Assembly: GCA_021014945.1 (NCBI GenBank)
Contig: MU266367.1
Span: forward strand, 62,001 to 126,000
Direction: 5' to 3'
Origin: Leucogyrophana mollusca
Lineage: Eukaryota > Basidiomycota > Agaricomycetes > Boletales
DNA: 64,000 nt
The stretch's first letter is position 1; the number at the start of each line of letters is the position of its first letter. A program made the position numbers and the translations under genes. Under the pieces are notes generated by a model. It was not told the origin of the DNA. It was given only the letters and a program-made list of their open reading frames with translations, and did no database searches. Below are positions 1-64,000 of this stretch, piece by piece.

Positions 1-1884
1 CTCGCCGACATTCGACAGATCGACGTCCGCGTACGAGGTCGTCGTGTCGTCCAGCTGCTCGTTCGACATGACAGTGCGGTATGCGGCGATCGTGTAATAC
101 CTGTGCCGGCGTTCTCGGCCAAATGTTTCCATGAAGTCTGCGGTGCCGAGGTCGCGGAGGTGGGAAGGGGGAAGGTTCTTCGTCGCACGCGTCAGGAGGA
201 GTTCGATGGTGCGCTTGTCGAAGTTGCCCATGGCGGTGCAGATCTCCTGATGTGCTCGTTGATCAGCCGTGCTAAGATCAACCAGAGGTCATCTCACGTT
301 CAAAGTCATGCCTGTGGAACCCGCTTCTTCGAGCAAGTCGGAGACCTGCTTGTGGATGGTCCGATTGGCCTTCACTTCGGTGTGGCCGGCTAATGCAGGG
401 TGTGAGGCTGGCATAACGGGGACGAGCGGTGCACGTACTCGTACCGTCATCCAAACCCATGTCCTTCTCGTCGTCGTCTGCGTTCTGGGAGTCCACGATT
501 ATTCCGTCGTCGAGAGGCTGGTTGTTATCCGGAGTGATGAGCCTGATGCACTTGACGCTGCGACCCTCGATTTTGCTGCTCGGGACCATGACTCGCTCAA
601 CCACGCCTTGTTGGATGAGTTCGCGAAGGCGGGTCTGGAAGAAACGACGGTCGGTTTTAGTAGGATTTGTGAACCCCTATTGACAAGAGTTGAGTAACAG
701 CAAAGCACGCAAAACGAAGAGAGCATACTATAGTCATTAGGAGGTTGTTTGAGGCATGTATGTAGTTCTTGGAGGCTTTGAGCAGCTTGACGACGCGGTT
801 GCGTACGAGTGGGAGGCTGGATAGATGTCGCGAGTCAATCGGGTCAAAACCGGCAAAGGACGACTGCCTTGTGGCGGCGGTGTCGTCTGCGTCGTCGGGT
901 GTCTGAGCATGGACTTCACCTACGATAACAGGGTCGTCTTCTCTGGCCTCTTCCTCGTGAATCTGTTGCCACAAGGCGCTACGCTCCACGAAATACTTGT
1001 GAATGCACGAGTGGTTTCCAACTCCACCGCGTCGAGCTTTGATACTTGATAACAGTGAGCAGGCTTTAGGGGAAGTGAAACTCGACGTACACCAATCCGA
1101 GCTCAAGGAGCTGCTTGATGACATAGAAGCAGGTTTTCTGGTCGTATTTTGTCGTCCTACCGAGTGCTACGGTGGTTATCCCTGCCTCTCTGCCTCGGGT
1201 GATGAGCTGGAGGGCACTGTACACCATTGGGCTAAGTTTTTGGGGCTAGGACTCGTCGATAAGCGAGCTCTCCCGATAAATGGGAACGTACCCGGATGTG
1301 AGAGCCAGTGATAGCGGCGAAAGATGTTTCGGGGTCGACGGCGATCCTCAAGCCATCGCCATACTCTGCTCGCAGGTCCTCCAAAGACCTATTCCGAGCA
1401 TCGGGCACTAGGTTGAGGGCAGGAGGGGCTTCCTCGACATGCTCCTCCCCCTTGGCTGCGGCCTTGCGGCGAGCACTTGTTTGGGGAGCGATGTATACCT
1501 CAGAAGAGACGCCCGGGGGCGGAGTCCCTACACGGACTGTAGGCTGCTGGACAACGACGGACCAGACGAAGGCGCAGAAGGCATCGTCGACGACTTGGGG
1601 GTGCGTTGCGTCAACGCTGTAAAAGCCGACGATAAAGTCTTTTAGGCGAGAAACGTCACAGCCTAGAATGAAATGAGAAGTCAGGAAATGGACAGTGACG
1701 GGGTTCGATCGGTCATTCTCGAGATGACCACCACAATTTAAGCGCCCTTTTTACCGAACGACACCTTCGAGCTTCGTCGGCGACTGTCTGTTCGCGGCGA
1801 CCTCAACAAATATTATTAAATGTTCTCACCTAAATCTCCGTCGAATGACAGCTCTCGAAGACAATGGCGGACTAGTTCATCCAT
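1..1884 (-). CDS. TFC3: TFIIIC largest subunit (B-block-binding), N-terminal part, runs off left edge
   Basis: RNA polymerase III factor TFIIIC subunit that binds the B box of tRNA promoters (Tfc3/Sfc3/GTF3C1 family). I read seven exons on the minus strand: 1830-1884, 1292-1662, 1091-1245, 729-1044, 445-676, 298-407 and <1-246, all joined in frame at GT-AG introns. The start MDELVRHCLRELSFDG is typical of the agaric proteins. The helix-turn-helix B-block stretch follows (LSPMVYSALQLITRGREAG, then KTCFYVIKQLLELGLV). A second conserved winged-helix segment contains FFQTRLRELIQQGVVERVM, and later NFDKRTIELLL and RRHRYYTIAAYR. The C-terminal majority lies beyond base 1. It is divergent from BRF1 across about 480 bp. 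Only fine exon limits are uncertain. Confidence 0.9.
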
Positions 1885-2361
1885 GTCAGACAATGAGCAC
1901 GAAGCTCAGCCGGCTCTGTGCTTTGCAATAATTTTGAAAGAAACGTCGACCGGGGCAAAGTCGTTGTGACCGTGATGTTAGCCGACGGAGAGTCTCGTCG
2001 TCGTCGTCGATAACGATGAGGATCGATGTGACTCGCCGTCACGTCGGTGGAACGCAAAGTGTGACCTCCGGGTCAGCGTGACTCCTTTCGACTCTGCAGC
2101 TCATCGAACTTGGCGCGGGACGTGCAGCTGCAGTGTAAATATTGTATCGTGCTTGCGCTTTTATTCTTTTATCTTTATCGCCTATTATTCCGGCTGTACC
2201 TCCATTTCTCGCTCCGGGCGCTGTATTTTTTGTTGCTGTTGGGCGAGATAACCGCGAGTTATCGGCCGGCAGTGCGATCATATCTCCAGGCGTCAGCGAC
2301 TTATAGCGACACCGAGGCTGCTTAGCCTCTTCACTAGGAGCATTCCTCGAGTGCGGCAATC
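1885..2361. promoter_or_regulatory. Shared divergent promoter region of TFC3 and BRF1
   Basis: This 477-bp gap separates the start codons of two head-to-head genes that both encode RNA polymerase III initiation factors. It holds a CG-rich run of cgtcgtcgt type near 1995-2010 and a T-rich tract at about 2158-2180. I saw no clear TATA box. Co-regulation is an inference from the arrangement alone. Confidence 0.5.
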
Positions 2362-4629
2362 ATGGTACATCCTGTCTCTTACAATATCGCGTGCTACTCA
2401 CTCCCAGCTAGACCGTCTGCTCAGATTGCGGTGGTACCGTCATAGAGTATGATGCCGCCGCTGGCAATGGTTTCTGTGTCAAATGCGGAACCGTGGTCGA
2501 GGAAAACACCATCGTGAACGAAATAGCATTCGGAGAGACATCTGCAGGCGCAGCTATGGTACAGGGTTCATACGTTGGCCAAGGATCAAGTAAGTTCGGC
2601 GTGCTCTATTGTCACTTCGTCCTGATCGTTGTATGTATTAGCCCATGCGAGGATGAGCGGGCCATTCGGAAACAGGGGAAGCAGCGAGTCCCGCGAACAG
2701 ACGATAGCGAACGGTCAGCCCCTCTCACGAATACACTGGACGCGTTCGGCTCCATCTAACATCGCGCCCAGCCAGCAGAAAAATCCAGAGTTTCGCCGCA
2801 GCCCTCCGTTTGTCCGAAGTCGTGTGTCTAGCGGCGACGCGCTTGTATACCCTCGCCGTCGAACACAAGTTTACAAAGGGACGAAAGAGCATCAACGTCG
2901 CTGCCGTGTGCCTTTATGTCGCGTGCAGGCAGAAGGAGTCGCGGAACTACATGCTCATTGACTTTTCAGACCTTCTACAGGTGCCCTTCACATCGCTATT
3001 CGTGTGTGTGTGCATCGAATGACTGATCTGCCAGGTGAACGTATTCGAGCTCGGCCACACATATCTGCAGCTCGTACAAACATTGAATCTCAGGCTCCCC
3101 CTCGTCGACCCTTCTCACTACATATCCCGTTTCGCCGCCCTGCTCGAATTCGGTGAAGAAACGCACAAGGTCGCAACCGATGCAGTCCGCCTCGTACAGC
3201 GATTCGACAGAGATTGGGTCACCCGAGGACGCCGGCCCGCAGGCATCTGTGGCGCTGCGCTGCTCTTGGCGGCGCGGATGAACAATTTCCGGCGATCCGT
3301 GGAAGAGATCGTGCAGGTCGTGAAGATAGCGGACACGACACTCAAAAAACGCCTCGAAGAATTCAAGAAAACCCCGAGTGGCGCACTTACTCTTGCGGAC
3401 TTTAGGACCGTCTGGCTGGATGAAGAGATGGATCCGCCCGCGTTTACAAAGGGCAAGGAAAAAGAGGAAAAGGAACGGGAGGAGGCTGCTGGGAACGGCA
3501 GGAGGAAGAAGTCGGACAAGAAGAAAAAGCGGAAAGGAAAACGAAAGAGGATCGAGTCTGACGAGTCGGAAGGCGAAGAAATCGAGAGATTCCCTCCCCA
3601 AGGACCTCAAGCAGGCCCCTCTGTTATCGACCCGGGGCTTTTCAACCAGGGCATCCTCGCAGGAACTATTGCGCCTACTCCGCTATTCTATCCCGATGAC
3701 GATGACGAGCCCATGTACGCCAACATTGACCCATCGTTACGCCCGGCGCCCCACGAGAAGCCACCAGATTCACAGACGGATTCATTTACTGCGGATATCG
3801 AGGGAACTGTCGACCGGGCACTGGCAGAAGAGGTGGCTACATTCCTTCAGAACACACAAGGATCCCTCCTGTCAGAGGCCCTTGATGAAGTCGAGGAACG
3901 CCGCCAAGCTCAATTTGCGGAGGTTGATGAATTGCAAGGGCTGGATGAAGAAGAGCTCGATCGGTTTCTCCTGACTGAAGATGAAGTCAAAATCAAGGAG
4001 CGAGTCTGGGTGGAACTGAACCGGGAGTATTTGGAAGCGATTGCAGGTGATCATATTTTCCGTTCGGTGCTGCACAATTTTGCTCAGCGGTTTACAGCGA
4101 AAGGGGAACAAGTGGAGACGGGCGCTTCGAACACCAAGAGTCGCAAGGTTCGTACCCCACAACCGCCGGAACTTTTACCTCGTCTCGTCGTCCTGCTAAC
4201 CAACAACGCCCATTTTTTCAGCGACGGAAAACGGTCAATAAACCACGCGACGACTCCACTCCGTCGGGTAATACTGCGGCAGAGTCAGTGCGGAACCTCA
4301 TCAAGAAAAACCCAAAGTACAGCAAACGAATCAACTATGATGCATTGAAAGGCCTCTTTGTCGACGGAGGCCCTGTTCCAGGGATTGAAATGGACGACGA
4401 CAAAGACGACGACGGTCTCTATACGATGGACGACAAGAGCGATGGAGAGGGGATGGTCGTAATCGAAGAAGACGGAGGAGGAGTAGGGAGTCAATCGCAG
4501 GCCACCCCTGGCAAGCACCCGCTTGTAGCGGACACCCATGGGGACGATGAGGAAGAGGAAGGAAGCGAAAAAGGCGACGATGAGGCTATCGATACTGGAT
4601 GGGAAGATGCGTATGAACAGGAAGTGTAA
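2362..4629 (+). CDS. BRF1: TFIIIB subunit Brf1 (TFIIB-related factor)
   Basis: Bridges TBP, TFIIIC and RNA polymerase III. Exons 2362-2364, 2412-2589, 2642-2713, 2772-2980, 3035-4147 and 4222-4629 give 660 aa. Exon 1 is only the ATG; it joins a zinc ribbon with Cys4, Cys7, Cys23 and Cys26 (MTVCSDCGG, FCVKCGTVVEEN). Two cyclin folds follow: TRLYTLAVEHKFTKGRKSI to ARMNNFRRSVEEIVQVVKIA. Next is a Lys/Glu-rich linker, then the Brf1 homology region (KERVWVELNREYLEAI, NLIKKNPKYSKRINYDALKG) and a highly acidic tail. Length and order match other Brf1 proteins. The ATG-only first exon is supported by MT-x-C at the start of animal Brf1 but should be confirmed by cDNA. Confidence 0.93.
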
Positions 4630-4812
4630 TGACTGTTTCGATCCAAGTAATACATATGTGGTGTCTACTGTAAAAAATCATAAATGTAATCGTCAAGCGA
4701 GACGTTTTGAAGCATCTAGGGGATTCCAATAACGATAACCCGGGGAGGCGTCTAAAGGTGCACGAAGAGGGCCCAAACGGAAAAAGAAAAGAAGCAAACA
4801 GAAAGAGCTGCT

Positions 4813-5452
4813 CTACGAGTGTGCGGCCTGTTGCTGCTTCGCTTCCCACATTGTCCTCAGCACATCGGTGAAACCCGCCTTGCCGAGATTCGCATTTTGC
4901 TCGAACCGCTGCACCAGCCACGTCTCGAACTTGTCCGCCATGCTTCTCCACATTGCCATCCGCGCCTGTATCTCCGCTGTCTGCAGGAAAGCTGTGTGGC
5001 CAGAGGACGTTGGGGTATATTGTATGCGCTCGAAGCAGGTGGCGAATTGGGAGAGCGAGAGATTGACGGACGTTATGGTGGCGACTTGCGATGCGGGGTC
5101 TACGAATGATATCTCTCTCACAAATGCATCCTCTGAACCACCAAATAACTGATGAAAGTCGAAATGAGCACTGAGCGCAGTAATAGCCTTTCATGCTGAC
5201 CTTGACTATCCATATTGGCGTCTTTTGTTTGCAGCCAAGAACACGCTCCGTTCGTATTATTCCACTCTTCGAATCGATGGATCGGTCAACGACATCGACG
5301 GTAACTACGTGCGTGCAGTGCGGGTTTGGGTATTTATGCCACATTCCGATGACTACGTGCGACCATGGATGTCTACACAGAATGAGGACACTTTATTGGC
5401 AGTAATTTAGATGTACGCACTCGTATTTGAAGGTCTGGGAGAAGAAATGCAT
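4813..5452 (-). CDS. PRELI/MSF1-domain mitochondrial lipid-transfer protein (Ups family)
   Basis: Exons 5421-5452, 5201-5372 and 4813-5148 encode 179 aa, the normal length of Ups1/Ups2/PRELID proteins. These carry phosphatidic acid or phosphatidylserine across the mitochondrial intermembrane space with Mdm35. Visible family motifs are MHFFSQTFKYEHPWSHV at the start, MWHKYPNPHCTHVVTVDV, GIIRTERVLGCKQ, then DAFVREISFVDP and VNLSLSQFATCFERI, with a C-terminal amphipathic helix (MADKFETWLVQRFEQNA). The first intron interrupts a Glu codon (GA|A). Ups1 versus Ups2 type cannot be settled by eye. Confidence 0.9.
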
Positions 5453-5755
5453 GGCGAGCGGGTAAGGATGGAGAAGGGAGGAAGGTCGTGTGGGGGAAGC
5501 AGCTGGCGGCGATTGAGGAGGATCGGGCACAGGTGCTTGTGATAAATTTTGCAGTGTCTGCACAGGACCACTCCGATTGGCTCCCGATTCGAGCCGCGCG
5601 GCACTTCGGCATCCCTTGTCGGGACCTGGCACGGGGTCATTGCCCTGCGCCACCTCCCGGTCATGCCCATCGATTGGAGTGTGCCATGCAATACACTATC
5701 TGAACTCATGCTACGTATCTTTTACGCGATAACAATACACCGTCCAAGTCCATCT
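5453..5755. other. Intergenic region, no gene seen
   Basis: Lies between the 5' end of the PRELI gene and the 3' end of the ABCD transporter gene, both on the minus strand. Short open frames here overlap in several phases and resemble no family. It should contain the PRELI promoter. Confidence 0.5.
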
Positions 5756-8700
5756 TCATGACCCCTGCGCGCTTGCCAAAGCCTGCAGCTCCGCAAGACG
5801 TGCCCTCATCTTCGGCCTGGAAACACAAGAATCCGGCAGTGGTCAGCATACTACAAAGGTCCCACCGGCAGGACGACTCACACGTCGTGCAACTTGGCTT
5901 CGAGGGCCTGTTTCTCCTCCTGCAGTCTAAGGCGTTTCTCCGCATCAAGCTTAGTGCTGCGCGCAGGAAGTCAGCGAGGCTCAACAAGAACAGCACTTGT
6001 AGACACACAATACATATCCGCCTTGTCCATCAAACTCCAGAATCGTGGAGTGGTATTTCCACAATGACGGTCGGTGTGATACAGTCAGCAGCGTGATGCC
6101 AAGAGCAGTCGCATGGACCATCATCGTACCCTCCATATCCGGCGGCACGAGCGAAGTTGCCTCATCAAGGATGGCATACTAGATCGTCCAAGGTAAGTTC
6201 GACGAGGGACTGAACAGCACAAGGTAGGCACACCTTCGGCTTGTGGTAAAATAGTCGAGCCCATGCAATTTTTTGCTTGTCACCGCCACTGAGAGCATCT
6301 CTCCATTCCCGCACGACGTCCCACCCGCCTTCTCGCTCCACGATACTTTCCATCTGCACTTCGGCCAAAATATCAAAGAGATCTGCATCTGTGACGCCCC
6401 CTGAAGCACGAGTCAGATTGGACTTGTAACATATAGCAAAGCGCCACTCACGTGCTTCCATGTTCTCTTGCGAATGTGGATATATGATTTGGTCACGAAG
6501 AGTTCCGAGAGAGAGATACGGTCGTTGCGGAATCAAGATGAAGTCCGAAGCCGGTGGCTTGCTGACGACACCGCCTGCACGAATGGTTGTGAGTTTAAAA
6601 GCTGGCTCCCCTGTTGGCAACAGCGACCGCTTACCATACACAGGCCACAGTCCGCCCAAGATACGGAATAGTGAAGACTTCCCAGCTCCTGTTTTTTATG
6701 TTAGTTGCCCTCGTTTGAAGTAGAGGAGTAGAGTACTCACCATTGGGGCCAACGATAAGCAGATGTTCCTACGGGCACATGAAACACACAAATCGGCTAA
6801 GCACTTTCTGGGGTAAATTGAATGGACGCACCCCAGGCTTAACGTAAAAGCTCAGGCTCCTCACCAGTATATCACCGTTGGGAGTGACAATAGGGACACC
6901 GTCAAACCGTATGTCCTCCGAGGCGTAGACTTGGCCCCGGCTGCGTAAGACTGAGGAGCGAAATGACTATAAGCCTATACCGGGCGGGAAAGGTCAACTC
7001 ACGCTTGCCGTTTTCTCCTTCCGTTGCACCGCTGACCAGTGCCTTCTCAAATTTACCTTTCCGCACGTCTGCCATGGTGTCAAGCAGGAGGGAGACGCGT
7101 GACGTGTAGCCTGCAAGCTCGGCAAGATCTTTGTACGAATACATTACGCGGCCGATGGCATCTAGTGTCGGATTTAGCCAGTGAATTTGCGGCAGGGATA
7201 TGCTCGGAGCAAGTCATACCTGACGAAGAAAGCAGTAAACGACGATTTGTGACAAAGCCTGCCCGACCTTTTAGTTATATTCGACCACATATGGACAGAT
7301 ATAGCTCACCTTCTGTGCGGCTACCCATGTCGAAGTTCGCCACGCCGGGTAACTTGAAGAACACTGGTATTGCACAGACCACCAGCTGATAACGAAAGTC
7401 TGTCAGAAAGAATGATGCATTCATGCAGGCTTAACTCACACCAAAGCTACCCCACAACCACTTCACAATCCCTTCCTCCGCACACCCATACCACCATCTA
7501 CTAGCCATCACTTTCTCCTCGTGTCGTACAACCGCGGCATATTCTCGTTCGATGAGTTGTTTTTCTGTCTCCTCCCCACCAAAGAAAGCAATCTCTTCCG
7601 CAAACTCGGACAAACGAGAGTGGGTATGACGAAGGGATCCTGCAAGTGCGGCGGACTGGGCGGTATATGTCCCGAATGAAGGTGTCACAGCACGAACTGC
7701 AGGGGTTCAACTTCAAGTTTCCGGACATGAGCGAATGCAACTTTGTGCGACTTACGGAGTGCAGCAGATGACTGGACAAGAATAGTGAGGATGACAAGAC
7801 CCTCAGCACCAACATTTTGAGCGAGCTGGTAGTTGTATAGTATGACATCGAGGACCGGCTTAGCTAGATTAGAGTAGATGGCAGCAAGATGCGTGGAGAA
7901 ATGCTGAATGTCGTGAGTGATCATCCTAGGAAATAACGTCAGCCCCATCACCACGACAATTAAACAGAACGTGATCTCAACTGGTCAGCGTTCTGTATTC
8001 GATCGTCCAAGTTTGCTGTCAGGAGCTCGTCAGCACCCGACGACCCGAGAGCTAAATCATGAAGAGGGCTAACAAAGCTTGTAATAAACCTTCCCTTCTG
8101 GGCCTTCAGACCCCTCGCCAAGATATTGCTTAAGCACCTCCTTTGTCAGGCGCGTACGGTACGCGATTGCGAGCTTGTTCTGGACATAGCTGAGCCAACT
8201 ATTTGTCCATGTCGCTGGAATTGCCACGAGCAACCATCGGATGATGTTTAGAAGAAACTCAAGAGATCGCCCTCGCACTAAAGATGCCACAATTCTAGGG
8301 AGGTGTCAGCGGAAGGTTGCTTGGACACAAACTTGGGGTGGAGGTGATAGGAATAGAAATCATGCATAAAACGCGGAAACGTACTTTCCGTCAAGAGCCG
8401 CAACATACAGGGATATTGCCGTCCTAAAGATGAGAAGACTGGAGTGCATCACAAGAAGCAGCGCTTCTTTCGAGCGTATACTTGGTATCACAATGCGTAA
8501 AATGACCCCAAGCCGCTGGTAGAATACTGCGTCCACCTTCACTTCACCGTCAACACGAGCCATACCCAAATTACTGACGACTCACAGCAACGCGTGTAGG
8601 CTTGCCATCGTTTCCACTCTTGCCTTTATCATCTCTTTTCCGAGCGGGGCGACCAGCAAGACCACGATATGTTGTGGTCAGGACGTACAGAACAAACCCA

Positions 8701-8801
8701 GCTGTGAGACCGCGTTGAATGAGGGGGCGATGGGTAGCGTAGGCCTGCGCGAACTGTGCCAGCTTTGCATCCGAAGGGCGGATATTGGAAAGGGCTGCCA
8801 T
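5756..8801 (-). CDS. Peroxisomal ABCD half-transporter (long-chain fatty acid type, Pxa1/Pxa2-like)
   Basis: Imports acyl-CoA or fatty acids into peroxisomes for beta-oxidation in related fungi. A multi-exon minus gene starting [17 protein letters not shown]. An N-terminal hydrophobic segment ([16 protein letters not shown]) precedes the transmembrane domain. The ABCD EAA-like motif is [19 protein letters not shown]. The nucleotide-binding domain has Walker A GPNGAGKSS followed by [12 protein letters not shown], signature [14 protein letters not shown] and Walker [10 protein letters not shown], then the H-loop [11 protein letters not shown]. The C terminus ends [11 protein letters not shown]. 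One NBD plus one TMD means it must dimerise. The last intron uses a gtgtgt donor to restore [11 protein letters not shown]. Intact; Pxa1 versus Pxa2 is not decided. Confidence 0.9.
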
Positions 8802-9686
8802 ACTTGCGCTAATGACTCAACAAACTGATGACTGATATGATTTCCAAGCTGGCTGGCCTGTGGGTCGGGACGGTCGTGGCTTGTGACCTGGCACAAATGG
8901 AACGGATGCGCGCGCAATAAAGAGCGATTTCGTGGAACCCTTGCGGTAGCGAAACCAGATTCTGCGGGATCACGGCGAGATGACAGCGTTCATGGGCCAG
9001 TTGACGCTGAGATGTTGCAGCTCGGTGGTTAGAATCTAGTTCCATGTGATAAACCAAAGCACGATCGGCACGTTCCGGTCACCGCAACAACGTTGTTCGG
9101 GTACAGTTGCGGGAGACGGTCAAAAACCATTAAGATAGGGCTCACACAAAACCGACCAACGTCATGTGATGTGACTAGGTGTGACCCTGCGAGAGCGAAG
9201 TGGCAGCGTGACAACCCATACCCACCACCACATCGCCTTTGTCGAAATAACTCATTCCACAGTACAATTTTGAGAAATCGAAAACCTACAAAGTGTTTTG
9301 AATTCGTCATTCTAGCATTTTTAGGTCGCCGATTTTCAAAATTTGTTGTTGTGCATTTGGTATTCAGTTTGTCACGCCATTGGTTGGTTTTGTGTGAGCC
9401 CTATCTTATGAGCCAGACAAACCATGTTATAGAACACTGACAGGGACTTAGTCGCGCAGGTTTGGTGGAGGTCATCTAATATTCGACCGCTAGGAGGATT
9501 TAATTCCTTTGCATAGTCCATTTCTCGTCCCTTCTAGCTAATACTTGATGTCCATCAATTGTCCATACAAAAAAAAACCGGTCCTTCCTCCTCTACAATG
9601 CCAATTTCACGAGAAGGGCGTGCCTTTGTGCTAAAGCGTGAGCTATTGAGAGAATACCAATGCCAGTCAAAGGAAACCCACCTCGC
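8802..9686. other. Intergenic region containing the MITE
   Basis: Apart from the inverted-repeat element at 9131-9408, I see no gene. The open frames across 9029-9440 on both strands lie mostly inside the MITE and are not coding. The remainder should hold the ABCD transporter promoter and the 3' region of precursor gene A. Confidence 0.5.
9131..9408. mobile_element. MITE with 29-bp terminal inverted repeats and TA target duplication
   Basis: Bases 9133-9161 and the reverse complement of 9378-9406 match at 27 of 29 positions; both begin AGATAGGGCTCACACAAAAC. TA flanks both ends (T-TA-AGATAG and CTATCT-TA-TG), the target duplication of Tc1/mariner-type elements. The 278-bp unit has no coding capacity. 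An inner inverted pair (about 9262-9280 against 9329-9350) suggests a foldback interior. I saw no second copy in the window. Confidence 0.85.
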
Positions 9687-10517
9687 TCAGTCCTCCACGG
9701 GAGCTGCGTACAGAGTAATCTGTCACGATAAAAAACCTCAGTCCAACTATGCTTATTAAGAAAGAGAGAAAGAAAGGACTGACGCCGCCGGTACCAGCAA
9801 TTATCCCTGTAGAGCCTGGAGTAAGCGTGGGGCTCATATTGAACAGGAACTTCAAGCTTACGTTTTTCGACAGTAGAATCTTCAGCGATGTCTGACGCGT
9901 AAAGTGTGATCTTGCGGGATGAAAATTTCAGTCAGATTTCTCCCATATAAGAATGAAACGATACGACTCACACCCGCAGTGCCAGCCACGAGGGGCTCGC
10001 CTGAGGGTCGTAATCGTTAGCGTGGTGAAGGTCAATAAGAACACCAGACTCACGCTTCTCAACAGCAGAGTCCTCAGCGACGTCTGCTGAATAAAGCGTG
10101 ATCTGTCATAATGAATATTTAGAGCCAAGGTTTTCCTTCAAGAGAACAAAATACTAACACCACCAGTGCCAGCAATCAAAGGCTCGCCTGGGGATCGGAC
10201 CTTGATTGTTAGTGTCGTGCCGAAGCTCGAAGGGAATGTGAGGCTCACGCTTTTCGATAGTGGACTCCTCGGAAATGTCAGCTGAGTACAATGTAATCTT
10301 TTACAAGGAGGAAATCAACCACCGTAAGACGAACTGACAGAAATGACTGACCCCGGCGGTACCAGCCACGAGTGGTTCACCTGCACGGCCACGACCATGA
10401 ATATCTTGTCAAAGGGGTATTATATGAATCAAACACACGTTTCTCCTGGGCGGGTAAAGCGTGAACGCCAGCAGTCATAGTGACGAGTGCCGCAATGAGA
10501 GTGAAGGAAATCTGCAT
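9687..10517 (-). CDS. KEX2-type secreted repeat-peptide precursor A (candidate RiPP precursor)
   Basis: Nine exons encode 125 aa: 10439-10517, 10352-10380, 10249-10297, 10159-10187, 10054-10102, 9972-10000, 9862-9910, 9784-9815 and 9687-9719. A signal peptide (MQISFTLIAALVTMTAGVHA) and short spacer LPAQEKR precede four repeats. Short exons give EPLVAGTAG, EPLIAGTGG, EPLVAGTAG and STGIIAGTGG. Long exons give ITLYSADISEESTIEKR, ITLYSADVAEDSAVEKR, ITLYASDIAEDSTVEKR and finally ITLYAAPVED. Each EKR is a kexin site, and an intron splits its Arg codon C|GN. Every unit keeps AGT[AG]GITLY with one Tyr. Precursors of this layout feed ascomycete dikaritin pathways; the neighbouring UstYa-like gene supports this. 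The product is unknown. All joins are in frame. Confidence 0.88.
9784..10297 (-). repeat. Tandem 78-nt coding repeats split as 29-nt plus 49-nt mini-exons
   Basis: Within precursor A the exon lengths alternate 29, 49, 29, 49, 29, 49 and then 32 and 33 nt. Each pair makes one 26-codon unit. Introns sit at two fixed places: inside the Arg codon of EKR (phase 1) and before Ile-Thr-Leu-Tyr (phase 0). This is duplication of an exon pair together with its introns. Confidence 0.88.
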
Positions 10518-11500
10518 GGTAGGATGAATGTCGCAAATGCTAGAAACAGATGAAGGGGATTTGATGGAAAGTAAACTGTGAGCTGCGAACCTTTATATAC
10601 TGTTGGAGACGTTATGGGATCTGCCATGGCAGGACTCGTTGGCCTCAGTCTCCCTGTGTCGCTGTTTGTGCGGTTCTTTCCTTCATGTCTTTGTGATTCG
10701 GTCTTTCGTGTTTGTGTGGTTATTTCGTTCATCTACGAGCGATGTTTTCCATCAGAATGAACGCCAAGGACAGGATTCTGTTTTAAGATCGAACAACATA
10801 CCAAGGTGTAACATGATCATGAAAACCACATCATGCCGTGGCGGCAAAGGAGTATCGCCGACGGGTTCGTCAGGCCGTCTGCTACGTGCGCACAAATCCA
10901 TCATACACAAATCGGTTAAGTTTCTCGTGGTCACAGGTCCACAGATTATGTGCAACCTTGCTGTGAGCAGAACATGTCATCAAAAGAAGGTTGCCTTCAA
11001 TAGGTTCCGGACAATGTTCTCTCCCAATTTGGCAATTGCTGTGTTCAAGCTGTGTTTGTCTGAAAAACCCTCACTCCGAGGCCTCGTTCCAGAAACTTGG
11101 CAGCATCACGGGTCAGAGCTCTGTGCGAAGAGCTCAGCGCTCGTGCAGCTGGGATCCATCTATTATTGCGCGCTATGTCATCCACGATGCTTGATTCGTC
11201 ATTTGGATGCTAATGTCAATCTCTGACATGAGTGCTTAGATCTTCGGATTGCGCGTTGGGCGAAAGGTTTGCCAAGCTAGATTGAACCAATTCCGAGGAC
11301 CCGGATAACATTCTCTTCCCAAGGAAAACGCTGTCGATTATGGAACTCTGGAAGATCGGCCGGCCGAAAGTTGAGCTGATACGGACATCTTCTTTACTTG
11401 CCCCGTCATGCACATCGGAAAATTCATCCAAGAATTGATTTGAAACCAAGGAGCCGCTCTTGCCTTGCACCCCAGCCAAGCTTCCAACTCACCTGTGAAC
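10518..11500. other. Intergenic region between divergent precursor A and UstYa-like gene 1
   Basis: About 1 kb with no recognisable gene; open frames on both strands lack family resemblance. It carries the precursor A TATA box and must contain the promoter of the UstYa-like gene, so it may be a shared control region of the cluster. Confidence 0.5.
10590..10599 (-). promoter_or_regulatory. TATA box of precursor A
   Basis: TATATAAAGG on the minus strand, about 73-82 nt upstream of the ATG at 10517. Precursors B and C have similar elements at like distances. Confidence 0.6.
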
Positions 11501-12217
11501 ATGTTGCGAGTAACGAGTCCCTTTGCTGTTTTGTTTATGTTATCCCTCAGCCTTGGTCTTAACGTCTTGGCCGTCTACCGTCTTCGCATCCAGCGAGCGG
11601 AACCGGTGACCTACGTTTCCGCTGACGACACCCGCTACAGTGAGTTGAACTCAGTGCACTGTGCTGGCCGTCTCCTGACGTCCCGTGAATAGGTTATATT
11701 GGCGACGACCATCCAGCTCGACTACCAGTTGATCTACCATATGTCGCCCTCGAAATTGAAGACACAAAACGGTTTGGCATATCTGATCCAATGGCCTGGT
11801 CGGATTGGCGGAACACAGACCTATTCCCGCAATCGAACGGATTTGTGAGGTTGGGCGAGCAAGGTAGGCATTCTGCAATTTCCTGGCTTCACTTAGACTG
11901 ATTTGACCTGCGCCACCCCAGGTCGCATGTTTGGCATCAGCATGTTCCACCAAATGCACTGCTTGCAGATGCTTCGCAAGGCTATCATCGAGAAGGGCAG
12001 CGCGAACACTCATACCCAGCATTGTCTCAATCTTCTCCGCCAGGCTGTCCTCTGTGCAAGCGATACAACTCTAGACCCCATGAATGTCAGCGACGAAGGC
12101 AAGTTGATAGGGACAGACGGAGTTGGTATTGTGCACGTTTGTCGAGATTGGGAGAAAGTCTACGAATTTGTTCGGACGAATCAGATGGGAGATTATTGGA
12201 ACCGTACAAGTGCATGA
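11501..12217 (+). CDS. UstYa/DUF3328-family protein 1
   Basis: Exons 11501-11639, 11693-11863 and 11922-12217 encode 201 aa. One N-terminal transmembrane helix (about residues 6-26, starting MLRVTSPFAVLFML) is followed by a lumenal or extracellular domain. The family hallmark is two HxxHC motifs: HQMHC at 113-117 and HTQHC at 134-138, the second in the context HCLNLLRQAVLC. UstYa proteins catalyse oxidative macrocyclisation of Tyr-containing core peptides in ustiloxin-type RiPPs; that role is inferred here from the adjacent precursor A. The start was set by alignment with paralogue 2 (47853-48571). Exons 1 and 2 have identical lengths (139 and 171 nt) in both genes. Confidence 0.88.
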
Positions 12218-12458
12218 AGTATATCAAGGTATTCTTCCCATAATGAACGTCATTTTCATCTGGATTAAGCCTTAAGTTCTCGTTGGGACGGATCGAACGG
12301 GTGCCGGTTTTACACCCCAAGCTTTAACGGAGTTTTCTCCATGATGGGTGATTTGTTTAACCAGAAACACAGTATCAGTAAATCAAAGAAGCGTGCATTG
12401 TACTTCTGGGGCGCAAATAGAATAAACGCTTTGCGACAGAGAGGCTTCTATCAGAAAT

Positions 12459-13443
12459 TCACTCCAGGACCCACACATCAAAGGCTATGGGACTCCCAAG
12501 TCACTATCGGAACACTAACGTTATGAGTAGTTAAAAAACTTACCCATCGGGGGGTCCGAAAATATTTGCTCGAAGTTCAGCTTGCAGTCGCTGCATGCAA
12601 CCTCGACCGCAATTCGGCTATCGCCCCCGCAATCAAAGAGTGGTGTCGGGGGCCTGAGTTCCATACCATCGCGTCCCTCCCTAGGGTCATCAGCCTCTGG
12701 GCCAGGCGTGAAGTTAACGGTACCCATGAGGGATTGGCGTGGTGGTCGGGTATTCCAACTCAATGCTGCCGGTAGATCCCAATATGAAACGTTCCAGATT
12801 TCAATGGCACTGGTATCACCGTCAGAGACGTAACTCTTGCTTCCGGACTGAAGCTGGGACTTGGTTGGAACTGCAGCAACGACGTAACAAGTGCTATTTG
12901 CAGGGTTCTTCATGTGCCAGCGGATGAACATCGAATCCTACAGGGGGTATCAGATTAAAGGATGTTTCCTCATCGCCGTTTGGCATTTACCGATGGACTC
13001 AGTGTCACTGAGCTCGAAGTCGTGTAAGTTCGATCTGGTTCCTCCGCGTTGGCGCGCACGATGTAAGAAGGAAACCACATCTTTGGCGCTGTGAACGCGC
13101 AAGTCAATTCGAATAGCAGGACGTGAACATGACGACATTGCTCACCAGATTTGAGCGCGAGGGCACGATCAATATACTCCAGGTTCGGATACGGAGTTAC
13201 TTTGCGCAAGGATGCCACAAATCGGGGGTCGGAAATATCGACAACGGACGACGAAGAGATGCTGGAGTGGAAGAACAAGGATATCAGGATCGAGATAAAA
13301 GACACCCCAACGGCTAGCTGTAGGGCTGTAGAGGTTGGCCGTTCGCTGGGGGCTTTCTCATCGAAGGTGGGCTCAACACTGACATCCCCCTGCTCGACAG
13401 CTCCGGACAGAAGAGGCAGATAATGGTCTCGGTTTCTTTGCAT
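12459..13443 (-). CDS. Single-pass membrane protein of unknown function, cluster paralogue 1
   Basis: Exons 13146-13443, 12991-13088, 12544-12937 and 12459-12484 encode 271 aa. A cytosolic N terminus (MQRNRDHYLPLL) precedes a transmembrane helix at about residues 40-60, then a large lumenal or secreted domain with VVDISDPRFVASLRKVTPYP, CYVVAAVP, AIEIWNVSYWDLPAALSWNT, PPTPLFDCGGDSRIAVEVAC and a final AFDVWVLE. The last 26-nt exon was placed because the paralogue at 59910-60897 has the same one. I do not recognise a function. It resembles a widespread basidiomycete membrane family, sometimes labelled But2-C-terminal-like, but that is recollection, not proof. Its 3' end converges on the UstYa-like gene. 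Confidence 0.8.
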
Positions 13444-15002
13444 CGAACAGCAGGTGGGGGTTTGGGAGACGTCGATACGGAATGCGGGTATCAGACTACC
13501 AGTGACCCCTGAAACACAACAAATCCCGGTTACGTTGTCCAAGACATTCAAGTCTTGGTCACAACCCTCGGAGTACAGCGAGAAAGAGAACACGCTTCGC
13601 AGTTTTCTAGATTCCTCGTAACGCTATCTCTCTGCATGAGTAAACGTTTAGCGAATACCACGCCAATGCTTTCTGGGAATGCGGGCTTCCAAGCCACCGT
13701 GAGGCCGCTGACGGTGCAGGGAAAGCGAAGCAGACAACATGCCGGATCGGCATTGCAATGGAGGTTGTAGAATCGAAGGCTTTGACACCGGAATGCATGG
13801 AAGGTCGTGCTTACCTGCACCACAGTAAATTACGCTCTCGGCATCGACAAAACATAGCGGCATGGACTCGGAATATCCAGCCCAGAGGCTCAGGTGGCGT
13901 TTGAGTGGCATTACAAAAGTCTTGTCAGACGATCTCGGAAAACAAAAAGGTGAATAAGTTCTGCGTCCTTCCGTCCATTTACTTGCCATACCATCAGATT
14001 GTGTCGTATCTCCGCATCATCAGGTGCACTGGGTGTATGCGATTCGCACTCTCGCAGTCGAGAAGAACAGGTGGGGATCACACGCACCACTGCCTCGATG
14101 TTAAGTGCCAAGCATTTTTTAGAGAGCAATTCCGTCCCGATCCCTCCGTGGGCGATGACGGATTGATTTGTGGCAATGGAAGGAGGTGGAGTCGTATATG
14201 GGGGCTGAGGGGAGACACAGGTGATTTTGCACAAATAAGTCGATCGAGTAAAACCTAGGACGGTCCGGGTGTGCGAGGGCAATGTCCCATCTTTGAACCG
14301 AAGCTTGCCAGCTCGAAATGTTCGCTTTCTTGAAACAGTATATCTGCTGACCATGGTGTGAGCGCCAATAGTTCCCTCGATACCCTGAAATCTCTAAACA
14401 ACCAGTTCATAATTCTCCCTCAAACTTGCCCCAGTATATTTCAAACCCGTGGCTTGGCCACTGTCGATCAATAAGAGAGCACCCAGGTGAAAAGAAAACT
14501 TACCAACCTGTGTAACATGACAGTGACGGCCAACCATATGTTACCTTGGTTCAGTTCAGCCACAATAAACGACTGTCATCATGCCAGAGGATGGCCATCC
14601 CCGAGGGTCACGCATTCGCCAGCGGAGGACGCGGGAGCTAAGAAGAGGTTAATGCAATTTGAGCCTCAGAACAAACATGCCAACTGCCACTCATTCATAA
14701 ATCCCCGCGGATTCGGCAACTATTCGGGGCAACTACACAGGTTGAGCAAGGTGGAACCTTCATCCAATGGCAAGGAAGCCTGTCGGAGGCAGGCGAAGAT
14801 AACGACGAGCTCGGTGGGGCCCCAGCGAGGACCCAGTAGGCCGGGGTCGGACGGGTACTACAGTGTTACTTAGCTTAGTATGTTTTCTTTCCTGCTTTAC
14901 GACACTAGTAAACCAATGGAAACCGAAATGCAATACTTCTGCACGTACAGATGACTAGTATTAATACACGAAGACTATAACAAGGGACAGTTTGGGTCAT
15001 GA
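13444..15002. other. Intergenic region, no gene recognised
   Basis: About 1.5 kb between membrane protein 1 and amidotransferase-like gene 1. Open frames up to 147 aa exist on both strands but overlap one another and show no motif, signal peptide or plausible intron pattern. Confidence 0.5.
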
Positions 15003-16174
15003 TCATGTTACAAGGACAAATACACTGTCAGTCTTTATCGGGTCCTCTGGGCTGGGAATGTCCAATGACGGGACACCGGACAGGACAAACGAATGCCTAG
15101 TCGATAGTGCCCACATGATCATTGTGATCCGGTACCAGTCAAGGATTCCCTTGAAGTTCGCGATGCGTGCACGCGCCTCGATAACGGATTCTGGGTCTAC
15201 CTTATCCTCAAACAAGTCGAGCAAGTACGACGTCATTCCCTGCGTGAGCTCGGGATGGCCCTGGCAAGTGAAGATATGGATATCATCCACGTTAAGCTTG
15301 CCACTTTTCTCGGCCTCCTTATTCCACGCGACAAAGCCTTGATTCTCCGTTTTCTCGCTGTGCCCCCAAATGTGGAAAGAATTTTCGGGCACATTGGTTT
15401 CGTAAGGCGCCTCCTCGCGCAGGTGCTTGAAGAACGCAAGTTGGCTTTTGGAGAACACAGCGTTACGGTGGAACTCCTCAAGAACCTACAGGTTTTCAGT
15501 ACTCAGTATGACTTAGGAGCGTCTCATCATGACCAGTGCACGTACCAAGTTATCCACACCTCTGAAAAGTTCCTTCCCGGTGTGACTCAATGTGATGTTG
15601 TATGGTCCTATCTCCCACCCTTGAGGATTTGGTCCGACCGGGCTGCCGAAAACAGCTTGAGCAATGAGTTGGTGGCCGAAGCAGATCCCTGTTGCCATGT
15701 GCGTCAGAAAACTGTAAACATTCTGTTGAAGATATCGGCACTTGCCGATAAGCTTGACGTTTCGGTGCTTCGTAGCAGTGGTATGCAAGAACGTTCCAAG
15801 TTTTTTGATCCATTCTTCGTCATCGTAGGGACTATTAGCTGATGTATAACGTGTCATTAGGTACATGCCTTCGATGACTATACAACAGGCGTACCTGAGC
15901 CTGAAACTATGATTGAGGCATATTTATCGACTTCGTCCAAAGCAGGGAGTTGTCCCTGCATCGCATTGAACGGGTCGATACGGAAAGACTTCATGACATC
16001 GGGTAGGAATGGGTCAAAGGCCTTTCCGTCCTCCGTGAATCGAATCAGCAACTTCGTATAAAGACTGGTAAAGAGGTTGGTGATGTTTCCGTAGGAATCA
16101 ATGAACTCCTTTTTGGTAGGGTCGCAGATCAACAAAGCAATCTTCGAGTGAGGGGGTAATGGGATTGTTGTCAT
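15003..16174 (-). CDS. Class I glutamine-amidotransferase-like protein 1
   Basis: Exons 15895-16174, 15746-15838, 15546-15688 and 15003-15485 encode 332 aa. The fold is that of class I GATase-like hydrolases (yeast YLR126C or plant gamma-glutamyl peptidase type). The nucleophile Cys127 lies in ICFGHQLIAQAVFG; the His249-Pro-Glu251 part of the triad lies in IFTCQGHPELTQGM. Start MTTIPLPPHSKIALLICDP; end DSVFVLVT. No synthetase partner domain is present, so it is probably a free-standing hydrolase or peptidase. A role in trimming Glu-rich peptides is speculation. Intron 2 has a GC donor (G|GCAAGT) where its paralogue at 53329-54554 has GT. Exons 2 and 3 match the paralogue in length (93 and 143 nt). 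Confidence 0.88.
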
Positions 16175-16250
16175 GGTTTAACAGCGTTCCGCTAAGGTGT
16201 GCAGGAAGTTTCAAGTTGGACTTTGAAACGCTGTTAGCGCTAGATCCTTG

Positions 16251-16280
16251 CCCTACTTATACTTCGCAGTGAGCGCCAAT
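16251..16280 (-). promoter_or_regulatory. Conserved core promoter of amidotransferase-like gene 1
   Basis: The minus strand here contains GCGCTCACTGC followed by AGTATAAGTAGGGC. The same block lies upstream of paralogue 2 at 53234-53263, with about 26 of 30 positions equal, at a similar distance from the ATG. TATAAG probably acts as the TATA element. Confidence 0.6.
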
Positions 16281-17656
16281 GGAAATGAGCTCCGACATAG
16301 TAACTCACGGAATCTACATTCCTCCTGACATTCTACTGTTCGCTTCAACAACTATAGGAAGAGGCTAACGCCGCGACTGCCTCTATCCGGATATCATGGC
16401 TAGCCTCATTAGGTCCACGGCGATAGCGAATGGGCTACAGCTGACGGAGAGGGGTATCAGACCACATCCAGCATGTCACTTGACTGAGCGGGAAGAACAA
16501 GTCAGACCGGACGCACTCACCATTGGCCACATAAGGGACGGTCTTCTATTCATGCACAGGACTGACGTCGAAGTTTCGGCACAAGACTTTGGACGCAAAG
16601 CAGTGGCATGATTGCCGCCCCCCCATGAAAGGTCCATCAGAGAAGGAAGCCAGGCCTCGCGTGTGATTATCGTCCTGAATCATCTTTCCCCTTCACTGTT
16701 GGGGGAAGGTCGGTTTGACCCATGTCACCTGCCAGGTGTAACTGGTAGACTTGGTAGAACATGCGGGACAGCCAAGGACACTAGAAAAGTGGGTCTCAGA
16801 TCGACGCTCTTCACATGGATTTGCGTGACTCTTTCACTACTTACTGTCATCCAAATATGCTGCCTGCTGGAAGCCCCGTTTTTGTTCAGGATCTTAGTCA
16901 CTGGAGCTCAGCAGCTATAATCAGCCCCTGAGCCTAGAAATCGAAGCACTGGAAAAATAAACATATAACTTATAAGTCAAACCTAGAAAGGAACAGCCGT
17001 TACCTTTGATCTGTTGAAGCAGGTTTCATAAAGACTGGCACGCAAGTTGGGTTAGCGTACGGGGAGGTCTTGGAGAAGTTCATACTTTTTTGTATCCAAT
17101 ATATTCTGGGAGGACTGCTTCCCTGCGAGACTGCCTATCTCAGCCTTTATTGAACTTTCGGAAAAAACCTTGACAGAGCAACTGAAAGAAAGAGGTGAGA
17201 GGGATTAACGCGATCGTGATCGCTGTCAGTGTGATGTATCATTATTGATCGTGTTCGCACGACCACATATAATATGTGGGGCCCAGCTCTGTCTTTGTCA
17301 ATCAAACTCTCGTCTTATTTTCGATCAGCAATTGCCCTTCGCCGTCTTGTCCGTTCAAAATACGATTGCTCCGCCGAATGGAGTGTTCTCCACTTTGTTT
17401 TACAAAGGGAAAAAAGTCGTAGTCCCCTCGACAATCAGAGTTCAATAACTCGAGTGAGAGTTCGAGGGTTAAAAAATCGTCGCCCGCCTGTCGTACTTGC
17501 ATACATACCTAGTGGATATAACGAATTCGTTGTCAATTGTGCATCTTTTGGGTCCCTTGCGGTCAGTTGTCAAATGATCTGTCACAGCGAAGCTGAACGT
17601 TGAAATGTTGATTTCGGGCGTTCGTGACAACCTACTCTAGGTCTTATTCATCGGAC
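16281..17656. other. Intergenic region, no gene recognised
   Basis: About 1.4 kb between block 1 and the MED9-like gene. It is relatively AT-rich near 16920-17200, with short open frames only. A palindrome-like gcgatcgtgatcgc at about 17210-17223 stands out, without known meaning. Confidence 0.4.
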
Positions 17657-18146
17657 ATGAATTCTCCTCCACCGCTCCCGTCTGCGCTCTTCCAAAGTCT
17701 CCTCACTAAGCTCGCCGCCGTTCTCGAATTGACCCAGAAACCAGACGGTACAACCACGCCGCAGGCGAAACAAGCCCTTCTCCAAGCCGTTCGTAACTCA
17801 AGCACTCACATCTTCGCGTTGATGCTCAGATTCTCGACTACATAGACCAATGACTTCAAAAACGCGCTCAACCGGGCCAAAGAATGTGCCAACACGTTGC
17901 CTGGGGGCGATCTCCTCATCGAAGAACAGGATGAAGTGATTGACATGCTGGAAAGGTTACGTGAGCACAAAAGGTACGTGCGATACCTTCTATGCTCAGA
18001 GATGGACAGGCTGAAGAAAGGAGACACTGACGAATCGTGTGCGACTCAGATTGCAGCTGGCGCAGTTCGCAACTGGCACCTCCACCTCGGATGCAAGTGC
18101 GAAAATGGAAGTGGACTCAACGGCTTCGACACCGATCTCTTCATAA
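17657..18146 (+). CDS. MED9: Mediator subunit 9-like protein
   Basis: Exons 17657-17788, 17846-17973 and 18050-18146 encode 118 aa. The core reads FQSLLTKLAAVLEL, then TNDFKNALNRAKECANTLPG, then EEQDEVIDMLERLREHKR, the helical hairpin of Med9/Cse2 in the Mediator middle module. A short Ser/Thr-rich tail ends TASTPISS. Introns are phase 0 and phase 2, and all joins keep frame. Identification rests on the pattern of the helical domain and small size, so it is good but not certain. Confidence 0.75.
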
Positions 18147-19253
18147 CCCTTCGCTATCAACATCCGGAGCGTTAGTCATGACTGACATCATTTCATCATT
18201 TCCTTCACCTCAGCCTTACACGGGCGTATTCGTTACCTTCCCGCCTCGATGGCATCCACGTCCGTCCTAAACTGGTCGAGGACAACTCCCATTCTTGTCG
18301 GATCGCTGTGCGTCCATTTATATGGTGATCTACAATCCCGAGGTCTTCGTACGTGATTGTGGTCTTCTCGAGTCCATCATCACCGGAGCCGGGCCACTGC
18401 GCGGGAGCGGGAAGGGGAACGGCTCAGCGGAAGGGACGCACGTTTTTATGGGCAGGAAGAAAGTAGGAGTGCATGAGTGATAGCGCTGTGGATGGAGAAT
18501 TACAGGACCCATATCATATCATCAATTGTTCAACATCCACCCCCGCCTACGCGAATGAGCGCCGACGGACGTTCTTACCACAGTCTGCAGAGCACTTCCA
18601 CACCAACTCGCTCCCCCCGTGTTCTTCCTCTTTGGTAATAGCGAGTTACTTCCTGCATGCGTCCTCACCATCGCACATGTTATGGTCGCCACGCACGCCC
18701 TACATGGCCTAACAACACACACTCCCGGCCGTTCCAGAAGCACTACACATCCGGCGCCCGTACAGAGACAGCAAACACTGTTGAGGCAAGTGAGTTTGTA
18801 TCAGGCCGTGGCGGAGGTTATTGACAGAGGTCAGAGGGGAGGATGTGCGATATTTACGCCGATGTATGGGACACTGTTGCCTGCGCGATCGCTATACTCC
18901 AAGAGTTTGCCTGTGGGCCTTGGGACGAGAGGGTCGCAGTTTGAGTCGGTTCGAACCTGTCTGATTCTATAACGAAATGCGAAATTTTTAAGTCTGTCAC
19001 GGTCTTAGAGACTGCTCTGCGATGTTGCCCTAACGGCGGTGGAGCCAGCCAAGTCGACGAGATTGATCGATGCTGTCTGTTCTTGGGGAAGCTGGTGCCA
19101 CAAAACAACCACAAAATACTGCTGCGAGTCACTTCAAGTTCTCGTTCAAGTTATCGGACTCAGAGACACAACTCTTGACTGAATTCGCGTCAGATCTGTG
19201 TACTACTGCATTGGACGTGCGATATATCCCTTCAACGGAATTTATACCATACA
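18147..19253. other. Region with possible unrecognised minus-strand coding pieces
   Basis: About 1.1 kb. On the minus strand one continuous frame near 18200-18430 reads GDDGLEKTTITYEDLGI and then IRQEWELSS, and another near 18855-18950 reads KLLEYSDRAGNSVPYIG. Both have a coding feel, but I could not join them into a gene or name a family. A short conserved minus-strand gene, possibly convergent with MED9, is conceivable. Confidence 0.25.
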
Positions 19254-20378
19254 ATGTCCATCAATGAAACTTTCCGGGCCTCCAGCCCCCAGCCCGATGC
19301 CACATCTCCCAACGGGGAAGCCACAAGCGAGCATCAAACCTCCGCTGAGCAACTCGCGCAGCTCACTGCGCTCATCCCACCCGCTTCTGGCCCTGTGATC
19401 GCTGTCGATCTGGACGACGTCCTGAGCCAGACGAATGTCGTCGTGTCGCATTGTTCGTGTTTCTCTGGTCTAGCTTGTTTCTGTGAGCTCAAGGGCATAG
19501 GCTTGTTCAGGGCATAATGAGATGTACAAAACGGACATGGATCTCAGCAAGTTTTACTGTGAGCCGCGTTTCGATCTGCCTGCAAGGTCCACTTAAAGTC
19601 CATTTCAACAGATTACTACTACTGGAAGGTACGCTCTCTCCCCCTCCATCCTATTACCATGCTGAGCTTCACCTTTGGCTAGAACCCCTACTGGGGCCCG
19701 CCTGCAATCACGCACGCCAAAGTGCGAGCGTTCTACACCAGTGGCCTAATCCACTCGGCAGAACCTGTCCCGGGGGCACGCGAGGGTATACAAGCCCTCC
19801 GTGACATGGGTTATCGTCTGATCATCGTCACGGCGCGCGGCAAAGACGTCCACGCCAAGAGCTGGGCGTGGGTCCAGCAATGGTTCCCCCGATGCTTTGA
19901 CACCATGATCTGCACGGGCCAGTTCGCTAACTCCGGGAAAAAGGACTCGAATGTGGTAAACGGCATTGTCAGCGCGCAAGAGAGCCACGAAGTCTCGACG
20001 AAGCTGAGCAAGGCGCAAGTTTGTATTGATATAGGAGCTAAGCTTCTGGTGGACGACTCCCTGGAGAATGCGCTAGCGTGCGCGAAATATGTCCCGGGTC
20101 CAGATGATGTCGGATCCACGCCGCCCCCACCGGTGCTGCTGTTCGGTTCATATGAATGGAATCACCGATTCTCCGAGGCCGCTGATGAGCGTGACGATAT
20201 GATGTATGAGAAGCGCAGTGAGCTGGAAGGCGGACAAAAGTTTTTAGAGGTCGACGTCAAACGTGCAGAGGAGGTTTTGCAGCAAGTGAACAAGGAACGG
20301 ACGCGTGTGACGCGTGTGAAGGACTGGAGCGAGGTGGTCCGATGGGTAACGAACGCCAAGAAAGAGGGGAAGATTTGA
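19254..20378 (+). CDS. HAD-superfamily hydrolase, 5'-nucleotidase-like
   Basis: Exons 19254-19452, 19511-19558, 19612-19628 and 19683-20378 encode 319 aa. HAD motif I is VIAVDLDDVLSQTN, with nucleophile Asp in DLDD. Motif II is LIIVTARGKDVHAKSW. The C-terminal acidic motif IV is AKLLVDDSLENAL. The segment WHNEMYKTDMDLSKFYYYYW followed by NPYWGPP is typical of fungal members related to deoxyribonucleotidases. Exon 3 is only 17 nt (it supplies YYYWK); skipping it would break the frame. Substrate unknown. The C-terminal 60 residues form a charged helical extension. Confidence 0.85.
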
Positions 20379-21610
20379 GTGGCAATGGTTCTGATCATGA
20401 CGGTGGTTGCAGAGGATGAAAGATGATTATGCAAGTTTACAAATTTTACAAGATGCAGAGTACATTTTCGAGATTTCAAAGGGCGAGTGTAGGTTGGTAT
20501 AGGACTGCTGCTGGAGAAGAGCGGGTCACTGGAAACAAATATGTCAGTGTTTCGTACGATATAGGACATCCGAGTAGATTCGCCTTCAGTGAGACACCAA
20601 GTGCTTTACACAGTCGGTCACGCCGATCACAAAGTCCAGTCCGGAAAGACCGAAGACCACGAACGCAGTGGTAAAATCCCGATGTGTCAACTCTCTGCCA
20701 GAAGGTGCATATTTGGTAGCTTCAACAGATGTGCACCATCAACTGGGTACAGAGATTGTCAATCTTTTCGAGGTCACTCGGCAGGAGTGAGGGGACAAAT
20801 GAGTCACGGGCGACTTGTAAGACGGGCGCGTATCCAGTTTCCCTAGAGCCACTCAGGCCTCAGGGGCGAGCCAATGCATGGATATAGAATGCATAAATAT
20901 AGTACCGGATTGACCTCGAATTCGTGCCGCAAACTGGTGGCACGGATCCTGGATGTTTTGTGAGGCACCTATTAAAAGACAAGGCTCGCAAGGTAGCTCA
21001 GACGTACCAGTCGGGTTTCCTATTCTCATAGTTGAGGCAGGTGAGCAGTGAGCCCGTCAGCCTGGTACTTGGTGAGAGCCTCGTAGTCGTGATGAGACTG
21101 AATTGCGCAAGATACCCAGGACGCGCCAGCTATAAATTCACGGAATTATGTCGCCGCAAGCTGGGGAGAAATGTCATGACAATCAAGAAGCGCGCGTTAC
21201 CTGTGTCTGTCAAGGCCAGGTATCCCCCATCGCGCTTGGAAATTGAAAGGGCATGCATAGTGTGTGAGGACAAGTGCACTTTGTCAACTTACTTCGCGTT
21301 TCGCCGATACCTTCATGATCTGCAACCTATGGACCGCCAATGGTTGCGGAGTCAGTGGACGGACAAAGAGCTTGCAGATAACGTGCATAGCTCCATTGTG
21401 TGCGCGCAAAGTCGTCGCGTATGCTTTCAAAATTTGGGATCGAGGAAGATATCAAGCTTGAGCGAAGAGAGGCCTGAAGGCACCCCCCGTATTTTGTCAA
21501 TTTGTGACCGTGTTGATCGAAGCTGTTGAAATGTTGAGCTGTCGGCATTTTCCGGCGCCTTCTTTCCTTTTGGCGCTTTTGGCGATTGGCTTGGTTCAGT
21601 CTTAACCACG
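20379..21610. other. Region with weak minus-strand coding signal, unresolved
   Basis: About 1.2 kb between the HAD gene and PRP17. On the minus strand, candidate exons read GGYLALTDT, AGASWVSCAIQSHHDYEALT (about 21130-21050), QNIQDPCHQFAARIRG (about 20970-20920) and GYAPVLQVARDSFVPSLL (about 20840-20790), bounded by plausible GT and AG sites. They could be a small gene divergent from PRP17 or a gene relic. I cannot assign a family or a complete frame. Confidence 0.3.
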
Positions 21611-23635
21611 ATGTCTTTGGTCCACGGATATTCATCAGACGAGGACGACGCCGCAAACGCAAAAGATGCATTTGGCCTCTCGAAACTACCCACTGCAAAA
21701 AAAATCCGCACGGATGAGCCAAGTCTCGTACCTACAGCCGCGCCCCATGTTCTCGCAGAGGATCCGCTCACACAGACAGCACTCGTAACGCGTCCGACGG
21801 ACACACAGATGAACGTCAATATCCCTTATGCAGATCTCATCCTCCCCATCCAAGGCCCAGAAAATCCGTTCGCTGACCGCAACCGCTTCCTGAATCAAAA
21901 CGCCCTCGCAGGACATGTCGAAGAACAGTCAATGTCGGACCACGCTTTCCGCGCTCAACACCTCACGCACTCCATCCTGGGCTATTCCGCTAACCCTTCC
22001 GTCGACCCGAGCGCACCAAGTGTTATCGGTGCTCTCGACAAAGCGAGGGAAAATGGTTTTGCGACGATTGATACAATGAGGGCAACAAACCGGGTAAAGA
22101 AGGAGTTGAAGCGCAAGCGGAAAGCAAAGGGTGACCTCGACGTTGTCGACGGTGAAGGTGCTTATGTCGGTCCATGGGCATCATGGGAAGGCGAGGAGCA
22201 ATCAGCCTTCCTTGATGGTGTTGAAGAACAGCCAGATGACGCGGAAGAATCTGAAGAACCTGAACCTGAGATGCCCGTACGCACAAGGGGAGTTAGGCCC
22301 AAACGCGGAGCGTACGGACAGGAGACCTCTATTTTCCATGGCAAGTCTATGACAGACTACCAGGGGAGGACATATATGCATCCGCCCCTCGCCGAGGCGC
22401 CACACCTTACGAGCGAGGCCGGGTCACAGGAAACTTTCATTCCCAAAAATTGTATACATACTTGGACGGGCCATACCCAGGGTGTGTCTGTTATCCGGCT
22501 ATTCCCCGAGACGGGCCACCTCATGCTCAGCGGGTCAATGGACACAAAAATCAAGGTGCGGGATAGATTTATATCACTTAGTGTCAATCTCACGCACTGT
22601 GTAGTTGTGGGATGTATATACGCATGGAAACTGCCTGCGTACCTTCCATGGTCATGTCCAGGCAGTAAAGGATGTCACTTTTTCCAACGACGGGCGCAAG
22701 TTCCTCTCGTGTGGATATGACCGGCAGATGAAGCTGTGGGACACCGAGACAGGGCAGTGTTTGAAGCGATTTAGTAACGGCAAGACGCCATATGTAGTAA
22801 AGTTCCACCCGGACGAAGACAAGCAGCATATATTCTTGGCGGGTATGTCAGATAAGAAGATAATTCAGGTGAGTTTATAACTTAGCTAACTTCAGGTGTT
22901 TTATTGGTACTCAAAAGCGCTTCTCGATGCAGTACGACATGAACTCGGGCGAGATTACCCAAGAATACGATCAGCATCTTGGTCCCGTCAACACTATCAC
23001 TTTCGTCGACGAAAACAGACGTTTCGTCACGACGTCTGATGATAAGACGATTCGTGCCTGGGATTACGATATTCCGGTCGTTATCAAGTATATCGCTGAG
23101 CCGCATATGCACTCAATGCCCGCTGTAACGCTTCACCCATCTAGTTCGCACTTCCCCCTTAGTGAGATAGCCTGCAACTGACCCTTCTCCCAGAAAAATA
23201 CTTCGCCGCACAGTCCCTCGACAACCAGATCCTTATCTATAGCACGGATAACTTCCGACAGAACCGCAAGAAGCGCTTTGCGGGGCACAGTGTTGCTGGC
23301 TATGCGTGCCAGGTTGGGTTCTCGCCCGATGGGAAGTGGGTGAGTAGCGGTGACGGGGACGGGAACGTTGTCTTCTGGGACTGGAAGACTGGGCGCATCA
23401 AGAGCCGGCTAAAGGCCCACAACAAGGTCGTCATCGCGCATGAGTGGTTACCACATGAAACCGTGGGTCGCGTTCTTTGTGTTTCGCTAGTTCTTGTTTT
23501 GCTAACGAGGTGTGGTATACAGTCGAAAGTGGTGACGGCATCGTGGGACGGGCTGATAAAGCTTTGGGTATGTCGTCTCTACTTGGCGTTTTTGTGACAT
23601 AGCGTACTGATACTTGGTTTTTACTTCAGGACTAA
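21611..23635 (+). CDS. PRP17: Pre-mRNA-processing factor 17 (WD40, second-step splicing factor)
   Basis: Exons 21611-22555, 22605-22868, 22933-23143, 23194-23462, 23523-23567 and 23630-23635 encode 579 aa, about the length of human CDC40. The N terminus contains [19 protein letters not shown] and the basic [12 protein letters not shown]. Seven WD40 blades begin at [19 protein letters not shown] and include [49 protein letters not shown] and [14 protein letters not shown]. The last coding exon is six bases (Asp plus stop); without that splice the frame adds an unrelated ten-residue tail. It works at the second catalytic step of splicing. Confidence 0.93.
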
Positions 23636-23902
23636 TACCGTTGCTGGTAATATTTTGCATAATTGTTGTAGTATGTATTATTAGCCTGCCGCTCTCTAAT
23701 GACATTACTTGCCTGCTCGGTGATCTGTTGCTAGCAGCCGCTACCAAGGCCTGGGGCCGAGGGGGGGGGGACTCCAGCCAGCGGAAAACGCTCATTCCGC
23801 TTCGACATCGCTTTTGGAATAACTTGTTCACTGCCCGATTCTCAGGAAATTTCACTAATATTGAATCAACAGGTATATGGAGACCACAACATCTTGCTCC
23901 CA

Positions 23903-26900
23903 TCACTCAGCACCACGCGCCCTTCCTGCCGCCAAAGCGTACAGCTCGTCTTTATCCCCACTCTCTTCAACAAGCGCACGAAACATCCCCTTTCGGTTCT
24001 TTAAGAGCTCTGAAGGACTTCCGAATTCCATCTGTAGAGAGTCAGTATCCACCACCACCAGAATAACGTAGGTGGGTTGGCTTACAAGCTTCCCAGCATC
24101 GAGGACCATCTGAGAAAGGTAATCAGCCGTAAGTCTCATTGGAGACTGGGGAAACATGCTTACTATCTTGTCCGCATCCATGATAGTGTGCAGGCGGTGA
24201 GCAATGATGAGCTGAGTTACATCTTGGAGTTCATGTCGAAGGGAGGACTGAATAGCGGCATCGGTTTTGTAGTCTGAGAAATGGTTACAGGTCAATTTCC
24301 ATGCGACCATGGTCATGATGGCTTACCTATCGCAGATGTGGCTGATCATTGGAGAGTCAGTAAGGAAGAGAGAGGGAGAAAGCGGGAATACTAGCCTTCA
24401 TCTAAGATCAGCAGCTTACTGCCGCGTACCATAGCTCTTGCAAGAGCTAGAATTTGTCGCTGACCAACAGACAAGTTCCCACCGCCTCCTGAAATAGCGG
24501 TCTCCAGAGTCAACCTATCCTTGTCAGCGTCATCTTGCAAAGAGAACAGCCCTGCAGAGCGCAGGGCATCATTCAAGACCGCATCATCGTGCTGGTCAAA
24601 AGGGTCCAGATTTTGACGAAGGGTTCCGCTGAGCAGTTCGGGCTATATGGAGCTGTGAGGTTTACTGTGGCATAAAGGGGTTTGAGACTTACAATCTGGG
24701 GGATAATAGTCACGTTTGAGCGAAGATCCTCCAGATTAACAGAACTGGTTGGGATTCCGTCGAAATATACATCTCCCTCGGTGTATATACAGCGCAGGAG
24801 GGAGAGCGTCAGTGAGCTCTGTGGAAACAGTTAGCAACAATGCTATTTTCGGGTGTCTGATAGCAGACCTTGCCACTGCCAGTGCGCCCAACTGAGAGTC
24901 AACTCAGCATCATTCAACAGAATAATGTGGCGGTAGCACATACCGATTCCAACACGTTCCCCGGAGAGGATGTGGAAGGACAAGTCCTGCAGGACTCTCG
25001 GCCCATCCTGTATGCCGCCTGCTTAGCCGGGGGTATATCAAGGAAAATAGATCCGTGACCCACCGAGGAATATCGAGCAGAGAGATTCTCCACTCGCAAG
25101 TCGCCGCTGGCAGGCCAATATGCGGGAGGCTTTCCATCTTCAGTGGATTTCGGTTCCTGCTCTATCTTGATGTAGCTGTCGATCCGCTCGAGACTGACCC
25201 GACCTGTCAGCAACTTCCTCCAAACGTGCTCTTGGACCCACCTGTTCCCTATCGTAAAAAGTCAACAAAACAGTTCTTTCGCATTAAAACCTTCAGAACG
25301 CACCATTGACTTCCAGATCGTTCACGACTCTGACCCACCAAATGATCATAGCGCTGAATGCAACTGTCCCATAACGATGAGAAAAGCATAAAGACTGCCC
25401 CACGAAGATACGAACCAGCCATGTTCAGCGAGAATCCAATATTCGACGCTTTCGAAGCGTTACCGCCGTAGACGAGATATCCAGCAAGGCCAGCAGTAAA
25501 CAAGGCTCCGACAGCAGTTACTCGGACACAAACCCAGCTTCGGAAAGAATTGAGGATCTTCCATGGACGAGAAATGACGGCAGACTCACCGATTCAAGCA
25601 GTAGAACATACGTGCCGACTTTGTGTAGCGGTCAACCCGGGCTAGCGACTCTTGCTTGAAAAACTCTTCTGCACCATACGCCCGAATAGAAGCTAAAAAA
25701 CTTCGGTAAACACGAGGGCGCAACGATAGTGACCAGAGACCTACTTATTCCTGTCATGGCTGCCCCAAAATGTGCCAGTACTGGAGCCTTAGCATTGCTC
25801 ATCTCTCGTTTCACAGATAGCTGCGCTTTCATGTAAACCCTGCCAATGAATCCACCCACCACTCCAACGATAACACCTGGAAGCAAGAAAGGAGGCGTGA
25901 TCAACACAATGGCTCCGACCTTGATGATCATTGTTAGTGTGAGCTCCGATACCAGCCCGAGAGTTTGACAGAAAGGACCGTCGACTGTGAAACTGATAAG
26001 TCAGGCGGGAAAACATCTCGGGTAAGAACACGCACTGGCTCGAATGTCTTGAGTGCATCGCGTGATTACTCGAGAGGTAGGTGTCGTGTCTAGCCATCTA
26101 GGGACCGGGACAATAAGTGGTGAATCAACCGAATAGCAGTTAGTTACACACCTGAGAGTCGTTCCCAAGATGGACTTGACCAGCTTACTGTGGATTGTCC
26201 GTGACGCCCTGATAGCGCCATAATAATAGACGGCATATCCGCCAAAATACGTGAACAAAGCAATCGAGAGCAGCAACGCGTATACTGCCAAGTAGCTAGA
26301 ACACATTGTATTCAGCTTTGGATTTGAAAATATCGATATAATCTCACTATAAAACATTGACTTCTGAGGGAGGGCGGATTTGGTATTGAGAGGCCCAATA
26401 GCCGAGGAACCAATTTTGCGCAGTGTTCAGCAGGTCAGTGAGCGCAAGTAGACCAAGGATAACGATCCAGAAGGCAAAGGGATACCGGCCGCCTAAACTG
26501 ACGAGATACAATTTGACTTGCAAAGCCAATGGTATTCTGTGTCAATTGCTATAGCCTCAGAACTTCATGTCTGGGGGAACACTCACACGCATGCCAACTG
26601 ACGTGGCCTTCTAAAATCTCCTCTTTTATCACGAGCTTTCCGTCCACCTTAGTCTCCGTCTTGATTTCCTGCGCCCCGTCAGTGACCTCCGCGTGCTCGA
26701 TGGCTTCTTGCTCTTTAGCTATTTCCGCGGCTAGCCTGTGATCCTTTGCAATGGCGTCGGAGATAGATCCTTTGCTGGCAATACGTCCATTGGCACCGAC
26801 ACAGACCACGAAGTGAGATATAGCGCTCGTCATCGCCACATTATGCGTCTACCAGGTAACATGGGTCAAGTATACAGTGAGCCAATACTTGAGACATACC

Positions 26901-29900
26901 ACCAATAGAACAGTCCGGTCCGCGACAAGATCGCCGGCCAAGCATTTGTCAACAATCCATTTTGCAGTGTGCACATCGAGAGCAGCCAAAATCTAAAGGA
27001 TCTAGGTTCAAAACGGAATCTATAGCATATTGTTGAAAGAAACGTACATCGTCCAACAAAAGGATTTGCGCTTGCGAGTATATCGCTCGCGCAAGAGTGA
27101 CTCGTGCCTATTTGAAGGTCAACGAAGGAATGTACAGAGGCCATGTTGATCACCTTTTGACCACCGCTGCACGTGGAGGATATCAGATCACCGCAGGCAT
27201 CGTTGACAGCATGTACGAACCTAAGAGTGAGACCTTTCTCCCCGACTTCAGTTTGATCCCCAGCTTCGAATAAGCTCAGGTCACGCTCAAGCGCACACTG
27301 ATGCAAAACTGTCCACAAAGGGTCGGTGCTATGTCTGGACGATGACACAAATTTCGCACCTTTTTTGTACCGGGCTTCGTCATAAGGTGCTCCGAAGAGG
27401 ATATTGTCCTGTAGACCACCATTAAGAACGGAGATATAGCCTGCGAGAAGGAAAAACAAAAATACATACCCGAATAGTCTCGCTCTGAACCCATGATTCT
27501 TGTGCGGCGTAGGCAATCCCTCCTTTGCGAGGTAGATTGAACCACGACGTGGGACCCGAGGGAATAAAATGCATCTCGCCTACAAACGGACAAAATCTGA
27601 GACCAAGCCTGTCGCAGACATCGTTCTCTGTTTACCTAGTAAAGCCATCAATATCGACGTCTTTCCCGAACCGGTTGGCCCGACAATGAGGTTGATTCGT
27701 CCACGTTGGAAGAGCAACTCGTCCTCAACACGCAATTTGAAACCTCGTCTCGAGATGGTCGCGGAGCCATCATTCTCGTTTGACCAAGAAAAGACTGCGT
27801 TTCGGAAGCCAATGAGGTCTGACTCTTGGCCGTCCGGTGAGAACAATTGTGCTCCCTCGTCTTTAGTCTCGGTGAACTTGTCCAATAATTCTGTTTCCGT
27901 TAAGAACTTGTTTATCCGATCTAGCGATACCTTGGCTAAGGGCCAGCAGTCAACAACAAACTATCTGAGTGCACGGCGCATCGTCTTTTACCTTGAATGA
28001 TTCTCGGAAGCATGTAAAACACGGTAAAAAACTGTTCCTTCATCATGTCAAAGACTGTAGTGGTGTATCGTCAGCACAGGGGCTAGGACGCTCAGAAATT
28101 TACGAACCAGCCATGGACGAAAATACTTTTGACGCTACACGTTGGCGGTAAGCTTTTTCCAAACAAAGAAAGTACCGCCTACAGACCTGATAGACTCTCT
28201 CCCATAATTAAGGTCTGCAAGAAACGTTAGAGTGTGGGTGTCGGTGTGAGCATTGAGCGAGGGTAATCAATATCACATACGAAGGTGGTGTACGTGGCAA
28301 GCATGGTGACGAGAGGGACCATAAAGCTGAAATGTGCGTAAGTCATAAATGCAACGAAAAACGGGCGAGGGACCTCACTTCAGAATGTTGGTCATCACTT
28401 CGAGAATATATGCTTTGTAAAGCCACCCGAGTTCTTCCTCACGCTTCTCTGTGATCTTTTTATCCATCCTCTTTTCCCAACCGAAGAACTTGACCATCCG
28501 GAGAACGTTCAGGGCTGCATCGGGGTAAGCTAGTCATCCTTAAGCTTGCCCGGAAACTTACTTTCTGTCATCAGCTGCACTCGCGCGTCGGCCTACCATG
28601 GTTGTTCGTGAAATGATATCAAGAGTTAATTCAAGCGGCTTGCCTTGTCCATCTTGGAGAGCTGAACTGCGTGTGTCATCCGGCCCAGGTAACCAGGAAG
28701 AGGGACCAAAACAATCATAGCTGCCAGACCGACGAAGGCGCTCCACCCAAGGATCCCATAGATGAACCAAATACTCAAACCAACTTGCACAGGAATGTGA
28801 AGACCTGAGAAACGAGGTGTTAGTATGCTCCTGCTTCCTAGGACCCGGTACGTACCAATGAGCAAAAAGTTTCGCCCTTCGTTAAGACTGCTCAGATCTG
28901 TAGTAACCAGGTTGTTCAGTTTGCCAACTAAGTTGCTTGCTCTACTTTTTGGGCCCTCGTCCTTCTTGCTATCACTTGTCACAGTACTGGATCGAATGGT
29001 CTCGGTCTCGCCTTCCTCTGTGTCACTGGCGAGCGTGCTGGACTGGGCACTGTCGAGAGCGGTCGCGTCTGTCGGCTCGTCGACCTTCTTTCCATCGTCC
29101 GGAAGCTCTGCTTTCATGCGTATACGCAGTGAGTGGTTAAAGACGAGCTGCACAATTATGCTTTCCGTTTGCACTAGGGCACGTGTCTATAAGCAAGGTT
29201 AGGAAACAGGATCGCGAATAGTGTACTGGTATACTCGCCGCAATGAAGATATACCACTCAAACGCGACGGTTGATAAGAACGGCCCAAGGAACAGCCATA
29301 CGACCCATACCCAGGGGCGGAAGATAGCACCTTCACCCCCTGTCTCCAAGTATCTAAACGAGGCGCGGTCCATGAACGATGAGACAAAGCAAGTAAGGGG
29401 CCACTCACAGAAGAAGATATCTAATGCCGAGTGGGCTCGCTAGATTCGCGGCGGCGACGAAACAGACCAACACCGCCAAAGTCAGGTATTCCGTGCCTAA
29501 AGGACTTGTTGGTGGCTCTCCAAAGCCTGAACATGACCACACTCACGAAAGACTTTCATTAACCCAAAGAAAAGGTGGCGCCTGTTACTTCCGGAGAATG
29601 GGTCAAGATGCTACGGCAGGGAAGATTAATGATGCACTTCAGTTGCAAGGTCCTATAAGATTACCGGTAAGGCCTTCTTCGCTAAATTAGTGGAAAAATC
29701 CTGGTCAGACAGAGGGGGCAAATGATCGTATGACAAATGGGGTATCCTGTAGGCAAGATAGACGGTAGGATTCTCCCATGTGTATGTCAGCATGGAAAGC
29801 CAGGACGAGGTTTGCTCTGGATGAGGCTCAGCTACGGGATTCTACCGAAAGGGGTCAAATGCGTGTTACTGAACAGCCGACACGGACCTACCGCAGGATC

Positions 29901-30621
29901 AAAAGGAATGTATTGCCTCGGGCTGATCATCGGAAACACGATGCTGATCAAGGTCAAAACAGTGATTTTGGCCCACAACAGCCAGCCCTCGTGGATATCT
30001 TCTGGCTGTTTCGTGAAGGTGGCCAAAGGAAACAAATCGCGGTATGCAAAGACGGCAAAAATCGCCAGAAGCAATGTGGCCAAGTGGATAGACGCATGAC
30101 CACCCCATCGTGATGGGGTGGTAACAGAGACAAGACCGAGCAATGCAGCATAAGCCTAGCCGCGCGTCAGACACAAGTATCACAACGCATAGAGGAAAGC
30201 GAGATGTAGATACCGATGTCGCACAGAGGGCAACCTGATGCCACTTCATTGGTGAGGCTCGTTGTGGGTGCAATTCCAGCTCGAAGCTTGCTACAACCAA
30301 ACCCAAGAATACAAGGCAACCAACGAATCGAGCAAACTTGTAACCATATATGACTGATCCGCCGTGCTGCGACACAAACGATTTTGACGCGCCAGGATGA
30401 GGCACGCCAGCATCTGGACGGCGAGACCGAAGATTCGATCTAATAAACTGTAAAAGCAGAACAATGGCCGATATGCCAGCAACATAAGCAGGTATTATTA
30501 ATGACGTGTGCCAGATGTTGGTGCTGCTGAGTATCGATATTGATGAGTTTCGCCCTCGAGTCCAATGGCGAAGAACTTACGTGCTGCCTAGCAGTATCTC
30601 ATACACAAGGCTCGATACCAT
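23903..30621 (-). CDS. Full-length ABCC-type (MRP/Yor1-like) ABC transporter
   Basis: A long minus gene of some twenty exons. From the N terminus: a TMD0-like hydrophobic region (ATG at 30621, then SLIIPAYVAGISAIVLLLQF), TMD1, an acidic or serine-rich loop near 29000, NBD1 (Walker A VGPTGSGKTS, signature SGGQKARVTLARAI, Walker B ILLLDD), a linker, TMD2 (for example ALLLSIALFTYFGGYAVYYY), and NBD2 (Walker A GRTGSGKSS, signature LSVGQRQILALARAM, Walker B LLILDEATS). It ends LAAGRARGAE. Such pumps export glutathione conjugates or metabolites at the plasma or vacuolar membrane. It lies between the two peptide blocks and is a candidate exporter, but nothing in the sequence proves the link. Confidence 0.88.
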
Positions 30622-33600
30622 CTCGCACCGCGTTCTGGACGCGACAACTGGGACGAACTGGCCAAAAGCAAAGGCACTCTGAGCCAATATGAAACTCCGG
30701 GCCGTAGCACGGATTGCAGCAGCAACCCGAAGCCTGACGCGATTCAAGAGGAAGTGACAGTAGTTTTCAGTCTTTCAGACAGTAGTGTCTTACCTTTCTA
30801 CTATCCTAGAGCACAGCCAACACAGGTATGTTGTGTGATAGCTCGGAACTCCAAGGAAGGATTCAGGCCTGTCAGGGTTGAACGTTGATCAACCATATGG
30901 CCATTGGGCACAAATCATACAAAATGATATATTGATGAGGGTCGTTTTTGGCAGATTTGCGGACAGCCTTACTTCGTCTGGATAGACGTTTTAGGAAGCG
31001 GAGTTAAAAACAGCTGGGGCGGGCGCTTCCCGACCTTTCCGTGGGATCTGAGAGGGCAGACTTGTCCTCGAACTTTGCCAATAGAGTTTCACCTAGGTCT
31101 GAAGGGCAGCATACAGAATTCAGATCAGCAAACCGGATGGAGATTTTATTCACAAAAGTCACCCACCCTCTGGCGACAACTTGTGACCGAACATCACCAT
31201 AAAAGGCGACGGCGCATGGTTGCACGTCAAAACGTTAATTGCAAAGCGCGGAGCCCAAAATGTGTTCTGGACTGGCATTGGACTGGCAGTGGAGATGGTT
31301 CCTCCTGCAGATTTCAGTCTGACGCGGCTTGTCCGGCTCAAACGATCGGAGTTTTGTTGAGCCGTGGCATGCCGAACTCAGCTGTCTACTCTCCTGGAGC
31401 CAGCGCTCAGTTCTAGAAACGTCTTCAGATCCTGCGGAAAGTCATCCAGTGTCGAGCTTTACGACCATCCAGCGCGACGCCGTGATCGGTGGACAGACCC
31501 GCGAAACATACTAAAACAGGTATGTCACTTGAATTATACCAAATGGATTTGCTCAAGAAGCCGCGTGCTGCGCGCTGAGCACTTACTAGTCTCCAATGTG
31601 GGTCGTGGTGACCCACCCTTCGTTGGACGTCCTTAGCGACTAAGCAAGGACCCGCATACTTGGACGTCGCCATCTCCCACAGCTGCCCTCGCTCTCAATT
31701 CGCGTGCTGGTACGCTGTGCAAAAAGACTCGGACGTTGTCCTAGTAGATTCGGTATGTCATTATTTATCAAGTATTTTCCAGCACAGGACAGCATTTCAA
31801 CACCAACGATCGTCTGGCAGTGTGCGGGATTGCTAAACATAGGCCCGCTTGTGCGTGACCACTCACGACGACAATAATCTGGACGTCAGCCACTAACATG
31901 CGAGAGCTGGCTTCGACGTGCGCCCTCGTGCACCAGTATGCAATATATTGCACTCCACCAAGGTCGCGATACGCTAAATGAATTGCACCATCTGCGATTT
32001 TTTTAGTCTCCATGTGGGATGACGACTTCGACAGGGGATGTCTTCGTGACTTTTCTTAATGTGATTCATACTCGTGCGGGAGCGACCGGGACTTTCAGAT
32101 CTCAAAAGCTAGGCACAAACTATTCAGTGGAAACCCGAAGCCCGTGAGGTCGCATCACCTACCCACAGCCACTATTCCACTATCACCGTGCCCGTTGGGC
32201 ACGCACAGAAATAAGCAGAAAGCACGACATGCTCAGAGTATCTTCGTCCTGGAATTCGGAATTGGCCTGATGGTCAGAAATATAGCTACCGGGATAGGTA
32301 TGTCTTATCAGTCCCACTTCCATCCTTCCCGTCGATTTTCCAAAAACTGGATTCTGGTGGGCATCTCGCTATCATAGCTGTTCCACGCTGCAGCCAATGA
32401 CACCATATGCTTTCCTCATGGCCAGTTCCACGATGTCATTGACGGGATTGTGTGTATCATGCCTCAACCTCGGTCGTACCATTGATTTCCAGCCTTGAGA
32501 GGTGGCGTATCAATTCAGGCGTGAAGATATCCCCACTCAAAGCTCGACCTGTTGCATATCCGCTCGGTGAGGTCAGGGAGTAGATCCTCCGCTGGGTTCT
32601 CTTAGCGTCGAAAGCGGTCATCATACGGCAGTCTGTGGGGGCTTCGAGTACGTCCGTATTCGTATCCCATCACGCGTCGATCTAACGCCCATTCATTATA
32701 GGTGCGACTTCTGCGCTGTCGACAACCATTCCAGTACAATCGTATTTATTGTTAGCAGATGACATCATTGCTAAGTATCTTGAAGAGACATCTATACTCG
32801 CATCGGGGAGGCCACATGCCTGCACCCACCCATGTACCTTCCCATCACACCTTGGCATCGGAGCCATTGACATCTTCGGAACTCAATGTTCAACGTCAAG
32901 TTTCAACCGGAACCCCACAGGCCAATTGTATATGGTGTCAACACGACAGATTCCGCCAGGAACGGGTCAAGTGAACTGACTGCAACACGGAACATGTTGA
33001 CGGAACCAAGAATGGGAGTCCAGGATAGGTCGACGATGGGAGACTGATAGCAAGTATAGCTGGCCCCCCAAACATACCTATCAAGTTTCAATTGAACCAC
33101 CCCAGGAGGTATCTTGGGCGATCAGTGTGGACTACTATACATGCACCGCGGCAACGCAAAGGTAAAATTAGGATTTTAAGTGGGATGGTGATTGGATGAT
33201 ACTTGAGGCATGTGCGGGAGGAAGACGATGGAAGAGGTTGTTAGGCGTCGCGGGTACGCGTACCTATGTGACTATTGAGTCGTGTTAATCGAGGGAATGG
33301 AGATCTAAGTATGACTGGAGAGTGCTCACGCCTCGCATGTTGTAACAAGCTTTTTTGCCTTCCTGTGGACAGAGATGGCGACGGGCTGGGTACGTGAGAA
33401 GGAAGGGCTATGTATACACTTTGAGTTTAGAGATGATTAGGTTCCCCCACCACTGCACTCAAGAATGGCGACCAATCACGATGGACGGCGTCGCGTTTCG
33501 GTCGGAGTATGTGTAGGAACGTTTGGGGTGCAAGGCACAGACGGGAATGAAAACGGACTCGGTCGTTCCACTCTGGGCTTTGCCAGGAGCCAAGGTCAGC

Positions 33601-33969
33601 TATGGGTGTACTAGCGGCAATCCAGACCACCCCGAGTCGCGATGCGATGCGAGACCCTCTTTATTTTCACTGATTCGCTGATTTTCAGTAACGGAGTCCA
33701 CTGCCAGTTCTATGATGGTGAAGAGGGCGCTGTAAAAATAATAACGGGTGTGTGTAAATATTTGTGTCAAGTGCACAAAGAGTCTCCCGAGTAGAGGCCG
33801 GCGGCCGTTTTGGGTCGGTTCCTGAGTGGCCCAATTCTCGTTCCCTTTCCCGGGCGAGTGACCGACCGCGTGGATTGCAATATCCTTTTTCTCATATCTC
33901 TATCCACAGCTCAATAAAAGCTCCCCCGCTCACAGTCATTCCTTCCATACACCCCGCCAACTCTCAATA
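30622..33969. other. Long intergenic region, no gene supported
   Basis: About 3.3 kb with only short overlapping open frames on both strands (the longest about 113 aa, without recognisable motifs). A minus-strand stretch around 32700-33090 reads partly protein-like (PYTIGLWGSG, CQGVMGRYMG) but contains stops. It may be relic DNA. No terminal repeats or transposase motifs were seen. Confidence 0.4.
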
Positions 33970-34245
33970 ATGGTGTTCTCGTCAAAGTGGTACATTGCCT
34001 TCCTCCTGGCTTGCGTTCTCCAGGTCTCTGTAGCCTTGCCGGTGCGCTTACCTTTTAGTGATTATTGTGTTTGATGTAGGCGCTGACAACAACTATCTCA
34101 TAGATTGAGCTGGCAGAAAGAGTAAGGACCCATCTCAATCATTAGCCGAGCTCCTCTTGTTGACCGCATGGTGGACCCACAGGACCGTCCTGTTGCAGAT
34201 AACTTTGGCGGAGGCGGTGGAGGCGGTGGAGGCCCCGACTGGTAG
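33970..34245 (+). CDS. Tiny secreted Gly-rich peptide
   Basis: Exons 33970-34041, 34104-34121 and 34183-34245, all phase 0, encode 50 aa. A clear signal peptide (MVFSSKWYIAFLLACVLQVS) ends near VALP; the mature part reads IELAER, DRPVADNF, nine Gly and a final PDW. The AER dibasic-like step resembles the kexin sites of the precursor family, but there are no repeats. Upstream lie CT-rich tracts and an AATAAA-like stretch at 33910. A role as a signalling or RiPP-like peptide is open. Confidence 0.7.
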
Positions 34246-34967
34246 AGTGTCCACGCCAACACTGGTATGTCCGATATTTCCTGGTCTAGCCTCTGTGTTG
34301 ATGATCTACCGACGACGACAGCCCTGTTCTCCGGTCTGTCGATCCCTCGTGCTGCCTAAAACCAGTCCTCGTGCTTCTCGCGTTCCAATCCCATCACCTG
34401 TTTATTCATCGCCATTGGTGCTATACGCTCCATATCCCATTTCTCGCTGCAATTAATCCATGTCGTCGTAATCACACATTCCTTTTCATATTTAGCTTGC
34501 GTTTCCAGCGGTGGAAGCCGTCTTGCAAGATCTATAACCAATAACCTTGTATACTCGACTTGTATTCCATCCACTTTGAAACTGAGTTATCTATTTTGCT
34601 TTGGACACCTACATTCGTATCTGCTCTCGCTCATCCACTTACTATGTGATAAAAGGGTTTAGCCTCGGTTTTGATTTGATTTCTTGCACATCCTGCAGCT
34701 GCAGTCGAATGGATACACTTATAAATCGAATTAATTCTCCCGAAGATGATGCTTTCGAAGGTCGACGAAGTGCTGATTTTGATGAACTGTCGTGCACTGA
34801 CCTGCACTGGGTGCTGACTCAGTCGTCGACTGAGCCTCAGCCTCAGTTGTGATTGCCAGCCACCGGAACAGACCGAGCCTAGCTTAGGGCCGGCATAGTC
34901 GCGTAAATGGACGCGCTGGTTTACGCGTTTCGTACACCTTTACACCAAAACGCTTTCTTCCCCAACC
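34246..34967. other. Intergenic region upstream of MCM3
   Basis: Contains the 3' region of the Gly-rich peptide gene and the MCM3 promoter. No further gene is supported. Confidence 0.5.
34923..34928. promoter_or_regulatory. MCB-type cell-cycle box upstream of MCM3
   Basis: ACGCGT, the MluI cell-cycle box bound by MBF-type factors in yeasts, sits 39 bp before the MCM3 ATG. A partial match (GACGCGCT) lies about 15 bp further upstream. G1/S control is expected for an MCM gene. Confidence 0.6.
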
Positions 34968-37787
<2,820 letters not shown>

Positions 37788-38130
37788 GTAGGACAACCGC
37801 GGGGGTCTCTTTACATTGATCTTGCATTGGATTTTCTTGTTTTCGCTTTCGTTGCTGATTGACTCGCCACTGTATTCCCCTGTTGTTATGCAATTGTACT
37901 TATAACACCTAGAGATAAGAAATGTGCACATGGACAGTGCCACACTATTGCGTGTTTTGACATTCGCTCGTGTCCTGTGTTGGAGCCGAAACATAGCTTG
38001 CTTGCTATTTACAGGCACCTAGTCCATCTCGCACTCCAGCTCGGTCCCACCCTATTACTCGCGTCCCCGCAACATCACTCCCACGTCTGCTGGCGCTCTC
38101 ACACATGCACGGCGCCCCACTTCTACCCTC
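37788..38130. other. Convergent 3' intergenic region
   Basis: Lies between the convergent ends of MCM3 and the TIP20-like gene. T-rich segments near 37830-37870 may serve 3'-end formation. No gene seen. Confidence 0.4.
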
Positions 38131-41100
38131 TCACCGCCGGCAATCGTCCCTGAGCCGCAACACCGTACGGATCTCTTCTCTCCCCAGTCCGCTTGTCTCC
38201 AAGCCCTCAGCTGCTTCCTCCCACCGGTCACCGCCATCCACCTCGCCCTCGGTATCCAATAGCCTTCCTGCGGTGAGCAATCGGTTCCACGGTGCCTCTA
38301 CCCTCGCACGAGAAGTGGCAAGCGCAGCTTGGCAGGTCTCGGCCCACAGCTCACATTCGGCGTGCACCGTGCGGGCCTGGTGTAATGTGAGGGCTGGACG
38401 GTAAAGCACTTCACGCTGGAGGATGTATTCTGCAAGGCGCGCCGCGATACGGCGGTAGAGGGTGGTCGTAAGCGAATTTGGAAGCGTGTTCCGCTGGAAG
38501 GTGAGGTGCGAAGATAGGAGGGCGATCGGGGGTAGGAGAGTGGGGGGAACAGCTATGCTGTCACTGTCCGCTTGCGATTCGGAATCCGATCTGGGACTGC
38601 ACGACTGGGATTAGTCCAAAACTAGAGGAGTGAAGACGTACGCACGAAGTGATCGCGGCAAAATGTGGCTTGAGCAAGGCCTCGACTTCACCGCACACCT
38701 GGGAGACAAGCATGTCCTCAGCGCGGGATACGAGCTTTGCATACTGAGTGACCAGCTCTTCGAAGATCGTTCCTTCTAGTGTATCCTCACCCTCATTGGT
38801 GTCCGGCAGCGAACGATGTACCTCAACTCGGGCGCGCAATGATGCCCGACGATTGATCTCTGCCCAAAGTTCGAGAAAGAACTATCATCACGGTCGTTAG
38901 GTGCCAAGAGGTGTGATAAGGTCGAGCACCTACCATCTCCTCCCCCCACCCCACCATTGCCACTTCTACGTATTTTGCACTAATCAGCGCCTTGCAAAGC
39001 CGTTGGCTGCCCTCAACACCGCCTGTCAGCCGCCGCGTGTCCATTCGCGGGCCGTCGACACCTAATCCACCTGGAACAGCACGCACGAGTGCGGACGAGA
39101 GTGTCTCGAACGCATCGAGGGATGAAGATATGCGTGCATGATAAGCTTCCAGGAGGGGAAGCTGAACGTGGATAAGAAAACGGCTGCGTTGCGCAAACGA
39201 AGGGAGTGGGGAGTAGCGGTCTACGTGATATTACTTCACGACAGGAATCATAAAGTGGAAAGGAAGCACGTACCAGTGACCTGCTCAACTAAGGCCTTGA
39301 TTCGCCTCGCAGAATTCGTCGCCCGGAGATCCCCTGTACCTCGCGAGTTGGGGTGTTCATCAGAGTCGTTCCCCTCATCGTCTGCGATGAGCCAGGCGTC
39401 CGGTGCGCTGATTATCTCATGGTATTGGTCCTCCGCGACTGTTGATCAAGGTCAAGAACGCCCACACTGACAACCAAGCCAACGTACATTTCTTCTCGCC
39501 TTCCAGCCATGCATCGAACCATTCCTTTTTGTCCAAAATAACAGCACTCACTCCCGCTCGCTCTTCGCCTGTGCCCTTCCCTTTGTCATTCTCCTTATTA
39601 TCCGACCCATCGCCTCCTTGAAACTCGTACCCCATTTCTCGCAATGCCGCGTCGAACACGAGTGCTTGGTACACTGTATGTGCCAGGAGACCAGGGTGCG
39701 GTAGGAGCTGGGGAACGGTACGTCGCAATTTACGTGCGAGAAGGGGAAGAAGGAGCGTGGTGTAGTTATGCTGGAGTCCAACGGATGTTAGTTTAGGGGA
39801 CAAGCGAGCACCACATGTGTTGGACTCCTTACCCACGCGCTGACATTCTTGTATTTGGTATCCCCAAGGATGCGCTGTGCTACCACTTCCATGAATGGCC
39901 TATGGTCGTGCGCAACATTGATGATATGAGTGAAATACCACTCTGGCTGCGGAGCGTTTACGACGCGAGTAAAGCACTGAGCACATATGCAGAGTGGATT
40001 ACTACCGGTATCAACGCACCTTGTCCAGTCTGTTCGTCTGTCTATCACCGTCAAAGTGATATTTGAACCGCTGTGCAACTGGTAGTACAAGAGCCTCGAG
40101 GGGAACAAGGCCTTCGTGGTCATTGCCGGGCAACGACGAATGAAGAATTTCTCCGCTAGAGTAACAAGTGTCAGACCCGCTGCTGGGTTCACGCATGTAA
40201 GATGAGGCAATCCACTTGCATCTCCTGCAACCTCAGCAAATCCGTAAACGCCGATTCGAACGCCTTGCGATCATCAGCGGAAGCAGAGGCATAGTCAACA
40301 GGCATTGGCCAGCCAAGCTTTTCAGAAGCTGATAAAAGCGAACTGCAAGGAATCATATATCAGTATCATCGCGAATCGTGAATCTGTCGCAGAACTAGGA
40401 CTTACGCAGACAAAAAGCCCTTCATGTCTGACCATGTCTTATCCCGTATTCTTTGTAAGAATTTTGCGAGATGAAGTGTGCTATGCTCACTCCCAAGGTC
40501 TTCAACTGCGCCGCAGGCGCGGGAGACTTCTTGGATGAAAACCTGCAGCGTTTTGTACTCGGACGTAGATGCTACAGTCAGGGGAGAGGATGAAGACTTC
40601 ATTTGGGCTACAGCTGCTTCGCTATAAAAGCAAAGGTGGTATCAGCACCGCTACAAAGATGGAAACCACTTATAAGCAGTACCTCAACGCCAAAGCCCGT
40701 TCAACAATAGAAACATACGCCCCGACGCCTTCAAGCTCTTTCAGAGCTCGGTGCATCGTCTCTACATCCTCGAGTAATGTGGGTTTGCTTTCGCCGTCTG
40801 AATGACCAAGTGACGACACGAGTTCATGCGACAAGGCGGCAAGCTCGTCTGTCAGACCCTGGCGCTCCAACCCGAGTTCTCGTGCCGACTCGAGGTGCGT
40901 AAGTGCCGCAATCTGAGCTTTTGATTTAACGGAAGCGATGGATTCTTTTGAGGCAATGAGCTGGCTGATACGTGTTCAGAGCGAACGCTACAAGAATGCA
41001 AAGTACTAACGCACCTGCTGGGTGAGTTGTGCTTTCTTTATGCCAGCTTCTTGGACAGCACTCTCGAGTTCATCCAGCTTACTAGTATCGGAGAACCTGT

Positions 41101-41182
41101 CATTCAGCAGCTCTAGCGCTGATTTGTGCGCAAGCCCTGCGTTTGGAGGCTCAAGTAATCGCTGAATTTGCTGCGAGGTCAT
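38131..41182 (-). CDS. TIP20: Tip20/RINT1-family vesicle-tethering protein
   Basis: Multi-exon minus gene of the RINT1/Tip20 family, a Dsl1-complex subunit that tethers COPI vesicles at the ER. Recognisable parts are the start MTSQQIQRLLEPPNAGLAHK, an N-terminal coiled-coil region, PEWYFTHIINVAHDHRPFME, VVAQRILGDTKYKNVSAW, QHNYTTLLLPLLARKLRRTV, FDAALREMGYEF, EWFDAWLEGEKK and, near the end, VLYRPALTLHQARTVHAECE and a final LRLRDDCRR. An earlier in-frame ATG at 41218 exists; I prefer 41182 because it gives the usual agaric start. Exon joins were not all resolved. Confidence 0.85.
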
Positions 41183-41425
41183 GTCAACGGTTGGGGTGTG
41201 TGCAGCACTCGGAAGCAATGCTGGTCGGGTACACTGGAGTAATGACCCGAAATGGAATATTAGCCCCTGGATGGCTATTGGATCTGGTTATAAGTAATGG
41301 CATCAGCGATCGCGCGGATGGCATAATTTTTAGAATGACGAGTCCGTTTCCACTAATACCATTAATATTGCCAGCACAATCCCACCCACCGCCTCTCCTT
41401 ACGCTCTCACACCAGAAGATATACA

Positions 41426-42084
41426 ATGTCAAACCTTGACTTCCAACCTGCAAATGATCGGTACGCCGCCGACTTTGGCGACAGAGCGCTGCTCAGCATC
41501 CCACCCACGAGGAAACTCATTGTCGGTGCGCTAATATTCTTATCGTGATTTATTTTACCTGACTGTTTACAGTGACATGCATGGATGCTCGTCTCAAGTA
41601 ATGTCCCACATTTCTCCTGGCTGTTCATTACTGATCGAGTTCATAGCCCTTCCGAGTTCCTGGGACTCAAAGATGGTGAGGCACATGTCATTCGAAACGC
41701 AGGTGGTTTAGCGTGCGTCCCCCCTGTCCATGACCTGTACCACCGCTTCTCACCCCCTTCGACAGCAAAGATGCTTTACGGTCCATCATAATCTCACAGC
41801 GCCTCCTCGGCACAAAGGACATCGTCGTCATCCACCACTCTAACTGTGGCATGCTCACCTTCACAGATTCCGCCCTGCGCTCCAAGATAAAAGAGGCGCA
41901 CCCGGGAGATACCGCCATCTCCGAGGCAGTCAAGGGCCTGGAGTTCGGGCCCTTCGCAAACCTGGACGACAGCGTCAGGGATGATGTGTCCTACCTGAAG
42001 AATAATCCCCTGGTATTGAAGGAGGGCAGTATCACAGGCTGGGTATACGATGTTGAGACTGGAAAAGTCAGACAGGTCGCCTAA
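41426..42084 (+). CDS. Beta-class carbonic anhydrase
   Basis: Exons 41426-41525, 41573-41597, 41647-41712 and 41766-42084 encode 169 aa. Interconverts CO2 and bicarbonate. Zinc ligands are Cys36 in CMDAR (with the Asp38-Arg40 dyad), His88 and Cys91 in HHSNCGM. RNAGGLAKDALRSIIISQRL and ITGWVYDVETGKVRQVA are typical of the short fungal subclass. Exon 2 is 25 nt and carries the catalytic CMDAR. Complete, probably cytosolic, since no targeting peptide is seen. Confidence 0.93.
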
Positions 42085-42487
42085 GCGGTCGAGCGAAGTT
42101 GGGAAAATAATCATCAGCGTTGTCCCGAACAACTTGTACCAACATTATCATCGTGTCCAAACAACTAAACCGGGATCCTCAGTGCGGATGTAAGGAACCA
42201 GAAATCAGGCGGATGAGATTGCGCAAGACGGTAGTGGGTCCCCCCTCGATGACTCCAGGAGAGTGCGAGATGTCCCGTTCGCACGCTGTCGAGTGTGCCT
42301 AAGAGCAACAGGCGGTAAGTTTCTAGGGGCTGAAGTACGATGAAGGCGAACACACAGACAAGTTTGAATATATCATCTTCCCGAAATGGAGGGGGAAAGC
42401 GAAGAAGTAATACAGCGAATAGAATACATGTAGGTAGTGGGAGAGCTGTACAGACGTTGTGTAGCCATGCAGTTCGGAGCATCGTTT

Positions 42488-43880
42488 TCACTTCGAACCA
42501 CCACTCTTCTTGATTAGTACATCTAACTCAGGAGGGATGCTTTTCAAGAAATCCTCGGTGGTGTACACCGGATTCCACCCTATAGCCCGTGCCCTATCAG
42601 CTCGGCAGCGTGAGTTCGAGCCAAGGAGTGGCCCCTGGAGACACCACCGGGCTCAGCATGATAAAAACCGGTATAATCAAGGAAGCCACACACCATAAAG
42701 CCGAAATACTTTTGTAGTTCCTCCTCGCTGAAGGTCGTTGGCTCGGAACTCTCGCTCTTGCCCTTTTCATACAACGCCTGGGCCATGACCTTGCACGCAT
42801 CGTACAGCGTATGTTCACCATTCTCGCCGAAGTAAAAGCCCTCCCGTCCGTGCCCAGCCAGTTCGGACGCCGCAGCAGGGTTGGTCGCCGCCTCGAATAC
42901 GGTGATAAAGAGAGCGGCTAAATCGTCGACATGGACATTCTGCCAGATGTTTTTCCCTTCGCCGACCGTCCCCCCTTGGCCCCTGTCTAAACTTGCTTTG
43001 AAAAGAACCGGAACCAGGATCGAGTGCGGATTTTGCAAGCCCAAATCAATCAGCGGGCTAGAAGCGACACCATAAACAACGGACGGAATGATGATGTACG
43101 TCTTGACATAGCCTGCAATGAGTCAGAAAAATGTTGTGATTCGGCTCCATAGATGGTGTTTATGACCTAGCTTGTCTGCTTCAACGATCTCGAGGTCGAC
43201 ATTGCGATGGATCTGGGTGGGACTGAGCGACTCGATTTGCTCGACATTCGTGTCAGAGTACACGACGTCCGTGCCATGTTTCCCAGCCGCATTATCTGAC
43301 AACACACCTACACAAAATCATTAGCCCCTGGCAGCGCGATGACGACACTTAGGTCTGACCCGTTCCGGACTGAACGAGTATATAATGAAGGTCAGTACTT
43401 GTCGCACAAAGGCATCAGAGAATCTCTTCACCGCATGCAAAAGAACGGGGACAGTCCCAGTCTTTTCATGCCTTTGCTTTAGGCCGGCGAGAAAGGTTTT
43501 TGTCGCTCCCATATCGTCTGAGTCCGCCTGGGTGAGTCGACAAGATCAGAAGCCTGCGTAACAGTTCGAACGAGCAGCTTACACATGAAAACAAAACACC
43601 TGCCTCAGAAGCAAGTTGCATCAAAAGCTCAGTGTCATTGGTCGACCCAACAACAGCTTTTATGTTCGCTCCTAATTGACTGAACTTAGGGGCTTTCTCC
43701 TCGGATCGAACGAGTACAGTTATCTGAAAGTCCTTCGCTTTCGGATGCTTCAGCAAATGGCTGAGGACTTGACCGCCGATGTAGCCTAAGAAGTAACGGT
43801 TCATTGTCGGCGAGAGCACTCTCATATGGAACCAGAGACTCACCTGTGGCACCAAGCAAAAATATTTGTGTTTGTGACAT
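42488..43880 (-). CDS. NAD(P)-dependent epimerase / NmrA-like atypical SDR
   Basis: Multi-exon minus gene. Start MSQTQIFLLGATGYIGGQVL carries the Rossmann dinucleotide motif GATGYIG, split by the first intron (ACAG|GC). Later segments are ITVLVRSEEKAPKFSQLGAN, GTDVVYSDTNVEQIESLSP, YVKTYIIIPSVVYGVA, KNIWQNVHVDDLAALFITVF and EEELQKYFG. The end is PPELDVLIKKSGGSK. This is the pattern of fungal NAD-dependent epimerase/dehydratase proteins with a weak or absent YxxxK. The substrate cannot be predicted. It sits near the peptide cluster but has no paralogue in the window. Confidence 0.82.
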
Positions 43881-44559
43881 TGGTTCGGAGAGAGATCAGC
43901 TCCCTGGAATAATGATCACTTGGTGAAAGTGGTGAAGAATTGTTCCGCTGGTTCCCCCTTTATGAACCCCACAGATGAAACGCCAACCCCTGACGTCGAA
44001 GCCCCAGTTGCTTAACCTTCGTGGTTAAAACTCGCTCAACCTCCATTTAAGTTGCATCTTGCGCCCCTTTTGGAGAAGCAGCCAGTCCCTTTTAGCTCAC
44101 TTCCACAGGTATGCCCATATATCACAGGGTCGCTCCCGAGGGTCGGAGATTGCTCAAGAGTGAGCTGTTGCTTAGTGAGGGGCGCAGATGCCTATGAAAC
44201 GGAAATCCTCGAAATCTTGGTCAGACTGGAGCTATGATTCATAAGCATATGCCGGAAAACTGATAAGTATTGTCAGCCGCTGATCTCATAACTATGTGAT
44301 TTTGGCAAACACATATTCTCCTGGGTAGATGGCAGACTCGATTGTTTGCTCCCCCTGTTGAGGGAATATTTCTCAGCAATAGCAGTTCTAGCGGCCCCGA
44401 TGGGCTTATTTTGATGTTACAGGGAGATTGAAGGTTTATACAGTGGTTAATTTGAATCCGCATATTATGCTGGCGAGTTGACGCTGTTGCTGGCGGTAAC
44501 GACGGCGTGAGAAGGAAACACCTAGGTGGCACGTTCGCGCAATCTGAGCCCAGGTGAAG
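43881..44559. other. Intergenic region before the ARP10 pseudogene
   Basis: Holds the epimerase promoter and sequence decaying out of the ARP10 duplication. No gene is supported. Confidence 0.4.
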
Positions 44560-45271
44560 TGCATGTTGCATGTTGACTGCTTGACAGGAGCGCCACGACG
44601 GCTGGCTGAGAGTAACCAAGTGCGAGGTGAAGATTGGTGTCACAAGGTTCAGAAAGGATGTGTGCAGGCGGATGATGAACCCGGAGAGCATCAGCGCGCC
44701 ACCGATGGACGATGCCATAGCCTTTTGAAGATCTACTGGAATCGAGGTGTCGCGAGTCAGCAAGGTCTACGGAGACATTGAAACGTCGATCAAAGCGAAC
44801 CTTGAGAAGGGTGTCCAAGATCACCTCGACCATCCGGGGCTTGGGATCTGTTTACAAGGAGCTTGGGCGCGAAGAGTAAAGTTGCTGTACAGGGCCGTAA
44901 ATCGAAGAAACGAACTTACTGGTGTAATACAGCATGCACCTCTCTAGATTGGTCTCAAACAGTCTGTCTTGCTCGACTCTTTCTGTTGACTCCGTAGCGC
45001 GACTGAAACTCAATAAAGACTGAACGTTGTGTGGCTCAGCGTAGAACACATCTCTTGCTTTACCTTCTCCACTGAACCCGACTTTCCATATCAGCGATCC
45101 AGGGCCTATGACGACGCGATCTTTAGTCCAATATAACGAATGCCTGCGAGCGGTTGTGTAATGGGGCGAAGCCTAGAGGATACGGGAGCCTGCCACTCGG
45201 GTGGTTGATGGTGTTGCTGCTGGTGTCACCGGGCCGGTTTTCGCGCGAGGAGTACCAGGAACTGCAGATAT
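44560..45271 (-). pseudogene. Truncated, internally deleted copy of ARP10
   Basis: About 44850-45290 is nearly the same as the 5' part of ARP10 at 63350-63800. About 44700-44850 matches 62290-62405. The roughly 0.9 kb between these in the intact gene is missing, so the first-exon region is joined directly to the KVRFD and VDL region. The initiator codon position (45269-45271) reads ATA instead of ATG. The 3' end (the VDLQKAMASSIGGALMLSGF part) decays before 44560, and the final exon is absent. Fragments such as FYAEPHNVQSLLSFSRATES are still readable. Not expected to make a working protein. Confidence 0.88.
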
Positions 45272-45490
45272 CTCCGAGTTATCGATAACAAACGCCTGAT
45301 TCCAAGAACCAATATCGAGTCAGCATCAACATCATGTTGATCATGCGAGTCGCGACTGAGCTGTTGCCTTCATGTATTTTTTGAAGCACGTGACAGCAGG
45401 TGACACCCTCCAGACTGAGACGCGATTTCGCCTATTACTTAGTGTAGCTGGTCCGCATACGGAATCTGAAGTAGCGTGATATAATGAATG
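45272..45490 (-). repeat. Duplicated 5' flank of ARP10
   Basis: Sequence upstream of the pseudogene start still matches the region upstream of intact ARP10 (63800-64000). Shared words include gcacgtgacagc-like, cttagtgta and gtagcgtgatata. The second copy runs into the right window edge, so the full size of the duplication cannot be seen. Confidence 0.75.
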
Positions 45491-45760
45491 GCTGGTGGGA
45501 CTTCCATACAGTTTAGTGGCCCGAGTTCACATCCACCACCGGTGTTGCGAGGATTTGCATTTAAATACAACAAATACTCAAGAGCTTGTGCTGAGTCATC
45601 GCGCCCCCCTAGAATTACTTCTCCGACTCATGACAGAGGCGGTTCGCCATCACCACCCTCATCACAAACATGCGCCGACATGAAGTCTAGGGCCTTTTTA
45701 GGCGGGTCCACCCAAAATACCTGCGAGTACTCGCTATATGCTGTCCAGATGTGATTTAAG

Positions 45761-46117
45761 TCACACCAACGGCCGAACCAGAGGCAAACACGCACCAATT
45801 TCTCTCCCATGACAGTGGGCATGCTCTCGGAGAGAAATCGTGAACGGGGAGGTCAAGTCACCGTTAGTGAACACCGCGCTTTTGGTTTTCCCGCTGAACT
45901 CCGCAGGGAGGTTGATGCATCTGCACCGGGTAAATTCGAAAGTCCAGAGTTCGCCGCTGTACGTTTTGTAGTGGCCAGTGCAGTTGTAGCCGTCGTGGAC
46001 AGTGAATTTATAGCCAAGGTGGTTGTTGGCGGCTATGCAATTCTTCGGAGTGTGCTCGGCGACTACTGCGGCAGCCAATGCAAGGGGTGTCAGAGTGAAG
46101 TACTTGAGGGCAACCAT
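45761..46117 (-). CDS. Small Cys-rich secreted protein
   Basis: ATG at 46117 follows a probable 5'UTR intron acceptor (tttgtttcag). A signal peptide (MVALKYFTLTPLALAAAVVA) precedes about 98 residues with paired cysteines: KNC, GYNC, RCRC and HCHG. It resembles small secreted fungal proteins of unknown role; I do not recognise the family. Read without splicing it ends at 45761. An alternative phase-1 intron just after REIG (donor gtgcgtg, acceptor ctcgcag near 45725) would replace the last residues by a short Gly-rich end. Confidence 0.65.
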   Translation of the reverse strand: MVALKYFTLTPLALAAAVVAEHTPKNCIAANNHLGYKFTVHDGYNCTGHYKTYSGELWTFEFTRCRCINLPAEFSGKTKSAVFTNGDLTSPFTISLREHAHCHGREIGACLPLVRPLV

Positions 46118-47852
46118 TGCTGGCAACTGAAACAAAGGGACATTAGCAGGGTCCAGAGCAAGGGACGGTTATACGAGGCTGTACGAAGGACCAAGACTTA
46201 CCGGCGAGGAACGGAGAATATGATGGCCGATGAGGAGTGACCTCAAGACGCATTTCCTTTAAATATGCATGCATGGGGGATCCACAGGAGTTCCCCGATG
46301 CCCGAGAGCCATTGTAGCCAACCCACTTCAGATCCGGCCTCGTTCGACCAAGGATCAAGTCTCTACCCATGCAGAAAATACTTATCGACTGTCATTGTGA
46401 GGTCGGCTACTGGAGACGACGTCCTTCTGGACATGGGTACTCGACGACTTGCGGCCTAAAAAAGGCGAAGGCGCATGGACGCAATGGGTGCAGGTCAGAA
46501 CGTCAAGGCGCGGAGCTCAAGCTCAAGCAACTTCGCAGGCGTCGAAGCAGCGTCTGTGGATGCTCCTTGGGGTCAGGGTCGCATGAAAAAAGAATACATA
46601 TATATTGTCGCGTCCTCGCGTCGATGTAGCCAGCCATAACGGACCCCGCCCTGACATGTCGACATGTCGTTTAAAACAGACCTGGCCCCAATGGTCGACG
46701 GGAGGGTACGGTAATGTCGGGTGCAATACCCGCCAGGGGCCGGGAGACCCGGCTACCCGGTCAAGGCGGTGAGGGCAATTGCCGTATTGTCCAATTCCTG
46801 GACATTCCCCGAGTCCCGAGTCTCGACCCCCAGCGACCGTCCACGTCGTACGTCGTACGCCGTCGCCACTCACGACTCCTCGAAAACATTGCGCTACCCG
46901 CGCAAACCCCATCTCGTCTCAGCCCATACTCAAATTCAAATCTTTACCCAGAGTCCTCTCAGTACCGGTTCACTGTGGCCCTCAACCCGAAATCATAATC
47001 ATAACCGGAATTCGATTCGAATGACATGAGGTATTCACCACCGCATCTAAGGTACTGCCTAAACGAAAAACGAAAAAGTTAAAAAGGGAGCCAATTTCAA
47101 TATTACCTCTGCATGCATGTGTGTGTGTGTCTATATGTCACAGCGCCTCCCGTCCCCGATTCCCTAGACAGTCTTCCCGCCGAGAGCATACCCACAAAAC
47201 CGACCCCGCCACCGCCACCCCCTGTAACCTCTCACCGCCCACAACCACCGACGCCCCGACGTCCCCCATCCCTTGCATCCCCGCCCTGCCCCTACGCGGC
47301 GTCTCCACACCGCCCGCGGCGCGCGGACAAGCCGTTTTGGGGGACGGGGTTGAGCTGGTGAGTCATGGTTATTTGGTTTGGTCTTTTTGGTATTGGTTTT
47401 TTCGTTTGGGGTTTTGGGTACAGTCGGCACGGTGTGAGGTGTGTCGGTATTCTGGGTTTGGGTTTCGATTTGAGTTTGGGAGGTCTGATTGTCCTTTCGA
47501 ATTCGCGCCTGCTTACTCATATCGTTGGCTGACGCGGGCGTGGTATTTGCGACGAATATCGTGTTACTGCGCACCGATGCGACTTGGTCGCGGTTTATCG
47601 TTGTGATACACAGCGGGCTGTTATGACGGTCGCGGAACGACGTATCATGGACCGGAGAAGCTAACGATTACAATTATTCTACCCGTTTTTTATGTTCAGC
47701 GTCTGATGCATGAGGCCGAAAAGCTCATCCAAATTCCAGTCGGAAACCGCCTCTTCTCATCCTGATGTTGGTCGGAGTCGAACTTTTTGATGGCGATATC
47801 GGCAAACGTCGACGTACCGCCCAGCTCGATGCAGCCGAAGTTAACTTTCCAT
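46118..47852. other. Intergenic region with simple-sequence tracts
   Basis: About 1.7 kb. A cgtacgtcgtacgccgtcg tract occurs near 46840-46865, a tgtgtgtgtgt run near 47120, and a C-rich stretch at 47185-47330 whose proline-rich open frame (PTPPPPPPVTS) is a composition effect. I see no supported gene. Confidence 0.4.
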
Positions 47853-48571
47853 CTAGACATGTCCTTGGCTGCTGTTCCACACACTACTCAGATGATTCGC
47901 CCTCACAAAATCATACACCTTCTCCCAATCCCTGCACACGTGTGTGACCCCAATTCCATCCGTCCCTATCAGTTTCCCGTCGTCGTCGACGTTCAGAGGG
48001 TCCAGAGTTGTATCGCTTGCGCAAAGAACAGCCTGGCGTATGAGGTTGAGACAGTGATGAGTGTGGACGTCCGCGCTATTCGGCTCAATGACGGCCTTGC
48101 GAATCATTTGTAGACAGTGCATCTGGTGAAACATGCTGACTCCGAAAGCACGCCCTGCAACAATAGTTGAACAAATTGAAGGACACGGGGTATGTGTCAT
48201 ACTTGCCTTGTTCTCCCAACCTGACGAACCCGTTCCCTCGCGGGAAGAGGTCTGTGTTACGCCACTCGGGCCAAGCTTCTGGGTTGGATACACCATACCG
48301 CTGGGTGTCTTCAATCTCGAGGGCCACATATGGCAGATTTATTGGAAGGCGAGTCGGGTGGTCATCTCCAACGTAGCCTGAGCGGTTTGATGTCAGGTGG
48401 GCTGCGGGTCACGTCAATCGAAAGCAGCTGACTGTAATGGCTATCATCGACCAGCGCATGGGGCTCAGCGGTCGCTCGTTCGGCGCGTAGACGATATATG
48501 GTCCAGGCATTTAGACCGAGACTAAATGCCAACGTCGATAGAGCAATAAACAACGGCGTCACTCGTAACAT
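47853..48571 (-). CDS. UstYa/DUF3328-family protein 2
   Basis: Exons 48433-48571, 48207-48377 and 47853-48154 encode 203 aa, closely related to protein 1 at 11501-12217. N-terminal transmembrane helix (MLRVTPLFIALSTLAFSLGL), then SYVGDDHPTRLPINLPYVAL. Motifs HQMHC at 113-117 and HTHHC at 134-138 (HCLNLIRQAVLC). Exons 1 and 2 are identical in length to those of protein 1. Intron 2 uses a GC donor (CAAG|GCAAGT) where protein 1 uses GT. The expected role is oxidative tailoring of a Tyr-containing peptide, here with precursors B and C close by. That is inference from family and context. Confidence 0.88.
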
Positions 48572-49628
48572 TTTGGAATGTAGCCTGCTGTGGAGTCCCT
48601 GCACTGTGACTTACGGGGCGCGAGGGACTCGGCGTCTATTGTACAAATGCTGCAGTTGGCTTTCCCGATGTCGGATCAGATCGCAGGTGCGTGGTGGAAG
48701 GCACATACACTGCTCTCTGATGGGGAACCTGAACCATAACATTCTAAATGTATCCTTAGCCGAGACTTAGCCTAGCTCAAATGATAGGCAGCCGTGATGA
48801 CACTTCCAATTGTCATTCTCAACTGATAAAGATTATCCTGACTGCCAAAGTATAGCTGTTGCATGTATACCATCTTCAGGGCTTCCAGATCGCTCTGGAG
48901 CTGAATCAGAGTCGAGGATCAAAAGGTGTCCATCAAACACAGTATCTCCCTGCTTTGATCGTGGAGGGACCCGAGTATCGACCTCCACGCCTGGCGCCAA
49001 TCTGTCTGCATCCAAGGTGCCTATCACCGCCCCGCACCATTGTTGCACAGTTCTCAAACCCGTTTATGGAAACTGGCATTCCCGTAAAACTGAGGATAGG
49101 GTATCACGACCCCGGGGGCCGGAAACACTCGGGGCATTCTTTCAATATCGTTTTATCGGTGCGTGACGTCGTGAATTCACTCATAGCTAACTGATCTGAT
49201 TGACAGGGCAACGAGACTGCCGCCGTGCTCCGATGCGACACGGTGCTTTGGCACACAACTTGTTACGACGTTGCTCATTCAATGTCACAACAGGTCTCGA
49301 GGATGGCAACTTTCGCTCCCACCCCGGTAGAGCCACACAAACGATGGTGCAACATGTTGCAATAGTCATATGTAGTATCGTCGAAGCCCGCGGAACAGCG
49401 TGTACTCGATCTAAAGGACCGCAAGAACAAGGGACGTGATGAGAATCCAGCCCTAGCACGCGCCATGGGCACCAGGGCGCGCGGGCCTCGTAGGTATATT
49501 CCTGGAACGAACATCACAGTTGTCCAGAAAATCGGCGACACAGATTACCAGTGTGCTCGTATAAAGGGAGCCGGGACAGGTAGCTCGACCCTCAACTCGC
49601 TCACATCCCAATCAATTCCATTACCATC
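48572..49628. other. Intergenic region between UstYa-like gene 2 and precursor B
   Basis: About 1 kb between divergent genes, mirroring the layout of block 1. Open frames at 48810-49194 show no family motif. It holds the precursor B promoter. Confidence 0.45.
49560..49567 (+). promoter_or_regulatory. TATA box of precursor B
   Basis: TATAAAGG about 62-69 nt before the ATG at 49629, as in precursors A and C. Confidence 0.6.
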
Positions 49629-49956
49629 ATGCAGCTCTCCCCCGCCATCATCGCGCTCTTCGCCACCTTGATTACAGGGGTCTGTGCGCTCCCCTCTCCG
49701 GACGAGCGTAAGCAGGGTTGACATGCTCTTTGGTTGACTCTAACACTGGCGGCGCTCAGGTAATTTTGCGGCTGACGTGGCCAAGCGTGAGTTCAGTGAC
49801 CCTCTCGATCCGTACTCGTGCTAACGAGTATGATCCCAGGCGAACCTGAGGAGATCTCCCACGTCAGTGCCGAGTGCTTTTTTTTGCAATTGACCAAGAA
49901 CTCATACGAACTTATTCTAGCCTGAGGGTTACTACTATCTGATCAAAGCTGAATGA
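49629..49956 (+). CDS. KEX2-type secreted peptide precursor B (shortened)
   Basis: Exons 49629-49707, 49760-49786, 49840-49862 and 49921-49956 encode 54 aa. Signal peptide MQLSPAIIALFATLITGVCA is followed by LPSPDER, NFAADVAKR, EPEEISH and PEGYYYLIKAE. Exon 1 is 79 nt, as in A and C. Introns split the Arg codons at C|GN, and a phase-0 intron follows the His of EEISH as in C. The stop falls inside an exon that continues as an ..AGAAGC|gtgag boundary of the family type. The exon would be 44 nt to that boundary, which is out of frame, so B seems to have been cut short by a small indel. Confidence 0.8.
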
Positions 49957-50116
49957 GAAGCGTGAGTTCTATCACGATGGTCTTGTTCGTCTTGACGTTA
50001 TGAATGTGGATGTTCCTCAGGTGATGCATGATGCTGTAGTCTAGAAGGTGAGTTCATTGTTGCTGATTCCAGAGGGCGCTGCTAATATCAATGGTCCCAG
50101 TGATTCAGCGAACCAT
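49957..50116 (+). pseudogene. Vestigial repeat exons downstream of precursor B
   Basis: Past the stop, family-type boundaries persist: AGAAGC|gtgagt at about 49957-49962, ctcag|GTGATG at 50020/50021, and cccag|TGATTCAGCGAACCAT|gtcag at 50101-50116. The last closely matches exon 2 of precursor C (GTGATTCTGC.. CAT|gtcag). These look like lost repeat units. Confidence 0.65.
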
Positions 50117-53100
50117 GTCAGTCTTTCGGCGATGAACATCGTTGGACACTGTGCTCAACATATACTGATTCGTCCTGTAGTAGGATGTGCATGACTGTGG
50201 ACCTGAAGTCGGACAGGAACTGGGTTTGCCAAGAGGCTGAAATCACCGCGTTTTTCTCAAATTTATGCTCTCGTTCACTTCATTCCGAGATTCGTATGAA
50301 CATCCAATGTACTTTGTGTATCTTCGTCCACCTATCGTGATCGACCATTAACGGACTCCACTTCGAGCTTTCTGAAACGAGCCGAATGCCACTCCGGGAA
50401 ATGCCGATCGGCGAATCCCCCAGGACAGCTTCAGTTAACTGCCCAATAGTATCCGCTCGCCAATAACTTCTGCTGCTCCCTACACCTTGACATCAGTTTC
50501 CTCTCATCGTCTACTTTTGGAACGTTAACATTCGCCCCGCTCTTGTGAATGATGGGGTGGTCTGGCGTAGGTGTGGGCAGCAATATGTTTGCGTCCGTTG
50601 CGCTCTGAGTCTGTTCAAATCCACACCGAAGCCCTCAACCCGACGATGCTACTCCTGCGAGATCTAAGCTTATGCTATGCTATTCAAGATAACGCTCTCT
50701 CTGCTGGATTTTTAATACATGGCATCTACCGGAAGACAAGTCAAACGCTTGTTTGCAGCGTAGTCTCGGTTGGGTCAACTTCAGGTGGGCTCTCTGTTGT
50801 CCTTCGAATCTTTGAAACGACTGAGCGTAGGCCCGGGAGCGACTCGCTATCAACGAAAACACCGGATTCTGTGTTTTCCCTCTCGTAAATTTGGTGACAT
50901 ACACGTAGCTGGAGGTTTAGCGAGACCAATGCGATGCCATCACTCTCGATGTGACCTATCATGAAGTGCCTGCATCCAGGGAGCGGGGCAATTGTCGATG
51001 AGCACTGCAGCAGGCGACTAACGCGGCTATACTACTCCTGCGCTGGGTCATATCAAAGGTGTGTGATAGCGATAGATTGGTCTAGGCAGAACTCTGACCT
51101 GTATAATTATCTGAGCGTCAGTCTCTCTCTGGAGTCCCACATGCCAGTGTACAGGTAGGCAGCGTGACAATACTTCCATTTGGCGCCGTCGACACTTCGC
51201 AGGTTTCCACTTCTTGCCAGAAGTAATGGCTATGTATATTCCGGGTCCGGGTCTGGATATTGTTTACAGTTGGCGAAACCCGCTCCACCATGCGGCTATC
51301 CTACACAGCGAGCCTCGCGGTCGCCAGGTCTCAAGGTATTGGCATGTTTTCAATTCACCTAACGTCAATGTTATACACGGGTATTTCGCACTGTCCAGAC
51401 CTATTGATCGTAATTCAAGGTTACGTCGCCGACCATATCTATGTTTTTGGTCAAAGGCATTGGGGCTCTCATGCCGTCGTTGGTATGTGATGATCTGCCG
51501 GCACTTGACTTTGAAGTCGCTCACCGATTTGACCAACGGCTTGAAGACAATCCCGACAAAAATGCCCGACTCATCAGTGGCGCATCTGACATGTCTCTGC
51601 TGCAGGGTAGCGAGTAGAGTCGAATAAGTTCACCGACTTTCTGGGTATCTCTGCATGGCCATGCGAACACGATCAAGAATGCTGCACCCCACTGGCGGCG
51701 ACCACGATCGCTTGAGCGCCTCTTAACATCACATCCTTTTGTTGATGTGGACTTGGCAAAGCACAGTGAAAGCAGGGGGAAATGGCCACGAACGGAGACG
51801 AAGAGTCAGCTCCTCCCAAAAGAGCCCTGAGGTTCCTATGTAGAACAATGAGCCGCTCAGCCTCCTTTGCTTGTCAGCTGTTCTCGAGATCCTTTACGGA
51901 AGCTCGATGAAGCTCGAGATAACCGGCCTTTCACGGACGAGCTCATTCAAGAATATGTTTCTATGCGGAAGGTATGTACTTCTCGAGACCTTCCCGAATG
52001 CTGGTTCTACTTGCATACCTTTCTACACTTTTGCCAGTCGCCCATGTCGGTTTTGCAGAACTGAATCTATGGAGTCAAACTCGCACTCAGCGCGGGGCGA
52101 TGCACTTTTCTCAACAGATCAAGGGTCACTGGCGTCTCTTTCTGGGCGGTTGAACGGGGGATCTAAAAACTCAAATCTGAACATCTGAACTGACGGAAAT
52201 CTCCATGATCGGCAGCGTAAGTTTACACAAGGAGCACGACTGGATACGCTGGTAATTTCAGATTTCATGTTTCTTTTTCTCCCACTTAAATCTTGCTCGG
52301 CCCGAAGGACGATTCCAGCTGCTGAAAATCCAGTAACCAAGTAACTAAGCTCTTAAGTTAGGTGGGTTTTGCGCAAACCAATGTGAAGTATCGTTGATCC
52401 GAGAAGCATCCTGAGCTGTCTGACATGTTCAACCAGTTGTGCCTGACCCAAACGACTTTCTTCCAGAAGCGAAGGGCTGGATAATTCATATCGATAATCA
52501 CGGATGTTTGGCTTTCTTCTACAATGAGTGAGGTACCTACCTGCCCCTAATTTCTACGAAGGCTGTCGGTATCAACAGTGAGCCGCTGCCTTGCGCGAAA
52601 GTTCTCGGGCTGCTCAAGTCGAAGCTTCGACATCAATGCGGGTGAGGTAGTCCCTCATGTGGTGGAACCTCAAGCTTGAATCATCCATGGTGAGTGCATC
52701 AGATCTGACTTGTTCAAGTTGTTGTCCCTGCTCGGTTATGTGAATAGGGTTGACGAGCGCCGGCTGACCTGTAAACGCCCTGCGAAGCTCCGAATGGATA
52801 TTTTCTCATGTACTTTTGGAACGCCCATGATCTCCCCGCGATCGTCCATTGCCGGGATGTCTTTAGTCTTCCCACTATGACATACCGCAAAAGGAAGTCA
52901 GTCACTCCTAATTCTTCAGTCCACTTCGTGTCTGCAGTTCTGATCCCCTTGGCTTATCAGATAATCTACCTGCATTACAGCTGTCAATGATATGTAATTG
53001 TTATGTTGAGAACGCCGTGCACTGATGAGGGTGTGCATAGTACGCAGGTAGGAGCAACTGCGGCATTAGCCACACTCGTCTGGCGATTACTGCGACCTCG

Positions 53101-53328
53101 TGCAACGTGTTTGGTTCACAGGATGGGTCTACTCAGGGCATTCCGTGTCATTGTCACGTACATATGATCACCAGGCCTGTTGAAGCGGAAGGGTCCACGT
53201 CAGAAGAAATGTTGCGACCGTGTTTGGATCGCATTAGCGCTCACTGCAAGGTATAAGTTGGGCAAGGATATGAAGCCCAAGCCCACCATCGAAACTTACT
53301 GTACACCTCAGGGGAACACCGCCAAATC
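50117..53328. other. Long region without supported genes
   Basis: About 3.2 kb. The longest open frame (51214-51627, plus) has no recognisable motif. A frame near 51870-51960 (LCLSAVLEIL) is equally unplaced. It may contain decayed relics of the duplicated block, but I found no matches to the other cluster genes by eye. Confidence 0.4.
53234..53263 (+). promoter_or_regulatory. Conserved core promoter of amidotransferase-like gene 2
   Basis: GCGCTCACTGC followed by GGTATAAGTTGGGC, matching the block at 16251-16280 upstream of paralogue 1, about 66-95 nt before the ATG. Confidence 0.6.
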
Positions 53329-54554
53329 ATGTCACTCCCGCCTCACTCGAAGATCGCTTTGCTGATCTGCGACCCGACCAAAGAAGAGTTCATTGATTCC
53401 TATGGAAACATTACCAGCCTCTTTACCAACCTGTACACGAAGCTTCTGATTCAAATGACGAATCCCTCTTTTACGCGGTCATTCCTGCCCGCCCTGCCCG
53501 AAGTCATGAAGTCATTCCGTATCAGCGCGTTCAATGTAATCGAGGGACAACTCCCTACCAATGTCGACGAATATGACTCGGTCATGGTTTCAGGTTCAGG
53601 TACGCTGGTCGTAGAGCTATCAAAGGTAGATACCTGACGTCGCAATATACACTAGCGCACAGCGTTAATGATAGTGATGAGTGGATCAAGACACTCGGAA
53701 AGTTCTTGAATGAGACTGCGACGAAACACCCAAAGGTCAAGCTTATCGGTAAGTGCCGACATCTCTGACAGTACGCCACACAATTTTCGGCTTTCTGAGA
53801 CACATCGTAACAGGGGTCTGCTTTGGCCACCAAATCATTACTCATGCTGTCTTCGGGAACCCGGTTGGAGCGAACCCCAAAGGATGGGAGATAGGACCAT
53901 ACGAAGTCACACTGACTGACGCCGGGAAACAAATATTCAGAGGTGCGAAAAGTTTGGTAAGTGCATTGATCATGATGAGATTTCCCCGATGTCATACTGA
54001 GTAATGGAAACCGGTAGAATGTCGAGATGTTCCACCATGATGCTGTGTTCACTAGTGGTCAGCGTGCGTACTTCAGGCAGCTATGCGCAGCGATGCCTTA
54101 CGAGAAGAGCGTACCTGAAAACACCTTTCATATATGGGGGCACAGCGAGAAGACGGAGAATCAAGGCATTGTCGCATTGAAGAAGGAGGCGGAGGAGAAA
54201 GGCAACCTCAATGTGGACGACATCCAGATCTTCACTTCACAAGGCCATCCCGAGCTCACGCAAGGAATGACGTCGTACTTGCTTGACCTGTTTGAGGATG
54301 AGATAGACGCAGACTCCGTTGCCGAGGCGCGTTCACGCATCGCGGATTTCGACGGGATCCTTGATTGGTTCCGGCTGACGATGTTCATGTGGGCATTATC
54401 GACTAGGCACTCGCTTGTTCTCTCCAGGCTACCGGTCCAGGTCACTCCCCCTCACGGTGTCAAGAACCCGTTCAAGGAAGCCAAGTTGACAGATGACAGG
54501 TTAAGGGTGAAGGCGAATGACCCGGATGAGAGTGTATTTGTGCTTGTCGTATGA
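53329..54554 (+). CDS. Class I glutamine-amidotransferase-like protein 2
   Basis: Exons 53329-53599, 53656-53748, 53814-53956 and 54018-54554 encode 347 aa. Start MSLPPHSKIALLICDPTKEE. Nucleophile Cys124 in VCFGHQIITHAVFG; the His-Glu pair is in IFTSQGHPELTQGM; end DESVFVLVV. It is closely related to protein 1 (15003-16174), with equal lengths for exons 2 and 3. The C-terminal part is about 15 residues longer (VKNPFKEAKLTDDRLRVKAN). Free-standing hydrolase of the yeast YLR126C / plant gamma-glutamyl peptidase type; substrate unknown. It lies about 370 bp upstream of precursor C on the same strand. Confidence 0.88.
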
Positions 54555-54853
54555 TCCTGATCCAAATAGCTCCCTTGCTGTAGTGCTCGTGTACTTGTAC
54601 AATGTGCTTCCCTAGGTCCATCAGCTATATGTATAAAAGTTGCAATCTTTGATGTGTTTCCATGGGGGTTTAGCGTACGACTGAGATCAGAGCGGGAAAT
54701 TGTTTGTGAGCCGGTGTGTACATGACTGATAAGTCGGCTCAAACGCAGCCCGGCAGAGTAAATGCGACATCAAAAGGGTGTCGCAATGGATTGCATTGTC
54801 TGATTCGAACAGCAAGATTGTATCTAAAAATGTCAGCAGCGTGGTCCACCGGG

Positions 54854-54860
54854 TATAAAA
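54854..54860 (+). promoter_or_regulatory. TATA box of precursor C
   Basis: TATAAAA, 66-72 nt before the ATG at 54926. Confidence 0.6.
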
Positions 54861-54925
54861 GAAGGCTCAGCTCAGACAGCTTGACTAGCAAGCCGCTCGG
54901 TTTCGAAGCCAAATCCGTTGATACA

Positions 54926-55503
54926 ATGCAACTCTCTCTCACCTTCGTCACGCTCCTTGCCGCTTTGACCGCAGGGGTATGCGCTCTTCCTTCCCAGCAA
55001 AAACGTAGGTCAAGCTGACGCTATAAGCGGCACCGCACTAACATTCACGGCGTTCAGGTGATTCTGCAGCGGGCCATGTCAGCAGCACACTCTCCCACCT
55101 TTGAGCTGGACTTACAATCGATCATAACAGAGCACAGGGTCCGTCGAGTATGACATCGCCGAGCGTGAGTTCAATCATTGTCGAAGGTAGGTGTTGTGCT
55201 GACCACCACATGAACCCCAGGCAACCCGCAAGCCCATGTCAGTACTGTTGATTATCGTCTTAGTCACGGGACTCACATTGACTCATACCAATAGCCCCTT
55301 GCCGACTATATCGAAGCTGCGGATTTCGTGGATGAGAAGCGTAAGTGCAATGATTGTATCCTTTGACACTGTGCTGACAGCTGTGGACTTGCAGGCGATA
55401 CAACGGAACATGTTAGTCGTCCTGGGGTAGTCTCTGTTTGACGTTGAGCTTACACTTTACCGATTAGCCTGTAGCAGCCTATGGATTGGGTGTCGAGAAG
55501 TAA
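54926..55503 (+). CDS. KEX2-type secreted repeat-peptide precursor C
   Basis: Seven exons encode 82 aa: 54926-55004, 55058-55077, 55131-55164, 55221-55237, 55295-55340, 55395-55411 and 55468-55503. Signal peptide MQLSLTFVTLLAALTAGVCA, then LPSQQKR. Units are DSAAGH plus STGSVEYDIAER, NPQAH plus PLADYIEAADFVDEKR, and DTTEH plus PVAAYGLGVEK. Short exons always end in His at a phase-0 intron; long exons end in K/E-Arg split C|GN. Each long exon carries one Tyr in a different setting (VEYDI, ADYIE, AAYGL), so this gene would yield three different peptides, unlike the near-uniform repeats of A. All joins are in frame. Function is inferred from cluster context. Confidence 0.87.
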
Positions 55504-55652
55504 GCTAGGGGTAGTAGTGGAGCCGAGTAGATCGCGTGGCTGTGTTCAATGTGGCTGAAATGTGAGACAATATACCTAAAGAAATGAGACCTTCCGGCGG
55601 GTTCTGAGGTCTCGGGGTCTGTTGTTCGTTATCCTCGACGTTGTTGAATGCG

Positions 55653-58600
55653 ATGGCGGAGCGAAGTATCGGTCGAGCATGGACAGCAAGCGAGGACGAA
55701 ATGCTATCCCAGGCAGTAGCCATCCATGGGGAGATCGACAACTGGAAGGCAGTCGCCACTTGTGTACCAGGCCGCACCAACAAAGCTTGTAGAAAGGTGC
55801 TTCATTTCCCCCCAAAAAACACATATACACAATCTGAACCTCCATATCAGCGCTGGCTTCATTCTCTCTCGCCAAATATCAAGAAATCAGCCTGGACTAT
55901 CGAGGAAGATACGATCCTTCTCGCTCTCTACCAACAACACAACACAAAATGGTCTATCATAGCCCGTAACATCCCTGGTCGCACAGACGACGCTTGTTCA
56001 AAACGTTATCGCGAGGCCCTTGATCCGTCTCTCAAACGAGACGAGTGGACACCTGCAGAGGACGAACGCCTCATGGAATCATATTCGAGGCTGGGCGGCC
56101 GCTGGGGCATCGTGGGCCAAGAGCTCCAGCGTAGCGGCCTCGCATGCCGTAATAGGTGGGAGCTATCTCTTCCATCTTGTTAGCCTGTGCCACGCGTGTT
56201 TACCGAAGCGCCTTGTCTTCCTTTCTTCGCTTCCAATAGATGGCGACTCCTCGAACGCAAACGAACAACGCTTCCCTCTGTCTCGCCTCCCTCCCTCTCT
56301 TCATCACCAACGTTAGCCTACAGTCCCTACCAAGATCCCTCCTGGATGCTTGACCACGGCCAGGGTCAATCTCAGTTCTGCCACTGGGACGAGAGTCAAC
56401 TTCCACACTTTGATTCCTCTCAGCCCCCTTCACATGCCCAGATGCAGGATTTTTCGCCCACTTTCCACTACTCGTCTTCCTCCCTTAGCTCTGCCCTCTC
56501 TCCTCCCCCTTGTCAGCAGCAGCAACCACAACAACCGAGGAACGAATATCAACAGTCACCCGTTGATGTTCGTTGTCAGAACCAGAACCTCCCGCTCAAC
56601 GGCTCAATATATGGACTTCACTTCGATTACGGGCTTGCTGGCAATCATAGTGCTAATGCAGACCCCCACCATCGCGACACGTGCTTCAACGCCGACAGTC
56701 ACGCTGTAGCTGTGTACGAGGACAGAATTAAACACCTCGACGGACTGCAGCGAAGTGTTCCACACACCCGCATCTCGACGCCGGTTCATTCCACATTGGT
56801 GCATGGGTCTGCTCCGCCCGCTGCGTCTGAAGAATACTATTCTACCCAGCGACAAGAGCATATGCACGCTGCGCCCCAGCAACAGCAGAAGGTCACGAGT
56901 TCCCAGCACCAGGAACCTTTGCGGTCCCAGCAATGCGGAATCAATGCTTCCCAGCAACTCGATGGGCACGGGGCGGACGCTGCATACTATCAGGCACTGA
57001 CCCCTCATGCCGAGTACGTCCCTTGTGGTTGGGGCTCGGACCAACTTCTTCGGTACGAGCATGAGCAGGCTCTCGCTCGCGGATACGAACAACCCATCCG
57101 TCACCATCGCGAGCAAAGTATCTCACACATGCACGGGCAAGGTTATTATGTAGCTGCAGCCCAGACTCAGCAGATGGATCGCCCTGCACCGCAGCACAAG
57201 GAACACGATCACTACGGATCCCAACCGTTGCACGCCTCTCTGCCGTCACACGTATCACAAACGTCCCCAAATTCCAGCCCGTCGTCCACGGAGTGTTATT
57301 CGTCTCTGCCACCGCCTCAGCATCCCTCATCTACACCCGTGCCCTTTAGTGAACCTGCTCCTATACCGTTCAGTGAGCCTGATATTAACAGCAATAGCGG
57401 ATACATGCCCCCTCCACCTTCTCGTACTCCTGCGCCTGCCCAACCTCAGCCTTCGCACCACCAACCACAACCCCATCCCCAGCATCAACCGCAATCACAG
57501 CCCGTTTCAGTGACATCTATGTACGCTCACGAACAGCGGTCACGTCATTCGGTCACGCCCTCGATATACGCTCGCGAGTCAGTACTTCCTCAAGTAATTG
57601 GGAAACCTTCGCCGTTCCCAACCCGCGGTCCTACTCCTCCGGCGTTTAATCGCGAGCCATCGATGTTCTCTAAACGCGACTTTGGCGGTCGCGATTCTGA
57701 ACCGTCAGCTTTTGGCAGTCGTGATTCGGCAGCATTCGGAACCCAGCCGTCCGATCCCAACGACGCACTCAACAGGTTCCGAACGTCTGAGTCGCTCTTT
57801 GGTCCGGCGGCGACAAGCAAGGTTCGTGCGCGTCCCACGTTCCCCAGGAAGAAGCCCGATGTCCAAGCGCCCCTGAGGCTATCAAGCGATTTGCCTGCTA
57901 CTTCCGAGTGAGTCGCGTTCACTCCTCGCTTCCTTTCAAACTGTCACCATCTCATTAACGACGATATCCGTTCTCGCATCTTACTTCACTAAAATCACCG
58001 CTAATCTGGCCTAACATTAATACTGACTTCACGTTATAGTGCATCAATAAAACCGTACGCTTGCGGACACCCCTCGTGCTGGCCGTCCGAAGCTTCTGTC
58101 AGTGCGGCTTGCTATTGTACGTCGCGTGGACTATCAGACCACAATAAGACGATACACCCGGAAGACTCGGGCGGAGATCGACCGTACCGATGCGGGCTGG
58201 AGGGATGCGGGAAAAGTTGGAAGGTAGGTGCCAGTCTTTTTACATCATTTTTTTCCTGTTCCGTGAACGTCGTGGTATTTTTCAACGTGTCTGTGATTGA
58301 TCCTGACAGTTTGTTCCTCCCCGCAGAGCATTAACGGACTGCAATATCATTTGCAAATGTATGTTCACGATGCTTTTCCTCGACCCGTACTAATACTTGG
58401 ACGCGGATATCATAGATCTAAAGCTCATTTCCAGCACGCAATTACGAACAGCTTCCAGGTTTCGTACATAGGTGGTCTGAGCGTACCACCATCCGTCCAG
58501 GCATCCGTATCTTCCAATTCCAGTTCATCTTCCCCGCCCTCAGGCTCGTCATCTTCTTCCGGGTCCACTTCAAATACCTCAGACGGAGGAGACGTGGAGA

Positions 58601-58934
58601 AGGGGAAGAAACAATATTCGTGTCCGCACGATAACTGCTTCAACAAGTACAAGCAGTTAAGCGGGTTAAGATATCACTTGGCGCATGTCAGTCTTCCGTC
58701 TCTTGTCCTTGATCTTTGATTCTGTTTGCTAATACGGCTCGTCGACTGGCTTTATAGGGTCACCCTCCAGAGCTCCCTGCCCAACTAGACCTTGTCCCAC
58801 CCGCCCTGACGAGGAAACTGACAGAGAAGATGCGTGCACAACAGGCCGCCGCTGCCCCTCCAACTGCTTCGCAACAGCTACCGGTGATATCTGAAGCACG
58901 CCAGACCCAGAACATGGTTCAGGCGCTCTCATAA
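55653..58934 (+). CDS. Myb (SANT) plus C2H2 zinc-finger transcription regulator
   Basis: Exons 55653-55796, 55851-56155, 56240-57907, 58040-58223, 58327-58358, 58416-58686 and 58758-58934 encode 926 aa. Three Myb/SANT repeats: RAWTASEDEMLSQAVAIHG, SAWTIEEDTILLALYQQHN and DEWTPAEDERLMESYSRLGG. A long Gln/Ser/Pro/His-rich low-complexity middle follows. C-terminal C2H2-like fingers are ACGHPSCWPSEAS, YRCGLEGCGKSWK with SINGLQYHLQ, and YSCPHDNCFNKYKQ with GLRYHLAH. This Myb-plus-C2H2 pairing occurs in agaric nuclear regulators. It begins only 149 bp after precursor C and sits inside block 2. Whether it controls the cluster or is an unrelated neighbour is unknown. Confidence 0.87.
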
Positions 58935-59909
58935 AGTCGCTCCCTGGCTCATGAATCGCCTTATTTTAAAAGCTGTATTTGTCTAATCTTTCGCCCTTCC
59001 GGCCTCACACTATCGTTCTTATCGTTTTATGTTCACTGTGCTTTAGGATGTCGTCCCTCCCGGCCTTTCATCTATCAATCTCTCATTCCGTGGTCCCGCT
59101 TCTATCGTTGCTTGCTTGTCGCTCACATTCATTCTTTCTCATCCATTTTGCAGTATCAGTACCAGTACCAGTATCTTATTCTGTACTTATGGGTTGTACT
59201 TAATCTACAAGTTTCGGATTGGATTGGATACATACGAATTGTCCAGATCTTGAGACTGCCCATTGTGAGTGCTATTGGTTGTCCCTGCAACAATTGGGTG
59301 GTCCTAACAGACCACGGTATGCTGTAATCACAGGAGAAGGTCTACCATAGAAGGAAGCTGTAATTGTTCCAAGCCTGCGCAGCCTCCGATCCATCCCTTC
59401 CTGGGTCAGTCGGATCCACACAGAAGAGTGGACGCCGCCAAGGTGATTATACCAGGAAAGTTCAAGCTGCCTGTCATTGTATGACAATGTATTGATATCG
59501 AACCGGTGACATCGATAAGCATACCCCATCCGTCCGTGTTTTCCGCATCATCCCCATGCCCATGAGTACGCTCTGCGGCCCCCTGCATCATGTGCGTCCG
59601 ATTCATCAGAACGATCTATCTATCGGGTCTTTCCCATCATTTTCGATCCGAGTTCGCATGGCGGAGCTTTACACTTGTATGGAAGGTTGACGAAAGGTCG
59701 CTCATCTGCTGAAGGCGGCCGGTACATACTCTTTAGCCGGGCCATTTGATGCAAGCGAGGCATTCAATGTCGTCCACTAGATCACCCGCTTATCTCTCGG
59801 TTTATACCAGCCACCGTATACACAGGTATATACCCGAAGTCCTAGCACATACACCAGAGACAGGTCGGAAGTCACTGGTGGCGCAGGTCGAAGCTCTCGA
59901 GATCGAGGT
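58935..59909. other. Intergenic region
   Basis: No gene seen between the convergent Myb/C2H2 gene and membrane protein 2. A short tandem repeat of cagtat/cagtac type lies at about 59152-59176. The upstream part is T-rich and may carry 3'-end signals. Confidence 0.45.
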
Positions 59910-60897
59910 TCACTGCAGGACCCAAACATCAAATGCTACAGTGACAGCACCCGTGAGTCGTGATATCTCATGAACCGAAGTATCGAAAAGTGCAACGTAC
60001 CCATCGGAGGGCTCGAGAACACCTGTTCAAAGTTCAGTCTGCAGTCATTGCAAGCCACTTCGATAGCTATCCGACTGTCTCCTCCGCAGTCGAATAACGG
60101 CGTTGGTGGCCTGAGTTCTATGCCCGCACGCTCTGGGTCGTAACCCTGTGGGACAGGGGAGAAATTGACTGTGCCCAAGAGTGACTGACGCGGTGGTCGT
60201 GTGTTCCAGCTCATTGCAGCGGAGATGGCCGAGTATGAAACATTCCAAATTTCAATGGCACTGACGTCTCCCTCAGCCACGTAGCTCTTGTTTCCTTGCA
60301 AAGCTTCGGTGGCGTTGGGAACCACCGCGGTGACGTAGCACCTACTGTTATTGGCGTTCTCCATACGCCAGCGGAAGAACATAGAATCCTAGGTGACAAG
60401 ATCCAGTCAGGACAATATACAACGGGCCCACTTAATCACTGACTGTAGGACTAAGTGTCACGGAACTCGATGTCGAGTACAGCTGATCTGGCTCCGCTGA
60501 GTTGGCACGCGCGATATAGCCAGGGAACCAAATCTTGGGCACTATTCAAGTCATGAATCGATCCAGCAGACACTGCAGGGAAGCGTCACGTCTACTCACC
60601 GGATTTAAGCTTAGTGACCTCATTTAGGTGCTCCAAGTTCGGGTACGGTGTTACTTTTCGCAAAGACGCGAGGAATCGAGGGTCAGAAATGTCCACGACA
60701 GTCCTTGGAGAAGTGGCAGTGTGCAGGAATATGGCAGACAGTATGGAAACAAAGGACACCGCGAGCGTTACATAGAGCGCTGTGGAGGACGTTGGCCCTT
60801 GTGCATTGGTTTTGTAAGGAACGATTTCAGGGCTTACATCTCCATCTTCTCCAGACCTGGAAAGAAGAGGGAGGTAGTGTTCGTGATTCCTTTCCAT
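59910..60897 (-). CDS. Single-pass membrane protein of unknown function, cluster paralogue 2
   Basis: Exons 60600-60897, 60444-60541, 60001-60388 and 59910-59935 encode 269 aa. Three of four exon lengths equal those of paralogue 1 (12459-13443). Start MERNHEHYLPLLSRSGEDGD; one transmembrane helix (ALYVTLAVSFVSILSAIFLH); then VVDISDPRFLASLRKVTPYP, VPKIWFPGYIARA, AIEIWNVSYSAISAAMSWNT, PPTPLFDCGGDSRIAIEVAC and a final AFDVWVLQ. Four cysteines in the outer domain are shared. Function unknown. Its pairing with UstYa-like and precursor genes in both blocks suggests a part in the same pathway. Confidence 0.8.
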
Positions 60898-61702
60898 GGA
60901 GTTTGCAACAGAGCTTTTTGGAACCTCGGTGAAAGACGCGGGGAAGGGGAGCTGTCGATTTTAAGGGTTCCGGCCTCACGATCGAGCACAGCTATCAGGT
61001 CGCGTCTTAATAAAAACACCGTGTTGGCAGGACCGAATCTATGATGGCCGGGAAAGGAGCCATGGCGGGCGGCTGGATGGGAATGATGGGGAGGTGAGGC
61101 ACTTCCCCTCCGCATCAAGCACCAAGTACCATGCACACGAGGCGCACAATCTGCCTCTGCCGCCGATAAAAATAGCAAGGATGGTCCGAATTCGTCACAA
61201 CCTCTGAGTTATGCAGGGCGCAAGGCGTTAGCTTTGGCAAAGATAGCTGAAATCGGCGCTTGCGAGTATGAGTATACGCTCTGCGAACAGGCGATAAAGT
61301 GATGAGATACCATCCGGTGGAAGATAGTACACCGGAAACTTGATCCTACCCTACGGCACAATAGTAGACTGGCCGCCCGGGGACCTGTTTGAAAGCGAGA
61401 GGCTCAGCCGAAAGAAGAAATCTTTACTTGTCACCCCTCTTCCACCATGGAAGAATAATCTGACTTCAATGTTGAAAGATACAGCTCATTGGGAAGAATC
61501 TTGGCGTGTTTGGACTAACCCCGGAGGCGAAGGCATGATCAGCGCATAGGCCTCTTTGCTGATAAATCACACCACGTGACGCTTCCATATCACACCTAGC
61601 TACGTGGTGCACAGTGCAGCGTCTCTCATTCGCGTTAAGTGATATTATACGGAATCCAACAGACAGGTGAAAAGCGGCACGGACCAAAATCCCTGAAACA
61701 AG
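60898..61702. other. Intergenic region
   Basis: About 0.8 kb between membrane protein 2 and the 3' end of ARP10. Open frames at 60628-61178 are shadows of the neighbouring exon or lack motifs. It should contain the promoter of membrane protein 2. Confidence 0.4.
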
Positions 61703-63786
61703 CTACGCACCCACCGTCGCCCGGGGTGAAGGAGCTGGCGTAAGACCTTTCGGAAGCACTGCAGGAGGTGCCCCAGCTGAGATAGGCACGCGGGTCCAAT
61801 CCGGTATGATGCTCCTCGGGGCATGCTCAGAATTAGGAACGGACATCACCATGTCGTCATCGTCATCGTTCTGTGTGAGGTCTGCCTCGTCCCATTTCTC
61901 CCTCGCGACTTCTACTCCTCCCGTTTTCAGAGACCTGTGCAATGAAAAATAGGTTGGATGTTGTTACGGGCGACTTCAATGCACTACATACCCGGCTAGT
62001 GATCCTCCAACCCACGCCATGGTGGCAGGAGAGAAGGCAGGAGCCTTCCCTGCGTTGCCTGCCGCTCGAGCAGACGCTGGTGGTTGGGGTGCAGGGTTGT
62101 TGAGGATGGCAAAATAAGAGAGTAATGGACGGAGAGGAGCATAGCGGTCGTACTGGGGGGGAGCTGGTCTACCTGGACGAGGAGGCTGTCTAGATGAGGC
62201 GGGCGGCTCGATGGCACGTATCAGTTCCCTGTGCAGACGTGGGATGAACCCAGGGAGCATCGGCGTGCCACCGACAACTAGTATGGATGATGCCATAGTC
62301 TTTCGAAGATCTACCGGGACCTAGATAGCGCAAGTCAGCAAGGTCCCGCTGAGGTATTGATGCATTGATCAAAACGAACCTTGAGAAGGGTATCCAAGAT
62401 CACCTCAGCCACGCTGCTTTCGTCTACATCACCACCTTCGAAGAGTACCTCTGCGGCACGTTCACGGATCCATCCAGGGATAATCAATGTGCCGCGCCCG
62501 GTACCTGTTTGCTGAGACGCGGGAGGTACGACGCGTATTTGGAGGTCTGTGGCAGTGGAATGTCTCATATACATATTCGCAAGAACTTGTAGATGACTCT
62601 GGCCTCGGCTGGACTCTGAGACTCCAATGGGCTGGGGATGGGAGATTATCGAATAATCAGAGGAAGCTATATGTGATGAGGCGGTGCTCTCGAGCCCTAC
62701 TGACTCGCGAGAGAATGATGATTCGGACATGGCTGAGTCGCTAGGGGGCACGTCGAGTTCGACGAGCTCATCGCCGGTCTCAGGAGAAGAGACGCGCATG
62801 TCGTTTGTCGTTTCGAGTACACCACTGACGAAGCAACAACGCGTTTTTATTTCCTCGACGAGAGCATCTGTGAGGATCTCCTGAGGAACACGCATGGAGC
62901 GATTGGCGGCCGGTACGTTGACTGCGGCACTAAGAGAGGTAGGAGGAGGAAGGTACGTGCCAAAGAGGAGTAGGAGGGCTCGAAGGTGGGAGGTAAGTCT
63001 GGACCCTGCGAGAGGCGTTGTCCTCAGCTGAGGGAAAAGCGGTCTCGCGGCAAATATCTACTGATTGTGAGAGGGTAAACCTTAGAAGGAAGAGTGCACT
63101 GACTGGCAACACTGTTGACTCGAGATGCCCGGAATCAAGGACCAATCCAGTTATTCGGCCAACCGATAAGAGGGAAAGCAGATGACTTGACGCGAATGAT
63201 ATCGATGGAACCTCCACCATGAAGTCAAACTTCCATTCGGCGACACATGGTACAGCAACGTACTTGAAGGTTGTTGAACAGAATCCGCGCAATCATGTCC
63301 TTGATGTAAATGGGTAGCAGCGGGTGTTCTACCAGGATTACCTTCCGGGACTTGGGATCTGTTAACAAGGAGCTATGGCGCGAAGGGTAAAGTTGCTGCA
63401 CAGGACCGTAAATCGAAGAAACGAGCTTACTGGTGAAAAACAGCGCGCATGCACCTCTCTAGATTGATCTCAAGCAGTCTGTCTTGCTCGGCTCTTTCTG
63501 TTGGCTCTGTAGCGCGACTGCAACTCCATAAAGACTGGACATTGTGTGGCTCAGCGTAGAACACATCTCTCGCTTTACCCTCTCCACTGAACCCGACTTT
63601 CCATATCAGCGATCCAGGGTCTATGACGACGCGATCTTCGGTCCCATATAACGAGTGCCTGCGAGTGGTTGTGTAATGGGGCGATGCTTGGAGGATATGG
63701 GAGCCTGCCACTCGAGCGGTTGATGGTGTTGCTGCTGGTGTCACTGAGCCTGTCTTCGCGCGGGGAGTAACAGGAACTGCAGACAT
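61703..63786 (-). CDS. ARP10: Actin-related protein, Arp10-like (dynactin)
   Basis: Multi-exon minus gene. Start MSAVPVTPRAKTGSVTPAAT. Actin-fold segments: VVIDPGSLIWKVGFSGEGKA (phosphate-1 loop region), LLTDPKSRKVILVEHPLLP, FASSHLLSLLSVGRITGLVL, DSGHLESTVLP (second phosphate region) and the C-terminal SSILVVGGTPMLPGFIPRLH (adenosine motif). A long low-complexity insert (TASSHIASSDYSI and flanks) is usual for fungal Arp10/Arp11, the dynactin pointed-end subunit. The end is PKGLTPAPSPRATVGA. The gene is intact here and has a broken copy at 44560-45271. Confidence 0.82.
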
Positions 63787-64000
63787 CTCCGAGTTGTGAA
63801 TAACAGATGCCTAATTCTAAGGACCAATGATGAGTCGAGTCTAGTAGTATATCACGAGCATGCGACCAAACTGTCTTCATTTACTTTTGAAACACGTGAC
63901 AGCCTCTAGACTGAGATGCGGTTGCGCCTATCACTTACTTAGTGTATCTACTTAGTGTATCCTGGTCCACGTACGGATTCTGACGTAGCGTGATATAACG
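63787..64000 (-). repeat. 5' flank of ARP10, duplicated at 45272-45490
   Basis: Matches the flank of the ARP10 pseudogene up to the window edge. It includes a short local duplication (cttagtgtat twice near 63939-63960) that the other copy lacks. Confidence 0.7.

Follow-up and report, generated by a model that had tools for sequence, protein, structure and literature searches.

The window analysed here, meaning the whole stretch of 64,000 nucleotides, belongs to the wood-decay mushroom Leucogyrophana mollusca (Boletales). All genes named in it by the first-pass annotation (two UstYa genes, precursors A, B and C, a pair of amidotransferase-like genes and two membrane proteins) were recovered with open spliced frames at the positions assigned to them (Table 1). 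The gene set runs past the window edge, with a third UstYa gene and precursor D located further along the same contig (C41). Among 20 flanking and intervening ORFs scanned, eight matched Pfam at E up to 0.001, and corresponded to TFIIB/BRF1, HAD-type (below cut-off), WD40, MCM and Myb, as well as to PRELI, ABC transporter and RINT1.

Table 1. Genes of the UstYa and precursor regions of contig C41, numbered from the first letter of the window unless a contig position is given.
Feature	Position	Strand	Product	Exons and remarks
UstYa 1	11501..12217	+	201 aa	11501-11639, 11693-11863, 11922-12217
UstYa 2	47853..48571	-	203 aa	48571-48433, 48377-48207, 48154-47853
UstYa 3	C41:127053-127733 (beyond window)			reading frame broken
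But2 protein 1	12459..13443	-	271 aa	13443-13146, 13088-12991, 12937-12544, 12484-12459
But2 protein 2	59910..60897	-	269 aa	60897-60600, 60541-60444, 60388-60001, 59935-59910; annotated BV22DRAFT_1031891
Class I amidotransferase-like 1	15003..16174	-	332 aa	
Class I amidotransferase-like 2	53329..54554	+	347 aa	
Precursor A	9687..10517	-	125 aa	9 exons, 79/29/49/29/49/29/49/32/33 nt
Precursor B	49629..49956	+	54 aa	79/27/23/36 nt; C-terminus EPEEISH/PEGYYYLIKAE
Precursor C	54926..55503	+	82 aa	79/20/34/17/46/17/36 nt; repeats NPQAH/PLADYIEAADFVDEKR and variants
Precursor D	C41:128396 (beyond window)			79/27/23/36 nt, as in B; stop at same place

UstYa 1 and UstYa 2 scored 73.5 and 72.4 bits against the Pfam UstYa model (cut-off 25), were identical at 137 of 203 aligned positions, and presented nearly the same exon lengths (139/171/296 and 139/171/302 nt, respectively). 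A double HxxHC motif was found in both (HQMHC and HTQHC in UstYa 1, HQMHC and HTHHC in UstYa 2); this motif pair is given as a criterion for recognising RiPP-related DUF3328 proteins in the available text of PMC12048977. The membrane-protein family was indeed present in both regions, yet it is not "unknown", as had been claimed, since Pfam identifies it as But2 (PF09792; 41.3 and 32.9 bits, curated cut-off 24.2). Exon lengths were 298/98/394/26 nt in But2 protein 1 and 298/98/388/26 nt in protein 2, the last exon being placed using the annotated protein and a family alignment. Both proteins have a single membrane helix and are predicted to form a beta-sandwich. The best sequence match to solved structures had an E of 2, and Foldseek returned no match at E up to 0.001 for the full predicted model. 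Of 30 family members listed by a protein search, 24 matched Pfam But2 at E up to 0.1, and in one from Mycena polygramma (DFH06DRAFT_1481296) the annotated C-terminus continues into three Kex2-type repeats with Tyr. Within the L. mollusca genome, all eight But2 genes of the window's kind were located within 7 kb of a UstYa gene. The three places matching PF03330, taken as a loose control, were all on contigs without a UstYa hit. For UstYa and But2, dN was well below dS (the latter saturated).

Precursor A consists of a signal exon followed by four two-exon repeats, EPLVAGTAG/ITLYSADVAEDSTVEKR and variants, with an eighth exon that could be 23 nt instead of 32 nt. All three precursors in the window have a first exon of 79 nt. 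Each repeat of A and C contains Tyr, as does the final exon of B. Read from the DNA with predicted splicing, each of these three precursors combines a putative signal peptide with Kex2-separated repeats near a UstYa gene. The short frame of B is not an isolated defect, because D shares its exon lengths and stop site; B as an isolated broken gene was thus ruled out.

The 27-base signature of exon 1 had 16 hits genome-wide, and the reversed pattern had none. In the grammar of these genes each repeat takes a pair of mini-exons: a phase-1 intron interrupts the Arg codon of the Kex2 site, and a phase-0 intron splits the repeat itself. At least one Lys-Arg-split exon followed exon 1 in 15 of the 16 family genes, but in none of 400 shuffled versions of the downstream sequence. 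Thirteen of the 16 signature hits were found within 7 kb of a UstYa place, zones that add up to approximately 1% of the genome, although binomial tails for this co-location overstate its significance, since these genes arose from each other by duplication. A position-blind search with precursor A led to ten places outside the window, eight of them on UstYa-bearing contigs. Tyr was present in the long mini-exon of models A, C, C38, C58, C86a, C86b, C270b, C391a and C391b (numbered after their contigs), and repeats were separated by KR, RR or KK, the KEP criterion, in A, C, C58, C86a, C86b, C270b and C391b. Exon chaining listed 30 matches, 29 of which were at precursor loci, and the remaining one, on C139, had no Lys-Arg-split exon; motif density listed ten, none of them on C289, C193, C139, C512, C8, C140 or C101. 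Neither method detected a precursor at the UstYa/But2 loci examined on these seven contigs. Overall, the precursor, UstYa and membrane-protein families co-recur across the L. mollusca genome, which supports the earlier proposal of a UstYa-type, Kex2-processed RiPP-like system.

The amidotransferase did not hold its place in this set. The two copies in the window were identical at 221 of 352 aligned positions, but only two of the eight amidotransferase places were near UstYa, both on C41, and the other six were on contigs without a UstYa hit. This distribution speaks against a regular cluster member, as had been assumed, and the gene is probably a neighbour. Likewise, the two blocks had been read as a single duplication, which is contradicted by unequal dS between paralogues (approximately 2.5 for UstYa and But2, 0.64 for the amidotransferase) and by the UstYa tree, where the block-2 copy groups with those of C86 and C139 (88/96), apart from block 1.

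The genes, their motifs, the exon grammar of the DNA and the genomic association are direct observations; from them we infer splicing, cleavage, crosslinking and a role for But2, and consider it likely that the set represents a basidiomycete RiPP system of the UstYa/Kex2 type, a dikaritin variant with cassette-like precursors. The signal peptide of exon 1 would direct the precursor into the secretory pathway, where kexin would cleave after the Lys-Arg sites between repeats (a kexin-type P-domain gene on contig C125 supports this reading), freeing peptides in which a Tyr-containing core precedes an acidic tail. UstYa, a membrane-anchored oxidase with a double HxxHC, would then oxidise the core via Tyr, most likely crosslinking it, and But2, with its one-helix anchor and predicted beta-sandwich, would most likely act alongside UstYa in a binding or scaffolding role, as a subunit without catalytic activity. 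The symmetric two-exon cassettes, with one intron phase in the Arg codon and the other inside the repeat, would be the building units of the precursor, and their phase symmetry means that gain or loss would leave the frame intact.

Several observations count against this reading. A signature hit lies within 7 kb of only 11 of the 31 UstYa places, and on C193 and C289 UstYa and But2 are present while no readable precursor was found. Conversely, UstYa is absent from the contigs of the C58 precursor and of two C267 candidates, the UstYa copies near the C38 precursor are stubs, and that near precursor D is broken. In C391a, two of 11 repeats end in KR and nine in TR, AR or IR. Finally, exons of B and D (78-87% identical) have diverged as much as their introns (83-90%).

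The system resembles that of the dikaritins (ustiloxin, phomopsin, asperipin-2a) in its signal peptide, its Tyr-core repeats set apart by Kex2 sites and its UstYa/DUF3328 gene within a few kb, and differs in its basidiomycete host, its two-exon cassettes with alternating phases and the presence of But2 beside UstYa; in addition, no tyrosinase, peptidase or transporter gene was recognised beside the precursors among the 20 window ORFs scanned. Amatoxins/phallotoxins and borosins are not known to be UstYa products of Kex2 repeat precursors. They are, like the system proposed here, basidiomycete RiPP classes, and are named as such in the available parts of reviews. Basidiomycete KEPs (Le Marquer et al. 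2019; Umemura 2020) are also secreted repeat proteins with Kex2 sites, but 103 of the 1680 surveyed (6.1%) adjoin DUF3328 genes (available text of Umemura 2020, PMC7329392), whereas most of the family detected in L. mollusca is near UstYa. The pathway had been called possibly undescribed: for KEPs beside DUF3328 genes this no longer applies (PMC7329392), while the portions of the literature searched describe neither mini-exon cassettes nor a But2 partner, and main-text term searches of the available PMC6339444 and PMC7329392 gave no mention of mini-exon structure.

Alternatively, the precursors could yield linear secreted signalling peptides, similar to pheromone-like KEPs, and the proximity of UstYa and But2 could have other causes or involve other substrates. 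In several repeats the Kex2 site is followed by X-Pro (EP, AP, GP), resembling the STE13 signature discussed for basidiomycete KEPs by Le Marquer et al. 2019 (PMC6339444, in part), and Umemura 2020 is doubtful, in the text available, about cyclization being common among Basidiomycota (PMC7329392). However, C86b and C391b are among the members without X-Pro, most cores contain Tyr, and the precursors are tightly associated with UstYa; moreover, ascomycete alpha-pheromone genes lack an accompanying DUF3328 gene, compared with 17 of 76 pheromone-like basidiomycete KEPs that have one (PMC7329392, same text). Linear peptides are hence an unlikely explanation. It is more improbable still that the precursors are mostly decaying relics, or structural repeat peptides (cf. 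Ustilago Rep1), with no modified small product. C47 (past exon 1), C270c, C391c and C267b look degraded or are only partly readable, and the broken UstYa 3, the C38 stubs and the lack of exon conservation above that of introns in B and D point in the same direction, but most members keep an intact grammar, mini-exons are more alike than introns within A, C58, C270b and C391a, and the low dN of UstYa and But2 also argues against decay. A single block-duplicated unit of four genes including the amidotransferase is highly improbable, given the C41-only association, unequal dS and UstYa grouping described above, even though both C41 regions carry all four families.

Beyond the dikaritin-like reading, it is conceivable, though we lean slightly against it, that mushrooms possess a separate class of peptides modified by UstYa, with But2 as membrane partner and with precursors of modular design. 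Each repeat would be a symmetric phase 1-1 cassette of two exons, so that new core peptides could be added, lost, swapped or even skipped through alternative splicing while the frame is kept. Such genes would have escaped notice because neither gene callers nor protein-catalogue surveys cope with as many as 24 mini-exons.

In the available text, Umemura 2020 left the cyclisation of basidiomycete Kex2-repeat peptides open at the low DUF3328 count cited above (PMC7329392). L. mollusca suggests one reason for that count, namely that mini-exon precursors may escape protein-catalogue surveys; at the DNA level, most of the precursors found adjoin UstYa. Other mushrooms can be tested simply at the DNA level for the exon-1 signature together with alternating phases, and But2 is a concrete candidate partner for UstYa. 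If true, the cassette design would offer a natural model for the evolution of peptide libraries, and the system may represent a little-noticed mushroom route to modified peptides.

Each noted gene of the window (C41:62001-126000, in a 32.3 Mb assembly of 545 contigs) was rebuilt from the DNA as a predicted spliced model, and the UstYa, amidotransferase and membrane-protein pairs of the first-pass annotation, together with the Kex2-type precursors A, B and C, were all recovered. UstYa 1 and UstYa 2 (201 and 203 aa, respectively) both scored above the Pfam UstYa cut-off; amidotransferase 1 (332 aa), the copy covered by the Pfam scan, was above the GATase cut-off, and the rebuilt model of amidotransferase 2 measured 347 aa. 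The membrane proteins had been described as unknown, a label that no longer applies, since Pfam detected a But2 domain in both copies. The block 2 protein corresponds to the L. mollusca database entry BV22DRAFT_1031891, and the corrected last-exon models of the But2 genes match the annotated protein. Exon 1 was 79 nt long in precursors A, B and C.

Features located in the window and on other contigs, and repeats of four precursors (named by contig and copy)
Feature	Position	Remark
Third UstYa	C41:127053-127733	just past window right edge (window end 64000); broken reading frame
Precursor D	C41:128396	just past window right edge; four exon lengths identical to B
Predicted intron, UstYa 2	window 48155-48206	starts with GC instead of GT
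Predicted intron, amidotransferase 1	window 15689-15745	starts with GC instead of GT
Amidotransferase	window 15003-16174	nearest solved relative, plant gamma-glutamyl peptidase 1
Amidotransferase match	C10:2859-4267	score equal to that on C406
Amidotransferase match	C406:16081-17489	score equal to that on C10
C58 repeats		EPIGE/YFLASEEGTAVEKR-type, five copies
C270b repeats		APIF/YTIAEDESENAEATTVEKR-type, four copies
C391a repeats		KGYDITGGD-type, eleven copies
C86b repeat		ASPATH/WSDSVVYYPSEGPWNEKR

In the predicted precursor models, every repeat downstream of exon 1 consisted of one short and one long mini-exon, with introns alternately in phase 1, where they interrupt the Kex2-site Arg codon, and in phase 0, where they interrupt the repeat itself. 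This alternation began directly after exon 1 in eight of the 11 tabulated genes, and after one additional phase-1 exon of 27 nt in B, D and C86a. In the non-terminal repeats that were tabulated, short and long sizes (for instance 29+49, 20+52, 17+40, 14+55 and 8+37) added up to a length divisible by three, so that each repeat forms a symmetric cassette. At least one exon split at Lys-Arg was found past exon 1 in 15 of 16 genes, against none in 400 shuffled versions of the downstream sequence, the sole miss being C47. Cleavage is doubtful in C391a, as nine of its 11 repeats have TR, AR or IR at their end. The core intron was longer in some members, at 144-146 nt in C58 and 209-220 nt in C270b. 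Model ends are uncertain for several precursors (C86a, C86b, C58 and C391b), and C270a, C270c, C391c, C267a and C267b were readable in part only.

A position-blind search of the whole genome with precursor A (E up to 10) returned 15 rows; 10 were precursor places beyond the window, and eight of these 10 shared their contig with a UstYa match. Signal exons of 61-103 nt, closing on K, R or E and then a split Arg codon, were searched for in 301,383 bases of loci chosen for UstYa, and hence biased. The scan gave 14 rows, from 13 places; every place had a 79 nt exon, and one place gave an additional row of 82 nt from a second start. The 27-base signature derived from these exons matched 16 times genome-wide, and its reversed pattern 0 times. 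Three signature places were new with respect to the scan, two near UstYa and one (C58) not; at C270d and C391a, two of these three, exon 1 measured 82 nt. Two more candidates from the precursor-A search, both on C267, had neither a signature match nor a UstYa match on the contig. In all, 15 of 18 precursor candidates sit on contigs with UstYa matches.

UstYa matches were merged by hand into 31 places, some being stubs or broken, and the 7 kb zones around them cover about 1% of the genome. Signature matches lay within 3 kb of a UstYa place in 10 of 16 cases and within 7 kb in 13, and all eight But2 genes resembling those of the window lay within 7 kb; binomial tails for such association overstate its significance, because the genes are related by duplication. 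The converse was weaker, with a signature match within 7 kb at 11 of the 31 UstYa places. On C193 and C289, UstYa and But2 occurred in tandem and no readable precursor was found; the two tandems are nearly alike (86% over 2.7 kb). Around UstYa on C364, C417, C499, C343 and C19, short loci alone were examined; the clusters on C364 and C417 gave the best Pfam-profile matches in the genome and are distant from the UstYa of the window. The amidotransferase, proposed earlier as a member of the system, did not hold that position: two of its eight places were within 7 kb of UstYa, both on C41. The C10 and C406 matches, counted as two of the eight, are perhaps a redundant assembly of one locus.

The two blocks had also been read as duplicates of each other. 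Synonymous divergence between the copies was saturated for UstYa (2.55) and But2 (2.56), against 0.64 for the amidotransferase, and in a UstYa tree with seven of 10 inner branches unresolved, block 2 grouped with C86 and C139 (88/96 support), separate from block 1. Both results argue against one copied block and for two members of a dispersed family. Mini-exons were more similar than introns within A, C58, C270b and C391a; between B and D they were not.

Genes, motifs, exon grammar and association are observed; the remaining pathway steps would follow dikaritin pathways, as described in parts of two sources (PMC6514808, PMC9233826), or are ones that we infer. Precursors would enter the secretory pathway by their signal peptide and be cleaved by kexin (a kexin-type P-domain gene is present on C125), UstYa may modify the peptides within that pathway, and the acidic tail would be trimmed off. 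In several precursor members the Kex2 site is followed by an X-Pro dipeptide; for pheromone-like KEPs, such a dipeptide is read as a STE13 signature (PMC6339444). In Mycena polygramma, the annotated C-terminus of a But2-family protein (DFH06DRAFT_1481296) is made up of three Tyr-containing repeats of the Kex2 type. An excerpt of a mushroom transcriptome paper (PMC8893723) gives 16 UstYa-like genes for Pleurotus. Introns, exons, splicing and gene prediction go unmentioned in the main text of Umemura 2020 (PMC7329392), and a limited literature search returned no title about precursors built from mini-exons or about But2 as a partner. The gene system is real and recurring; it is a variant of the dikaritin kind, from which it differs in an unusual gene architecture of its own, and But2 is plausibly a new partner protein within it.
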